DNA of 64,000 nt, from the NCBI GenBank assembly GCA_037042185.1, contig JAXQJY010000023.1:496001-560000 (forward strand). Reading direction: 5' to 3'. Shown one piece after another: positions 1 to 64,000 of this stretch (positions are counted from its first letter, which is position 1; each line of letters starts with the position of its first letter). The notes under the pieces are model-generated. The model worked only from the letters and a program-made list of their open reading frames with translations. It made no database searches and was not told the origin of the DNA. The stretch is from Sordariomycetes sp. S80-01Y. Its lineage: Eukaryota > Ascomycota > Sordariomycetes. The position numbers were made by a program, and so were the translations under genes.

Positions 1-3000
1 ATGGGTTTCGGTCGATGTCTGTTCCTTGGCCATGACGCCTGGGTGCAGAGAGGCTTGGAGAGGACCCTTCTGCCCTGCCGAACGCGCTCGCTGGGGAGCT
101 TGATAGCCACGGTGCCTTTACCTTACAGATGGTATCTCGCTGCTGTCTTATCGCAGACGGCTGGCGACCTTGGAACAACACGATAAGCCTGCCGTTGGAT
201 ATCTCTACTCTATCTTGCTATCAGGCTGTCCGGAGATGTCAAACTCAGGATCTCCGTCCAGGGTCTGACACGGCTGGGGTGCCCTCACGTCGCTGCAACG
301 TTCACACACCACGGGCGATGTTGAGGCGCCAAGTGCGTGGTCGGTCAGAGAGGCCTCATCAACCACCACCAGCGTCAGTCTGAGTCTCACGGAGCAACGA
401 TCAGATGATTCGCTTCAGATGCACACACATCCACTGTCCGTGCTCTGCCAAACCCACAGCGTCCTGCGCTGAGACGCAAGCTTTTGATGGTCCTCTCCAC
501 CGTGCCACAATGACGGGACTCTGACCTCTGATCACAAATGACGGGGGGCTGCTGGACCCGCGGGAACCTGGGTCGTGCTCGATCAAGGGGCCCTGGAAGA
601 GCAACACTTTGCGAGGAGAACTCTGCTTCGCTACTGTGCCCCGGCAACAGGAGAGCTTTGAAAGGCCATCCGGCCGTGCACGGCTTGAGCAGTTAGTTCA
701 GTCCCTCCGATTATGCCCGTCGATGACTTTACCTTCAGGGCACGTCCATGGGAGTACAAAATCACGCCGTAAAATGCGATTGGATCGTCGCCGGGCTCAC
801 CGAGGTTGCAGCGATCGGTCCAAGGTGAAGGTGGGCGGCAATGGCTTTAACCGTTTACCACGTGCAATATTATCCGCTTTGCCGTACCTACACTGTAGGA
901 TACTGCGGAATGCACCAACAAACCTGTTTCGGGGGGTACATCGTCGTCTTCCCTGGTGTGGTCCCCCCCCCCCCCCTTTGGCAGGCCAGGCCATTCTCCC
1001 GCCTCCAGAGACGTTGGTCCTCCCAGGCAAGGCCAGCCAACATCCAGCCAACATCGGTGACCTGTCGGTCGAATCTTAATTAATATGTCTGACCCAAGAA
1101 CTCTATGATGATTGCGACCGTCACCACGAGTTGCACGCGGCAAGACCAGGGCGCAGACCAACAATGCGTCCCTAAATACAAAGTACAAGCCCAACATCGG
1201 CCGACATCATACGCATGTGCTTCACTTACCTTAGCACTCAGGCACCGCCGGCGGCTTCATGGCTCCCAAAACAGGGGTCTCCTCTGTAGCTGCAAAGCCC
1301 CCCTTAGTCAACAAACCCGTCCATTTCCTTACGGCCGAGGCCTCACCTCCACCCCTCAACCTTGCGCTGCTCCTCTGCGGTGACTTCACTCTACCCACCC
1401 GCAATGCACCGGCAACGACCGCGTCCGCAGGCCTGCGTTTCACCAGCGGGCCTAACTACCGACATATCTGGTATTCAACTCGCGTTTTGGCGCGACTCTT
1501 TTCTGGATCCCTGAGACCTGTCGGCGGCGGTGGGCTGTAGCGCCTGTCATCTGATCATCGGACGTTATTACGCGTCTGACGTGCAGCGCCGTCTGCAAAT
1601 CTTTGGCCTGAGACTGGGAGCATTGACGAACGAACAGGATTCGTATGTACTATGCGAACGCCCCTCGGCAGTCGCTTGCTGCATGACAATGTGCAGCCTC
1701 GGTGTCAATGCGAGGAGGGGAACGGTGGTCAAGACGTCTCATGCCTTTTTCACTTCCCGGTCGCTGAAACTCTGTTGAGGCGCTGCGATGGAAGGGCTGT
1801 CAATTCAGAAGGGTGACAGGGACTCTCCGCAGCACGCGCAGTCGCTCTTGTGCATGTGACCACCAGGAAAGAGGCTGTGACAAGCGTCCTCCTGCTTCCA
1901 TCGCATTGTCGTGCCTGGGAATTCCCTGCGGCAATCATCGCATGACGGGACTCTTCCCCGGAAGACACCCTCGACGCCTCACTTATTCTCGTTTTCAATG
2001 TGAACTTCGACCGGCTGTAACGAGCTTCGGCCGTTGACGCCCGAAGCGCGCCGAGCGGCCCCGAAGGACCTCACCGCGACCGACGATGCGAAAAGCACCT
2101 ACGGACTTCTCCATCACACGGGTCACTGCAGGAATGCAACATGTCCTGTCCTCGCCTGCCAGGACGGGCATTATTGCCGAACGTGATGGGACATCCGGCG
2201 CTTGGGCGCTTACCGCGTCTCAATCACATCTGGGATCTCTCGTGAAGGGCCGAGTCCCGCCTAACCGGGTGCTTTTTTTCTTGGTTTCACGAGCAGACCA
2301 CATGAATTATTAGTGCCGCAGGAACATTGACGTCTGTCTGATACCCGCCTTGGCATGCGGGACTCCGCTTCGGATCAGTGACAGCTTGCTTTAGGCAGGT
2401 CTGTTGGCTCCGGGGTTTTCGGGGGCGCCCATGGGGTTGTTGGTTGCATCGACGGACATGACTCTTGTCAGTGAGGCATTGCGTCCGTGTAAGGAGTCAT
2501 GGGGAAGCGATCCTGGAGGGTGTGATGGAAGCCTTGCGGAAAACGATCGCCGAAGACGTGATGGGAGACGGGCGTCATGTGTGCAGCACATCTCGATGTC
2601 GCTGAAGATCTTTTGGTAGTTGATGGGAGGCTGAGGAATCAGGGAAGATCACCAGTTTGATCTGTCAAAATTGCAAGTATTTAGGTTATGCTTCACGGTC
2701 CGGCTGGCCTTTCACAGCCCTCCAAGTTGAAGCTGTATCGAGATGTAGTTCCCGACTCCCGAATCACCCAGCAATTCAATATCAACGCCATCGCCACCAT
2801 CACGATCTAAGCCTTTCTAGCCTCTCGGCAACAACCTAGATCAGATGCGGCACCTCAAATGACACCACAACGCCACCAAGCCACGATCCACCGTCAACTC
2901 AATCAGCGGCCAGCACTCTCGGACAGAAACCTTAGCCGGCTCCCTTTTGGGGTGCCGCGCATATCGACCGAGCACTCATCCAGTTTTGAATATCCCATCC

Positions 3001-3443
3001 TCGATTCGTCACGCACAGAGTGTGAAAGGGGATGTCAGCGGGCGGAGGCTGGCGCCTTGCAATGCGACCCTCCAATCACTAGCCTCGGCGCGGCCCGAGA
3101 GTGTGGTAAAGCTGTTGGTCCTGGGGGGCCGGTGAGGTCATGGCGAATTAGAGAATACTCCACTGATTCTAGAATCGGGGTGTCCATGGAGGCAAATATT
3201 TGCTGTCACTTGCAAGAAGCAAATTATTATGTTGGTTGACATGTCGAGAGGTGTTTCGAGCGCGAGGGTGTGGTCGGGTGGAGGGGGGTCGTGGGCGTGT
3301 TGATCGTAAACTTGGTTGTAATCATGAGGATTGTCCGGATCTCTGGCATACAGCGACTTGAGGGAAAGAGAGAAGAGTAGCTTTGCTGGGCTGGGTCTGG
3401 AATGGCCATCCCTGACGGTGCACAATACGGAGGCGACGAGCCG
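1..3443. other. gene-less stretch
   Basis: I see no reading frame with recognisable protein character on either strand; all open frames are short and of random composition. The stretch holds a run of 14 C at 963-976 and one CACGTG at 859-864. It could contain an unrecognised short or multi-exon gene. Confidence 0.5.
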
Positions 3444-4691
3444 TCACTTTTGTTTCTTCTTTTCAGCCTCAACGCCATCCACAGTCTCCCCTGAAACGAT
3501 ACTGCCATCATTCAGGACCTTCTCTGTCATCCTGACGCGGGCCAGGACGAATGGGTACGCAATGTCGCAGATTGTCGATATCCCAATGACGATTACCGAG
3601 AGGGGGTGCCAGACGTAGCCATGGGCTTCAGGCCAGTACCACCAGAGCAAGATACTCACGACAGGCAGGCCAAGCTGGGTCCCCACGAAACGGCAGAACC
3701 TAGAGCAACAGTAAGCTAGTGCTGATCACGAGTTGAATAGATAGGACAATAGAAGAAGGAGAAGTAACGTTGTCGCGAAGTTTGCCAAGGGCAGGAAAGT
3801 CTGGGCCCGAGAACCCGGTTCCGAGCTCGTGTGATCAAAGGTCGACGAGCTACTGGCTCAAAAGCAATACCGACATCACAGCATCCAATGTCGTGCTCTT
3901 GGTATGAGGGCACAATCGGCGAGGCATATTCGAAGAAGCAAAGGGGGCGTGAGTGACCTTCTTGAGCCCAGGAATCTGGTCACCAGCGGGGCCGAACGAG
4001 ATCGGACTTCACATCAGGCGACCACAGTATCCTTGACACCTTGATGCCATCAAGGAGACACACGCCCCTACTGCCGCATCGCATAGTTGCATGAAGTCGA
4101 AGACAAGACTCACCAGATTGCATAGCTCTGCCCGCCGGAGTGGCCACGCTGAACCAACATGGCCAGCGCGCCTAGACTGAACGACATCTGCGCCACCCCA
4201 GCCGTCCAGTAGCTCAACTCCGTCGTATCACGCGCTTCCTGCCCCTTCCACGTCTTACCCCATTTGATGCCGTAGCCGCGATGTGGCTCGGCGAGCCACC
4301 ACCAGGCAAAGTACCCGTTGGCCGCGGCCGCCAGGAGGAAGGTCGCGCAGAGTATCAGGCGCGCGTTCCGGGCCACGAGCGGCTGGGTCGAGAAGCTTCT
4401 CGGCGCGGTCTTGAGCGTGGCGTAGACCACGGGGATGTCGAAGAGGAGCCAGGCGCCGAAGCCCAGGCGCTCGAGGGAGACGTCGGTGACGTAGAAGGCC
4501 CAGACTACCTCCCAGGCGACGTTGATGCCCAGCGGCAGCAGAGGGATCGGGGTCGCTCTCGTGGCCAGCGAGCGCTTGACCATGAGGACGTAGGTGAGCA
4601 GCCAAAAGCCGACGCCGAAGCCGAGAATTATCGTCTGGGCTGGGATGAGCCAAGCTGGCGCAGTTGAAGGGGGGACGTCCGTGGACCCCAT
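3444..4691 (-). CDS. Pyr4/PaxB-family membrane terpene cyclase
   Basis: Two exons, 4691-4114 and 3699-3444, joined across a 414 bp GT..AG intron (4113-3700) that splits a Trp codon; the product is 277 residues. The joined sequence reads QSYAIW then FCRFVGTQLG, the junction expected in the Pyr4 family, followed by WWYWPEAHGYVWHPL, close to the Pyr4 'YWPEAFGW..SPL' region. About seven hydrophobic helices are visible. The two acidic residues essential in Pyr4 have counterparts here: Glu in NVAWEVVW (helix 2) and Asp in TICDIAYPF (last helix). Family members cyclise epoxidised prenylated substrates in meroterpenoid and indole-diterpene pathways at the ER membrane. No prenyltransferase, epoxidase or GGPP synthase lies nearby, so the substrate is unknown. 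The start at 4691 gives a normal N terminus. The intron is long for this organism, whose other introns are mostly 45-50 bp. Confidence 0.88.
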
Positions 4692-5492
4692 GACGTTGGC
4701 CTGGATGGCGCTTGAATTGACCGAAGCACTGTATATGGGACTGGATAGATCGGAGTCGTGTTGAAAGCGCCTTTCTTTGCTCTGCCGAGTCTTGGTAAGA
4801 GAGCTCGAGGTGATTGAAGAGCTCGAAATCTGACGTTGGGATGCGAAGCTCCGCCCCCGGACCCCACGATGCAGAAATGGGCTGATTACGCGTGAACCCA
4901 GACCATCCTCGGTCCAACTCGATAAGCGAGGAGTATACCCGCTTCTGACTAGGAATAGAAACGATGCTAAGCGGGAAGGAGCAAATGTCCCTTGTGAATT
5001 GAATTATGCTAGAATTGCCATCAACTCGCGGTGAGAACGGGGATATCTTGTGAAGTTCAAAGTTGGAGCCGCAACGCATATAGTGTTTAAAGAGCCTCAT
5101 CCTGTCGAAGTCGACAATTCGGTTCTCAATTCGATCATCGATTGCTTAGTGCCCAGCTACCTGAGTTGTGTGAGAACGTTTACCATACTTTTGCTCGGCT
5201 CAGACTTTCCGAACCTGCCTTTGTTCCGCCATGAAGCTCGGAGAGTAATCCCCTTTCTCTTAAAACATCGAACTTTCGGCTGTTCTTATTGAGTTCGATC
5301 AGTCATTTATCTGGAAATTCTGCTGGTACTGTTTTCTTCTCGTTGAGCCCGGGGTATAGTATCCGTACTCAGTCCATTGATCAGAACAGTCTGCAACGCC
5401 GTGTCGTCGCAACTGACTGACGTCGGATCCAAGTGAACAACGCCACGCTTATACCAAACTATTTTATTTTTTTTTGATCTGGGTGGCCCAAT
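4692..5492. other. intergenic stretch
   Basis: This is the 5' flank of the terpene cyclase and the 3' flank of the nucleotidylyltransferase gene. A frame continuing through 4255-5100 on the minus strand is a shadow of the cyclase exon. A T-rich tract lies at 5462-5475. No gene is seen. Confidence 0.5.
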
Positions 5493-6556
5493 CTACCAGG
5501 CAATCTTGTCGCGCCAGTCACGCTCAGCTTCAGTGGCGGCTCTCTCTCGCAACTCTGCCTGCATCTTTTGCAGCTCGGGACTGGGAATGTACATCTTGAC
5601 GATCTTAACCAGGAGGGAGGGGCTGAGCGCGGTAGACGCGACTCCCTAGAATCCGCAGTACAAGGCCTTTGCAGGAGTTGACGAAGCTCAGTTGAGCTTG
5701 GGGCCTCATAGGTCGGGACGGACTGCCCGGTCCATATGAAGCGAATGTACCCTCTCGGCTTGACGAGGCGATGACAAACCCATACATGTCGCATCTGCTC
5801 AGATGCCTCAGCAACTGCATCTTCTATGTCTGATAGAATGTGAGCTATGACCACTCAAAAGTCAAAATTCTTACATTTGTTCGGCTGTCCCTGCAAGTGT
5901 TCACGAAACATCGAAGACAGCTTGGCCTTGTCCCATCGAGGTCTAATCCATTCGGAGCAAGGGTAGACCATGTGAAGACTGCCTCTAGCAGTTACAAAGT
6001 CTACTGGTCTGCAAATGTCGCTCGTAATTGTGTCTGGACAGTTCCAGTATGTTGGATCCGTAGTTGTCGATTTGCGGACATGATCAGGACCTGCCAACAC
6101 AACAAACTTCACCCTGACTTTCGCCTCGCAGAATTTATTTTCCAAGAGAGTGCGAAAAACGACCCAATCGTCTTCTTCCCTGTCGAAAACCCAGATTCGA
6201 CCACTTAGTACCTTAGCCTCCTCCCAGAGCTGAACGCGCTGATGACGGGGGATGATGAGGTCTTCACTCTTCTTGTAGTTCTTGACGGCAACGCGGCGAT
6301 CGCTTGTTGGGAGAATGATGGCGGCAACAATCTGCAGGTCAGCTCCAGCGTTGTGGAAAACATGGTTCAGAAGCTTCCAGTGCCCTTTGTGCGGTGGGTT
6401 GAATGAGCCAGGATAGATGAGGATGCGATTTACTCCTCTAGTCGTGAGAAGGACACGATCCTCGGCGAGTTTGTCATTGAAAGGCAGCTCGTGATTTGAA
6501 GCTTCCGGGAAGCACTCGGCGTAGGCTTTGGCGGTGAAATAACCGAGAGGTCTCAT
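5493..6556 (-). CDS. nucleotidylyltransferase-like protein (HxGH family), one apparent frame break
   Basis: Exon 1 is 6556-5875. A 45 bp intron (5874-5830, GTAAGA..TCAG) splits a Tyr codon, and exon 2 starts at 5829. The N-terminal part has YPGSFNPPHKGH, the HxGH nucleotide-binding signature of the cytidylyltransferase/NMN-adenylyltransferase superfamily. Exon 2 has APSSTELRQLL, equivalent to the second signature (ISSTxIR). After that the frame is lost: the conserved-looking tail GVASTALSPSLLVKIVKMY and PSPELQKMQAELRERAAT, ending at the TAG at 5495-5493, lies in another frame. One extra base in the short C run at 5644-5646 (G on the coding strand) would account for the shift, so an assembly error or a real frameshift are both possible; I see no intron that fits. 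The family is common in fungi and its substrate is uncertain; nicotinamide mononucleotide is a reasonable guess. Confidence 0.78.
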
Positions 6557-9278
6557 CTTGTTGGTCTCAAGGGCGGACTGCGCTCCAGATATGGGAAGCT
6601 TGGGTAGAAGTGAGCGGTGGCAGGCGTTTAAAAGTGATAAATTTTGAGGAGCACAGGATTGCCTTAAGTGAGTTGGACTTAAGAATGGACCATTCCTCTA
6701 CTCGAGGTCCAGATCATCATGCAGCAAGAATGGCGCTTGTTGCAGTTGAAAGGGAAGGAGGCGAGCGGTCAGATGATCAGACGACCAAATTCGGCTTGCC
6801 CCTTACCGGCCGTCGTCGAGTGCCTGTATAGTGTTCTCAATTGATTGATCTCTCAGCGCAGCGGTTCAAGAGTAGGCAGGCCTTTTGATATACACCTGCC
6901 ACCTTCGATAGACCTTGACATGCAGCCCTCTCCTAGTACATTGCCTATGCCGGTAGATACCTCACCTGATCAACGCCACAATACTTACAATACACCCCAG
7001 AAACAACAATTGCTGTCTCTTCCAGCGTCGGTGTGGCAATATCTCGGGGCAATGGCTTGGAACTCCGTTCGCCTATCTTCAGCATCAGGCCTAATCTATA
7101 ACTCGACATGTGTTGGGCTTCGATGGCTGCTGACAGCCGTAGCCTGACTCCAGACACTATCCTAAATTCTGAGCTGTATGAAATGAAAGCGTCCATAGTC
7201 ATCCTATATTCCTGCCAGGGCCACAGTGGTAACTAGGCTGACCAACATATCCGTGAGCAGGTGTCAACATCAGGTATGTGTAAGGGGGAGACGTAGTCAA
7301 AGGTACGTCCTCTCCTCCGTTAATTAGATGACATATTCTTGTGTTTTCTATGATGGTTTCTGCCCGCTCCAACTGTACTGGGTAGCGCCCGTCAACCTCA
7401 GCTGAAATAGCAAGCCTCGAGGTGCGTGGACTGCTAGCCTCTACAGCGGATCCTTCCTTGCCAGATCATGTTTCAGCTCGCTTCTGGTACCTACACCGAG
7501 ACCAAGCACTTTATCGCGAGTTCTTCTCTCTTCCAGTGTATATCGACACCCATCAAGAGTTGGACGAGCAACTTGGGCATGAGGGTCTGGATACACAAAG
7601 TCAGCCAGCTATGGATAAGCCCTAGCGGTTACTGGCGACAACCAAAGCACATTGTTTGGCGTTTTGAAAGAGTCTGGTCTTCTTGATATCACCCATCTTC
7701 AGGACCAACTGTTCGTAATCCCGAACACGAGGCGGTGAACTGTACCAAGCAGAGATAAGGGTGGCTGCATGCGCGCGCATGTGCAAACATCCACAACGAA
7801 CTGCCATGTACCGTCCAGGAACCCGCATCGAGGTCTGACAATCGGTTATACAGCGTGGCTTTGTGCTCAAGATGGTGGATCAGTGTGAGCTATGCTTGCG
7901 ACAGTGGTGGCTGGATGGTAGGCCATGGCAATGGAAGAGGGCGGCTCGTAGACGGCGGCTGCATTGGCAACCAGACGCAACTGAAAGGTTCGAGGGCTGC
8001 TTCGGGCAAGGATACAATTGGTTGCGATCCTTCACAGTCAGTCTCCAGAAGGACTGCCCTGCATAAGCCTTGCGCTGGTGCTCGCAAGCGTTGGCACGGT
8101 TGTAGCAGAAGGTTTGGATGGCTCGATGCGGGGGAGAGACTAAGGTTGGGAATTGCATTCGGCAACGACTCGGTCATGGCGAAACGCGTACAGCTCCAGA
8201 CACGTCCATTCTTGGGGGCGCGGGAAGGTCTCAGACAGTTCCGATGACATTCTGCAGCCGAGATGCGGATGTGGGAGCGAATGCTGGGAGGAATGAGTTG
8301 GCGGTCGATGAGGAATGCAAGGGTCTCCAACTGTCATGTGCCATACCCACGTCTAGGATGATGCTCCGCAGGCCGCGGAGGGTGGCATCCCTGTCCCGGG
8401 GGGGGGAGCTCAGGCCTGTTGGAAGTTTGCTTAATCAAAAGAATACGTGCTGCTTGGGCGCAATGTGCGACAGGAACAGGTTTCTCCAGGGGAGCTGGGC
8501 CATTACCGTACGGAGTACTTGAATTGTTCTTAATGAAGGCTGGTGCATACGGTTGGTAGCACCGTGTAAATTCAGCGTCAGACTGCTCTGGGCGTTGCGC
8601 GTGCGGAGGAAGGAACGGCAGCGCGCATCAAGCAGGAGCGATCCCGCCGACTGGGACACCGCCAAACTTACTACTTTTCCTCTTCTCCAAACCAAGCGGT
8701 AGCATCCAGCTCGTCTGCTTCTGCCTCTTCCGGTCGACCGCACACCATTGCTCATCACGACGACACGACAACCCGTGGACTACAGCCAGCGTCGCCATCG
8801 CGCAACGTTACCCAGAGTCTCTGTTCTGTCGGTCACCTCGCAGCGCTCTTCAGGTTTGCGGCGGTCTGGGGCGCGCATTTCAGGGTCCACCCGAGCTCCA
8901 ACTCGAACCCTCCCGTCCCTGTTTGCACCTCGTCAACAGCTCTTCACCACTGGCACGCTCGCGATCCCTTCCCTTTGCAAAACTCAAACAGACCGGGACG
9001 AAGCAGCGATCGAACCACCGATCAAACATCGCTTCGACTACGACCAGCGGTGAAGCGTCCTGTACCTGACGGCGGCGCTCACCGAGGACAAGAAGCTGCG
9101 GTGTGCTCTCTGTCGCATCATCGATGTCCACCGGGGCTCGGCCAGGCCAGCCTTGATTCATGCTTTGTGGAGAGAGCTGCAGCGGCAAGCTCCCAACTGC
9201 TGCCGGAATTTCAAGGCTCCACATGCGCTAGTCCCTAAGGTACACCTCGAATGACGGCCTGAAAATCCGATCGCCGTG
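6557..9278. other. intergenic stretch upstream of Rxt3
   Basis: No convincing gene. About 8.7-9.28 kb is rich in C and CT tracts and is probably promoter and 5' leader of the Rxt3 gene. A TACGGAGTAC decamer lies at 8509-8518. Two overlapping small frames at 7422-7686 were considered and could not be recognised. Confidence 0.5.
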
Positions 9279-12200
9279 ATGGATCCCAGATATTCTGGAC
9301 AGTCTGCTTCGTCGTCGGCCTCGCCCTACGCAACTCACAACAGCACCCAACCCTCCCGATCCCCCTTTCCGCCCCAACCACCGCCACAGCACCATCACGA
9401 CAGGAGCCCACCGACCGCCGGCTTTGGGCCTCATTCGCGACACCCATCCGACGCTGCATTTCCGACTGACCGACCCTCTCATTCGCGCGCGAACTCGCAG
9501 GCCTCGGCTCGAGACCGAGAATACGGGCAGAACATGCCTCCGCCCAACTCGCCCCCGGGTGGCGCGCATCATCAACAGCATCCTCACCAACAACAGCAGC
9601 CGCCTCACGCGATGCCGGGCTACGGCTCGGGCCCGCCCCCCAGGGCGCCGCCTGTTGGACCTGGGCATTCGGCTTTTGGCAGCGGTCGCGAGCTTCCTGC
9701 ACTCGGCTCGATAGCAAGGGCTGGTCCTGCGGGAGGCTCTATGTCTATCTCGTCGCTGCTTGGGGGTCCTGGCAGAGAGTCGCAACCGCCGCCGCACCAG
9801 TATCCTCCTCACTCCGCGGCGCCGCCAGGCTCGGGACCAGGCCAAGGCTTTCCTCCACCGGCTCATGGTTCGCCGCGCATGCAGTCAGCTTCGACCGACT
9901 ACTCGCCCTTCCGTCGACCGCATACACCCGATCGGAACCGACCGTACGACCCGCGAGCAAGCGCTGCGCCATCGCCACGCGGCCCTTATGGCACCCCAGA
10001 AGTACCACGGTACGGCACACCACACTCATACCACGCGCGACACATGTCCGCCTCAGCAGATCCTTCAAGGGATCCTGCGCGGATGTCTGCTGCCTCTGCG
10101 CCTCCACCGCGACCGAACAGCCAGCCTAAGTATCCAGGCATGCCGCGACCGGGGGAGGATCGATACGGGAGGAGGGACGATATGCCCCGACCGTACCCTG
10201 GGACAGAGTACAACCCCGAAAGGGCAGGCCTACGGCCGTACTCATACGATGAACGATACAGGGCAGAGAGGGAACGTCAGAATGAGATCGAAGCCCGGGA
10301 GCAGGAGCGAAGAGAGTTTGCGAGGAGGGAGCGTGCGTATTCTGGAAGCGACTCAGGGAGGCATCCTCATCACGGGCGCGAGCCGCAACGCGAGCCGCCG
10401 CCAAACCAGCCACCGTATGGAAGACCCCCAGATGGACGCGATCCGCGCGACGGGCATTGGGGGCGACCAGGCTCGGATCCCAGCTTCCGTGCGCCGATGG
10501 ACTACCCACGTCAACATCCTGAGTATCCTCCTCACAGCTCAGCCCCATACCCACCGCACGGCGCACCCTACCAACCCTCGCACGCTGAACGCTACCCTCC
10601 GGTTTCACAATCGCCGAACCCTCACAGTTACTCGCCGCAAGCTCCCCCTCCACAGGACTCGCCTGATCGCGCGCGCATGAGCCTGCACCCCCAACACCAA
10701 CAACCGCAACATCCACAACAGCGACCCGCACCGCCTGGCAGGCCTGAAGAGGGGCCTCACCATGGCTCGGCCTACAATGGAGGCCAGGGGCCACCGCCCT
10801 ATGAAGCTCAACGTCACCGCAACAGCGACGATGCATCAGCCGTGATGCAACGGAAGTTGCTAGCAGTACAGCAGGAGAACCGCAAAGGACGCATCTCACC
10901 ACTCCCGCAAGCTGTTCAAGGAGCGCAACCTCAACAACCGGGTCCAGGTGCAGAGCCGGGCATCAAGAGTGAATTCGGCCGCATGTTTTCTGGCATCGGA
11001 AGTGGTGTCAGTGGATTAGGAGGGTCCAGTCCAATCACCGGGCAGGCAGGTCCTTTTACAAACGCGGCTTTAGCCAAGCGCGATGATCTGGACGGTGCGG
11101 ACTCGGGCCCTGATAACGCAAAGGGACAGAAAGGCAGGCGGAGAAAGCTCAAGGAGGAGGATGGTCGTGATGATGAGAGCTCTGGGCGTCTTACACCCGG
11201 CCACAAGGCCAAGCGTGCCAAGGGGCACCAGCACCACCATCATCAGTATGTGATCTCGCCGAGGCGGCCATCAGGCTCTGCTGACAGTCGCAGTCATAAT
11301 CACCATCACCACCACCACCATCATCATAAGAATGACGATGATTCCCAAAGCGGCACTCCCCTCAGGAACACCAAAGGCAACGGCCCTGGTGCTGACGGGG
11401 ACAAAACCGGCGGCCCTCACCACCACCATCACCATCATCATGGTGGACGCGTGCCGTCGGGCCAGAAGGCTGCTCCGAACGCAATGCCGCAGATACCGCC
11501 CCGGACAAAGACGATTGTTTCATCGGATGCGGTACTCGAAGCCGCTGCTAAGCACAAACGACAGCATCTAGGCGACTGGGTGTATGAAACTGAGCTAAAG
11601 CCCCAACGACTAGTTCCCAACACTCCCGTATATCGCGGCTTCTCGTCGTCGCCGAAGCCCCTGCCGATGGCTATGGTCAAAGACAAGATCAACTGCACCC
11701 TCACCGTCAAGGTTCCGCGGATCCACCTATCACGGACGTCCCGAGAAGAGATCACGGCCCGGGGCTTCCTTTGGGGAACGGACGTCTACTCCGACGACTC
11801 TGACGTTGTGGCCGCCTGCATTCACTCCGGCTGGATCAAAGGCGAGTGGAACGACGATGTCGACGTCGCAATGCTCGACCTCGACACCAACAAGAGCAAA
11901 GGCTCCTCAGCCCCTGCCGACCCACAGTCCGAGCAGCTCATCACCTCCCCGCCCGACTCTGGCCCCATGGACGTCCCTTACGACCGCGATCTACACGTCA
12001 ACGTGCTCGTGCTGCCTAGGCTTTCGCGCTACGCCTCTACCACTCGTTATGGGATCACCTCTCGCGAATTCGGCGGCGACTTTGGCTCGCGCCATGTCTG
12101 CCACGATGGGCTCAGTTATATGATTCATGGAATTCGCTGGGTCGAGAACGGCGGACAGCCGCAAGCGAGATTGAGAGGCAAGGGAAGGAGGGAGAGGATG

Positions 12201-12473
12201 AGGAAGGCTATGCAGGAGGTGCGCAGCTTTTCCGTCGGCAACGTCAACGGCAAAAGCACCTCGGGTCAGGTCGATGAGAGGAGTCAAATCAAGGGAGATT
12301 GGTGGCGGAAGGAGCATGAGAGGACAGAGGGCGAGAGGGAGAGAAAAGGCAGCGAGGGGGATAAGGAGAATCGAGCTGCCGAGAAAGCCACATCCGAGGA
12401 GAGCAAGGGCGGGGAGAAGGATGCGGAGATGGTGGACAGCCCGCCCAAGCACAAGGACGAGGCGAAGGAGTGA
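9279..12473 (+). CDS. Rxt3, Rpd3L histone deacetylase complex subunit
   Basis: A single exon encoding 1,064 residues. The ATG at 9279 is chosen; the codon before it is GTG and is not a start in a eukaryote. Residues 1 to about 740 are low complexity and rich in Pro, Ser, Gln, Tyr and Arg, with three histidine runs around residues 650, 675 and 714. The C-terminal region, about residues 750-970, is the Rxt3 domain: GDWVYETELKPQRLVPN, INCTLTVKVPRIHL, RGFLWGTDVYSDDSDVVA, HSGWIKGEW and the end motif YGITSREFGGDFGSRHVC. A charged Lys/Glu/Arg tail follows. In yeast, Rxt3 is a subunit of the large Rpd3 deacetylase complex that represses transcription; the protein is expected to be nuclear. The gene is convergent with the minus-strand gene at 12728-13120, 254 bp away. 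The long disordered N-terminal part is typical of filamentous fungal orthologues. Confidence 0.93.
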   Translation: MDPRYSGQSASSSASPYATHNSTQPSRSPFPPQPPPQHHHDRSPPTAGFGPHSRHPSDAAFPTDRPSHSRANSQASARDREYGQNMPPPNSPPGGAHHQQHPHQQQQPPHAMPGYGSGPPPRAPPVGPGHSAFGSGRELPALGSIARAGPAGGSMSISSLLGGPGRESQPPPHQYPPHSAAPPGSGPGQGFPPPAHGSPRMQSASTDYSPFRRPHTPDRNRPYDPRASAAPSPRGPYGTPEVPRYGTPHSYHARHMSASADPSRDPARMSAASAPPPRPNSQPKYPGMPRPGEDRYGRRDDMPRPYPGTEYNPERAGLRPYSYDERYRAERERQNEIEAREQERREFARRERAYSGSDSGRHPHHGREPQREPPPNQPPYGRPPDGRDPRDGHWGRPGSDPSFRAPMDYPRQHPEYPPHSSAPYPPHGAPYQPSHAERYPPVSQSPNPHSYSPQAPPPQDSPDRARMSLHPQHQQPQHPQQRPAPPGRPEEGPHHGSAYNGGQGPPPYEAQRHRNSDDASAVMQRKLLAVQQENRKGRISPLPQAVQGAQPQQPGPGAEPGIKSEFGRMFSGIGSGVSGLGGSSPITGQAGPFTNAALAKRDDLDGADSGPDNAKGQKGRRRKLKEEDGRDDESSGRLTPGHKAKRAKGHQHHHHQYVISPRRPSGSADSRSHNHHHHHHHHHKNDDDSQSGTPLRNTKGNGPGADGDKTGGPHHHHHHHHGGRVPSGQKAAPNAMPQIPPRTKTIVSSDAVLEAAAKHKRQHLGDWVYETELKPQRLVPNTPVYRGFSSSPKPLPMAMVKDKINCTLTVKVPRIHLSRTSREEITARGFLWGTDVYSDDSDVVAACIHSGWIKGEWNDDVDVAMLDLDTNKSKGSSAPADPQSEQLITSPPDSGPMDVPYDRDLHVNVLVLPRLSRYASTTRYGITSREFGGDFGSRHVCHDGLSYMIHGIRWVENGGQPQARLRGKGRRERMRKAMQEVRSFSVGNVNGKSTSGQVDERSQIKGDWWRKEHERTEGERERKGSEGDKENRAAEKATSEESKGGEKDAEMVDSPPKHKDEAKE

Positions 12474-12727
12474 GCTCTTCAGTCCGGTCACGGGCTGAGG
12501 CAGATCTTGTCTTTTGACATTCCGGTATCTGCGAAGGCGCCAGGCGTTGGAAATAGGAAAATTGGGCGTCTGGGTTGACTTGATAACATTACATATATCG
12601 ATGGAGTAATTTACACGCATAATGTATATATGCTCTCTTGCGCCCTGTAGATTTCGGGCCGCGAGCTCGCCGTAGTTGTACACGGTCCATTTCTTGCCCC
12701 TCTCGAACCCAAGTTTCGTCAAGCCGG

Positions 12728-13120
12728 TCAGAAATCCGTGACCCTTCCGTTGTAACTCCAGTCACCCTCGCCTCCCCACCTCAGCGGCTCGTTCTTGGGC
12801 CCGCCAACCTCACCCGTCTTGGGATTCCTGTCGCCCTTGAACTCTGGCTTGGCCCCTCTGAAGATGCCCTGGTTGACCTCCTCCTCGTCCGGCTCGGCCG
12901 CCTCCGCCTGATGAGCGTCCGCCTCCGCGGATTCGGGCGGAGGGTTAAAGGCCGAGGAGACGGCGGCGCTACGCTGCAGGCGCTCGAACTCGGCCTGCTG
13001 CTCGGGATCGAGCTTCGGTGGCGAGGGCTGGGGTCGGAAGGACGAGTACGCTGCCCGGGTCGAGGGCAGCGCCAGCGCCAGTCTCGCTGATGCGATCTGC
13101 CGGGATAGTAGGCGCGACAT
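12728..13120 (-). CDS. mitochondrial succinate dehydrogenase assembly factor 4
   Basis: A single exon encoding 130 residues. The C terminus has the SDHAF4 (Sdh8, DUF1674) signature: NPKTGEVGGPKNEPLRW, then GDWSYNGRVTDF at the extreme end. The chosen Met begins MSRLLSRQIASARLALAL, an Arg-rich amphipathic start that fits a mitochondrial targeting peptide. The frame is open upstream as far as 13639, but that extension has no protein character. A central acidic linker (about residues 65-80) precedes the conserved tail. The family chaperones the flavinylated Sdh1 subunit during assembly of respiratory complex II in the matrix. It is tail to tail with the Rxt3 gene. Confidence 0.93.
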   Translation of the reverse strand: MSRLLSRQIASARLALALPSTRAAYSSFRPQPSPPKLDPEQQAEFERLQRSAAVSSAFNPPPESAEADAHQAEAAEPDEEEVNQGIFRGAKPEFKGDRNPKTGEVGGPKNEPLRWGGEGDWSYNGRVTDF

Positions 13121-14958
13121 GGGTGGTGCTTTCTTGCTAGTGGCTGTGGTGTTGAGGTTGGTGTGATTGTTGCGGTTGCGGTTGCTGTTGCTATGTTTTG
13201 AAGTCGTAAGTAGTTGCAGATGGCTCGGGCGCATTCGATCTCGAATGCCGTCGTATGACGATTCGAAGGCCGAGGCATTCCGACCTTGACGGCTGCTCCG
13301 GGCTCGGGACGGAGGCAGGTTTTCCCGGCGGTGGAATAAGGTTATGTGGGGGTCACAACGGGAGTGGCTTGGATTCCGGAATAAACGAGACAGTTTACCA
13401 CCAAATTTGGACGGGATCTGTCTCTCCTCGACCTGTGACCCTCCAACGAGGACATGGGGGGTCCCAGTCGATGGCTGACAGCTCGCTGATCTTCGCGATG
13501 GAAGCCCACGTACGCATCTATCGTCGGTGGTCGCCCAACTGGGGCGAGATTCCCCTTGACGGGCCAGCAGAGCGACAGACGGCAGCACAGCTCGCTCGGA
13601 TTGCTGGCCTGCCACAAGATGAAGCCCTCCTCTCGCCACTCCACGCGCGCATCAGTCGCATTCGTCACCCTTCCCAACGATCCTCAGCAGCGGGTGGTCA
13701 ATGCTTGCGCTGGCGGCCGTCGCAAGTGCGAACCCTCTCGCAACGGTTCCATGACAGGGTCTTCGTCAAAGCGCCACGGCGGACTCGGGGCGGGAGCTAA
13801 ACCGCTGGATCGTCACCGCGGCCAACTACCACCACGTGGGTGTCAGCGCTGAAGGGCTGGTGGTTGAAGTCAACCTCAACAGCCCCGCGAACAGTCTTCA
13901 GGAAGAGTCCGAGTGTCACACCTTCCGGTGAAGCGTTGTCGACCCTCCTCCATCGATTTAACCCTGTGAGCGCGGGAGTGCATGGGAGAGTTTGGTCTTG
14001 TGATAGGCCTGGCGTCGGTCAACGCTCTTGAACGAGGCGAGACTCACAGAACACTGCCCACCCAGCCAAGGAGAGACGGACGCTCACGAGTGCGTACTAC
14101 GCCTTCATACGTAAATGATCGATCTAGCGCTGCAGATGCACGGGCGTCTCGGGCTCGTCCTTTTCTGCGTGGTGGAGTCGCATCTTCAACGCTCGTTAAC
14201 CCTCGTGCTCGCAACGAGGCTCATCATTGGTCCAACATCACCTCGACCCTAACCAGGCATTAATCGCAGCTGGGCTTCTGGAACACCGCTCTGTCGCCCA
14301 TCGCCTGGTATTCTTCGCAGTTGGCTGACTCTTTGAACAGGTCTCAGGTTCTGCCCTACCGAGTGCTCCTTGCAGCGTCTCGTCCTGCTAGCAACCTTCA
14401 GAGGCCCTCTCAGTTTCAGCCGCCACCGTTCCGTCACTCCATCGACATCTTGAACCCACCTCCCCCACGGGCTTCTTCAGAGAGGCGGCTGACGGTGCCG
14501 TCGAATCACAGACGAGCTTGCTGGCACGGCCGTTGACCTTGACGGACTGGTGGACCGACAGACCAACGGGACATCCTTGAGCGAGGACGCATCAGTGGAC
14601 CGACTATCGACGGCCCAGCCATCAGGAAGGCAAAGTCCCTGGATTCGATGTGGGAGGGGTGCGTCCAGATCTGAGACTGCAGCTTTCACTGTTGCGCCTC
14701 GTTGTGGGCGGGCAAGTTACCTATATGTCGGTTGGTGCCGGATGGCCTGCGTTCGACATCTACATCCGCATCGCTCGCAACCGGACAGCAGCCTTCCACG
14801 CATTTATACTCGACCGCGCCAGAATGGAAGCTCATACAGGATCATTGCGATAGACTGTTGCTGACCTTGATTTTCCTGTGCTCCTCCCACCGCATCGGAG
14901 CGGACGCCCCAAGACAACCTACCGAGCCCTATGGCCTCTTTAGGAGGGTCACCACACC
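13121..14958. other. intergenic stretch between SDHAF4 and phosphate symporter genes
   Basis: A shared upstream region of two divergently oriented genes. No recognisable protein is coded; frames such as 13255-13800 have random composition. A CACGTG site lies at 13833-13838. The last 300 bp before 14959 probably holds the 5' leader of the symporter. Confidence 0.5.
13833..13838. promoter_or_regulatory. CACGTG, possible NUC-1/Pho4-type site
   Basis: A perfect CACGTG lies about 1.1 kb upstream of a phosphate symporter. In Neurospora and yeast the phosphate-starvation bHLH factors (NUC-1, Pho4) bind CACGTG to switch on such permeases. A six-base site occurs often by chance, and the distance is large, so this is only suggestive. 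Confidence 0.3.
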
Positions 14959-16797
14959 ATGGCAGCTCTTCACCAATTTGATTACATATTTGCAGTGGCC
15001 GCCATCTTCGCCGCCCTCGACGCGTGGAATATTGGTGCGTCTCTTCGTAACAATGACGCCTGACTTGCACTGACCAACTAGGTGCCAACGATGTCGCCAA
15101 CTCATTCGCGACCTCGGTGTCGTCCAGGTCACTGACCTTGAAGCAGGCCATGATGATCGCGTCGGTCTGCGAGTTCGCTGGCAGCGTAGCTGTTGGTGAC
15201 CGGGTGGCAGAGACGGTCCGCAACAAGATTGTCGACCCGCGCCACTTCGAGGACCACCCACAGGTCCTTCTGCTGAGTCTGATGTGCGCCATCATCGGCT
15301 CCTCCGTCTTTCTGACGTTTGCAACAAGATACGGCATGCCTGTATCCACGACACACTCGATTGTGGGAGGCATGGTCGGCGCGGCGACGGCTTCGATAGG
15401 CATCGGCAAGGTCAATTGGACCTGGAGCGGAGTACCGCAAGTCTTTGCTGCGTGGGTCGTTGCTCCAGGTATTGCGGGCGTCTTCGGCGGGATTCTGTTC
15501 TTCTTCACCAAGAGGATGGTCTTGATAAAGCCAGCGGCCGTGAGGAGGGCATTCTACAGCATACCCTTCTACACCTTTCTTACCGTCGGCGCCATCGCAA
15601 GTTCGTGCCCCATTGACGCTTCCTCGAGCTTGGCTAACGTGATCAGTGCTCGTCGCCTGGAAAGGAGCAAAGTCGCAAGAACTGCCACTGCATTATATGC
15701 TGATCGCCATCTTCGTCCCCGCTGGCGGTGTCGTTGCCCTCGAAGCGTTCTTCATCATGCCCTACCTCTGGGTCCGCATCATGCGCGAGGACTGGACCAT
15801 CCGCTGGTACCACTGCTTCCAAGGACCCTTCCTCCTGCAACGACAGCCCCCGCCTCCAACGCCCTTCGGCTATGTGAAGCCTCAGATCAAGGACTACTAC
15901 CGTGGACACCTAACGAAGGAGGAATTGGCGTACGTGAGAGCGAGCGAGACCTTATTGGAGAGCATCCAGACGCCGAACAACGAGCCGCCTTCGAATGATG
16001 ATAAGGAAGACGAGTTGATATTGCCTTTGCCGGCCATTAACCCCGATCCACCGCCTACGCCTCCTACACAAGTCGACCGCGGCGACCCCGACAACTTCAT
16101 CCCTTCACGGCCGCCGGGGCGATGGAATACCTGGTCGGTTATTGGCTGGCGCATCAACCGCTTCTTGCTACGAGGCATCGAGAAGGACGTCATCAGCATG
16201 CAAAAGCGAAACGTGGTCCTGGCATGGGATTTGGAGGACATGCACTCCCGCGCCGACCGTTTTGACAACAGGGCGGAGTACATGTACTCTGCTCTTCAGA
16301 TCCTCACAGCCGCCGCTGCATCCTTCACACACGGCGCCAATGATGTAGCCAACGCCATCGCCCCCTTTGCCGCCGCCTACGATGTCTGGCAGCGCGGCGT
16401 CGTCGTGGAGACCACGCGCGTGCACATCTGGATCCTCTGCGTCGGCGGAGGCGCCATCGTCCTGGGTCTCTTGACGTTCGGCTACCACGTCATGCGCACC
16501 CTCGGCAACCGCCTGACGCTCATCTCGCCCAGCCGGGGCTTCTGCATGGAGCTCGCCTCCGCCATCACGGTGCTTATGGCCACGCGGCTCAAGCTCCCCG
16601 TCTCGACGACGCAGTGCATCACGGGCGCCACGGTCGGCGTCGGGCTCGCCAACGGCGACTGGAAGTGCATCAACCCCAAGCTCGTGGGGTGGATATACCT
16701 GGGATGGATCATCACGGTTCCCGTTACGGGGCTGATCAGCGGATGTCTGATGGGTGCGATTCTTTGGGCGCCGAATTGGACTGTGGGCGTAGATTGA
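14959..16797 (+). CDS. Na+/phosphate symporter, Pho89/PHO-4 family
   Basis: Three exons: 14959-15034, 15082-15600 and 15647-16797, with introns of 47 and 46 bp (GTGCGT..CTAG and GTTCGT..TCAG). Both splice phases are consistent, and the second restores GAIAMLVAWKGAK. The product is 581 residues, usual for the family. The two inverted PHO4 repeats are intact: GANDVANSFATSVSS near the N terminus, split by intron 1, and GANDVANAIAPFAAAY in the C-terminal half. Each is followed later by the conserved PVSTTHSIVGG or PVSTTQCITGA helix. A hydrophilic cytosolic loop of about 150 residues, rich in Pro, Asp and Glu, separates the two halves. The family imports inorganic phosphate with sodium across the plasma membrane and is usually induced by phosphate starvation. 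Confidence 0.95.
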
Positions 16798-17645
16798 GCA
16801 GCCGGTTTACAGCCCTGAAGAACCTAATATATCGGGCGTGGCTTTAGTATACTACTTCAAGTCCTCAACAGGATTGGGAGTAGTTCCTATATGATGTGCA
16901 TGACTTTCTTTAGCTAGGCGTTCGGCACGGTCCCGGTTTGGGTTGGACACTAGGAGGCAAGCGATTGGACAAGGCGTTGAATTTCAGGGAAAGGGATACG
17001 TGTTGTCGTCTTGAGAGCGTATATAGTGTACATAGATCGATATAATGGCTTACACAGCAAGAGCTTGTTCAAAGACGCCATGATTCGAGGATGATCTCCA
17101 GCGCTGGTACTCGGAATTCGGAAGATGGATCGCGGAAGTGAGCCGGGTCAAGTACCCGGGCCTTGCGGACGTCGCACGAGTGATATAGATTGGGTTGAGA
17201 TTCCTGAAATAAGTCGCTGAACCCTTTTGTATTTCTTTGGAAGATCTTCCGGGTGTTTTTGAGAAGAATAAGGAGGAAACAATGCTGGTGGGTTCGTTAG
17301 CCCTGGTTCGGGTGGAAAGGGGTCACTCCTTTTCCATGCGGGTGACACCACTTGAAAGCGCATTTGATCAAACAGTGCTATCAAATCTTTGTGTAGTAGC
17401 ATAGATAAACATGGATACGAGGCCGTAGAATGGCACGCCTCGATTTTGCCAAAGCCCTCAGTTGCGCACTACTAAGTAGTAACATGTTCCTCACTAGAAC
17501 AGTGGCACGTGTGCGTCAAATATACACATTACCCGTCTGCTGTCTCCCTATCCCTTAGACGCCGAGCGAAATTCCTCAATATTGGTATATTTAACCCCAT
17601 TGTCTCCTTTAATCATATGGGCCTCTCAACTAGCCCCAGACACGT
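16798..17645. other. intergenic stretch
   Basis: Contains the 3' flank of the phosphate symporter gene and the 3' flank of the BTB gene. No coding signal is seen. A 17-base segment at 17316-17332 recurs exactly at 21735-21751. Confidence 0.5.
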
Positions 17646-18576
17646 CTAAGAACCAAACAGACCCCTTTCACGCTTCACAGCTGAATTCCTTAAGACAGAC
17701 TCACTCTCATGCCTGAGTGTACGGTATCTGACCAGTACGGCGGGGCCGAGTTCCCGCACCTCACCAAGGAGATCTACCATGCCACCTTCTTGATCAAAAC
17801 ATTCATCGCACAGGGCGATAGCGTTGACTGCCATGTGTTTCAGGCGGAGACACACGGGGTCGGCACGCTGAAGATAGTGCGCACTGCCTCGTGGAAGTAT
17901 GCAGTCAGAGGCGCCTTGGCGTGGTTCAAGATGACGACACGGAAGGCTATCTCTGCCAGAGCTTCCAAGTCTTTCATAAGGTACTTGTCAGCCAGGACGC
18001 CGACGTGGGCATGCATTGGAAGCATCGCCAACGTTCCACTGGCGCCCTTGTTGAGCGGATGAAAACGAGATCGAGACCAGTCAGTTGGTTCTTTTTGAGC
18101 TTTAGGATAGATATCGTGAGAGATGGCATCGAGGCCATGGTCTTCAGGACCTACATTCTCGCGTTAGCCCTTTACCAGCGGACAGTGACATCCCGCGCAC
18201 CAGACTCATCGTTGACCGCGCAGAGCGGAGCACTCGACACACGGTGGTAGACTCCAGTATAGCAGTAGAATATCATTGCATCGACTGCGTCCGGATCCTC
18301 GACTTGCAAGTGGACACGAGCCTCTTTCCCCTTTTTGAAGCTCCCGCCGCAGGCTGCGTCGAAGAACGCGGATCGAGCCGACATGATGGCGCGGTGGACT
18401 TTCCAGACTCTAGTACCCACTTGTATCACAAGATCGGTAAACTTCTCTGCAAGGAGAACTCTGAGAGCTGTTAGCACTAGGGAAGTGTTCCCCTTCGGCA
18501 CTGATCGAGTTAGGGAGGGGTGACTTGCTTTTCCATGTCGGATTTCAGCTGCATTGTGCTCTCGTAAGCTGCGCAC
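17646..18576 (-). CDS. BTB/POZ-domain protein, incomplete or broken model
   Basis: The BTB core is clear: LLAEKFTDLVIQVG, then WKVHRAIMSARSAFFDAAC, FKKGKEARVHLQVEDPDAV and MIFYCYTGVYH. A 92 bp intron (18242-18151) splits an Arg codon and leads to HAHVGVLADKYLMKDLEAL and FHEAVRTIF, the helical C-terminal part of fungal BTB proteins. After VPTP this frame stops. A plausible tail, AVNAIALCDECFDQEGGMV onwards to 17646, lies in another frame with no intron of normal size between them. The start is also unclear: the frame is open to 18576 but its first 40 residues look random, and a short methionine-started frame (18650-18510) may be a separate first exon. Such proteins are often adaptors for Cul3 ligases. 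It may be a decaying paralogue; BTB genes are numerous in fungi. Confidence 0.6.
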
Positions 18577-21500
18577 TCTGCCTTCTTGGACCAGTGGTTG
18601 ACCCCAAGATCGAGCTCGGAGTGCGTCTCCTCAAGCAGGCCAGGATACATATTGGGGGTCTCCCTTGGCTATGTCGGAGATGGCTGGGATTTCTTGGCGG
18701 AGAAGATGATGTGAGATTAGGACTTAGGGTATATGAGATGAAGCTGCGGGACGGGTGGATTCTGTAAAATATAGATATGCGCCGATGTCTGTGAAAGCGC
18801 ATTAGAGAGCCCTAACATGACCTGCTTGCAGCTGGTGACAGCCATAGCTGTGCAGCCTATGAGGTCTGCGCCTCGCCTAGTTTCATCTGAAAGACCCATC
18901 TGTTTTCAGGACTCATGTTCGCGCCTCCTTATTTTGAGCCTTGTTGGTCTTGCGTCTCGTTGGCTAACTGCCCCGGGGTTTGTCAACTTTGCCTGAGTTT
19001 TCGGCCAGCTATCTCCTGTGCCCATGCACCTAACCCTGCTCCGAATATTTCTGGCAGAGTGACCTGGAGCATCGCAGTTCTAGATGATTTGTGAGTGATT
19101 CGCTTCCGTCGATCTTCCAACAATGACGGGCGCAGTCGCTCTTGATCTGAAAGAAGGAACCTCGCCCTTTTGAGCTCAACGCTGAGGTTTGCGGTGATGC
19201 GTTGAACAAGAATCACCTGGAAATTCCTTATTCCTCAAAAGTAAAGTGACATAAACCAGCTACCTGTACTACGAAACAGCTCCAAAACAAATTAAGGAAA
19301 GTGCTTATATAGCTAATGGCCATTTCAATTGTCCGCACGTGATCTATGTAGGTATGCGCTGCCAAACCTTCCCTTTGCGTGCCAGGAGCGTTGGCACAAG
19401 CTCTCTTTACTGCGGACATGGCTTCTCAGTACTCCGTACAATAAAGCTACTTCCTTCAACCGCGAGCATGGTGGCCGGGTATCAGCTAGCGCTCGGGCCC
19501 TTGTTCATGATCATTGCTTTATTGGTACTGCTCTGAGGGCTGAAAGACATGGCGCTTCAGCCGTTCCACTTCTCTCTTCTCACCCGTCAAGTGGACGTCC
19601 AGAGGCGCGATCCAGAACGATTAGGGTGCTTTTGAACTTTCTTTCTTTTCTTTTTCTGTGCTTTCGGATTCCTGGACTCCTGCATCTGCTTGGTGCTTGG
19701 AAAGTTGTCTGACCGATATAAGCCACAAGAGCATGGTCAACATCTGCATTCGTGCTCACTACGTGGCCTTTACCATCAGCTTGCAAAAGGCCTCAGTGGA
19801 CAATACCTACGATAAAACCTTCACAGAACTAGGAGTATAGTATGCTCACTGAAAATTTGCACTATCGGCTCGCGCGATCGAAGTGCTCAAGTGTTTACTC
19901 GGTCAAGCCCGCAACTTGATACAGCCACTTCCATGTGAGCTCGCAGCAGTTGTTTAAATTCAAATGCGTTTAGGAGTAATTTGATATTGCTCAGGGAGTG
20001 GATCTATCGATACAGATAATCATTAGATACCAAGGGTTGGCCGATAGACGTTCTTCTCAGCGTAGGCCAAGTGGCGCACGAGAGACGTGGCTACACGACG
20101 GGACAGGTTTCTCAGCGGCTGTAGCAACGAGGTTTCGAAGGCTCCACCGTTCTGCGACAAGGGCTTGTGCACTTGCACGTTCGTAAATCATTCGAGTCGA
20201 GCCGAAGCAGGCCTTACATCATCAGCTTGGATCGTTTGGTAGACGGCGATGAAGCCAGCAACGACGAATTGCAGCCCGACGTCTACTAAAGTTTGACCAA
20301 TCGGAGATGCGGCGCTGTTAACATTCCAACAGATTTGATGAGCCAAAAAGCCACTCAAACTCAGCACACGCGGCTTGAACCAACGTCATGTGCCCAAAAG
20401 CTGAGTCCCCGCAGTGCTGACAACGGTCTGGGGCAAAGGAGCATCACGAGAACAGTCTCCTATGGAGACGCTGCTTGGCAACGAAGGCAGAGGGATCATC
20501 GGCCAACGAGGTTTGCACAGAATCATTCGCTTCTGCTGGCCCAATCGCCGGCCACAACGATGAATTTGAGTTGAGGATGGACTCGCGATGTCTCATCCCA
20601 GCGCACCCAGACCCTGCAGGGAGCGGCGGATGTGGGGGACGCTGGCATTCACACCCCGCGTTTCGTGCGCGCGATGTTGGGTATGACGGCATGTTGCAGA
20701 GGGTGAGGAGACGAATAGGCGAGCTCTGATAAGGACGATGCTACAGAGTGCTGAGCACTTGATATGCCGGCCGTCCCTTTTTGTCGGCGTGCGTTGCTGC
20801 GGGAGCATCTGGCGCTTGAACACTACCTTCTTGAACGCTTGAGTGGTGTCTCGTATAGGACTATTGCTCGCCCAGCGGCTGAGCTTGTGCGAGGAGTCAG
20901 AGGACAACGGACTTGGCCGCACCGCATCAGGATTCGGGCGCAGGCACCGTGACCACGTTGGCTATGCTGACGTCGTCTGTGCCGTGGGCGTGAGTCTTCC
21001 CATTCGGAAATACGGGACACGGTTCACATTATTGAACGAGCCTGCCGTCGACAGAGGCGTGGGCTTGTATGGGACTGCGACGGCAAAGGCGTCGTTGTAG
21101 GCGCAGAGCCCGTCGCAAGGCCGGAGGCGGCCGCTACAAGGCGCGCAAAGCAAACAGTGGCCAGCCGTGGGATACCACAAGTCAGCTCAAGGGGCGACAA
21201 GGAGCTCCCTAATCACAGTCATGGCATCGTGGGGTAGAGCGCTTTGTCTCCCTGCCCCCGGAGATGTCGGATGGGGCGTGGGATGGCCGCGTTGGCGTGG
21301 TGGTTGCTTCTAGCGCAGGCCAGACCCGAGTAGACGGGGTCACGGAGGCGCTGTCACCCTATCCTTATCAGCATCGTCGCTGGCGCCGTCCTTATCTGTC
21401 GCCAGATCGGGAGGACACAGAGATAGATATGCGTACATACATACATGATAGATGCGACTCGTCGCCAGCAGCCAGATGTCCCTCTGCCGTTCGCTCTTCT

Positions 21501-22568
21501 CTGCCTCCTGCATCTGCTGCTGTATCTGCTGCTGCATTCCAGCTCACGACGTCGACCTCGACCCAACGAAAAGAGCCCACGGGTGCGTGCAGCGCTGCCA
21601 CCACGAAGCTGCAGGAGAGAACAGCGTGACGACATCCCTGTGGTCCGGTCCAGCTGAGGTGAGGCGCTCACGTCAGGCGGCGACGCAGCACCCTCGAGGG
21701 GACGCACGAGCGCCGAAAGGAGAGGCGACACAAAAAAGGGGTCACTCCTTTGCAGCCCTTCCGTGTGCCAGTGCCCGTGCCAGTGTCCTCGCCTTCCGCT
21801 TCAGGCGCCAGGCGCCCACCATTCGCACCTGCCGCCGATATCAGTCTGTCCTCGACTCGGAGTCACCTGACGGGACGTCCTGGCCGGCTTCGACTTTGCC
21901 TCGCCTTTCCTTATCTCTGCTGTTCTCGGAGACTTCTTCCCCATCAGCCTCAGCTACTTTCACCAGCATCTTGTATCCGACGAACTGAATCGCGACCACC
22001 ACGCCACCGCGTGCATTCCGACTGCAAGGGCACCAGACCTGGGCACCCGCTGGAGACTAGCGCCGAAGCAAAAAAGCACAGCGGCCTCGGCCGACCAGAA
22101 AAGGAACAAGGTCAACCCGTCAGTGGCCAGCGACGCTGCATTACGTACTGGAATCCAACGCCCACACGCGAGCAGTTCCTCTTGCCAGCTCCCCGACCCT
22201 GCTTTCTGGTCCGCAGACCGGCGCAACCTTGCACAGGGCTTAGGCATTTCCGAGGCACGTTTTCGCGTTGCTTGGCTGCCCCCGACGGGCCCGGAAGCAC
22301 TTCGTGGGAAAAGCTGAGACGGGCTGGGAGAAGCAACGGGGCCAGAGCAAGACAATCTATGCCACGAGCCGCAGGTCTCATCGCGCATTTGCCCCGGGAC
22401 TCATTCCGCCTACCAAACGCGGTAGAGTCGGGGACGATTCCACGCTGACACTCACCACGTCAGGGATTGGCACGGCCCTGGATTGGTCGTGGGTGCGGGA
22501 GACGGACAGGGTCTTTTGCTGGGGTCTAACAGTACGTACTCACAGCCACTGAGCGCATCAGATCAGCC
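18577..22568. other. 4 kb gene-less stretch
   Basis: No gene recognised on either strand. The right-hand 1.2 kb is CT-rich with many short upstream frames and is probably promoter and leader for the gene at 22569. A CATA microsatellite lies near 21430-21447 and a CTG-rich tract at about 21505-21537. The decamer GTACTCCGTA lies at 19429-19438. Confidence 0.45.
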
Positions 22569-24260
22569 ATGATCTCGCCCAGGGCCTTCGTTTACTCTCG
22601 CCATCCTCAACCCCTTCCTTCATCTTCTTCTTCTTCAACCTCCCACTCGCCCGCCAAACCACCCCCACAACCCACTTCGATCCTCTCATCACGTCTACGC
22701 CACTTCGACCACTCACGCAATCGACCGTTCGACGCGATTCCGGTTCCACCAACAGACACCGTCCCTCGGCGCACCGGTGCCCCAAAGTATGAACAGAGCA
22801 AGTCGCCCACCAACATTAGCATTGCGCCGATTCGGTCTACATCCCCAACAAGCAGCCCCCCGGCCGCTACTACCACAAACATGGGCAAACGCAAGGAAAG
22901 GCTAGATGGCGCTGGCCTCGCGCCGTCCAGTCCTCCGCGCGAGGCCGCAACCGTCCTGACCCGTCCAACAACGCCCTCGAGCCCAGTTCAAATACCAAAA
23001 AGCAAGAATTTCCCATCCGCGCATCCTCAGAAGCGACACAATGGCCAGCGTCGCAAACCGCAACAAGTTCAGTCGCCCGACGACATCTCGCCCTCCATGG
23101 CAGCCCTGCTGGCTATGACTGACATCCCTCGGCCACGCCGAAGTGGTTCGCACCGAAGTCTCGGACGACCAAGGGGTGACAAGACTCTCACGGTCGACGA
23201 TGTTTTTAGCAGTCAGAAGGTCTCGGAGAAGGAGCTAAGCTACAACCTCAGCAACAGCCCCATGGATGTCCTGCTGTCCCCTCCGGGAGAGTTCGCAGAC
23301 GACGATATTAGTGTGAGCGACTGCCATACTGGATCAGCTTTCTCGACGAGAACCATATCTGCCGAGTCGATTCCCTCGCTGGGCGGCGAATCGCTTTTCA
23401 CAGAAGGTGTCTCTTCCTTCGAGACGCCCCTCAGCCCCAGCCCATCATTTCGTGGACGCCGAGGACCCAGCCCTGTGCGCAGGTCGCTTGAGCCAGTGGT
23501 GTCACCACCGGGCGAGGAGGACGAGCACCCGTTGGCGCGTAAATACTACAACTCCATGGAGTCCGCTCAGCAGCCAAGCCCCCCGACAACCCCAGAAGAC
23601 GAGCCGTTGTCGCTGCTACTTGGCCAGTTCAGGCCCTTGAAATACGCCTTCAGATCCAATCTCACAGCCTCATTCAAAGCTTTACGATCCGCAGCCAAGT
23701 CGTTCTCGACCATCAATTTTTCATCGATCCCATCCGAGGATCTCTTGGCCAGGTCTCTTCTTACTATCGAAACTAACGTCCCATATACGGATGAGCGACG
23801 GCCACCAACAACAGAAGATGTCCCATCTGCTGAAATGCGCCGCTACCTCAACCCTACATCCACTTCACGAGTGGAATCCCAGCTTGCCACTACACCACCT
23901 CCTGGCACGTTTTCTGCATCAATCCAGATGCAGACGTACAAGGTTCAGCGCTCGAAGCTGAGCTCTGCAAGGGCCCAGCACCCTAGGTCCTCACCGCAAA
24001 CCCCCTCCCCTGCACCCCCAGCATCCGAACCACAAACCGCTCACTCGATGCCTCCTGGCATGCGTCAGCGTGAGATGCGCGAGAACTCGGATTTCATCCG
24101 CATTGCAGTCATGGAGATGGCCATGAGGAAGCGCGGCAAACTCGACGACCAGCGACCAGGCCGTGCAAAGTGGGCGCTACCCGCCCGGCGAACCTCGGCA
24201 GCACCCTACGAAATTGGTGCCAACGGTGTCCCTGCTCGCTGGAGGTCGATCAGTTACTAG
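22569..24260 (+). CDS. conserved fungal protein of unknown function
   Basis: A single exon encoding 563 residues from an ATG in good context. The protein is rich in Ser and Pro with no membrane segment or signal peptide. The first 180 residues look disordered. More structured segments are SPSMAALLAMTDIPRP at about residue 175, DKTLTVDDVFSSQKVSEKEL at about 205, and LGQFRPLKYAFRSNLTASF at about 352. The C terminus is basic and ends RRTSAAPYEIGANGVPARW plus a short tail, a style of ending I associate with conserved Pezizomycotina proteins lacking a defined domain. The frame is undisturbed and codon use looks coding throughout, so I regard it as a real gene. No function can be assigned. Confidence 0.8.
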   Translation: MISPRAFVYSRHPQPLPSSSSSSTSHSPAKPPPQPTSILSSRLRHFDHSRNRPFDAIPVPPTDTVPRRTGAPKYEQSKSPTNISIAPIRSTSPTSSPPAATTTNMGKRKERLDGAGLAPSSPPREAATVLTRPTTPSSPVQIPKSKNFPSAHPQKRHNGQRRKPQQVQSPDDISPSMAALLAMTDIPRPRRSGSHRSLGRPRGDKTLTVDDVFSSQKVSEKELSYNLSNSPMDVLLSPPGEFADDDISVSDCHTGSAFSTRTISAESIPSLGGESLFTEGVSSFETPLSPSPSFRGRRGPSPVRRSLEPVVSPPGEEDEHPLARKYYNSMESAQQPSPPTTPEDEPLSLLLGQFRPLKYAFRSNLTASFKALRSAAKSFSTINFSSIPSEDLLARSLLTIETNVPYTDERRPPTTEDVPSAEMRRYLNPTSTSRVESQLATTPPPGTFSASIQMQTYKVQRSKLSSARAQHPRSSPQTPSPAPPASEPQTAHSMPPGMRQREMRENSDFIRIAVMEMAMRKRGKLDDQRPGRAKWALPARRTSAAPYEIGANGVPARWRSISY

Positions 24261-25908
24261 GGTCCACGTCACTTGAGCTACCCTCATTGCTTTGCATCCT
24301 GCACAAAAGCGACGATGTTGCAATGCGCTGGCGCTCAGCAATCTGTGGGAGCTAAATCGCTGCTATTCCGTCCCGGCGCACAACCGCTGACACGTCATGG
24401 CGCAGGCCGGGAAGCTTGGCCTCAAGGTCCGATGCAGTGGACCAATGGTACGCTGACCGACACAAGCGATTGGGTAATGCGCCATTGTGGCCCCAGAGAA
24501 TGGTCATGGAATCTCTGCCGAACGATTGGATCCGGGGCAGTCCAACCGGGACCCAGCGACATTTCGAGCTGCCCACAACAGCAAAGCTCAATACGAACGT
24601 AATGAAACCCTTTGGACCCTGCGTCGACGACCGAGGCAAGAATCTACAGGGAACCCAGCAACAATCCGACGATACCTGCTGGTACTCAAAAAGTTGAAAC
24701 CTGGCTCAGCAAATTTTGTCGAAGCAAATCGCCGAAGGACCCGCCTAATCGGGAAGGCGAGCATTGGCCAAACTGCGCTGCAGATTGGTACCTTTGACAA
24801 CTATCGATTTTCCAAGCAAACATCCTGGCGGACTGATGTGCAGCGAGTTTTTGAGCGGATTCTTTTTCGCACCGCCAGTGGCCTAATGACGAAAATCTTG
24901 CTGGGCGACTGGGGTCAAAGGGGCCTCTATCTTGCACGCCGACGTCGACCCCCACAGGAAGAGTCACGGAGGACCACGAAAATGGCTCGCTCCGAAACCG
25001 GGAATGAGCCTCTAATCTGCGACACCGCCTTACTCGAACGACGACAGCCCGAAAGGAAGGCTTTCTAAATTCACCCACTTGGAGCGCGGCCACTGGAGGC
25101 ATGGTAACGGGGTCCCCCGAACGGACAAACGAACGGTGCGAAGGATGCTCATTGGCATCCTGTTACGATCATTTCCACATGAACGATTTCTTAGTTTTAC
25201 ACATCAGCGAGCAGTTGCAGCGACACTTTTACGAAGCATAGAGTCAGCGGACAGCATACATTGGACAGGCGCAAGCACAGACTGTTTTCACCATTTTTGT
25301 TGGGCGCAGGGCTTTAGGAAGAGGCGGTCAAGTTAGATCTTTGGGAGTCCTCACTGCATGCGCTGCTTCTCATATCACATAGCATGCATATTTTGTTGAT
25401 AGTTACGAATGCCACATTGCATGGCTTGTCAAGCTTGTTCGCTCCGGATTGGGGGTTGTGCATGTCTCACCTCACTTAGATTGCATCCCCGTCCAGCCAG
25501 GAGGCAACGATAAGAGCAGATCAGGGCTCTCGCGCCTCATGCACTGCTGCCCAACGCCAACATTTGCTGGCCGAGGCAGGGGAAAAAAAAATTCTCCTCC
25601 CCAAGCTGCGAAGCTGCTCCAGCTCAGAGAGAGGGGCAAAGCTTGCACGGGCGCGGGGGGCCACGATGATCAACACGGGAGAGGCTTGGGGGTAGCTGTC
25701 TGGAGAAATACCCCTTTCGGGAAGGTTAGGGCTGTGCGGGCGTTGAGGATGGTGATCGACGCGGCGGAGGCGGGAGGCGAGAAGCAGGGTCTTTTTTTAA
25801 ATATGGATTTTTGGGAAATGCGGTGATCCGTCGTATTGATTTAGTCGTTCTCTGTGCGTTGCACAATCGGAACCCCTGTGGGACAAGGCAATTAGGGTTG
25901 AAGGCGGT

Positions 25909-25920
25909 AAGACGCGTCTT
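25909..25920. promoter_or_regulatory. AAGACGCGTCTT palindrome, copy 1
   Basis: A 12-base perfect palindrome centred on ACGCGT, the core of the MluI cell-cycle box bound by MBF/Swi6-Mbp1 type factors. An identical copy lies 858 bp to the right. The role is inferred from the motif only. Confidence 0.3.
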
Positions 25921-26766
25921 TGGGCTGCTCGGTGAGCGTACCGCAGGATGTGCATCGGTAATGAGGGAGCGCGTTGACGGTTGGCTTGGAAAGGTCGCCG
26001 CAATCCCTACTTGATTTTCCATTTTGGAAGACGGAAAGCTGGGGGCGTGCAGTGCGGTTTTCCGTAGACGCGTTCGACGAAACTTTTGAAGGTTTCTCGC
26101 GGTGATTGCTGAGACGAATATGTATTGTGCTCGTTGTGTGACCGAAACAGACACCGCGCACAGCACCGCTCGGTCTTCGAAATGAACTGGGATAGCTCCG
26201 ATTTACGAAAGTGATGAACGAGCGAGCGTTTTCCCTTTCCGCTCCAGAGGCTCGTGTTTATGAGGCTGCTAGGTGTTAGATTCTTCTGTGGCGTGGTTGG
26301 CCTCCATTTGAGGCGCATCACGATTCTCCATAGTGACTGATATTTTCGCGATGACTACCAGCACCGGACCAGAAACGTCTAATTGATAATCTTTGGACGT
26401 GTCGGGTCGATATGCGGTTCTGTTTCTGCCGCTTTTGACTTGTTTTGTGGAAATCTTTGCGTTCATGCTTTGTGCACATGGAAACGGCTAGCCCAAACCA
26501 TGCGATTCTGAAAGACAACGTTGGAAGAATTGGTCATGGATGCCCGTTTCTTTCTACGTAGCCCATTTTGCAACAAAACAACATAAAAAGAACCAGGGAA
26601 AATATGTCCAAACCGAGAGAACATGTACTTGAGCATTATCATCCGTGGATGTATTGTAAAGGACCAAATATCTATGACATCTAGAGATGCCGCAGGGTAA
26701 GGGGTAAGCTCGGCTCATCGATCCGAAGAGGGTCGGGACGCGGTCCGAGACGCGGGTCGAAGTTGG

Positions 26767-26778
26767 AAGACGCGTCTT
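26767..26778. promoter_or_regulatory. AAGACGCGTCTT palindrome, copy 2
   Basis: Second exact copy of the 12-base palindrome at 25909-25920, lying in a cluster of further GACGCG motifs. The nearest gene downstream on either strand is the Pth11-like gene, whose 3' end faces this site, so its target is not obvious. Confidence 0.3.
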
Positions 26779-27396
26779 GATTTTCCCATTTCCAACAGCA
26801 CTATAGAATCGTAGAGACGCGACGTCGGTCCATACCGGCACATTCTACACTTCTGCTGACGCGCCTCGCAGGTCTACGTACATACACACACCCCGACGCA
26901 TATCCACAGCGCTACTCTAACCTAGCGAACTCGCGCCGCCTGCTTTGAGACGCGATGAAGCACCCACTCGAACATGGGTAACGTTGACTCGAAGAGGACC
27001 TCGCAACGCCAAGGGAGCCCACGCGGCTGAGACGTGACTTGAACATCAATCTCTGCTAGTGCTGAGCGGCCAGGCACAGTTGCTCTTGACCTCCCAATGC
27101 GTTCGGTGCGCGGTTTCAGGAGATCCGCATGTTGTGACGGCCGTTTGGTCGGCACTGCGTCAACGTTCGCTTAACAGCGGACGCCGGGCGGCCCCTTGTT
27201 CCGGGTCATGTAAGACCATTGGCAAAGACGACAACAGAGGCAAAGCCCAGGGCGGTGTCAATCCGATGCTTGTTTGGGAGAAGGTTCAAGTGACCCGCGA
27301 CACATCATCTGGCGGTGCCTACGGTCACAGTGTGGCCCATTGGCGGCTCGTCAACCTTTGCGATGGGTAACTGTCTTCGGTCAGCCACTTATGGCA

Positions 27397-28598
27397 TCAA
27401 CCTTCATCTTTCAAACATACAATCGCGGTATCACTCCTCCCATCATGTAACGAATGTCCTTCGGGGCTCTCAGCGTGGCGCGTCGACAACTTGCCCTGCT
27501 CGAGATGTTGTTCGTCCACAGTGTCCAGACCCAGGCCATCGTCGAATCGGTCATAGTGTGCGCGACCCCTTGACGATCCGGCACCGAAAGTTCGGAGCTC
27601 GTTGTTCGTGGACACGCCTTTGCTGGTTTCTTTCGATTCCGGACCGGTAGAAGACATGAGACGCGGGGCGATGGCTCTGAGAAAATGGCGGAGGGTCGAG
27701 AGCGAGGCGCACATGATGAGAAGGTTCGCTTCGACGCAGCTATCAAGGTCAGTAGATATCCCGCGACCGGGAGGGAGGAAGCTTACATCCATAGACTGAC
27801 AGGTCCGCCACCCCACGTCAAGTCAACCGCATCCAAATTCTTGATCAACAGCCACAAGCGCACCATGCTCGTGATGACTGTCGCGCTTCCGATCGCAAAC
27901 ATTGCCATTAGACCGAGCTTCTTAACCTTGGATGTGTGCAGTCCAAGCACCATGGGCACCGGTATCGCCAGGATCATCACATCAGTCGCGACCCCCAAGG
28001 CTGCCGTGGCTTGGTACATCGCCGCTCGGTCGATGCACGAGCCCACCTCGGCGAGGCTCAGGTCCCACGATTTGGCTATCGGCTGGCAGGGGAAAATGCT
28101 GCTGAACAGAATACCGACACCCGAGCCACCCACGACGAACATGACGAAGTATACCGACCATCGATACCAAAGCTGGGGGTTGTTGATGTCCCGATAAAAC
28201 AGCAGGATGACAATCTTGCTCAGGGCCGTGGGGAGCACGTAGATGATGGAGTTGAGATAGTTCCCGTAGAGGCTGAACTCTTGAAACTTGTCAAACGGAA
28301 TCTCCCACCCGTGCACGCCTATCGTCGCGCGAGCGAAAGAGCGGATGATGATGGCTTGTATGGCAACTGTGCCTATCCAGGCCAGCACGAGCAGCGCATC
28401 GTCGTAACCGAGCTGGCTGCGGAGGAAGGCCTTGACGTACAGGCGTTGGCCCATGAAGAGAAAGGCCAGTGTCATGCCAACGCCAGCGACGATGTACGTT
28501 TCATGCACGGTCTGGCGTTTTGGATTATCGAAGTCGACTTCGTAGCCATCGGGCGGCGGGAGCGCGACCGGCACGCCGTCGACCATCGGGACCGACAT
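27397..28598 (-). CDS. Pth11-like rhodopsin-domain integral membrane protein
   Basis: Two exons, 28598-27787 and 27739-27397, with a 47 bp intron (27786-27740, GTAAGC..ATAG) that splits an Ile codon and restores GPVSLWICVEANLLIMCASL. The product is 384 residues. Seven hydrophobic helices follow an extracellular N terminus of about 35 residues; the first begins TYIVAGVGMTLAFLFMGQRL. Landmarks of the fungal rhodopsin-domain (SAT4/DUF) family are YDDALLVLAWIGTV after helix 1, FPCQPIAKSWD, and the CVEANLL and LRHFLRAIAPRL segment at the end of helix 7. The cytosolic tail of about 85 residues is hydrophilic. The family includes Pth11-like receptors, but most members have no known ligand. It lies about 1.6 kb from the divergent FAD oxidoreductase gene. 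Confidence 0.88.
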
Positions 28599-30177
28599 GT
28601 TGAGATCGTGGCGTCAATACACTCGTAGTCGTCGTGTAAGTCGACCTTGGCTGTCACCTCTGCGCGGGATAGTTCGGCATCGAGACCCCAACTGCTCGAA
28701 GAGGATGAGTTAGCGTCCAGCATGCAACGACCGGACGCCAGACCAGTTTTGTTCTCCTTTGGCTCTCCCAGCCTCGACTCCTCCTGAAAGCCAATTCCAA
28801 ATGGCTATGATCAACGCTGTCGAGGATTGCTTGAGCTGCAGCTAAGTGTACGGTGGGGATCTTTAGCGCTTCCAACGTCCCGCTCCCGTCGCTAGCACGA
28901 GACCAGGAGCGACGGACCTGTCAAGATGCAACGGCTGCGGCCGTGGCTTTTTCTTCTTCTATAAGACGATCCCTTTCGTTGCTCACCTGCAGTTCGGGAA
29001 TGACGGGGGCTGTGTGTGTTTTGGGGGTTTCCGCGATTACTCCAGCCGGGCATAGGGGAATCTGGAGACAATTAAAGGTTTGTCACATTCTGTACGCGAT
29101 GCCGCGCTTTGCCCCGGCCGATCGGACTTGCATTGACGAACAGCCGGTTGCCTCGCCTCTGATTTGCCTGACGGGCGGCTGGCTGAGGCCTGTCAGGGGG
29201 CCATGTCCTGCAGTTGGTCGATCATCGTCGAGCCCGAGCCGTTCCTCTCGAGATCGCGCCTTGGCCGGAAAAAAGGACAATCCGCCTAGCTTTGCTTGCT
29301 TGTCTGATTTACTACCATGAGCACGGCACTCTGCAAAGAGCAAAACAAAGAGTAATCCAATTACCCAAAAACCTAAAGAATGAGCCGCGGACACGAATAT
29401 AATGGCGTGTCGTTGACGGGCGGCCGAGGGTGTGATCGTGTCACTAGGGTACGGAGCGCATCCTGGCGAACTGGGTCGCCTTAAACTGAATTTAGAAAGA
29501 TGGCCTACGGAGCGAGTACGCACATCGAATTCGGGGTGTTGGGGGCGGCTGTCGCTTCGCCACTGTTTTCGCCGGCGACCTGAAGTGTTTGGCGTTTGTG
29601 TCAATGACGGAGATCACGAGATCCTCTTGATCCTTCAGCTTGGACGAAGGATGGTAAGTCCCCAGCAACGATAAACATTTGCATCGCTAGGTGTTGCATA
29701 CTTCTTGTCCGACGAAAGAAGCAGCCTGAGTTACGTTTCTCTTCCCAAAACAGGTCCGAATTTGCACGCCCCGCGAGACAACAGCATTGCTTTTCGGCAG
29801 AGAAGCAACCTCGGGAACTTTCCCTCATGTAGAAGGCCAGGCTCCGGTATGGGTCAACCGCTTGGACTCCTAATGTGCGCACGTCACGCCCACGTCTCCC
29901 AAGCTTTGTGTTTGGACCAACAGAGGCCGTGGGAGAACAGCAACTCCGCCGGGGCTGCAGGAGATAGTCGCAGATCGCCACAACAATGCGCCCCCGCCCA
30001 CGGCGCCGGCGTCGCATGTTCTCCCGATCCATGAAACTCTCTCCGAGCACGTAACGCATCTCCGCCTCCGCCCCATCTGCCGTCCATTAAGACCTAGTAT
30101 AGGTTGAGGCAAGAGACAACAAGTAAGACACGGTAGCTTGACGAAGCCTTCCCGAACTTTATGTTGTCTCTGAAGCC
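28599..30177. other. intergenic stretch between divergent genes
   Basis: A shared upstream region for the Pth11-like gene (left) and the FAD oxidoreductase gene (right). No coding signal on either strand. Confidence 0.5.
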
Positions 30178-31664
30178 ATGGGATCCCAAGGGCAGATTGA
30201 CGCACTTGTCCGAGCTGGTCTGAAGGACCGCATACTACTACCACATGATGAGGGCTACGCTGCTCGAGTCGACTCCTGGTGGTCGGCTAGCTCGCGCCTT
30301 AAGCCCTGGTGCATCGTCCAGCCGCACGATACCGCAGAGGTCTCCAAAGCTGTTGCCGCATTGAGAGATTGTCCTGTCGGTGATTTTGCGGTGCGAAGTG
30401 GAGGACACTCTCACTGGCCAGGTGGCTCCAACATCCGAGATGGCGTAACGCTCGACCTCGGCCGTCTAAGTTCCGTCACTTATGACCCTGAGACTAAATT
30501 GGCGAGTGTAGGTCCGGCGGGGAGGTGGAGCGAGGTCTACAAGCAACTCGAAGCCCAAGGTGTCATGGTGGCTGGAGGACGAGATGGCAACGTTGGCGTA
30601 GGGGGGTTTATGACCGGTGCAGGAAACTCCTACTTCACCGGCAAATGCGGCTTCGCTTGTGACTCCCTCATCAACGCAGAGGTTGTTCTCGCCTCTGGGG
30701 AGGTCGTCTCTGCCAATACATCCTCAAACCCCGATCTATGGAAAGCCCTGAAAGGCGGCTCAGGCAATCTCGGCATCGTCACCCGCTTCGACCTCACAAC
30801 ATTCCCGGCGCAGGACATCTGGGGCGGCATGCGCGCTTCGGCAAAGACAGAGTCCGAGGCGCTGATCCAGGCGCTGGTCAACTTCACGGACAGGAATCAC
30901 GAGAAGCCTGAGACGGCCTTCATTGTGAATTGGACGTACATGCCTAGCATGGTGCCGGATGTTATTGTTGCGCATGTGTTGGTTGATACGGATGGAAAAG
31001 AAGGGGACGAGATATTTGACGAGGTTAGGGGGGTGCCGGAACTCTTCAACGACATCAAGAAGAGGCCTATGAGCGGCATCGCGGCGGACTATGTTCTGCC
31101 TCATGGGATGCAGTAAGTTTCGGACTGTATTTTGCCCCATCTGATACTGACTGCGGCAGCAATATCTGGTTTACATTGAGCTTCAAAAATGATGCCCGCA
31201 TAGTGCGCAAGGCCGCCGAGCTCAACGAGAAGTACCTAGAAGAGCTGAAAACCATCGTGCCGTCCGAGGAGCTCGTGACCCAATGTCTCTTCCAACCGCT
31301 CCCACGGCACTTTTCCGAAGCATCCAACCGGCAAGGCGGGAACATCCTCGGCCTCGACAAGGTCACCACGAACGCTCTCCTCTGGCTGTACACCGTTACT
31401 TCAAAGACCCCAGAGCACGAGCCGTTCCTGCTGGACACGGCAAAGAAGTTCAAAGATGACCTCTGGAAGTATGCGCAGGAAATTGACGTCGGGGTAGATT
31501 GGATCTATGTGAACTATGCGGATCCGAGCCAAGATGCGTTGGGCAGCTACGGTGAGAGCAATGTGACATTTCTGAGGGAGACGGCGAAGAGATATGACCC
31601 AAAGGGCCTTTTTCAGAAAAGGATGAAGAGTGGTTTCAAGATCTCTGAGGTTAAGGAGAAGTAG
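30178..31664 (+). CDS. FAD-linked oxidoreductase, berberine-bridge type
   Basis: Two exons, 30178-31112 and 31160-31664, with a 47 bp intron (31113-31159, GTAAGT..GCAG) that splits a His codon and gives PHGMHNIWFTLSF. The product is 479 residues. FAD_binding_4 motifs are AVRSGGHSHWPGGSNI, whose His is the usual covalent FAD site, and GNVGVGGFMTGAGNSYFTG. The BBE C-terminal motif is WIYVNYADPSQDALGSYG, followed by LRETAKRYDPKGLFQ. The Cys that forms the second flavin bond in bicovalent members appears replaced by Asp (GGRDGNVG), so a single flavin link is expected. There is no signal peptide, which suggests an intracellular enzyme of the kind common in fungal secondary metabolism. It is the nearest gene upstream of the NRPS, 6.3 kb away, but a link is not shown. 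Confidence 0.92.
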
Positions 31665-32698
31665 AAGACTCATTTTTATGAAATGCACTAGAGAGAGGGT
31701 TGGTCTGTCAATACAAGTCGTAGGTATGACAGCAAATTGACTCTGAGCTTGTGAGAGATAAATGTCCAAAATTAAGAGATGCTATTTCGATATTGTGTGG
31801 TATTATCGGATCTTTGGCTCTTCTCCTGATGCCAACGTCGCGGAGTGGACGTGGTGGTTGTTTCTGAGGCACCCCCAGCGTCCAGACCGGCACTCGATTT
31901 GTATGCCAGAACTCTGCAAAGAGGCCGTAGAAGTACCCCTCAGACATTGGAAAAAGGTCTTCAACTGAGGTTTTATCGTTTAACACTGGGTTTACCCCTT
32001 TCCAGATTGCCCCAGGAATACATGTTTGCGACTGGAGTTAGCCCGAACGCGTCCGGGACACCCAGACCGCAGCGTGATATGTGACCTGACCTGCATTAAA
32101 CTTCTCGTCACGCGGCCTAGTATGATTTCTAGAGCTCAAACTGGCGAAGAAATCATCCTTTAATTGTAATTTTAGCTTCTAGAAAGTCGGTTGGTGCCTT
32201 CACGCCGCTTGAGGATAGACCCCGGGGTAAATCATTGCGTGAGAAATTCCATAGTAGTTCTGCATGAATTCAAAGGTTTTATTAGGATTATAGTATAGGC
32301 TTTAACCACGAAGCATCAGCTCTACGCACTTGGTGAATGAACCCTGCCAGAAATCGCACTGGAAGCATGCAGTTATTGCTCTAGAAGAGCCCGCCAACAG
32401 ACGCCTTTCGACACTGTGCTTCAATCTTTTCGATGAAGCGTTTAGGCGTGTTACTATCAGTGAAGAGACGGCTGAATTCGATGTATCTCTTGGTAAAAGC
32501 AGCCCAGAGCTTCATGTCTTGCTCAATTGCCGAGCTTGGGTCGGGATACTACGGGTCATTCCAAAAAATGAATCAACAATCTTCTTGAGTCCCCCTTCGT
32601 TGTCCTCGAATTTTGTACATCTAAAGTCGTAAGTTAGTTAAGACTTTCCGAAAATTGAATTAGAGTAGGCTCACTGATTTAAGTCGATGAGCCAAATA
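31665..32698. other. AT-rich intergenic stretch
   Basis: Follows the FAD oxidoreductase gene. From about 32.1 kb the sequence becomes AT-rich and leads into the tandem repeat. No gene is seen. Confidence 0.5.
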
Positions 32699-33264
32699 CT
32701 AATTAACCGATATTATGAGTCTATTTATTGTCATATGGCTAAGGACCAGGCATCGAGAATATCTATTTTATCTGCTAGAAGTACTAATATCTGAGGCTAC
32801 TTCCCTAGTATAAACTCAATATTATTACCATTAATACCGGCTTTTCGCCTAGCAAATTTAAGAGTAAAGGTAACAGAAGCCCTAACGTTAGTCACGTCGT
32901 GACCGTAGCGTCGCAACTCTATCTCGCTCTCAAGTCAGACCACATCCAAGCTTCAGGTTACGTGGCTGGCAAAGGGCAACGACTAATTAACCGATATTAT
33001 GAATCTATTTATTGTCGCATGGCCAAGGACCAGGTATCGAGAATATCTATTTTATCTGCTAGAAGTACTAGTTCCTAAGGCTACTTCCCGAGTAGAAACT
33101 TAATATTATTGCCATTAATACCGACTTTCGCCCAGCAAATTCCAAAGTAGAGGTGACAGAAGGCGTGACGTTAGTCACGTCGTGACCGTAGCGTCGCAAC
33201 TCCATCTCGCTCTCAAGTCGGACCACATCCAAGCTTCAGGTTGCGTGGCTCGCAAAGAGCAACG
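32699..33264. repeat. tandem duplication of a 284 bp unit
   Basis: The unit beginning CTAATTAACCGATATTATGA occurs twice head to tail, at about 32699-32982 and 32983-33264. The copies are roughly nine-tenths identical, and most differences are transitions, with a few transversions and one-base gaps. Both contain the block TTAGTCACGTCGTGACCGTA with an internal CACGTCGTGA near-palindrome. The left half of each unit is strongly AT-rich. No open frame spans the repeat. It may be a relic of a mobile element altered by repeat-induced point mutation, but no terminal repeats or coding parts are visible to classify it. Confidence 0.85.
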
Positions 33265-36200
33265 TACGGTTCCTCGGCTTCGTGGGGATGGCATCTTACG
33301 AAACACGATCTGAAGTAAGTGACAATATTATACGCATCGCCTACTCTAATATTTAACCTCAAGGCGCAGTTAGGGTGTTCGTCGTAAGCGTCGTCGATGA
33401 AGAGGAAATCGCCCAATTGGCGTCGCGTCAGGCTGAAGGGATCCCGACGCGTCGCCGCTGAATGGGCCACGGTGGAGGCTAGTCGATCGAGGACTCAGAA
33501 AAGGGGTGGTTGGACGCATAATAAATGTCTCACAACTGCTTTGCATTGCGACCCTTAAGCTGTCAGACTGCACGAGGGAGGATCTGCCTCGACATCGCTG
33601 AAGGATGTCAAGTCTCACGCCGCGACTCCGTCGTGCCGCCCTCCTCGGGCCGCCGCGTCTGACGTATTCTCACGCGATCACAGAATGTTCCGGTCTTCAC
33701 TTGTTCCATGGTGATAACAGAGGACCCAAGAGCTGGTTAATATCGGCCATGCACAAGACTTATCTTTACCAGGCTAGCCGTACCGCAGCTTACGTGGGGG
33801 TTTGTAGATGGAGCTTGTGTCGGCCTGCGACTTTCGTTCCGAGATCGAAATAGCTCAAATTTCGAAAGCGCGCGACGAGCTCTGATCAAGCATAACTTTT
33901 GACGATGACTGGGCCGGATATCGAGGCGTAATGATCGTCTCGGCGCATGTCTACGGAGCATCGACTGACAGACACGTGCGTCCAGCTCCCGCCTGGCAAT
34001 CTCTCAAACACGGGTGGATGATTCCCTCTTTGGGAAATCCTTCCAAATCAGGCACACCAACCCCTGGCACGCGACACGACGAGCATTCAGAAGGAAGAAG
34101 AGACGAGTGGGCGATCATGTACAATCGTACAATACTTCGTAGACCACTGTGACTGCATTTAATTTGAAACGGCTCCATGCATAGTGTCGGACCGTGGCTC
34201 GGCAGTCACAGCTTCGTGATTGCCGGACCGGTGATGCTTGTGTTAGCGATGGCCGGGAACGAAGGATTGGCTTTGCGTTGACCAAAGCTCGGCGACGGTA
34301 GTATGTGTGCTCGGGATGGGGTTTAAAGCCTTGAAGGCGTGTCTTCTCCTTGTCAACACTACATGCTGGTGTCAGCCGAGAACCGAAAACTGTGTCAAAA
34401 GCCTCTCACTCATGCACCAGATACTGCATGGTTATCCTGATGGACACTTCTCATGTAGCTTTCCAACGAGCAGCATGAGCAACTCTGCCGCCAATCGCAC
34501 GTTGACGGTCTGCGCGCTTGGCGTGGAACCTTGAGAACCTTGTTTGATTCGTGGCATCGGATCCTCAGCAGGGTTACAAGTCCGCTTCGGCAGCCTCCCG
34601 CAGGCCAAACCCTTTCTGAATTTAGTGAGCCTGGGGTAGTCGGTACATGAGTATATTCGTCCGGGGTTGCTAGTCATCGTTCACCATGGAACTTGCCCGC
34701 TGTTACGTAGAATGCGGTATCAGGCCTTCTTAGGAATGCCTTGTTCGAAGGGTGCCCCATATGTAAAGCTACGATTGTAGACATAATGCTGTATATACTC
34801 TAGTGTGAAACACACGGGGGACCATGCGTGTAACCTAGTTACCAATATCAGTTGCAAAAACTCATTCGTGAGAGCGGTAAGCTACACGGTTCCAAAGACT
34901 GCGCCGTCTCACATCATGTGGCACATTACACGTAGCCAAAGAGATTTGGGCTCTATGGAAAGAACTATAATGTACAGATGCAATCTGCGAATTGAGTTCT
35001 TCTGATTTTTCACGTAGAAGCGGGACAGAGAAAGAGAGGAATCCCACTCTGCCGCAGGGTAGCTGCCAAGAGACGCAAAACACAAGACAGGCAGATAAAT
35101 GCCGTGACAGCGGGTACTCGGCATCCTCCAAAAGGAAATCCAAGAGAAGATGGCATTAATTCGTAAGTTTCGACAGCTGAATCAAAACGAGGCAATCCTT
35201 GCGTGGTCGTACCGCTGGAGGCTGGCCCAGTTCTTACTTTACCCACATCTGCAGCCTTTAGTAAGTCTGAAAGCATGGGCGCTCGCGTGGAGAGACGTCC
35301 CGCAGCCGGTGCCGATCACTTTGCGAAGAGTTGAGCTGAAGCCGAGAGGCTGCCCCCCCCCGGACACTACTGAGCTAATATTCTCCTCGTGGTCAACGAG
35401 GCGGCACAGGGCGGGAGCGCGCATGCACTTGCAGCGGGAAAGAAGAATAGATGCCGGCATACCCTGAGGAACCCCTTTGCGAACTCAAGGATTTGCCCTA
35501 GAAGTGATAATTATGTGAGTCTCAAGAATTTGAGTCCGAAGCAGCTCATCTGAACGACGATGAACAGCACGGAGCACTGAAAACTTCGAAGGACAGTGAC
35601 GGGTCTAGAATGTTACACCCAACTGCTTCACGAGACCGCCAAGTTGTTACTCGAAGTAATAAACGAGACGTGGAGGGCCTATTGGAAAACCACATAGTCC
35701 ACGAGACTTCGAGGTTGCTGCTTGCTTGATGTCCTCGGAAACGACCCCAAACAGCACACCCCAACAGGACCCTGAGGATCCCTGGAGTCCCACCTTGCTG
35801 TCGATTACCACGCTTGCGATGCAAGCCCGGGGCGTCTGTGTCCTATCCGGACGCAAAGACGTGAAGCCTCTCGTGAGCCCACGCTTCGGTGCCTTGCATT
35901 ACAGGCCATGCTGGTCTCGCAGGATCCGTCAGACACTCCGGCTGCGACCGGCCCCCCAGAACTGACACGCCATTTCCTTACGCAGATAACATTTCAATTT
36001 GTCTTCTTGAAAATTATCAACAGATTCTTCTTCATAACTGTTTCCTGGCTGTAGTGCCTCGCACCGATGGGTCAACTGGGCTGATGTTGGAAATCGGCGA
36101 TGACAGTGCCGACTTACACGCTAGCCCCACGTGCTTATGAGGTTGGGATCGATATCTTAAATCCCATGATTGCACCCCTCAACAGGGTGAAACTTGGGGA

Positions 36201-37972
36201 TTACGCATACGCATATGGACTCCCTGCATGGATTCTGCCCGCGCCACACAGGTGCCTCGTCCGTCTTCTTGCAGATGCACCGCGTCCGGACGCGCTTCTA
36301 CCGTTGGACACACCGTGAGCCGTTGACGTCATTCTGCAACGACCAGAGAATCGTATTCTGGTCGTGTTTCTGGTCTGCAGCCAATGGAAGGGGCTGAATC
36401 GAGCAACGCTGTCCCAAAACGACAAGGGGGGCGCCGAGGCTGGGAGGGTCTCCACGCTGCCGGCAATCGCTAAGGTGTTCCTGGCTGAGGTAATACAAGA
36501 TGGCCTCTCTCTTGTCCTTTGTCAGTCTTTGTTGCTGTGGGACATCGCCGTGAACATGTCTTCGGGATGTTATCGTGAAGAAAGTCGTATCTTGCATCAC
36601 ACTGAACATCCATGACTGGGCTCAGTGCTGTTGCACCCCCAGCACAGTCAATTCAACCTCCTGAGGCCGCTGGTGGAGGATTCGTGAGTGGGTGTGCAAC
36701 CCTGTCCATGGGCGCGGGAGCGGCGTAGGATTCGCTCTCCACAGGGCTAGCACTGGCATCAAGATCTCACTCTGGCACAGGGCCATCAGGCTGAGCCGTC
36801 CAGATCCCGTCACAGAATGGCTGACTTTGCCACGCATTCTGAGTATCGGCACCGCTTCTCTGGCATCAGGAATTGGCGGTAGTGGTCTGGTCGAGTGTGG
36901 TGGCTGGGGTTGCGCCGTAAGCTTAATAATAGCCTCATCGTGGACCAGACAGGAGAAACTATTGAGTGCCTCGAATCCAGTCATTGTTGCTACCATTGAC
37001 AGAATACAGAAAAGAAACCCTCTGATCAATTCTGAGAAGTTGCACAAAGTGCACACCCTCCAAGGTCTAATTATGGCTGCTCTTGCTGAGCATCTCGGAT
37101 GAGGCTGAGGCTGAGGCTGACAAGCACACAGTTTCCCACATGCTGATGCCCCAAATAGGTGTGGCGCCATGCTGGCGATCGTAGATCTTGGATTCTGACC
37201 TCCATTCCTTCACCTCGCTCCCTCTTGCAGCCATCGCGACACTAACAGTCCGACAGCCCTACAGCCTCCACTGCCCGTCCCTCCACCGGTATTACGTTTT
37301 GAGCAGCTGTTAGCAGCAATGGATGAAATGCCATGCAGACGGCGCTACAGGGGCCCTGCAACCGCGCCCACCGCCCACGGCGCGCCTCAGCACCCAGCTC
37401 CCCGCCTCGCCCATGTACCCGGCTCCTTCAGCAGAGTGCGAGAGGTACATTTCCATGCCATGATGCCCATGGCGCGGTGGACTGCGGGCTAGGACTGGAC
37501 CAGGATCCAACGGCTGTTTCCATTCGGTCGAGCTGACTGCTTAGTCTGGCCGTGGCGGGTAAGGTAGCTCGCCCCATCGAGTCTCCAAATCCTCGAAACT
37601 CCATCGCCGTGCCCGTAGATCCTCGAACTGAACATTGAAGCCTCCCGCCTCGAGAAACCTTCTTTCTCTCCTGCCCATCTCTTTCCACAGTGATTGTTAC
37701 AGTTGATCTTGCTTCCCGAGCGTCCTAGCTTGAGAATACCCGGACGTGTCTGTCTGCATCTTTGCGCGACGCATCCCACGATTCCGTGAACCGCTTCGAC
37801 GTGCCGCCCCGGTGGTACAACGACCTTTCACGGCAACATTCTCGCGAATCCGCTCCCCCGAAAGCAATCGAGCACTATACGACCACCAATAGAGACCCTA
37901 CGATACCCCTAAACCTCACACAAACCCCAAATACAAACAAATCCCCGACAACGCTGTGCAACACCCACCACC
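33265..37972. other. 4.7 kb gene-less stretch upstream of the NRPS
   Basis: No recognisable gene on either strand; frames such as 36622-37170 (-) have random composition. The last 800 bp is the NRPS promoter region. A CCAAT box lies at 37886-37890, and a C/A-rich, G-poor leader of about 60 bases runs up to the start codon, as is usual for well-expressed fungal genes. Confidence 0.5.
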
Positions 37973-40900
37973 ATGGCGGCACAGCAAATCCCCAACGCCC
38001 CCGAGGCGCGACGAAACGACGAGACGAGCCATGCTAGTGGCAACGACATTCAACAGGCCCTCGACTGGAACACCGAGTTCCCCGAGATTATTGACAGCAC
38101 CATTCACCAACTAATTGAACACCAAGCGCGCACGAGGCCAAACGCGACGGCCATCAGCGCTTGGGATCGCGAGCTCACCTACAGCGAGCTCAACAAGGCC
38201 GCCAACCGACTGGCCCACTACCTGGCCGAATCTTGCGCTGTTTCTCTGGAAGACATAGTTCACGTATGCTTTGACAAGTCGGCGTGGTATTTCGTGGCTA
38301 TTTTGGCCATCAACAAGGCCGGTGCCGTCTGGGCGCCCATCGATCCCTCCCATCCGATTCAGCGCAACCAGTCCGTGGTTTCGCAAACCCGTGCAAAGCT
38401 CATTCTTTCATCCCCCAGCCATGCCGAATTGTGCGCAAGTCTGGTGGGCAAGGTCGTTGAGGTCACGCCTCGCCTCGACGCCCTGCTGGCGCGTAACAAC
38501 CCCCAGTCCAGCTATATCACACCAGAGAGCGGCGTTGGCCCGCGCAATGCGGCTTACATTTTGTTTACTTCCGGTAGCACAGGAACCCCGAAAGGTTTCG
38601 TCATGGAGCATGGCTCCGTTTGCACATCTCAGACAGCCATCGGCCGTCGACTAGGTCTGACAACGGAGGTGCGGATATTGCAGTTCGCAACCTTTGTGTT
38701 CGATCTGTCGATTGGCGAGATCATCGGCCCCTTGATCTTTGGTGCGACTCTCTGTGTTCCATCCGAGGAAACTAGAATGAACAACCTACCTGAATTTATC
38801 CGCGACTCACGTATCTCCTGGGCATACCTCACACCCGCCTTCACCCGCACACTTCGACCGGCGGACTACCCCGGGTTGGAGCTTCTCCTGCTGGCAGGAG
38901 AGGCCGTGGGACAAGATGTGTTGGATACCTGGATCGGCAAGCTGAGACTCATCAACGGATGGGGTCCGGCTGAAACCTGCTGCTTCTCGACTCTCCACGA
39001 GTGGAAATCGAAGGACGAGTCGCCGCTGACAGTGGGAAGACCTGTTGGCGGCCTTTGCTGGATTGTTGACCCCGAAGACCCTCAACAACTGGTCCCTATC
39101 GGGGCGGAGGGAGAGGTCATGATCCAGGGCCCGACGATCCTTCGAGAGTACCTAGCTGATCAGGACAAGACCGAAAAGTCCATGGTCAGGACGCTTCCAG
39201 GCTGGGCCCCGAAGCAGGACGATTCGCTTCACTTTGGTCGATTTTACAAGTCTGGTGATTTGGCAACATATAATGAGGATGGCAGCATCAAATTCGCCAG
39301 CAGAAAGGACACACAGGTTAAGATCCGCGGTCTTCGCGTGGAATTGGGAGAAATCGAGCACCACATTCGCTCTCTGATCCCAGAGGTCCGCCAGGTTGCC
39401 GTTGACGTTTTGAAGACTGACACCAGCGCGAACCTTGTTACCTTCTTCAGCTTCAACGACGACTCACGACCGAGCAGCGACATGTACGATACGAGCGATG
39501 AGAATTCTGTTTTCCTTGAACTTACCCAAGAGCGTCAAGCTCAGCTCGCCGACATGATCGGTCAGCTCGCCTCGCGCCTCCCTAGCTATATGATACCCAC
39601 GATCTTTATTCCCTGCCGCTGGATGCCGTTCATCACTTCTACCAAGCTCGACCGAAAGGGGCTTCAGGCCAAGACCGCTTCTCTGCCCCAGGAGGAGCTG
39701 TCCTCTTACACTTTGCAGGCCACCAGCGCCAGCAAGGCCGCCCCCGAGACCGAGATGGAATCGAGGCTTCAGAAGATCTGGGCCGATGTTTTGAAGGTTG
39801 CTGTTGACAAGATTGGACGAGATGATAGTTTCGTTCGGTTTGGCGGTGACTCCATCGCGGCAATCCGTCTTGTCAACAACGCGCGCGCCGAGGGGATCCT
39901 CTTGCAGGTCAAGTCGATTTTCGAAGACCCGCGTCTCTCCGCCATGGCTGCTCGCGCAGTTGAGGTTGAGGTCAAGGACGAGAAGACCGTTGATGGAGCT
40001 TACGCACCCTTCAGCCTGTTGCCCAAGTCCATCAAGGAGCTGGCCAGGAGCGATGAGGTGCGCCAGAAGTGTGGGCTCACTCGCGATCAAGTCGTCGAAG
40101 ACGCCTATCCCTGCTCCCCTCTCCAGGAAGGTCTGATGGCTCTTGCGGCCAAGAATCCTGGCTCCTACATCGCAAAGTGGGTGTATCGCCTCCAGAAGGA
40201 CACCGACGTCCACCGCTTCAAGCTCGCCTGGGAGCGTACGGTTGAGGCCTGCACGAACCTTCGCACCAGGATTGTCTATCTTCACGGCTCCACCACGCAG
40301 GTTGTCATCAAGAACGACTTCTCGTGGGAGGACACCGATGGACTTTCCCTTCGCGACTTCGTAAAGGCGGCCGAGTCCATTACAATGGGCCCCGGATCCC
40401 GTCTCAACCGCCACGCTCTCGTCCAGGATACTGATGGCGAGCTCTACCTCATCTGGGTCGGTCACCACACAGTTTATGACGGTTGGTCGATGAAACTCCT
40501 CCTTGGCACTTTCTACGATCATTACTACGAAGATGCTGCTACCACCACCCTGGCCCCTTACCCAGCTTTCATCGAGTACGTCCAGAACCTGGACAAGGAG
40601 GACGCAACCGAGTACTGGCGCAAGGAGCTTCACGGTGCCAACCGCGCTGCTTTCCCTCCAAACCCCAAATCGACTGACGATGCCGCCGATCCGAACGCCC
40701 TGACCAAGACCTTCAGCAAGCGCATCCAGTTCCCAGATCTCGACGACAACTCGATTACGAAGGCGACGGTTCTGCGTGCCGCATGGGCCATGATTATCGC
40801 GAGGTACTCCGACTCCGAGGATGTAACCTTCGGATCCACCGTGTCCGGACGCCAGGCTGGTATTGTCGGCATTGAGAACATGCCCGGTCCCGCTATCGCA

Positions 40901-43900
40901 ACTGTCCCTGTTCGAGTGCGTGTCGACCAGCAACAGCCGACGGCTGATTTCCTCGTTGGAGTCCAGGAGCAGGCCCTTGACATGGTGGCTTTCGAACAGT
41001 ACGGTCTGCAGAACATCGCAAAGGTCAGCGACGACGCCCGCGACGCATGCGACTTCTCGTCTCTCCTTGTTCTGCAGCCCATGAAGTACTTGACCGGTGT
41101 GGCGGAGGACTTGCTTGAGCAGAGTAGTGCTGAGGGCAAGAAACTCGAGGAGCTTCCCGAGGGATACTTCAACTACCCATTGGTTGGCCAGTGCTACGTG
41201 TACGACGACTACGTGAACCTCGTTCTGACGTACAAGTCGGACGTGTTGAGCGAGTCGACGTTGCAGGCCCTGTCTAATCAATACAGCAATGTTGTGGAGC
41301 AGCTCCTCCTTCAAAAGGAGGCCACGCTGGGAGACGTTGCTGTTGCGGGTCAGTGGGATCTCGAAAGAACCCTCGAGTTTAACTCGGTCGTCCCCGATGT
41401 CGTTGAGTCGACACTCCATGAGATGATCGAGGAGCAGTCCAAGATTCGCCCCGAGGCTCCTGCAGTGGTAGCCTGGGATCTTGAGCTTTCCTATGCAGAG
41501 CTCAACAGCGCCGCCAACAGACTGGCCAACCACCTGGTCGATACCTTGGGTGTCAAGACGGGTGATTTGGTCCATGTCTGCTTCGAGAAGTCCGCTTGGC
41601 ACTTCGTAGCTATTGTCGCTATCATGAAGGCCGGCGCTGCGTGGGTTCCCCTCGATTCCGGCCATCCAGCTCAACGTCAGCAGCAGGTTGTCTCGCAAAC
41701 GGGTGCTACTCTGGCTCTCGCCTCAGCTACTAACGCCCATATCTGTGAGGGTCTGGTCAAGGAGGTCCTCAAGGTCACGCCAGAGTTGGATCAACAATTG
41801 AAGACTTCCAAGCCCGACTCCTCCAAGCAAGGTCCTGCCAACAAGGCTTCACCAACCGATGCCGCCTACGTCCTCTTCACGTCTGGCAGCACTGGTACTC
41901 CGAAGGGATTAGTCATGCAGCATGGCTCAGTCTGCAGCAGTGCCACAGCTATCGGGAAGAGACTTCGTATCACTCCAGAAGTCCGTATGCTACAGTTCGC
42001 TGCATTCGTGTTCGATCTTTCCATTGGAGAAATCTTTGGTCCGTTGACCCACGGCGGTTCAATCATAGTCCCGTCTGAGGAGATCCGCATGAACGGCATC
42101 AAGCAATTCATCAACGACTACAAGGTGAACTGGAGCTATCTTACTCCCTCATTCGCAAGGACCCTAAGGCCTGATGAGATTCCTAGCCTAGAGTTACTCC
42201 TCTTCGCTGGTGAGGCTGTTCCTAGGGACGTTTTCGACAAATGGTTCGGCAAGGTCAGGTTGATCAACGGTTGGGGTCCAGCCGAAACCTGTTGTTTCTC
42301 GACTTTGCATGAATGGCAATCTGCCGAAGAGTCCCCCTTGAATGTTGGTAAGCCGGTGGGGTCCTTCTGTTGGATCGTGGATCCTCAGAACCCAGCCCGT
42401 CTCGCGCCTGTTGGTACCTTGGGTGAGGTGATGATCCAGGGCCCGACTTTGCTCCGTGAGTACCTAGCAGACAAAGCCAAGACAGATGCTTCAGCCGTCT
42501 ATGAGCTTCCTGGATGGACACCTCGTCGGACCGACTCTTCATTCAAGCGTTTCTTCAAGTCTGGCGACTTATGTAGCTATAACGCCGATGGAACGATCGA
42601 GTTCTCGTCCCGCAAGGACACACAGGTTAAGATTCGAGGTCTCCGTGTCGAGCTTGGCGAAGTTGAGCATCACATCCGTGCCAATCTCAGCTCTGCTAAG
42701 CAGGTTGCTGTGGACGTTTTCCGTACGCAGGCCGGTACCAACCTTGTGGTCTACTTCTGCCTCAACGAGACCTCGAAAACCGCCAACGCTGACGATGAGG
42801 TCTTCCTTCCCCTGTCTCCGGACATGCAGACCCAGCTCAGCGCTATGGTCTCTGAGTTAAGCGTTTACCTACCCAGATATATGATCCCTACGCTTTTCAT
42901 CAACTGCGCCTTCATGCCTTTCATCACGTCCACAAAGCTGGACCGAAAGGGGTTGCAACAGCGTACCGGAGCCTTGACACAAGACGAGTTGGCACAGTAT
43001 GCCCTGTCTGATTCCGAGAAACGACCCCCTGAGACAGACATGGAATTCCGCATGCAGAAGATCTGGGCCCAAACTCTCAATTTGGCTCCTGAGTCAATTG
43101 GACGCGACGACTCTTTCCTTCGCATTGGTGGTGACTCGATTGCTGCTATTCACTTGGTCACGGCTACTCGCGAGGACGGACTGCTTTTGACAGTCAAAGA
43201 CATCTTTGACGATCCCCGTCTCTCGAGCGTTGCGGCCAAGTGCGAGGTTGCTGATGGCAACGTTCCGGATTACTCGGATGTTCCAGCGTTCAGTCTCCTT
43301 GATACCTCGCGCAAGGAGGTTGTCGCCGAAGAAACTCACAAGCAGTGCAAACTGAATGCTTCGCAGCAGGTTGTGGACGCCTATCCCTGCACTGCTCTCC
43401 AGGAGGGTCTCATGGCCCTCTCGATGAAGCAGCCCGGATCCTACATCGCCAAGTGGGTTTACCGTCTTGGTGATGATGTCGAGACCGAGGCCTTTAAGAC
43501 GGCTTGGAACATGACTGTCCAGACGTCTCCCAACCTGAGGACCCGGATGGTCCAAGTTCTGGGCAAGACAATCCAAGCTGTTGTTACTGACGATGTCGAG
43601 TGGGATTCCACTGACGGGCTTAACCTGACACAGTACCTCGATGTTGCCCAGAATATCAAGATGACTTTCGGTTCCAGACTGAGCCGCTACGGCCTGGTCG
43701 AAGAGGGCAAAGATCGTTACTTTGTTTGGATCGCCCACCACGGAATCTACGACGGATGGACCATGCGATTGATGTTATCAACGGTAGCGGACTTGTATCA
43801 GGGATACGAGACCCTGGAGCTGAAGCCATACTCCAGCTTCATCAAGTACACCCAGAACATCAACCACGACGATGCTGTCAGCTTCTGGCGCAACCAGCTC

Positions 43901-46900
43901 GAGGACGCTAAGAAGGCAACATACCCACCAACTGCCAAAGCCTCGATCTCCAAGGGCGACAAGGTCACCCGCCTCATGCGCAACCGCATCGAATTCCCGT
44001 CGACTAACACCTCGGTCACAAAGGCTACCATAATCCGTGCTGCCTGGGCTATCGTTCTGGCCCGCTACTGCGATACCGACGATGTGACCTTCGGGACTAC
44101 TGTCAGTGGTCGTCACGCCCCAGTACCGAACTTGGGCGAGATGCCGGGTCCGATGGTAGCTACAGTGCCCGTTCGTGTCCGCCTGGATCAGGAGCAGCGC
44201 ATCTCGACCTACCTCAACCGGATCCAATCGCAAGCCTCCGACATGATCGCATATGAGCAGTTCGGTATGCAGCACATTGCAAAGATCACTCCTGAAGCCC
44301 AGGAAGCTTGCGATTTCTCCTCTCTCCTAGTTATTCAGCCCTTCCAACAGATGGCTGCCGTTGGAGCTCACTCCGATGCCATCCTTGAGATGGATGCCTC
44401 GGCCAAGCATGGCACCGAGGACACACTCGAGGGATACTTCAGCTATCCATTGGTCCTCCAGGGCGAGGTTTCCGATGCTCACGTGGACTTGGTCCTGACC
44501 TACGACTCCGAAATTCTCAAAGAATCCCAGATGACCCAGCTTTCACGTCACTTCGAGCATGTTGTTCACCAGCTGCTGGCTCAGGACAACACACCTCTTA
44601 GTGAAGTGTCGGTGGCGGCGCCCTGGGATATGGAGAAGGCTTACGAGTACAACCGCGAGGAGACGGACTTGGTTACTTCCACGCTGCATGATCTCATTGC
44701 TAAGCAGGCCGAGACTCGCCCCGATGCTCTTGCGATCAATGCATGGGATAAGCAGTTCACCTACAAGGAATACAACGCAGCTGCCGACCGCTTGGCCAGT
44801 TTCTTGGTACAGGAACACGAAGTCCAGAGCGGCGATCTCGTTCACGTGTGTTTCGAGAAATCTGCCTGGCATTTCGTTACCATTCTTGCTATCATGAAGA
44901 CTGGAGCCGCCTGGGTGCCATTAGATCCCGGCCATCCTGCCGAGCGCCAGAAGCAGGTCATTAACCAGACCAAGGCTAGGCTTGCGCTTGTCTCCCCTTC
45001 AAATGTCTCCGTCTGCGATAAGCTCGTTGAGAAAGTCCTCGTGGTGACCGCCAGTCTCGACGAGAAGCTTCGGGAGAAGCCAGAGTACGCGGCTGGGCCT
45101 GGCCTTGAGGTCAGCTCGCGCAACGCTGCTTACGTGCTCTTCACATCTGGTAGTACCGGTACACCGAAGGGTCTTGTGATGGAACATGGCTCCGTGTGCA
45201 CATCAGCCCGTGCTATCGGCAAGACTCTTGGGCTAACGCCTGAGGTCCGGATGTTGCAATTCGCAGCCTTCGTTTTCGACTTGTCGATTGGTGAGATCTT
45301 CGGGCCTCTCACTCTCGGCGGTAGTCTTTGCATTCCCTCGGAACACGACCGTCTAAACGATCTGACCGGCTATATCCGCAAGGAGGAGGTCAACTGGTCG
45401 TACTTGACCCCGGCGTTTGCCAGAACCATCAAGCCGGCTGAGGTACCATCCTTGAAGCTGCTGCTCTTCGCAGGCGAAGCTGTTCCTCGCGACGTCTTTG
45501 AGCAATGGTTCGGTAAGGTGAGACTGGCCAACGGCTGGGGTCCTGCGGAGACGTGCTGCTTCAGTACTATCCACGAGTGGAAGAGCTTCGACGAGAGCCC
45601 GTTAAACATTGGCCGTCCCGTAGGCGGTAACATCTGGATCGTCGATGCTAATGATCCTCAACGCCTGGCTCCCATCGGCACCATTGGCGAAGCTGTTATC
45701 CAGGGACCGACGATCCTCCGTGAGTATCTCGCTGATAAGGCCAAGACGGATGCTGCTACAGTTTTGAGCCTCCCGGAGTGGGCGCCTAAGCGCGAGCACC
45801 ACCCCTACAACAGGTTCTTTAAGTCCGGTGACTTGGTCAGCTACAACGCCGACGGTACCATCGAATTCTCAACACGCAAGGATACCCAGGTCAAGATCCG
45901 TGGGTTGCGTGTCGAGCTGGGCGAAGTGGAGCATCATATCCAGACCAATCTTGAGGGTGCCCGGCAGGTCGCTGTTGACGTGCTTCGCACCGAGACTGGG
46001 ACTAACCTCGTGGCGTACTTCTGCTTCACCGACGATTCGAAGACTGCTGGTGCGAACAACGACGGTGACGAGGGCCCCTTTATGCCCCTCAGCCCTTACT
46101 TGCAGAGCCAGCTGACGGCCATGGTCGGTGCTCTATCCGTTTCGTTGCCTCGCTACATGATCCCGACACTCTTCATCCCCTGCTCTTACATGCCTTTCAT
46201 CACCTCCACCAAGCTTGACCGTAAAGGTCTACGCGCCCTGACTGCCAAGCTTGGCCAGGAGGAGCTGGCAACTTATGCCCTGCAGGACAGTGAGAAGAGA
46301 GCCCCAGAAACCCCGATGGAAGAGCGTCTGCAGACCATCTGGGCTGAGATCCTGAACCGCAGCAAGGAGTCCATCGGCCGCGACGATAGCTTCCTCCGGA
46401 TTGGTGGCGATTCTGTCGCTGCTATTCACTTGATCACGACCGCTCGCAATGACGGCATCCAGTTGTCCGTCAAGGATATTTTTGACGACCCTCGATTGTT
46501 TGCCGTTGCATCCAAGGCTGTCGAGACTGACTCTGGCGTGACAGACACCAAGATCGAACCTTACAGCCTTCTCAGCGATGCCCAGAAGGACTTTGTTATG
46601 CAGAAAGCTCTGAAAGAGCAGTGTGGAGGTCTCGACGCTTCTCAGGTGTACGATGCCTATCCTTGTACCCCTCTTCAAGACGGCCTTATTGCTCTTTCGG
46701 CCAAGCAGCCTGGGTCGTACATCACTAAGTACTTCTTCAAAATCCCCAACAGCATCGATCTTGATCGTTTTAAGAAGTCTTGGGAGAAGACTATTGACCG
46801 GTGTGATAACCTTCACACCCGCATCGTCACCACGGGTCATTCGTCAGTGCAACTGCTTGTGCAGGACGAGAAGTCCTGGGAAGACACTGACGGGTTGACT

Positions 46901-49900
46901 GTTAACGAGTTTATCGAGAGGACCAACCATTATGAGATGACCTACGGATCTCGTCTCAGCCGCCACGCCCTCGTCAAGGAGGGCGACAACACCACCTTCA
47001 TCTGGGTGTGCCACCACAGCGTCATCGACGGATGGGCTCTAAAGCTGGTTCAGGATGTCCTCCATGCGACTTACTGGGAGATTGAGGGGCCCAAGGTCGA
47101 GCCCTACGCTGGCTTTGTCAAGTTCACCGAAAGCATCGAGCCCGAGGCTGCTGGCGCGTACTGGAAAGGACAACTGGAGGGCGCCAACCGGCCATCGTTC
47201 CCGCCCACCTCCGGCGTCGACACTTCGGCTGAGATCAAGGTTACTTCTCGCAACATCGACATCCCACTTGAGATGAACTCGTCCATCACTAAGGCCACGG
47301 TTCTGCGTGCCGCGTGGTCGATTACCTTGGCGCGTCATAACGGCAGTGACGATATTGTATTCGGCTCGACAGTGTCTGGCCGCAATGCCCCTGTCAACGG
47401 CCTGCAAAACATGACGGGCCCAGCTATTGCCACTGTGCCTGTTCGTGTTGCTTTGGATCGCGAGCAGCGCGTATCTGAATTCCTTCGGGATATACAGAAC
47501 CAAGCTTCAGACATGGTGGCTTATGAACAGTTCGGTCTGCCCAATATCTCGCGCCTGGGTGTTTCGGCCAAGGAGGCCTGTGACTTTAGCTCACTCATCG
47601 TCATCCAACCCCGCCAGTACATGGACAACATGGACGAGGCCCCAGATGATGCTGTCATGGTCTTTGGACAAGACCAGTACGAAATGACCGAGCAGCAAAT
47701 GAGCAACTACTTCAACTATCCGCTTGTCTTGCTCTCCATGTTGTACGAAGACCACATTGAGATCCGATTCTTCCGCAACACCAGTGTCATTGCCGAGTCT
47801 CAGATTGAGGCTATTGGCCACCAATTGGATCATGTCGTTCAGCAATTGCTCGAACATCAGACCTCTAAGCTCAGCGATATTTCTCTGGTTGGCCCCTGGG
47901 ATATCGCTCATGCCATCAAGAGCAGCAACATTGCTGAGCCGGTCGAGCAGTGCACTCACTGGCTTATTAAGGAGCAGATCAAGATCCGCCCCAACTCCTA
48001 TGCTCTCGAGGGTCATGATGGTGATCTGACTTATAAGGAGTTTGGACGCCTCGTCACAAATCTGGCTGCTAAGCTTAGGGAACTTGGTGTTGGCCCCGAG
48101 GTTCTTGTCCCGTTCTGCTTCCCCAAATCGACTTGGGCTGTTGTCTCGATGATTGCCATTGAATTGGCTGGTGGCGCTCTGTGTCCTTTGGATCCTGCTG
48201 CTCCCGTCCAGCGCATTTCAGGCATCGTCGATGACTGCAGAGCGAAGCTTGTCTTAGCTCACCCCGAGTGCGCCAAAAAGATCGAGGAGGTTGGCGTCAA
48301 GGCTTTGATCATCGACGAGGCCATGGTCAGGGCTCTGCCTGACGCTGATGAGGTTGACTCTGGCGCCACTCCCGACAACGTCAGCTTTGTCATCTTCACA
48401 TCCGGCTCGACTGGTAAGCCCAAGGGTATGTTGATCGAGCATCGCGCTATCTGCACGGCCATGTTCGGTTACGGTGTCACCCCTGGAATCGGGCCAGACA
48501 CTCGCACTTTTGCATTCTCCGCCTACGTGTTCGATGTCGGTATCTTTGATGTTTTGACTACCCTCGTCCGTGGTGGAACTATTTGCGTGCCTTCCGATCA
48601 CGACCGCCAGAACGACCTTGCTGGTGCCATCAACCGCTTCAAGGCAAACTTCCTTTTCACCACACCTACTGTTGCCGGCCTCTTGACTCCCGCCGAGGTT
48701 CCAACTCTCAAGACACTCTGTGTTGGTGGCGAGTTCATCAGCCGAAAGGTGGTTGATCCCTGGACTGGCCATGCCCGCGTCCACGGTCTGTATGGGCCTG
48801 CTGAGGCGTCTGTATGCGGTTGGAGAGAGGACATCAACTTGCAGGCCAAGACGAACAACCTTGGTATACCTCTTTGCACCGCCTACTGGATTGTCGAGCC
48901 CGATAACATCAAGGAGCTGGTTCCCGTTGGATGTATTGGTGAAGCGCTCATCCAGGGTCCGACTCTCGCCAGAGGCTACGTCAACGTTGAGGAGAAGGCC
49001 ATGCGAAACTGGATCGACAACGCTTACTGGCTTCCCGATACTGGCAGTAACGTATCCAAGAGGGCCTACCTATCGGGTGATCTCCTTCGACGCAACGAAG
49101 ACGGCACCTTCGATTACATGGGCCGCAAAGATACGCAGATCAAGCTTCATGGCCAGCGTGTGGAGCTGGGTGAGATTGAGTCTCGTATTGAGCAGCAGAT
49201 GCCCGATGGCATGGGTGCTATTGTTGAGGTTGTTGGTGGTGTTGACACTACCAAGGACACTCTCATGGCCCTCATCTGGAACACCAACGCCCCGGCCGAC
49301 TCTCCTCTTCGTCTGGTCGACGAGCTCTCCACTGATCAGCAGGCCCTGATCTCTCAGGTTGACAACGCCATCGCCAGTGCTCTTCCTGCTTACATGATGC
49401 CGTCTACCTACCTCGTGTTTGCCGGCCGCCCTGAGCAAACCCCATCTGGCAAGGTCAACCGTCGTCACCTGTCTGGCCTCGCGAAGGAGGTGCCCGCCCA
49501 CACTCGTGCCAAATTTGCTCCCGGTGCCATGGAGGCCGAGCCGCCCACTGAGCCTATGGAGTTCCGTCTCCGTGATCTCTGGGGCGAGATTCTGGGTATT
49601 GACGCCGAGAAGATTGGCAAGAATGACAGCTTCCTCCGTCTCGGCGGAGACTCGATTTCTGCCATCAAGTTGGTAACGCTTGCTCAGCAGCGTGGTGTCA
49701 GCCTCACCGTTAGCACTATTTTCAAAGACTCGCGTCTGTCTCAAATGGCTGCGTCCGCCAAGGTCGACGACTCTGAGGCCCACTCACTAGAGACCACTCC
49801 CTTCTCTATGATCCCCCAGGATAAGATTGATGACATGATTACCAGTGTCCAGGACCAATGTGGCATCACTGACCGCAACGCCATCGAGGACATATTCCCT

Positions 49901-52900
49901 TGCACTGCGCTTCAGGAGGGTTTGATGGCCCTGGCTATCAAGCAACCTGGATCGTACATGGCCAAGGAAGTCTATCGTCTGGCTAGTGATGTCAACATCG
50001 GTCGCTTCAAGCGCGCATGGGAATCTGTCGTTGCTGAGTCTGGCAACCTCCGCACTCGTATCATCCGTTTCAACAGGTCCCTCATGCAGGTTGTGCTCAA
50101 GACTTCTACTTGGGAGAACATCCGCGCCCACGATATGCGCTCGCTTATGCACGAGGCGGCCAAAACCGACGTCGAGCTTGGTTCGCCGCTTTGCCGCTAC
50201 GCGCTCTTCAAGGAGGATGACGGCTCCTACTATTTCGGAATCATCATCCACCACGCTATTTTCGACGGCTGGACTTTGGGGCTGATCTTCAATGCCTTGC
50301 GCCAGGCCTACGAGGAAGATGAGATATATTCCTTCAACCGTTACGCCTCGTTCGTCAAGTATACCCAGCAAATCGACCAGGAGGTTGCTACAGACTTCTG
50401 GAAGAAGCAGCTCACCGGAGCTCGTCGCGCCACTTTCCCCCCTTCGCAGGCCCCTGGCGTCTCCAGCACCAAGACGCGCGTGCTCAACCGTAAGTTTGAC
50501 TTCCCGTACAGCGGCAACACTTCAATCACGCGCGCCACCATTCTTCGCGCTGCTTGGGCTCTTGTCCTCGGCCGCTATAGCGACAGCGATGACGTGACTT
50601 TTGGTGCAACTGTTTCTGGGCGCAACGCTCCAGTCCCCGGCTTGAGCGACATGCCGGGTCCCGTAATCGCTACGGTTCCCATCCGTATCCAGATGTCCAA
50701 GGCGACTCCTGTCTCGGATTTCTTGCAGCAGATCCAGATGCAAGCTTCCGAGATGGTGGACTTCGAACAGTTCGGTCTGGCCAGCATTGCCAAGATCCAC
50801 CCTGACATCGCCGAGGCCATACGCTTTTCGTCTTTGGTTGTCGTGCAGCCTTTCCAGCAAATGGGTCTGGCTACCGCTGGTAGCGACGCCGAGCTGTTCA
50901 CCGTCGATGAGGGAAAATTCAAACCAGAGGAGGCTTTGTCTGGTTACTTTTCCTACCCATTGGTCCTACAGTGTATCTTGCTCGAGGAGCAGATCGAGCT
51001 TGCCCTCACGTACGATGCCAACGTCGTCTCTGAAGAGCAACTCAAGGCCATGTCCTACCAGTTCGAGGGTGTTGTTCACCAGCTTCTCCACCCTCGACCC
51101 AAGCCTGTCGGCGCCATTGATGTCGCTTCTCAATGGGATCGCAAGCAGGCTGCTCTCCTCAACGCCGAGCGCCCCGAGATTGTCAACGAATGTCTTCATG
51201 ACATGATCGAAAAGCAGGCAGAGATTCGCCCCGACTCTGTGGCTATTCGTGGTTGGGACCGCATCCTGACGTACAAAGAGTTGATTCGCCACGCCAACCG
51301 CCTTGCGAACCACCTTACCGATGATTATGGTGTTAAGCCACACGATCTGGTACACGTATGCTTCGACCACTCGGCGTGGTACTTCGTTTCGGTTCTCGCT
51401 GTGAACAAATGTGGTGCCGCGTGGGTGCCTCTGGACCCATCTCAGCCTCCTCAACGTCACAAGCAGGTTGCCGACCAGACCCAGGCGGCCGTCTGCTTGG
51501 CCTCGACTGTCCACGTTGACCGATGTAGCGAGCTGTTCAAGCATGTCATCGCCGTCAATGAGGACCTCGATGACAAGCTTGTCCAGAAACCCCAGACCAG
51601 CGAGCGTGGTCCTGATGTGACCATCACTCCCCGCCACGCCGCCTATGTTCTTTTCACTTCTGGTTCAACTGGCACCCCTAAAGGTCTCATCATTGAGCAC
51701 ATGGGAGTCTGCACCTCCATGATGGAGTCCTCTGCCCGCATCGGTATCACCCCGAAAGTCAACATTCTCCAATTTGCATCTTACGTGTTTGACATGTCGG
51801 TGTGCGAGACCTTTGGACCCCTGCTGCGCGGTGCTAGTGTCTGCGTCCCGAGTGAGGATATTCGAATGAACGGTCTGATTGAGTTCATCAACGATATGGA
51901 TATCAACACGCTATACCTCACGCCCGCATTTGCTCTCACGATCCAGCCCGAGGATGTCCCACAGGTCAACCTTCTACTGTTCGCCGGTGAGGCAGTCAGT
52001 CAAAAGGTCTTCGACCAGTGGTTCGGCAAGGTCCGCATGATCAATGGCTGGGGCCCTGCTGAGACCTGTTGCTTCTCGACTCTTCACGAGTGGAAGAGCG
52101 CTGATGAGTCGCCTCTGTGCATCGGAAAGCCCGTTTCTGGCTTCTGTTGGATCGTTGATCCGGAAGACCCTACGAAACTGGCACCCATTGGAACTGAGGG
52201 TGAGGTCGTCATTCAATCTCCGGCCATCTTGCGCGAATACCTGTCCGCGCCCGACAAAACAGAGGCTGCGGTTATGACCGATCTGCCTGAGTGGGCTCCC
52301 GAGCGCGACACTCGCCCGTGGAACCGCTTCTTCAAGTCGGGAGATTTGTGTACATATAACCCTGATGGCACCCTCAAGTTCGGTTCCCGCAAGGATAACC
52401 AGGTCAAGATCCGCGGTCTGCGCATTGAACTGGGAGAGGTCGAGCACCATATCTCAACAACTCTTGATGGCGCCGAACAGGTGGCTGTTGATGTGCTTAA
52501 GAACGAACAAGGGTCCACGCTTGTGGCATACTTTGCCTTCAGCAACGACTCTCGCACCGCTGGACAGGAGGGCGCAGATGAAGACATGTTCCTTCCGATG
52601 GATGCTGAGCTACAGGCTCGCATCACCGCTCTTGTCGCGGTTCTGAGTGTGAATTTGCCTCGCTACATGATTCCCACTCTCTTCGTGCCCTGCAAGTGGA
52701 TGCCTTTCGTCACGGCAACCAAGCTCGACCGCAAGACGCTTCGCGCCAGGACCCTCGAGATGACCCAGGACCAAATTTCCGCCTATGGCCTGCAAAATTC
52801 CGAAAAGAGGGCTCCAGAGACCGAAATGGAGACGCGGCTACAGCAAATCTGGGCTGATGTGCTTCATATCTCACCTGAGAGCATTGGCCGCGATGATTCT

Positions 52901-55900
52901 TTCCTTGGAATTGGCGGAGATTCGATCAGTGCAATTCACTTGATGACTGCTGCAAGACATAATGGCATTGTTGTAAAGGTGCGCGATGTCTTTAATGACC
53001 CGCGCCTGTCTGCCGTTGCTGCTGCTGCCACTGAAGCACCCCTCCCCAACGAAGATGATTCCAAGATCCGTCCCTTCGACCTTCTCACCCACGCCGACCG
53101 CAAAGTTGTCTTTGGGAACTCCTTGAGATCTCAGTGTGATATCACCAAGGATGAGGAGATCGAGGACGCTTACCCCTGCTCGGCTCTGCAAGAAGGTCTC
53201 ATGGCTCTGGCCGTGAAGCAGCCGGGCAGTTACATCACCAAGTACTTCTTCCAGATCCCTGGACACATGGACATAGAAAAGTGGAAGAAAGCTTGGGAGA
53301 GGACTGTCCAGCTCTGTGGTAACCTTCGCACACGTATCGTGGCTTCGAAGGACCATGCCGTTCAGGTCATCCTCAAGAACGAGCTTTCTTGGGAGCCCAC
53401 CGAGGGCCTTGACTTGGACGAGTTCGTCAAGGTTAGCCAGGGCTATAAGATGAGCTTCGGTTCTAGACTTTGCCGCTATGCCATCATCACTCAGCCAACT
53501 GGCGAGAACTACTTTGTGTGGATTACTCACCACTCCATCGTCGACGGTTGGTGCGTGCAGATAGCCCTTAAAACACTGCACTCGGCCTACTGGGACGAGA
53601 GCCCCAGCCAGCTACCTTCTTACGCCGGCTTCATCAAGTACGCTTACTCCATCGATGAGACAGCTGCCAATCAGTTCTGGAAGAAGCAGCTGGATGGGGC
53701 TCAGAAGCCTTCCTATCCGCCTCCGGCTCCTGTTGGCAAGAAGGCTGACTATCACGTCACGTACAAGAAGATCGCTGTCCCCCTCCGCATGGAAGGCTCT
53801 ATCACAAAAGCGTCAGTCCTTCGTACGGCTTGGTCTGTTGTATTAGCTCGCCACTGCAGCTCCGACGATGTTACCTTCGGAGCTACAGTTTCCGGGCGAA
53901 ATGCCGCTGTTGAGGGTCTTCAGGATATGCCTGGTCCAGTTATTGCGACTGTGCCTGTTCGTATCAAGCTGAATCCCCAAGGCACTGTCGAGAGCCTGCT
54001 TCAGAGCGTCCAAAATCAGGCATCAGAAATGATCGCCTACGAGCAGCGTGGCATTCAGAACATTGCAAAGCTTAGTCAGGGCGCTCGGCAGGCTTGCGAC
54101 TTCAGCAGCTTGATGGTTATCCAGCCTCGTCAGTATCTGGATAGCATGTCTAATGCTGTGATCATGGACGGGAATGATGGCACAGAGATGACCGAGCAGG
54201 AGATGAACTCGTACTTCAACTACCCCCTGGTCCTTCTTTCGCTCATGTACGAGGACCACGTGGAGGTTCGCTTCTTCTACGACAAGAATGTTCTAGCCGA
54301 GAAGGAGGTCCAAGCTGTGTCGTATCAGCTTGACCACGTTATGCAGCAGCTCTTCGCAAAGAAAACCAAGTTCTTAGGTCAGCTATCCTTGATTGGACCT
54401 TGGGAAAAGCAGCATGCTCTCCGTGCCACTAAGCTCAAGGCTCCTACTAACTCCTGCATTCACTGGATGATTGAGGAGCATATCCGCAGCCAGCCTGATG
54501 CGCCCGCCGTTGCCTCCTGGGACGGCGACCTAACCTACGAAGATCTGGGCAAGTACGCATCTCGCCTGGCCGCTAAGCTTCAGAAGCTCGGCGTTGGTCC
54601 TGGCGACATGGTGCCATTCAGCTTCCCCAAGTCCACCTGGGCGGTCGTTGCCATGGTTGCGATCCAGATTGCTGGCGGCGCCTTTGTTCCTCTGGACCCG
54701 ACTGCACCCGCCGGCCGTCTACAGAGCATTATTGAAGACACCAAGGCCGAGTTAGTGCTCACATCGCCGAATACTCGCGACGCTGTCAAGAACCTAAATG
54801 TTGAGACTCTCGATGTCGACGTTCAATTCCTTGCCAGCTTGCCGGTGCCACGCCAATCCATCGCTCCCGTCACTGAGCCTAGCGATGCTTCGTTCGTCAT
54901 TTTCACGAGTGGATCTACTGGTAAGCCCAAGGGAATGATTCACGAGCACAGCGCCATCGCTTCCTCGGCCGAGGGTTATGGTGTTTGCCAAGGTATTGGA
55001 CCTGGTACTCGTGTCTTTGCCTTTTCTAACTACACCTTTGACGTGGGTGTCATGGACGTCCTCGTTACCTTGGCCCGAGGTGCTACCATCTGTATACCGT
55101 CGGACTATGAGCGATACAACGACATTTCCGGCGCCATCAACCGCATGCAAGCTAATTGGGCCTTCTTGACCCCCACGGTTGCCAGTCTTATCAACCCAGC
55201 CGATACCCCTACCATGAAGAAGATTGGATTTGGCGGCGAAGTCGTTACAAAGAAGGTAGTAGATCTCTGGAAGGACCATGCTGAGCTTCACGGTCTCTAC
55301 GGTCCTGCCGAAGCCTCCATCTGTGCATGGAGACCCAACGTCGGCCAGGTTGGCAAGCCCAGCAACATTGGCACTCCCTTGTCTTGCGCCTTCTGGGTCG
55401 TTGATCCCGAAGACCCGAGGCAACTTGTTCCAGTCGGTTGTGTTGGTGAGCTGATGATACAGGGCCCGCTTTTGGCTCGCGGCTACATTAACGCCGACGA
55501 GGCTGCCAACGCCGCCTGGTTGCACGATGTGGACTGGCTCCCCGGTGATATGCCCAAGAAGGCGTACCGCACCGGTGATTTGGTTCGCCGAAACGACGAT
55601 GGCACTTTCGAGTACATGGGCCGAAAGGACACGCAAGTTAAGCTTCACGGACAGCGTATTGAGCTCGGTGAGATTGAGAGCCGTATCCATGAGTTCCTCC
55701 CCGAGAACATGGACGCTATCACCGACGTTGTCAAGAACGACAGTGGTAGTGATGTGCTTGCTGCTCTGCTGTGGTACTCTAGTGGAACCACCTCTGAAGC
55801 TTCTGAGCTTCAGCTCGCTGACGAGGCCACAGAGGACATGCAGCAGCTCATCTCTCATCTTGACTCTTCTCTTGGCATGTCGCTTGCTTCGTACATGATG

Positions 55901-58900
55901 CCTGGCATGTATCTTATTTTCCAAGGTATGCCAAATAAGACTACCTCGGGCAAGGTCGATAGGAAGCAGCTCTGCCAAATTGCTCGCGCTTCTGAAGCCA
56001 AGGACAGGCTCAAGTTCAGCCCCGGTGGCAACAACAGCGAGCCTCCTGCGACCGACATGGAATTCAAGCTCCGCGATCTGTGGGCCCAGGTCCTCAACAT
56101 CAATGCTTCTGATGTCGGTCGCCAGGACAGCTTCTTGCGCGCTGGCGGTGATTCGATCACTGCTATTCGCCTGGTCTCTGCTGCCCACGAAAAGGGTATC
56201 GGTCTGTCCGTTGAGATGATATTCCAGGATCCTCGCCTCTCGTCAATGGCCGAGGCCGCCACTCAGATCAAGGTAGATGAATCTGCCTTCGAGACTGAGC
56301 GCTTCAGCTTGCTCCCGCAAGGTCAGGCTGAAACAATTGCTTCCGAAGCCCGCAAGCAGTGCGGGTTGTCTAGTGAGGAAGACATCGAGGACATCTATCC
56401 CTGCACGAAATTGCAAGAGGGTCTTCTTGCTTTGGCTGTCAAACAGCCTGGCTCTTACGTCGCGAAGCAGGTTCTTCAAGTTTCGCCTCACATCGATATT
56501 GCCCGCTTCAAGACTGCATGGGAGCAAACGGTCGCCGCGTGCACCAACCTCCGCACGCGTATCATCTCTATTGGCGGAGCTTCTTACCAGGTCATTGTCA
56601 AGAACCCGGTCACTTGGGACGACACCGCCGGCTTTGATCTCAATACTGCCGTTAGTGCCGCTTCCAATGTTAAGATGGGTTACGGCACGCCACTCAGCCG
56701 CTTTGCCATTGTCGAGGAGGCGAAGACGGAAGAAGAGAAGGAGGAAAACGAAGAGGATGAGGTCAACAAATTCCTAATCTGGACAGTCCATCATGCTACC
56801 TTTGATGGCTGGTGCATTCGCATTGTTCTCGACGCGCTTTCCAACGCCTACCAAGGCTTGGAGATGCCTAACCTCCGGCCTTTCGCTGGCTTCATCAAAT
56901 TTGTCACCAGCATTGATCACGATGAAGCTGCCGACTACTGGCAGACTCAGCTTGCCGATGCCAAGCGTGCATCGTTCCCTCCAACAGGCGAGGATACCTC
57001 CAAGAAGCAGCACAAGATGTTGCGCAAGACTATTCCTTTCCCCGAATCCGACAAGACCTCCATCACAAAGGCTAATGTCATCCGCGCAGCCTGGGCTATG
57101 GTATTGGCTCGTCACTCCGACACCGATGATGTGACATTTGGAGCCACAGTCTCCGGAAGACAGGCCCCTGTGCCTGGGATGGAGACCATCGCTGGACCAG
57201 TGCTCGCTACTGTGCCTGTCCGGGTTCGCTTGGAAGGCAAGCAGTCTGTTGATGCCTATCTCAAGGAAATCCAGAAGCAGGCTATGGACATGGTACAGTA
57301 CGAGCAATTCGGTCTGCAAAACATCTCCAAGCTGAGCCACGAGGCTCGAGAAGCTTGCAATTTCTCAAGTCTGCTGCTGATCCAGCCTGCTCAGCAGTTC
57401 TTCGAAGAGAGCTCCGACTCTGTTGTTGCGCCCCCTCACCCTGATAAGTATGAGGTTGGTGAGGCTCTAGAGGGATATTTCTCCTACCCTCTTGTCCTCC
57501 AAGCTCAGGTTGCCGACGACCATGTCGATCTCTACTTCAGCTATCACGCCAATGTCGTTAAGGAATCCCACCTGGACGCAATCTCTCACCAGTTGGATCA
57601 CGTCATCAACCAGTTGGTCACAAAGGATGATGCTGCTGTCGAAGATATCTCGGTCGCTGGATCTTGGGATCTGGAGCAAGCCAAGAGCTGGAATACCGAC
57701 TCAAAGCTTGTTGCTTCTTGCGCGCACGATCTCATTGCTGAACAAGCCTCCAGCGGTGGTGACCGAGAGGCCATCTTTTCAAGTGAGATATCTCTTACGT
57801 ACGCGGAATTGGATCGTAAGACCTCTGAGCTTGCTGCCCACCTCGTTGGGCTCGGAGTTGGTCCTGAGACTGCCGTGCCGATCTGCTATGAGAAGTCTGC
57901 TTGGGCTATCGTGGCTATGATCGCCATCATGAAAGCTGGCGGCATGTTTGTACCTCTTGACCCTCAGCATCCTTCGGGTCGCCGAAAGGATCTTGTTGCC
58001 GAGGTCGGAGCCAAGTACATGATCGTCTCGCCTCAGACTGCTGAGCTCTGCGAGGGTCTTACATCGAACAACATTGAGCTTACTGCCAGTTCTTTCGCAA
58101 AATTCCCCAAGGATAGCCCCAAGATGGACATCAAGCCTGACAACGCTGCTTATGTGCTCTTCACCTCCGGATCTACAGGCAAGCCCAAGGGCGTTGTCAT
58201 GGAGCATCAAGCCCTCAGCTCCAGCAGCGTTCTTGGCCACGGAAAGACCTACAGGCTCGACAAAGAGTCCCGTGTCCTTCAGTTCTCTAACTATGTCTTT
58301 GACGTTAGTCTGGGAGAAATCTTTAGCACCCTCATTCATGGTGGCTGCGTTTGTGTTCCCAACGAGGCAGAACGTCTTCAGGGCACTGCTGCCTTCATCA
58401 ACAAGGCTGCCGTCAACACAGCCATGTTAACACCTTCATTTGCCAGAACCATTCCACCTCGCCAAGTTCCTGGTCTGAAGAAGCTCGTGGTTGGTGGAGA
58501 AGCTCCTACCAAGGATACCTTGGCTATGTGGTTCGACCATGTAGAGCTGATCAACGGCTACGGACCAGCCGAGGCTTGCATTTACTGCTGTACGTACGAC
58601 TTCCAGAGTAAGCACGAAGCTCCTGGCACAATTGGTTGTGGCGCAAACAACTCTACCTGGGTTGTCGACCCTGAGAGCCACGACCGTCTCGCGCCTGTTG
58701 GCACGGTTGGTGAGCTCCTCATCCAAGGCTACGCCTTGGCTCGTGGATACATTAACAATGATGAGCTCACAAAAGAGTCATTTATCGAAAGTGTCTCATG
58801 GCTTCCCATCTCCCAATCGCCTGAAGCGCCTCGTTTCTACAAGACGGGTGACCTAGTCAGGTATCTCCCCAACGGTACTCTGGAGTATCTCGGCCGCAAG

Positions 58901-61900
58901 GACGCCCAGGTCAAGGTTCGTGGACAACGCATGGAGCCTGGCGAGATCGAGTACGCAGTCAAAAGAGTTGCCGATAACGTCGACCACGTTGCTGTCGACG
59001 TGATCCGCTCTGGCAACAAAGAGTCCCTTACTGCTTTCATTAGCTTCACTGGAAAGACCGGTGGCGATGATTTCTTCCTCGGTCTCGACGATGAGATGAA
59101 GGAATCCATCACTACCATATCCGCCGAGCTCAAGAACATTCTCCCTGGCTTCATGGTGCCGTCACTCTTCTTACCTGTCCGCTCCATGCCATTTGTTAGC
59201 GCCATGAAGATGGACCGCAAGCAACTTCGCGAAACCGCTCACGGACTCGGACCCGAGGTCATCGCCACTTATGCGGGCATCAGTCGTCAGAAGATCGAGC
59301 CCACTACCGAGATGGAGTTCCGTCTTCGTAAAGTCTGGGCTGAAGTCCTGGACGTGTCTGCTGAGGACATTGGCAAAAGCGACAGCTTCCTGCAAATCGG
59401 CGGAGATTCAATCTCCGCAATCGAGCTTGTCTCTGCTGCCCAGGATCACGGAATTCGCATCACGGTTGCCGATATTTTTGAGGATGCCCGACTTTCAACT
59501 CTGTCTGAGTCCGCAATGGAGGCTGGCGACGCGCCCACCTACGACACCGAGCCATTCGGCTTACTTGACGGCGATGTCGACACTTACAAGTCCGAGATCG
59601 CGACCAAGTGTGGTCTGAAGGACAACCAGGCTGTCGAGGATGCATACCCTTGCGCCCCTCTTCAGCAAGGATTGATGGCATTGGCTGTCAAGCAGCCTGG
59701 GTCTTACATTGCAAAGCATGCCTTCCGCCTCAACAGGCTTGTTGATGTGAACAAATTCAGGGCTGCTTGGGAGAAGACGGTATCGGTGTGCGCCAACCTC
59801 CGTACCCGTATCGTCGAGATCAATGGCTCTCCCGTTCAGTCTGTCATTGAGAATGACATCAAGTGGGACTCTTTTGGCGAGCGCAACTTGGCTGGCCTTA
59901 TGGAAGCTTCTCAGGATGTCCGAATGACTTACGGCTCGAGACTTAACCGCTTCAGTGTTGGTCGCGAAGCTGACGGCGAGTACAGCTTCCTCTGGCTAAG
60001 CCACCATACCGTATTTGATGGCTTTTCCCTACGAATCGTTCTGGAGACTCTTTATCAGGCTTACGGAGACGAAGAACTACCCCCCATCAAGCCTTATTCC
60101 GGCTTCATCTCCTATACACAACAAATGGACAAGGCTGGCGCCGAGGAATTCTGGAGTCAACAGCTCCGTGGTGCACAACGTGCCTCTTTCCCCCCACGCA
60201 AGCACACTGCTGAGCCGAGTGTCACTCGTTTCTTGACGAAGACTATTTCGCTTCCTGAGACCACTGGAACCTCGATCACCAAGGCCTCCACTTTGAGGGC
60301 GGCTTGGGCTATGGTTTTGGCTAGGTACTGCGACACCGATGATATTACTTTTGGTGCCACGGTATCTGGTCGTAACGCCCCCGTTCCTGGCCTTGGTGCC
60401 ATGCCAGGTGCTATGATTGCTACTGTGCCAGTCCGCCTCCGCCTCAACCCCGACCAGTCTGTCCAAAGCTTCCTCAAGGATGTGCAGACGCAAGCTTCGG
60501 AGATGATTGCTTGGGAGCAATTCGGTCTGCAGAATATCTCTAAGCTCGGACCTGATTCTAAGGAGGCCTGCGATTTCAGTTCGCTGATGGTCATCCAACC
60601 ATTCCAGCAGATGGGCTTAACCAGCAGCGTGGAGAATGATTTGCTATTGCCCGCAAAGTCCGACCAGAACAGCATCGAGGACTCCATGCAGGGCTACTTT
60701 TCTTACCCCCTTGTGATGCAGGGCGCTCTATCTGACGAAAGCCTCGAGCTTTACCTGATTTACGACTCCAAAGTCCTACAAGAGAACCAGCTGCAAGCTA
60801 TGGCTCATCAATACGAGCAAGTCGTGCACGCTCTTCTTGACCAAGGAGAGGATCGCCATATTGGTGAGATTCTCATGACTTCTGATTACGACGTCGCCAA
60901 GGCAATGGAGCTTCGGGGTGATGTTCCCGACGTCATCGACGACTGCGTACACAGCATAATCGAGCGTCAGGCTCAAGGTACTCCTGACGCCCCGGCTATC
61001 TATGCCCACGACGGTCAATTCACCTACAGGGAACTCAATGCCGCTTCGAACCGCCTCGCCCACTACCTTGTTCGCGAGTTCGATGTGAAGGTGGGTGATA
61101 TCATCCACCTCTGCTTCGAAAAGTCAGCCTGGCATTTCGTTGCTATGCTCGCTGTTAACAAGACGGGCGCCTCTTGGTCCCCCATTGACCCGTCACACCC
61201 CCTTCAACGTAAGCAGCAAATCACGGAACAAACGCAGGCCAAGATCGCTTTGGCGTCCTCAGCCCATACCACCACATGCGGAGAGCTGGTTGAGAGTGTG
61301 ATCGAGGTCACTGCCGATCTTGACGCCGACCTCGAAAGGGTCGACAGCGCCCCCAAGACAAGAGTCACCTCTCGTGATGCGGCTTATGTGCTATTCACGA
61401 GTGGCTCTACTGGCGTGCCCAAGGGCTTCGTTATGGAGCATCGAGCACTCTGCTCATCCCAGAAGGCTATTAGTGAGCGACTGAACCTCACTTCGAATGT
61501 GCGTATGCTACAGTTCGCAGCCTTCGTTTTCGACCTTTCAATCGGTGAGATCTTCGGCCCACTCACAAACGGAGCTTGCCTGTGTATCCCCTCTGAGGAT
61601 ATGCGATCCAACGACGTTCGTGGCTTTATCAAAGAAGCCAACGTCACTTGGGCCTATCTTACTCCCGCCTTCGCCCGCACGATCAAGCCTCAGGACGTTC
61701 CCTCCGTAGAGCTTGTACTCTTTGCTGGTGAAGCTGTACCACGCGATGTCTTCGAGCAATGGTTCGGACAAGTGCGGCTTGTCAACGGATGGGGACCTGC
61801 CGAGCACTCTGTGTTCTCAACCCTGCACGAGTATCGATCCCTCGAGGACTCGCCAGCCACAATCGGACGACCTGTTGGCGCATTTGCCTGGATTGTTGAT

Positions 61901-64000
61901 CCCAATGATTCTAGTAAACTAGCACCGATAGGTACTGTCGGCGAGGTTATGATCCAAGGGCCAACGCGCCTTCGCGAATACCTCGCTGATCGGGAGAAAA
62001 CTGATGCCACCCTCACCCAGGACTTACCATCTTGGGCGCCACGCTCTGACGAGTCGGCTTTCAACTCCTTCTTTAAGAGCGGTGATCTTTGCTACTACAA
62101 TCCCGACGGAACCATTGAATTTGCCAGCCGCAAAGATACCCAAATCAAGATTCGTGGCTTGCGTGTTGAGTTGGGCGAGGTTGAGCACCACATCCTGCGC
62201 ACCTTGAATGGTGTCAATACTGTTGCCGTCGATGTGTTACGAAACGAGGCTGGTGCCCAGCTCGTCGCCTACTTCTCGATGAACAACGACAACAGGACCG
62301 CAGGCGTCGATCTCGACCCCGCGATGGACGGCATGTTTGGAGAGATCACGCCTGAGATTGAGTCTCAGCTTGCCGCCATGGTTGGTGAGCTTAGGATTAC
62401 GCTCCCTGCGTATATGGTCCCTTCTCTCTTTATCCCCTGCAAGTTCATGCCCTTCAACACCTCGTCTAAGCTGGATCGTCGAGCCCTGCGTACCCATACG
62501 GCAAGCTTGGAGCGCGAAGATCTCTTCAAGTATGCTCTTGTATCTGGCAAGAAGCGCGCTCCCGAGAGTCAAATGGAACAACGTCTGCAAGCTTTGTGGG
62601 CCGAAGTCCTTCAATTACCCACCGAAGCGATCGGTCGTGATGACAGTTTCCTTGGTTTAGGCGGAGACTCGATCACCGCCATGTCCCTTGTTACTGAGGG
62701 CCGGGCCAAGGGATTGGTCATCACAGTCAAGGATATCTTCAGCGATCCTCGACTTTCCGCTGTGGCCCGCAAGACGGCTGAGGCTGGCGCCGAGACCGAA
62801 GCCAAGCTTTCTCCTTTCGATCTCCTGAGCCAGCAACTGCGCGAGCTCGTTACCAGTGCTGTGGCTCGCGAACAGTGCGGTCTATCTGCTTCTCAGGAGA
62901 TTGAAGACGCCTATCCCTGCACCTCAGTTCAGGAAGGGCTGATGGCTCTTGCCGTCAAGGAGCCTGGGTCCTACATTGCTAAGCATCTTTACAAGCTCGG
63001 ACCTCATGTTGACATCGCCCGATTCAAGCAGGCTTGGGAAACCACCATCGAGAAGTGCGGTAACCTTCGCACGAGAATCGTAGACGTTGGCGGTGCCTCG
63101 TTGCAAGTCTTAGTCAAGCCCGACACCCACTGGGAGGAGACCAATGGTCTCGACCTGGAGTCTTTCCTCAAGAAGACTGAGACCTTTGAAATGCGCTACG
63201 GTACGCCTTTGTGCCGTTATGCTCTCTTCCGCGAAGCTTCAGGCGCGCACTACTTTGTCCTTGTTCTCCACCACGCCGTGTCTGACGGCTTCTCGCTTGT
63301 CATCAATATGAACACGCTGGAGAGCGCCTACAAGGGTGAGGACATCGAGCTTGAGCCATATGCCGGCTTCATCAAGTACATCACCGAAGTGGACCAGGGC
63401 GCAGCCCGTGACTTCTGGAACACCCAGCTCGATGGTGCACAGAGAGCGTCCTTCCCACCAATGCAGCCTTATGCAGGTGCTGAGAACCAGAAAGTCCGCC
63501 TTCTGAAGAGAAGCATCAATTTCCCTCAGCGTGGAAGCAGTTCCATCACCAAGGCTTCCGTTATTCGGGCTGCTTGGGCTATTGTTCTAGCTCGCTACTC
63601 CGACAGTCAGGACATCACCTTTGGCACCACTGTCAGCGGTCGTCAAGCGCCAGTTCAAGGTCTCGAGAGCATGGCTGGACCGGCTGTGGCAACTGTCCCT
63701 GTTCGCGTCCGCATTGACCAGACCCAGTCTGTGTCCAATTACCTACGGACAATTCAGACTCAAGCCTCGGACATGATTCCCCATGAGCAATTTGGCATGC
63801 GCGGTATCATGCAATTAGGTGCTAATGCCAAGGAGGTGTGCGACTTCTCGTCTCTCCTAGTCATTCAGCCTATGCAGAAACTCATTACTGAAGAGAAATC
63901 TGACTCTATTTTGATATCGGATACCGAGAAATACTCGGTTGAAGCTTCAATGGAGGGCTACTTCACATATCCTCTAGTCACCGATGCTCTCGTCTACGAC
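37973..64000 (+). CDS. giant A-T-C modular nonribosomal peptide synthetase, 3' end beyond window
   Basis: One intronless frame of 8,676 codons, open at the window edge. The ATG at 37973 sits in the context CACCACCATGG and is followed by about 40 residues before the first A domain. Eight modules of about 3.25 kb repeat in the order A-T-C. Every A domain has the A3 core (FTSGSTGxPKG), A5 (GPAE), A7 (SGD or TGD) and the A10 lysine. Every T domain has GGDS with the phosphopantetheine serine. Every C domain has an intact HHxxxDG. No epimerisation, N-methylation, cyclisation or release domain occurs in the visible part, so the residues should be L or achiral and unmethylated. The enzyme starts with an A domain, so the first residue is loaded as a free amino acid. 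Pocket codes suggest several Aib-type residues. The end of the protein, and hence the release mode, lies outside the window. Confidence 0.97.
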   Translation, partial: MAAQQIPNAPEARRNDETSHASGNDIQQALDWNTEFPEIIDSTIHQLIEHQARTRPNATAISAWDRELTYSELNKAANRLAHYLAESCAVSLEDIVHVCFDKSAWYFVAILAINKAGAVWAPIDPSHPIQRNQSVVSQTRAKLILSSPSHAELCASLVGKVVEVTPRLDALLARNNPQSSYITPESGVGPRNAAYILFTSGSTGTPKGFVMEHGSVCTSQTAIGRRLGLTTEVRILQFATFVFDLSIGEIIGPLIFGATLCVPSEETRMNNLPEFIRDSRISWAYLTPAFTRTLRPADYPGLELLLLAGEAVGQDVLDTWIGKLRLINGWGPAETCCFSTLHEWKSKDESPLTVGRPVGGLCWIVDPEDPQQLVPIGAEGEVMIQGPTILREYLADQDKTEKSMVRTLPGWAPKQDDSLHFGRFYKSGDLATYNEDGSIKFASRKDTQVKIRGLRVELGEIEHHIRSLIPEVRQVAVDVLKTDTSANLVTFFSFNDDSRPSSDMYDTSDENSVFLELTQERQAQLADMIGQLASRLPSYMIPTIFIPCRWMPFITSTKLDRKGLQAKTASLPQEELSSYTLQATSASKAAPETEMESRLQKIWADVLKVAVDKIGRDDSFVRFGGDSIAAIRLVNNARAEGILLQVKSIFEDPRLSAMAARAVEVEVKDEKTVDGAYAPFSLLPKSIKELARSDEVRQKCGLTRDQVVEDAYPCSPLQEGLMALAAKNPGSYIAKWVYRLQKDTDVHRFKLAWERTVEACTNLRTRIVYLHGSTTQVVIKNDFSWEDTDGLSLRDFVKAAESITMGPGSRLNRHALVQDTDGELYLIWVGHHTVYDGWSMKLLLGTFYDHYYEDAATTTLAPYPAFIEYVQNLDKEDATEYWRKELHGANRAAFPPNPKSTDDAADPNALTKTFSKRIQFPDLDDNSITKATVLRAAWAMIIARYSDSEDVTFGSTVSGRQAGIVGIENMPGPAIATVPVRVRVDQQQPTADFLVGVQEQALDMVAFEQYGLQNIAKVSDDARDACDFSSLLVLQPMKYLTGVAEDLLEQSSAEGKKLEELPEGYFNYPLVGQCYVYDDYVNLVLTYKSDVLSESTLQALSNQYSNVVEQLLLQKEATLGDVAVAGQWDLERTLEFNSVVPDVVESTLHEMIEEQSKIRPEAPAVVAWDLELSYAELNSAANRLANHLVDTLGVKTGDLVHVCFEKSAWHFVAIVAIMKAGAAWVPLDSGHPAQRQQQVVSQTGATLALASATNAHICEGLVKEVLKVTPELDQQLKTSKPDSSKQGPANKASPTDAAYVLFTSGSTGTPKGLVMQHGSVCSSATAIGKRLRITPEVRMLQFAAFVFDLSIGEIFGPLTHGGSIIVPSEEIRMNGIKQFINDYKVNWSYLTPSFARTLRPDEIPSLELLLFAGEAVPRDVFDKWFGKVRLINGWGPAETCCFSTLHEWQSAEESPLNVGKPVGSFCWIVDPQNPARLAPVGTLGEVMIQGPTLLREYLADKAKTDASAVYELPGWTPRRTDSSFKRFFKSGDLCSYNADGTIEFSSRKDTQVKIRGLRVELGEVEHHIRANLSSAKQVAVDVFRTQAGTNLVVYFCLNETSKTANADDEVFLPLSPDMQTQLSAMVSELSVYLPRYMIPTLFINCAFMPFITSTKLDRKGLQQRTGALTQDELAQYALSDSEKRPPETDMEFRMQKIWAQTLNLAPESIGRDDSFLRIGGDSIAAIHLVTATREDGLLLTVKDIFDDPRLSSVAAKCEVADGNVPDYSDVPAFSLLDTSRKEVVAEETHKQCKLNASQQVVDAYPCTALQEGLMALSMKQPGSYIAKWVYRLGDDVETEAFKTAWNMTVQTSPNLRTRMVQVLGKTIQAVVTDDVEWDSTDGLNLTQYLDVAQNIKMTFGSRLSRYGLVEEGKDRYFVWIAHHGIYDGWTMRLMLSTVADLYQGYETLELKPYSSFIKYTQNINHDDAVSFWRNQLEDAKKATYPPTAKASISKGDKVTRLMRNRIEFPSTNTSVTKATIIRAAWAIVLARYCDTDDVTFGTTVSGRHAPVPNLGEMPGPMVATVPVRVRLDQEQRISTYLNRIQSQASDMIAYEQFGMQHIAKITPEAQEACDFSSLLVIQPFQQMAAVGAHSDAILEMDASAKHGTEDTLEGYFSYPLVLQGEVSDAHVDLVLTYDSEILKESQMTQLSRHFEHVVHQLLAQDNTPLSEVSVAAPWDMEKAYEYNREETDLVTSTLHDLIAKQAETRPDALAINAWDKQFTYKEYNAAADRLASFLVQEHEVQSGDLVHVCFEKSAWHFVTILAIMKTGAAWVPLDPGHPAERQKQVINQTKARLALVSPSNVSVCDKLVEKVLVVTASLDEKLREKPEYAAGPGLEVSSRNAAYVLFTSGSTGTPKGLVMEHGSVCTSARAIGKTLGLTPEVRMLQFAAFVFDLSIGEIFGPLTLGGSLCIPSEHDRLNDLTGYIRKEEVNWSYLTPAFARTIKPAEVPSLKLLLFAGEAVPRDVFEQWFGKVRLANGWGPAETCCFSTIHEWKSFDESPLNIGRPVGGNIWIVDANDPQRLAPIGTIGEAVIQGPTILREYLADKAKTDAATVLSLPEWAPKREHHPYNRFFKSGDLVSYNADGTIEFSTRKDTQVKIRGLRVELGEVEHHIQTNLEGARQVAVDVLRTETGTNLVAYFCFTDDSKTAGANNDGDEGPFMPLSPYLQSQLTAMVGALSVSLPRYMIPTLFIPCSYMPFITSTKLDRKGLRALTAKLGQEELATYALQDSEKRAPETPMEERLQTIWAEILNRSKESIGRDDSFLRIGGDSVAAIHLITTARNDGIQLSVKDIFDDPRLFAVASKAVETDSGVTDTKIEPYSLLSDAQKDFVMQKALKEQCGGLDASQVYDAYPCTPLQDGLIALSAKQPGSYITKYFFKIPNSIDLDRFKKSWEKTIDRCDNLHTRIVTTGHSSVQLLVQDEKSWEDTDGLTVNEFIERTNHYEMTYGSRLSRHALVKEGDNTTFIWVCHHSVIDGWALKLVQDVLHATYWEIEGPKVEPYAGFVKFTESIEPEAAGAYWKGQLEGANRPSFPPTSGVDTSAEIKVTSRNIDIPLEMNSSITKATVLRAAWSITLARHNGSDDIVFGSTVSGRNAPVNGLQNMTGPAIATVPVRVALDREQRVSEFLRDIQNQASDMVAYEQFGLPNISRLGVSAKEACDFSSLIVIQPRQYMDNMDEAPDDAVMVFGQDQYEMTEQQMSNYFNYPLVLLSMLYEDHIEIRFFRNTSVIAESQIEAIGHQLDHVVQQLLEHQTSKLSDISLVGPWDIAHAIKSSNIAEPVEQCTHWLIKEQIKIRPNSYALEGHDGDLTYKEFGRLVTNLAAKLRELGVGPEVLVPFCFPKSTWAVVSMIAIELAGGALCPLDPAAPVQRISGIVDDCRAKLVLAHPECAKKIEEVGVKALIIDEAMVRALPDADEVDSGATPDNVSFVIFTSGSTGKPKGMLIEHRAICTAMFGYGVTPGIGPDTRTFAFSAYVFDVGIFDVLTTLVRGGTICVPSDHDRQNDLAGAINRFKANFLFTTPTVAGLLTPAEVPTLKTLCVGGEFISRKVVDPWTGHARVHGLYGPAEASVCGWREDINLQAKTNNLGIPLCTAYWIVEPDNIKELVPVGCIGEALIQGPTLARGYVNVEEKAMRNWIDNAYWLPDTGSNVSKRAYLSGDLLRRNEDGTFDYMGRKDTQIKLHGQRVELGEIESRIEQQMPDGMGAIVEVVGGVDTTKDTLMALIWNTNAPADSPLRLVDELSTDQQALISQVDNAIASALPAYMMPSTYLVFAGRPEQTPSGKVNRRHLSGLAKEVPAHTRAKFAPGAMEAEPPTEPMEFRLRDLWGEILGIDAEKIGKNDSFLRLGGDSISAIKLVTLAQQRGVSLTVSTIFKDSRLSQMAASAKVDDSEAHSLETTPFSMIPQDKIDDMITSVQDQCGITDRNAIEDIFPCTALQEGLMALAIKQPGSYMAKEVYRLASDVNIGRFKRAWESVVAESGNLRTRIIRFNRSLMQVVLKTSTWENIRAHDMRSLMHEAAKTDVELGSPLCRYALFKEDDGSYYFGIIIHHAIFDGWTLGLIFNALRQAYEEDEIYSFNRYASFVKYTQQIDQEVATDFWKKQLTGARRATFPPSQAPGVSSTKTRVLNRKFDFPYSGNTSITRATILRAAWALVLGRYSDSDDVTFGATVSGRNAPVPGLSDMPGPVIATVPIRIQMSKATPVSDFLQQIQMQASEMVDFEQFGLASIAKIHPDIAEAIRFSSLVVVQPFQQMGLATAGSDAELFTVDEGKFKPEEALSGYFSYPLVLQCILLEEQIELALTYDANVVSEEQLKAMSYQFEGVVHQLLHPRPKPVGAIDVASQWDRKQAALLNAERPEIVNECLHDMIEKQAEIRPDSVAIRGWDRILTYKELIRHANRLANHLTDDYGVKPHDLVHVCFDHSAWYFVSVLAVNKCGAAWVPLDPSQPPQRHKQVADQTQAAVCLASTVHVDRCSELFKHVIAVNEDLDDKLVQKPQTSERGPDVTITPRHAAYVLFTSGSTGTPKGLIIEHMGVCTSMMESSARIGITPKVNILQFASYVFDMSVCETFGPLLRGASVCVPSEDIRMNGLIEFINDMDINTLYLTPAFALTIQPEDVPQVNLLLFAGEAVSQKVFDQWFGKVRMINGWGPAETCCFSTLHEWKSADESPLCIGKPVSGFCWIVDPEDPTKLAPIGTEGEVVIQSPAILREYLSAPDKTEAAVMTDLPEWAPERDTRPWNRFFKSGDLCTYNPDGTLKFGSRKDNQVKIRGLRIELGEVEHHISTTLDGAEQVAVDVLKNEQGSTLVAYFAFSNDSRTAGQEGADEDMFLPMDAELQARITALVAVLSVNLPRYMIPTLFVPCKWMPFVTATKLDRKTLRARTLEMTQDQISAYGLQNSEKRAPETEMETRLQQIWADVLHISPESIGRDDSFLGIGGDSISAIHLMTAARHNGIVVKVRDVFNDPRLSAVAAAATEAPLPNEDDSKIRPFDLLTHADRKVVFGNSLRSQCDITKDEEIEDAYPCSALQEGLMALAVKQPGSYITKYFFQIPGHMDIEKWKKAWERTVQLCGNLRTRIVASKDHAVQVILKNELSWEPTEGLDLDEFVKVSQGYKMSFGSRLCRYAIITQPTGENYFVWITHHSIVDGWCVQIALKTLHSAYWDESPSQLPSYAGFIKYAYSIDETAANQFWKKQLDGAQKPSYPPPAPVGKKADYHVTYKKIAVPLRMEGSITKASVLRTAWSVVLARHCSSDDVTFGATVSGRNAAVEGLQDMPGPVIATVPVRIKLNPQGTVESLLQSVQNQASEMIAYEQRGIQNIAKLSQGARQACDFSSLMVIQPRQYLDSMSNAVIMDGNDGTEMTEQEMNSYFNYPLVLLSLMYEDHVEVRFFYDKNVLAEKEVQAVSYQLDHVMQQLFAKKTKFLGQLSLIGPWEKQHALRATKLKAPTNSCIHWMIEEHIRSQPDAPAVASWDGDLTYEDLGKYASRLAAKLQKLGVGPGDMVPFSFPKSTWAVVAMVAIQIAGGAFVPLDPTAPAGRLQSIIEDTKAELVLTSPNTRDAVKNLNVETLDVDVQFLASLPVPRQSIAPVTEPSDASFVIFTSGSTGKPKGMIHEHSAIASSAEGYGVCQGIGPGTRVFAFSNYTFDVGVMDVLVTLARGATICIPSDYERYNDISGAINRMQANWAFLTPTVASLINPADTPTMKKIGFGGEVVTKKVVDLWKDHAELHGLYGPAEASICAWRPNVGQVGKPSNIGTPLSCAFWVVDPEDPRQLVPVGCVGELMIQGPLLARGYINADEAANAAWLHDVDWLPGDMPKKAYRTGDLVRRNDDGTFEYMGRKDTQVKLHGQRIELGEIESRIHEFLPENMDAITDVVKNDSGSDVLAALLWYSSGTTSEASELQLADEATEDMQQLISHLDSSLGMSLASYMMPGMYLIFQGMPNKTTSGKVDRKQLCQIARASEAKDRLKFSPGGNNSEPPATDMEFKLRDLWAQVLNINASDVGRQDSFLRAGGDSITAIRLVSAAHEKGIGLSVEMIFQDPRLSSMAEAATQIKVDESAFETERFSLLPQGQAETIASEARKQCGLSSEEDIEDIYPCTKLQEGLLALAVKQPGSYVAKQVLQVSPHIDIARFKTAWEQTVAACTNLRTRIISIGGASYQVIVKNPVTWDDTAGFDLNTAVSAASNVKMGYGTPLSRFAIVEEAKTEEEKEENEEDEVNKFLIWTVHHATFDGWCIRIVLDALSNAYQGLEMPNLRPFAGFIKFVTSIDHDEAADYWQTQLADAKRASFPPTGEDTSKKQHKMLRKTIPFPESDKTSITKANVIRAAWAMVLARHSDTDDVTFGATVSGRQAPVPGMETIAGPVLATVPVRVRLEGKQSVDAYLKEIQKQAMDMVQYEQFGLQNISKLSHEAREACNFSSLLLIQPAQQFFEESSDSVVAPPHPDKYEVGEALEGYFSYPLVLQAQVADDHVDLYFSYHANVVKESHLDAISHQLDHVINQLVTKDDAAVEDISVAGSWDLEQAKSWNTDSKLVASCAHDLIAEQASSGGDREAIFSSEISLTYAELDRKTSELAAHLVGLGVGPETAVPICYEKSAWAIVAMIAIMKAGGMFVPLDPQHPSGRRKDLVAEVGAKYMIVSPQTAELCEGLTSNNIELTASSFAKFPKDSPKMDIKPDNAAYVLFTSGSTGKPKGVVMEHQALSSSSVLGHGKTYRLDKESRVLQFSNYVFDVSLGEIFSTLIHGGCVCVPNEAERLQGTAAFINKAAVNTAMLTPSFARTIPPRQVPGLKKLVVGGEAPTKDTLAMWFDHVELINGYGPAEACIYCCTYDFQSKHEAPGTIGCGANNSTWVVDPESHDRLAPVGTVGELLIQGYALARGYINNDELTKESFIESVSWLPISQSPEAPRFYKTGDLVRYLPNGTLEYLGRKDAQVKVRGQRMEPGEIEYAVKRVADNVDHVAVDVIRSGNKESLTAFISFTGKTGGDDFFLGLDDEMKESITTISAELKNILPGFMVPSLFLPVRSMPFVSAMKMDRKQLRETAHGLGPEVIATYAGISRQKIEPTTEMEFRLRKVWAEVLDVSAEDIGKSDSFLQIGGDSISAIELVSAAQDHGIRITVADIFEDARLSTLSESAMEAGDAPTYDTEPFGLLDGDVDTYKSEIATKCGLKDNQAVEDAYPCAPLQQGLMALAVKQPGSYIAKHAFRLNRLVDVNKFRAAWEKTVSVCANLRTRIVEINGSPVQSVIENDIKWDSFGERNLAGLMEASQDVRMTYGSRLNRFSVGREADGEYSFLWLSHHTVFDGFSLRIVLETLYQAYGDEELPPIKPYSGFISYTQQMDKAGAEEFWSQQLRGAQRASFPPRKHTAEPSVTRFLTKTISLPETTGTSITKASTLRAAWAMVLARYCDTDDITFGATVSGRNAPVPGLGAMPGAMIATVPVRLRLNPDQSVQSFLKDVQTQASEMIAWEQFGLQNISKLGPDSKEACDFSSLMVIQPFQQMGLTSSVENDLLLPAKSDQNSIEDSMQGYFSYPLVMQGALSDESLELYLIYDSKVLQENQLQAMAHQYEQVVHALLDQGEDRHIGEILMTSDYDVAKAMELRGDVPDVIDDCVHSIIERQAQGTPDAPAIYAHDGQFTYRELNAASNRLAHYLVREFDVKVGDIIHLCFEKSAWHFVAMLAVNKTGASWSPIDPSHPLQRKQQITEQTQAKIALASSAHTTTCGELVESVIEVTADLDADLERVDSAPKTRVTSRDAAYVLFTSGSTGVPKGFVMEHRALCSSQKAISERLNLTSNVRMLQFAAFVFDLSIGEIFGPLTNGACLCIPSEDMRSNDVRGFIKEANVTWAYLTPAFARTIKPQDVPSVELVLFAGEAVPRDVFEQWFGQVRLVNGWGPAEHSVFSTLHEYRSLEDSPATIGRPVGAFAWIVDPNDSSKLAPIGTVGEVMIQGPTRLREYLADREKTDATLTQDLPSWAPRSDESAFNSFFKSGDLCYYNPDGTIEFASRKDTQIKIRGLRVELGEVEHHILRTLNGVNTVAVDVLRNEAGAQLVAYFSMNNDNRTAGVDLDPAMDGMFGEITPEIESQLAAMVGELRITLPAYMVPSLFIPCKFMPFNTSSKLDRRALRTHTASLEREDLFKYALVSGKKRAPESQMEQRLQALWAEVLQLPTEAIGRDDSFLGLGGDSITAMSLVTEGRAKGLVITVKDIFSDPRLSAVARKTAEAGAETEAKLSPFDLLSQQLRELVTSAVAREQCGLSASQEIEDAYPCTSVQEGLMALAVKEPGSYIAKHLYKLGPHVDIARFKQAWETTIEKCGNLRTRIVDVGGASLQVLVKPDTHWEETNGLDLESFLKKTETFEMRYGTPLCRYALFREASGAHYFVLVLHHAVSDGFSLVINMNTLESAYKGEDIELEPYAGFIKYITEVDQGAARDFWNTQLDGAQRASFPPMQPYAGAENQKVRLLKRSINFPQRGSSSITKASVIRAAWAIVLARYSDSQDITFGTTVSGRQAPVQGLESMAGPAVATVPVRVRIDQTQSVSNYLRTIQTQASDMIPHEQFGMRGIMQLGANAKEVCDFSSLLVIQPMQKLITEEKSDSILISDTEKYSVEASMEGYFTYPLVTDALVYD
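38090..41370 (+). other. NRPS module 1 (A1-T1-C1), loading module
   Basis: A1 spans about 38090-39660, T1 about 39745-39960 with its serine at 39851 (residue 627), and C1 about 40015-41370 with HHTVYDG at 40463-40483. The inferred A1 pocket code is DLGYLAGCFK, read from FDLSIGE, WAYLTP, LLLLAGE and NGWGPAETCCF plus the A10 Lys. There is no C domain before A1. The residues just before it, DWNTEFPEIIDSTIHQLIE, resemble the linkers that follow the internal C domains. Confidence 0.93.
41371..44640 (+). other. NRPS module 2 (A2-T2-C2)
   Basis: A2 spans about 41400-42960, T2 serine is at 43136 (residue 1722), and C2 has HHGIYDG at 43736-43756. The inferred pocket code is DLGYLAGCFK, identical to A1 and A3. 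C2 ends in a stretch with LLVIQPFQQM and GYFSYPLVLQ that recurs in C4 and C7. Confidence 0.92.
44641..47905 (+). other. NRPS module 3 (A3-T3-C3)
   Basis: A3 spans about 44670-46240, T3 serine is at 46412 (residue 2814), and C3 has HHSVIDG at 47012-47032. The inferred pocket code is DLGYLAGCFK. C3 belongs with C5: both read SYITKYFF, VIQPRQY, MTEQ and NYFNYPLVLLS or SYFNYPLVLLS, and differ there from the other six C domains. Confidence 0.92.
47906..51140 (+). other. NRPS module 4 (A4-T4-C4), second A lineage
   Basis: A4 spans about 47950-49470, T4 serine is at 49652 (residue 3894), and C4 has HHAIFDG at 50249-50269. The inferred pocket code is DVFFCGLVCK, read from FDVGIFD, FLFTTP, LCVGGE and HGLYGPAEASVC. 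A4 and A6 share features absent elsewhere: FDVGxxD, KLHGQRxELGEIESRI, YMMP and SGKV in core A10. I cannot assign the substrate with confidence; it is probably not the residue chosen by A1-A3. Confidence 0.9.
51141..54405 (+). other. NRPS module 5 (A5-T5-C5)
   Basis: A5 spans about 51180-52745, T5 serine is at 52922 (residue 4984), and C5 has HHSIVDG at 53528-53548. The inferred pocket code is DMCYLAGCFK (from FDMSVCE), the A1-type pocket with two changes. This may mean a slightly larger or different small residue such as isovaline or valine. C5 is the close relative of C3. Confidence 0.9.
54406..57670 (+). other. NRPS module 6 (A6-T6-C6), second A lineage, acidic insert in C6
   Basis: A6 spans about 54455-55970, T6 serine is at 56153 (residue 6061), and C6 has HHATFDG at 56789-56809. 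The inferred pocket code is DVMFGGLICK, related to A4. Just before the C6 active site, at about 56714-56770, there is an unusual run EEAKTEEEKEENEEDEVNK that the other C domains lack; they have a short loop there. Confidence 0.9.
57671..60895 (+). other. NRPS module 7 (A7-T7-C7)
   Basis: A7 spans about 57715-59225, T7 serine is at 59408 (residue 7146), and C7 has HHTVFDG at 60002-60022. The inferred pocket code is DVGMVGGIYK, unlike all others here. Core A8 reads GQRMEPGEIEY, with Pro where the other modules have Leu (RVELGE). The substrate is not assigned; a small pocket with aliphatic lining suggests an aliphatic residue. Confidence 0.9.
60896..64000 (+). other. NRPS module 8 (A8-T8-partial C8)
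   Basis: A8 spans about 60945-62490, T8 serine is at 62669 (residue 8233), and C8 has HHAVSDG at 63269-63289. C8 is cut by the window edge just after EGYFTYPLVTDALVYD. The inferred pocket code is DLGYLAGVFK, one change from A1-A3 (NGWGPAEHSVF instead of NGWGPAETCCF). At least one more module must follow, since an internal C domain of this type accepts a further residue. Confidence 0.92.

Follow-up and report, generated by a model that had tools for sequence, protein, structure and literature searches.

Gene organization of the locus

The window, i.e., the whole 64,000-nucleotide stretch of DNA that was analysed, ends inside a very large NRPS gene. The genes to its left, the gap before it and the NRPS reading frame are listed here.

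9276-12470, plus strand: Rxt3 protein, histidine-rich (Pfam)
15117-16794, plus strand: PHO4 phosphate transporter, in two pieces (Pfam)
27786-28598, minus strand: fungal rhodopsin-domain protein (Pfam)
30178-31661, plus strand: FAD-binding oxidase, two putative exons (FAD_binding_4, 78.2 bits; BBE, 17.5 bits, below its cut-off of 20.6)
31662-37972, no strand: upstream gap without an NRPS or PKS domain (six-frame Pfam search and tblastn)
37973-64000, plus strand: NRPS ORF, 3' end incomplete (8,676 codons, Kozak-like start, in-frame stop at 37910)

The NRPS frame extends from the ATG at 37973 over 26,028 nt (8,676 codons) without a single stop codon and is open up to the window edge, exactly as the original prediction had stated. 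As a control, 50 single-base shuffles of the window were read in the three forward frames. The longest stop-free run was 314 codons, and a chance ORF was rejected on this comparison. The window covers only the 5' portion of this fungal multimodular NRPS gene, which continues past the window edge. No intron was found across the 26 kb within the window, in agreement with the predicted intronless structure.

Pfam was run on nine of the 16 ORFs that precede the NRPS and on one further exon. In addition to the genes listed, the scan revealed a DUF1674 protein, a cytidylyltransferase-like protein and two ORFs without any family. Neither KS nor AT was found in these ORFs and the exon or in the six frames of 31663-37972, and the scanned ORFs and exon contained no Aib-supply gene. 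The FAD-binding oxidase is the nearest upstream gene found and has the same direction as the NRPS; alone among the ORFs scanned, it is a possible cluster member or tailoring enzyme. The rhodopsin-domain, PHO4 and Rxt3 genes are not typical of NRPS clusters, which suggests that any cluster begins on its left side with the NRPS and would extend mainly to the right of the NRPS start. No tRNA was found in the 64-kb window.

Domain architecture of the synthetase

Sequence motifs place the domains of the NRPS in the order A1-T1-C2-A2-T2-...-A8-T8-C9, with eight A, eight T and eight C domains. All are on the plus strand.

37973-38068, plus strand: N-terminal 32 residues, of which residues ~23-33 are linker-like by eye
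38069-39718, plus strand: A1, code DLGYLAGC, Aib-like (7/8)
39728-39952, plus strand: T1 (motifs)
40055-41365, plus strand: C2, HHTVYDGW (motifs)
41381-43003, plus strand: A2, code DLGYLAGC, Aib-like (7/8)
43013-43237, plus strand: T2
43328-44638, plus strand: C3, HHGIYDGW
44645-46279, plus strand: A3, code DLGYLAGC, Aib-like (7/8)
46289-46513, plus strand: T3
46604-47914, plus strand: C4, HHSVIDG, groups with C6
47900-49519, plus strand: A4, code DVFFCGLV, nearest Pro (6/8), groups with A6
49529-49753, plus strand: T4
49841-51151, plus strand: C5, HHAIFDGW
51158-52789, plus strand: A5, code DMCYLAGC, Aib-like (5/8)
52799-53023, plus strand: T5
53120-54430, plus strand: C6, HHSIVDGW, groups with C4
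54407-56020, plus strand: A6, code DVMFGGLI, Pro (6/8) or Ala (5/8), groups with A4
56030-56254, plus strand: T6
56381-57691, plus strand: C7, HHATFDGW
57665-59275, plus strand: A7, code DVGMVGGI, Gln (6/8) or Ala (5/8)
59285-59509, plus strand: T7
59594-60904, plus strand: C8, HHTVFDGF
60899-62536, plus strand: A8, code DLGYLAGV, identical to the published Aib code (8/8)
62546-62770, plus strand: T8
62861-64000, plus strand: C9, HHAVSDGF, cut by the window edge

On the protein, the A3 motif, GPAE, RKDxQxK, GGDS and HHxxxDG were each counted eight times, in strict A-T-C order, and the A10 lysine is present in all eight A domains. Narrower patterns caught fewer motifs (A5 in 6/8, A8 in 4/8 and A10 in 0/8). 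A Pfam search of the NRPS, divided into two overlapping pieces, revealed AMP-binding, Condensation and PP-binding domains. In the second piece, SIDD_N also scored 31.7 bits within C9 (cut-off 27), although no individual stretch reached the threshold, and CBP_BcsG was under its Pfam cut-off. The best 25 of 98 and the best 25 of 101 NCBIfam families were generic adenylation, NRPS and acyl-ligase models, and the PDB relatives of A1 were LgrA, GrsA and SidN. A1 is the first catalytic domain, as predicted, and neither motifs nor Pfam revealed an E or MT domain in the 8,676-codon frame, which was expected as well. The prediction of at least eight A-T-C modules holds in so far as A and T occur together eight times and C occurs eight times; the last C domain is incomplete at the edge (380 residues, compared with the 437 taken for the other C domains).

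The modules are not uniform, contrary to what had been proposed. Three classes of A domain were found: A1, A2, A3, A5 and A8 share 54-68% identity among themselves, A4 and A6 are 52% identical to each other and 30-36% identical to the first class, and A7 stands apart at 34-42%. In unrooted trees of eight rows each, A4/A6 and C4/C6 both split off at 100/100, and most other forks were open. This joint grouping suggests that a C-A unit was copied. T4 is equally close to T7 and T6.

Two long open frames lie antisense to the NRPS. One, of 744 codons (39464-41698, minus strand), is opposite the end of A1 through C2 into A2, and the other, of 464 codons (54794-56188), is opposite A6-T6. Both are probably shadows of codon bias.

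Pocket codes of the A domains

Eight-residue codes were read with anchors placed by GrsA numbering, which we take to assign the pocket positions in these A domains. A PDB search with the 121-residue core of A8 as a check of this numbering gave no match at E up to 1e-10. The reference set consisted of 12 published codes from one synthetase type, the 20-module Trichoderma synthetases (Table 5, PMC6606783), in which Aib is represented by DLGYLAGV and DLGFLAGV, Pro by DVLFCGLI and Gln by DGGMVGGN, and the Ala codes include DILFNGLI. A8 is identical to a published Aib code, A1-A3 differ from it by one change, and A5 agrees at 5/8 positions. The codes of A4-A7 are identical to none in that table; the A7 code differs from the Gln code at positions 236 and 330.

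The summed best match of the eight domains to the 12 Trichoderma codes was 52/64. Shifting one anchor by 1-3 residues lowered this sum to 44-50, and shifting all anchors by 1-5 residues lowered it to 7-18. Position 278 was re-placed by a recount after Table 5 was known, so that its placement is not blind: the sum was 52 at the present place, 44/64 with the position four residues further on and 50 with it five residues on. When position 278 was omitted, the sum was 44/56 and the nearest residue was unchanged for all eight A domains. We also compared the order of the codes with the T. reesei synthetase at 13 offsets, and modules 1-8 fitted best (38/64). Reference positions 12 (used in the order fit only) and 17 are gaps in T. 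reesei and were filled from T. citrinoviride. Because 7.6% of module permutations fitted modules 1-8 equally well, the fit is no more than suggestive, and we do not regard it as established that the domains are co-linear with the first eight modules of a 20-residue peptaibol synthetase.

The codes, compared with Trichoderma codes alone, suggest peptaibol-like A domains, and they may not be special to peptaibiotics. On balance, we regard an A-first, Aib-type synthetase that makes a peptide with a free or cyclised N terminus as the probable reading. It is also possible, although on the unlikely side, that the enzyme is an ordinary A-first (A-T-C)n cyclopeptide synthetase with a terminal C domain, in which the DLGYLAG pockets select a small residue other than Aib, such as Ala or Abu. 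As far as the available parts of the descriptions go, A-first multimodular synthetases are common in fungi, the A domains of the euascomycete group diversify through module duplication, and only the length of the present enzyme would exceed what is reported. Signature codes also predict imperfectly: in Table 5 of PMC6606783, 11 of the 20 positions showed agreement in all four species, and an accessible part of PMC12192607 describes signature comparison as limited for peptaibol synthases. Against this, A8 matches the Aib code exactly and A1-A3 come within one position of it, and A4/A6 and A7 are nearest to the peptaibol Pro and Gln codes, which an unrelated synthetase need not share.

Start of the reading frame and the upstream gap

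An in-frame TAA at 37910 lies 21 codons upstream of the ATG at 37973, whose context is Kozak-like (ACCACCATGG). The dicodon score, from a model trained on the NRPS ORF itself, sets in at about 37964. When aligned by a common anchor and compared by eye, residues ~23-33 of the NRPS resemble the internal C-A linkers of M1-M8, and the N terminus of the protein would therefore correspond to the place where C1 would end.

The next gene found upstream ends at 31661, leaving a gap of 6.3 kb before the NRPS ATG. Pfam searches of 31663-37972 in all six frames, with stops read as X, gave no match to KS, AT, A, T or C domains. A tblastn search with the 24 A, T and C domains of the NRPS against 1-37972 gave six matches, the best with E = 0.23, and revealed no relic. 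Within 31663-37972, no KS-AT or C exon of the kind that would have overturned the original prediction was found. The predicted absence of PKS-like sequence upstream holds in all six frames; the distance searched is 6.3 kb rather than the 4.7 kb given. The free or later-modified N terminus that was proposed is a direct consequence of an A-first start with no KS, AT or C upstream. In view of the peptaibol-like codes, the absence of the starter is more notable than originally held.

The sole match above a curated cut-off in the gap was a DUF3669 fragment on the minus strand (32462-32602), which scored 28.5 bits (cut-off 22) with E = 1.4e-6 and is perhaps what is left of a gene. A unit of ~284 bp occurs twice, head-to-tail and about 90% identical, at 32693-33264 in a lower-GC stretch before the NRPS. 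It is perhaps a degraded repeat element.

Two further explanations concern the start. It is distinctly improbable that the enzyme is a long peptaibol synthetase whose KS-AT-ACP and C1 were deleted, or whose starter is encoded separately and acts in trans, with an acetylated, linear product bearing a C-terminal alcohol. This would suit a protein that begins inside a C-A linker and a code order that fits best at peptaibol positions 1-8 of the 13 offsets. There are also partial precedents on record, as far as the relevant parts of the descriptions extend: a 15-module synthetase of T. endophyticum without KS, whose product is acetylated, and the two-gene synthetase NPT2 in Tolypocladium. However, C1 is gone too, so no domain seen could join acetyl to residue 1; the 6.3 kb upstream holds no starter domain or relic, and the order fit is weak, being equalled by 7.6% of permutations. 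A misplaced start, with an upstream C or KS-AT exon spliced in, is very improbable: introns are frequent in fungal genes and acceptor-like CAG sites at 37984 and 38056 are both in phase 0 with the NRPS frame, but no exon to splice onto either was found by Pfam in six frames (31663-37972, 6.3 kb) or by tblastn with the protein's own A, T and C domains (1-37972, 38 kb), and the ATG at 37973 has its Kozak-like context.

Proposed assembly and product

In the A-first, Aib-type reading, Aib or a similar small residue (Iva or Ala) would be loaded straight onto T1 without an acyl starter. C2 would join the residue on T1 to that on T2, and the chain would then be extended module by module, in the predicted order Aib-Aib-Aib-[Pro-like]-Aib-[Pro/Ala-like]-[Gln-like or nonpolar]-Aib-.... 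C9 may pass the chain to a ninth module or may end the enzyme; the former appears more likely because C9 keeps HHxxxDG.

Because C1 and KS-AT-ACP are absent, residue 1 should retain a free alpha-amine. Within a terminal C domain, this amine could attack the thioester at the C terminus of the chain and thereby close a ring. We give head-to-tail closure about an even chance and would favour it over linear release by a reductase or thioesterase, on the basis of the release ends described for other fungal synthetases. In the parts of the descriptions at hand, the A-first multimodular NRPSs of P. nodorum (4/4, Table 3) and the two cyclopeptide candidates of S. apiospermum (CDS6317 and CDS10511) all end in C, 6/6 in total, and a role of terminal C domains in the cyclisation of peptides in fungi has been reported. 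SimA, for which the accessible text describes 11 C-A-T modules, has a terminal C domain (PMC6168864). A terminal C thus occurs outside the A-first enzymes as well: the C-first SNOG_09488 has one, according to the same P. nodorum material. The complete combination, in which peptaibol-type modules in an A-first, terminal-C architecture make an Aib-rich peptide of at least eight residues with no acyl starter and a head-to-tail ring, i.e., a macrocyclic relative of the peptaibols, is unlikely when all its parts are taken together.

Peptaibols act on membranes as N-capped helices. If the same kind of module can occur without the capping starter, cap and body may evolve separately, and an assembly line without the cap would suggest Aib-rich peptides that keep a free amine or close into a ring. 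The NRPS described here offers a concrete case for the choice between acyl-started linear and amine-started cyclic products in fungal synthetases.

Comparison with known synthetases

In peptaibol synthetases, C1 stands behind KS-AT-ACP. This starter is the first part of the enzyme and acylates residue 1, according to the accessible part of PMC11610996. Similar to Tex1 of Trichoderma virens and its 14- to 20-module relatives, the present NRPS is encoded by a very long gene with repeated modules lacking E and MT, and it has Aib-type codes (A8 identical, A1-A3 with one change) with codes nearest Pro and Gln between them. In contrast to the Tex1 type, it lacks KS-AT-ACP and C1 and starts at A1. 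At the C terminus, Tex1-type enzymes have a reductase that releases an amino alcohol; the corresponding end of the present enzyme would lie past the window edge. In the absence of the starter, we do not class the NRPS as a peptaibol synthetase, despite its similar-looking modules; its sequence suggests an assembly line for Aib-rich peptaibiotics that lacks the KS-AT-ACP starter.

In beginning with A and repeating A-T-C, the NRPS resembles A-first fungal enzymes such as SNOG_01105 of P. nodorum, described as five A-T-C, and CDS6317 of S. apiospermum, described as having six modules. A free amine at residue 1 is expected for these enzymes from the portions of their descriptions available, as it is for the NRPS here. 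Those described in the same sources reach at most six modules, whereas eight A-T pairs are present here, and CDS6317 carries an E domain, whereas the portion of the NRPS seen has none. Size and an A-first start do not by themselves make the synthetase undescribed. The original proposal was overstated in this respect, as four of the six multimodular NRPSs of P. nodorum in the Table 3 consulted are A-first and S. apiospermum has such enzymes too.

An intronless giant gene is likewise not enough for this. The talaropeptide synthetase gene of Talaromyces (45.9 kb) is also very large and intronless in the description excerpted; its enzyme, however, is C-first with methyltransferase domains, whereas the NRPS here is A-first and shows no MT in the portion seen. 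The lipopeptaibiotic synthetases LcsA (leucinostatin) and ConB-D (coniotin) likewise have many modules and make Aib-containing products, but, in the passages available, PKS genes located in their cluster act with them. LcsA has ten C-A-PCP modules there and is therefore C-first, unlike the present NRPS. Outside Trichoderma, the peptaibiotic NRPSs of Tolypocladium (8 to 16 modules in the available description) are similarly large and of the Aib type. NPT2 of this genus begins with KS and AT in the part of PMC11610996 concerned, unlike the NRPS here; an A-first member may occur among the others in that account.

A search of the open-licence literature for starter-less peptaibol synthetases and uncapped peptaibols gave no relevant match. 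Words of the "cyclopeptaibiotic" type do occur in papers of that literature, one of which deals with chlamydocin-like tetrapeptides, and large cyclic peptaibiotics may be in print. The combination of an A-first start, Aib-type codes and such length was not found among the matches listed from the open-licence literature, whose text was available in part, and this is no proof of novelty. Taken together with the known systems, the NRPS is a plausible variant of known enzymes, and its new point would be that peptaibol-like codes stand in an A-first frame.
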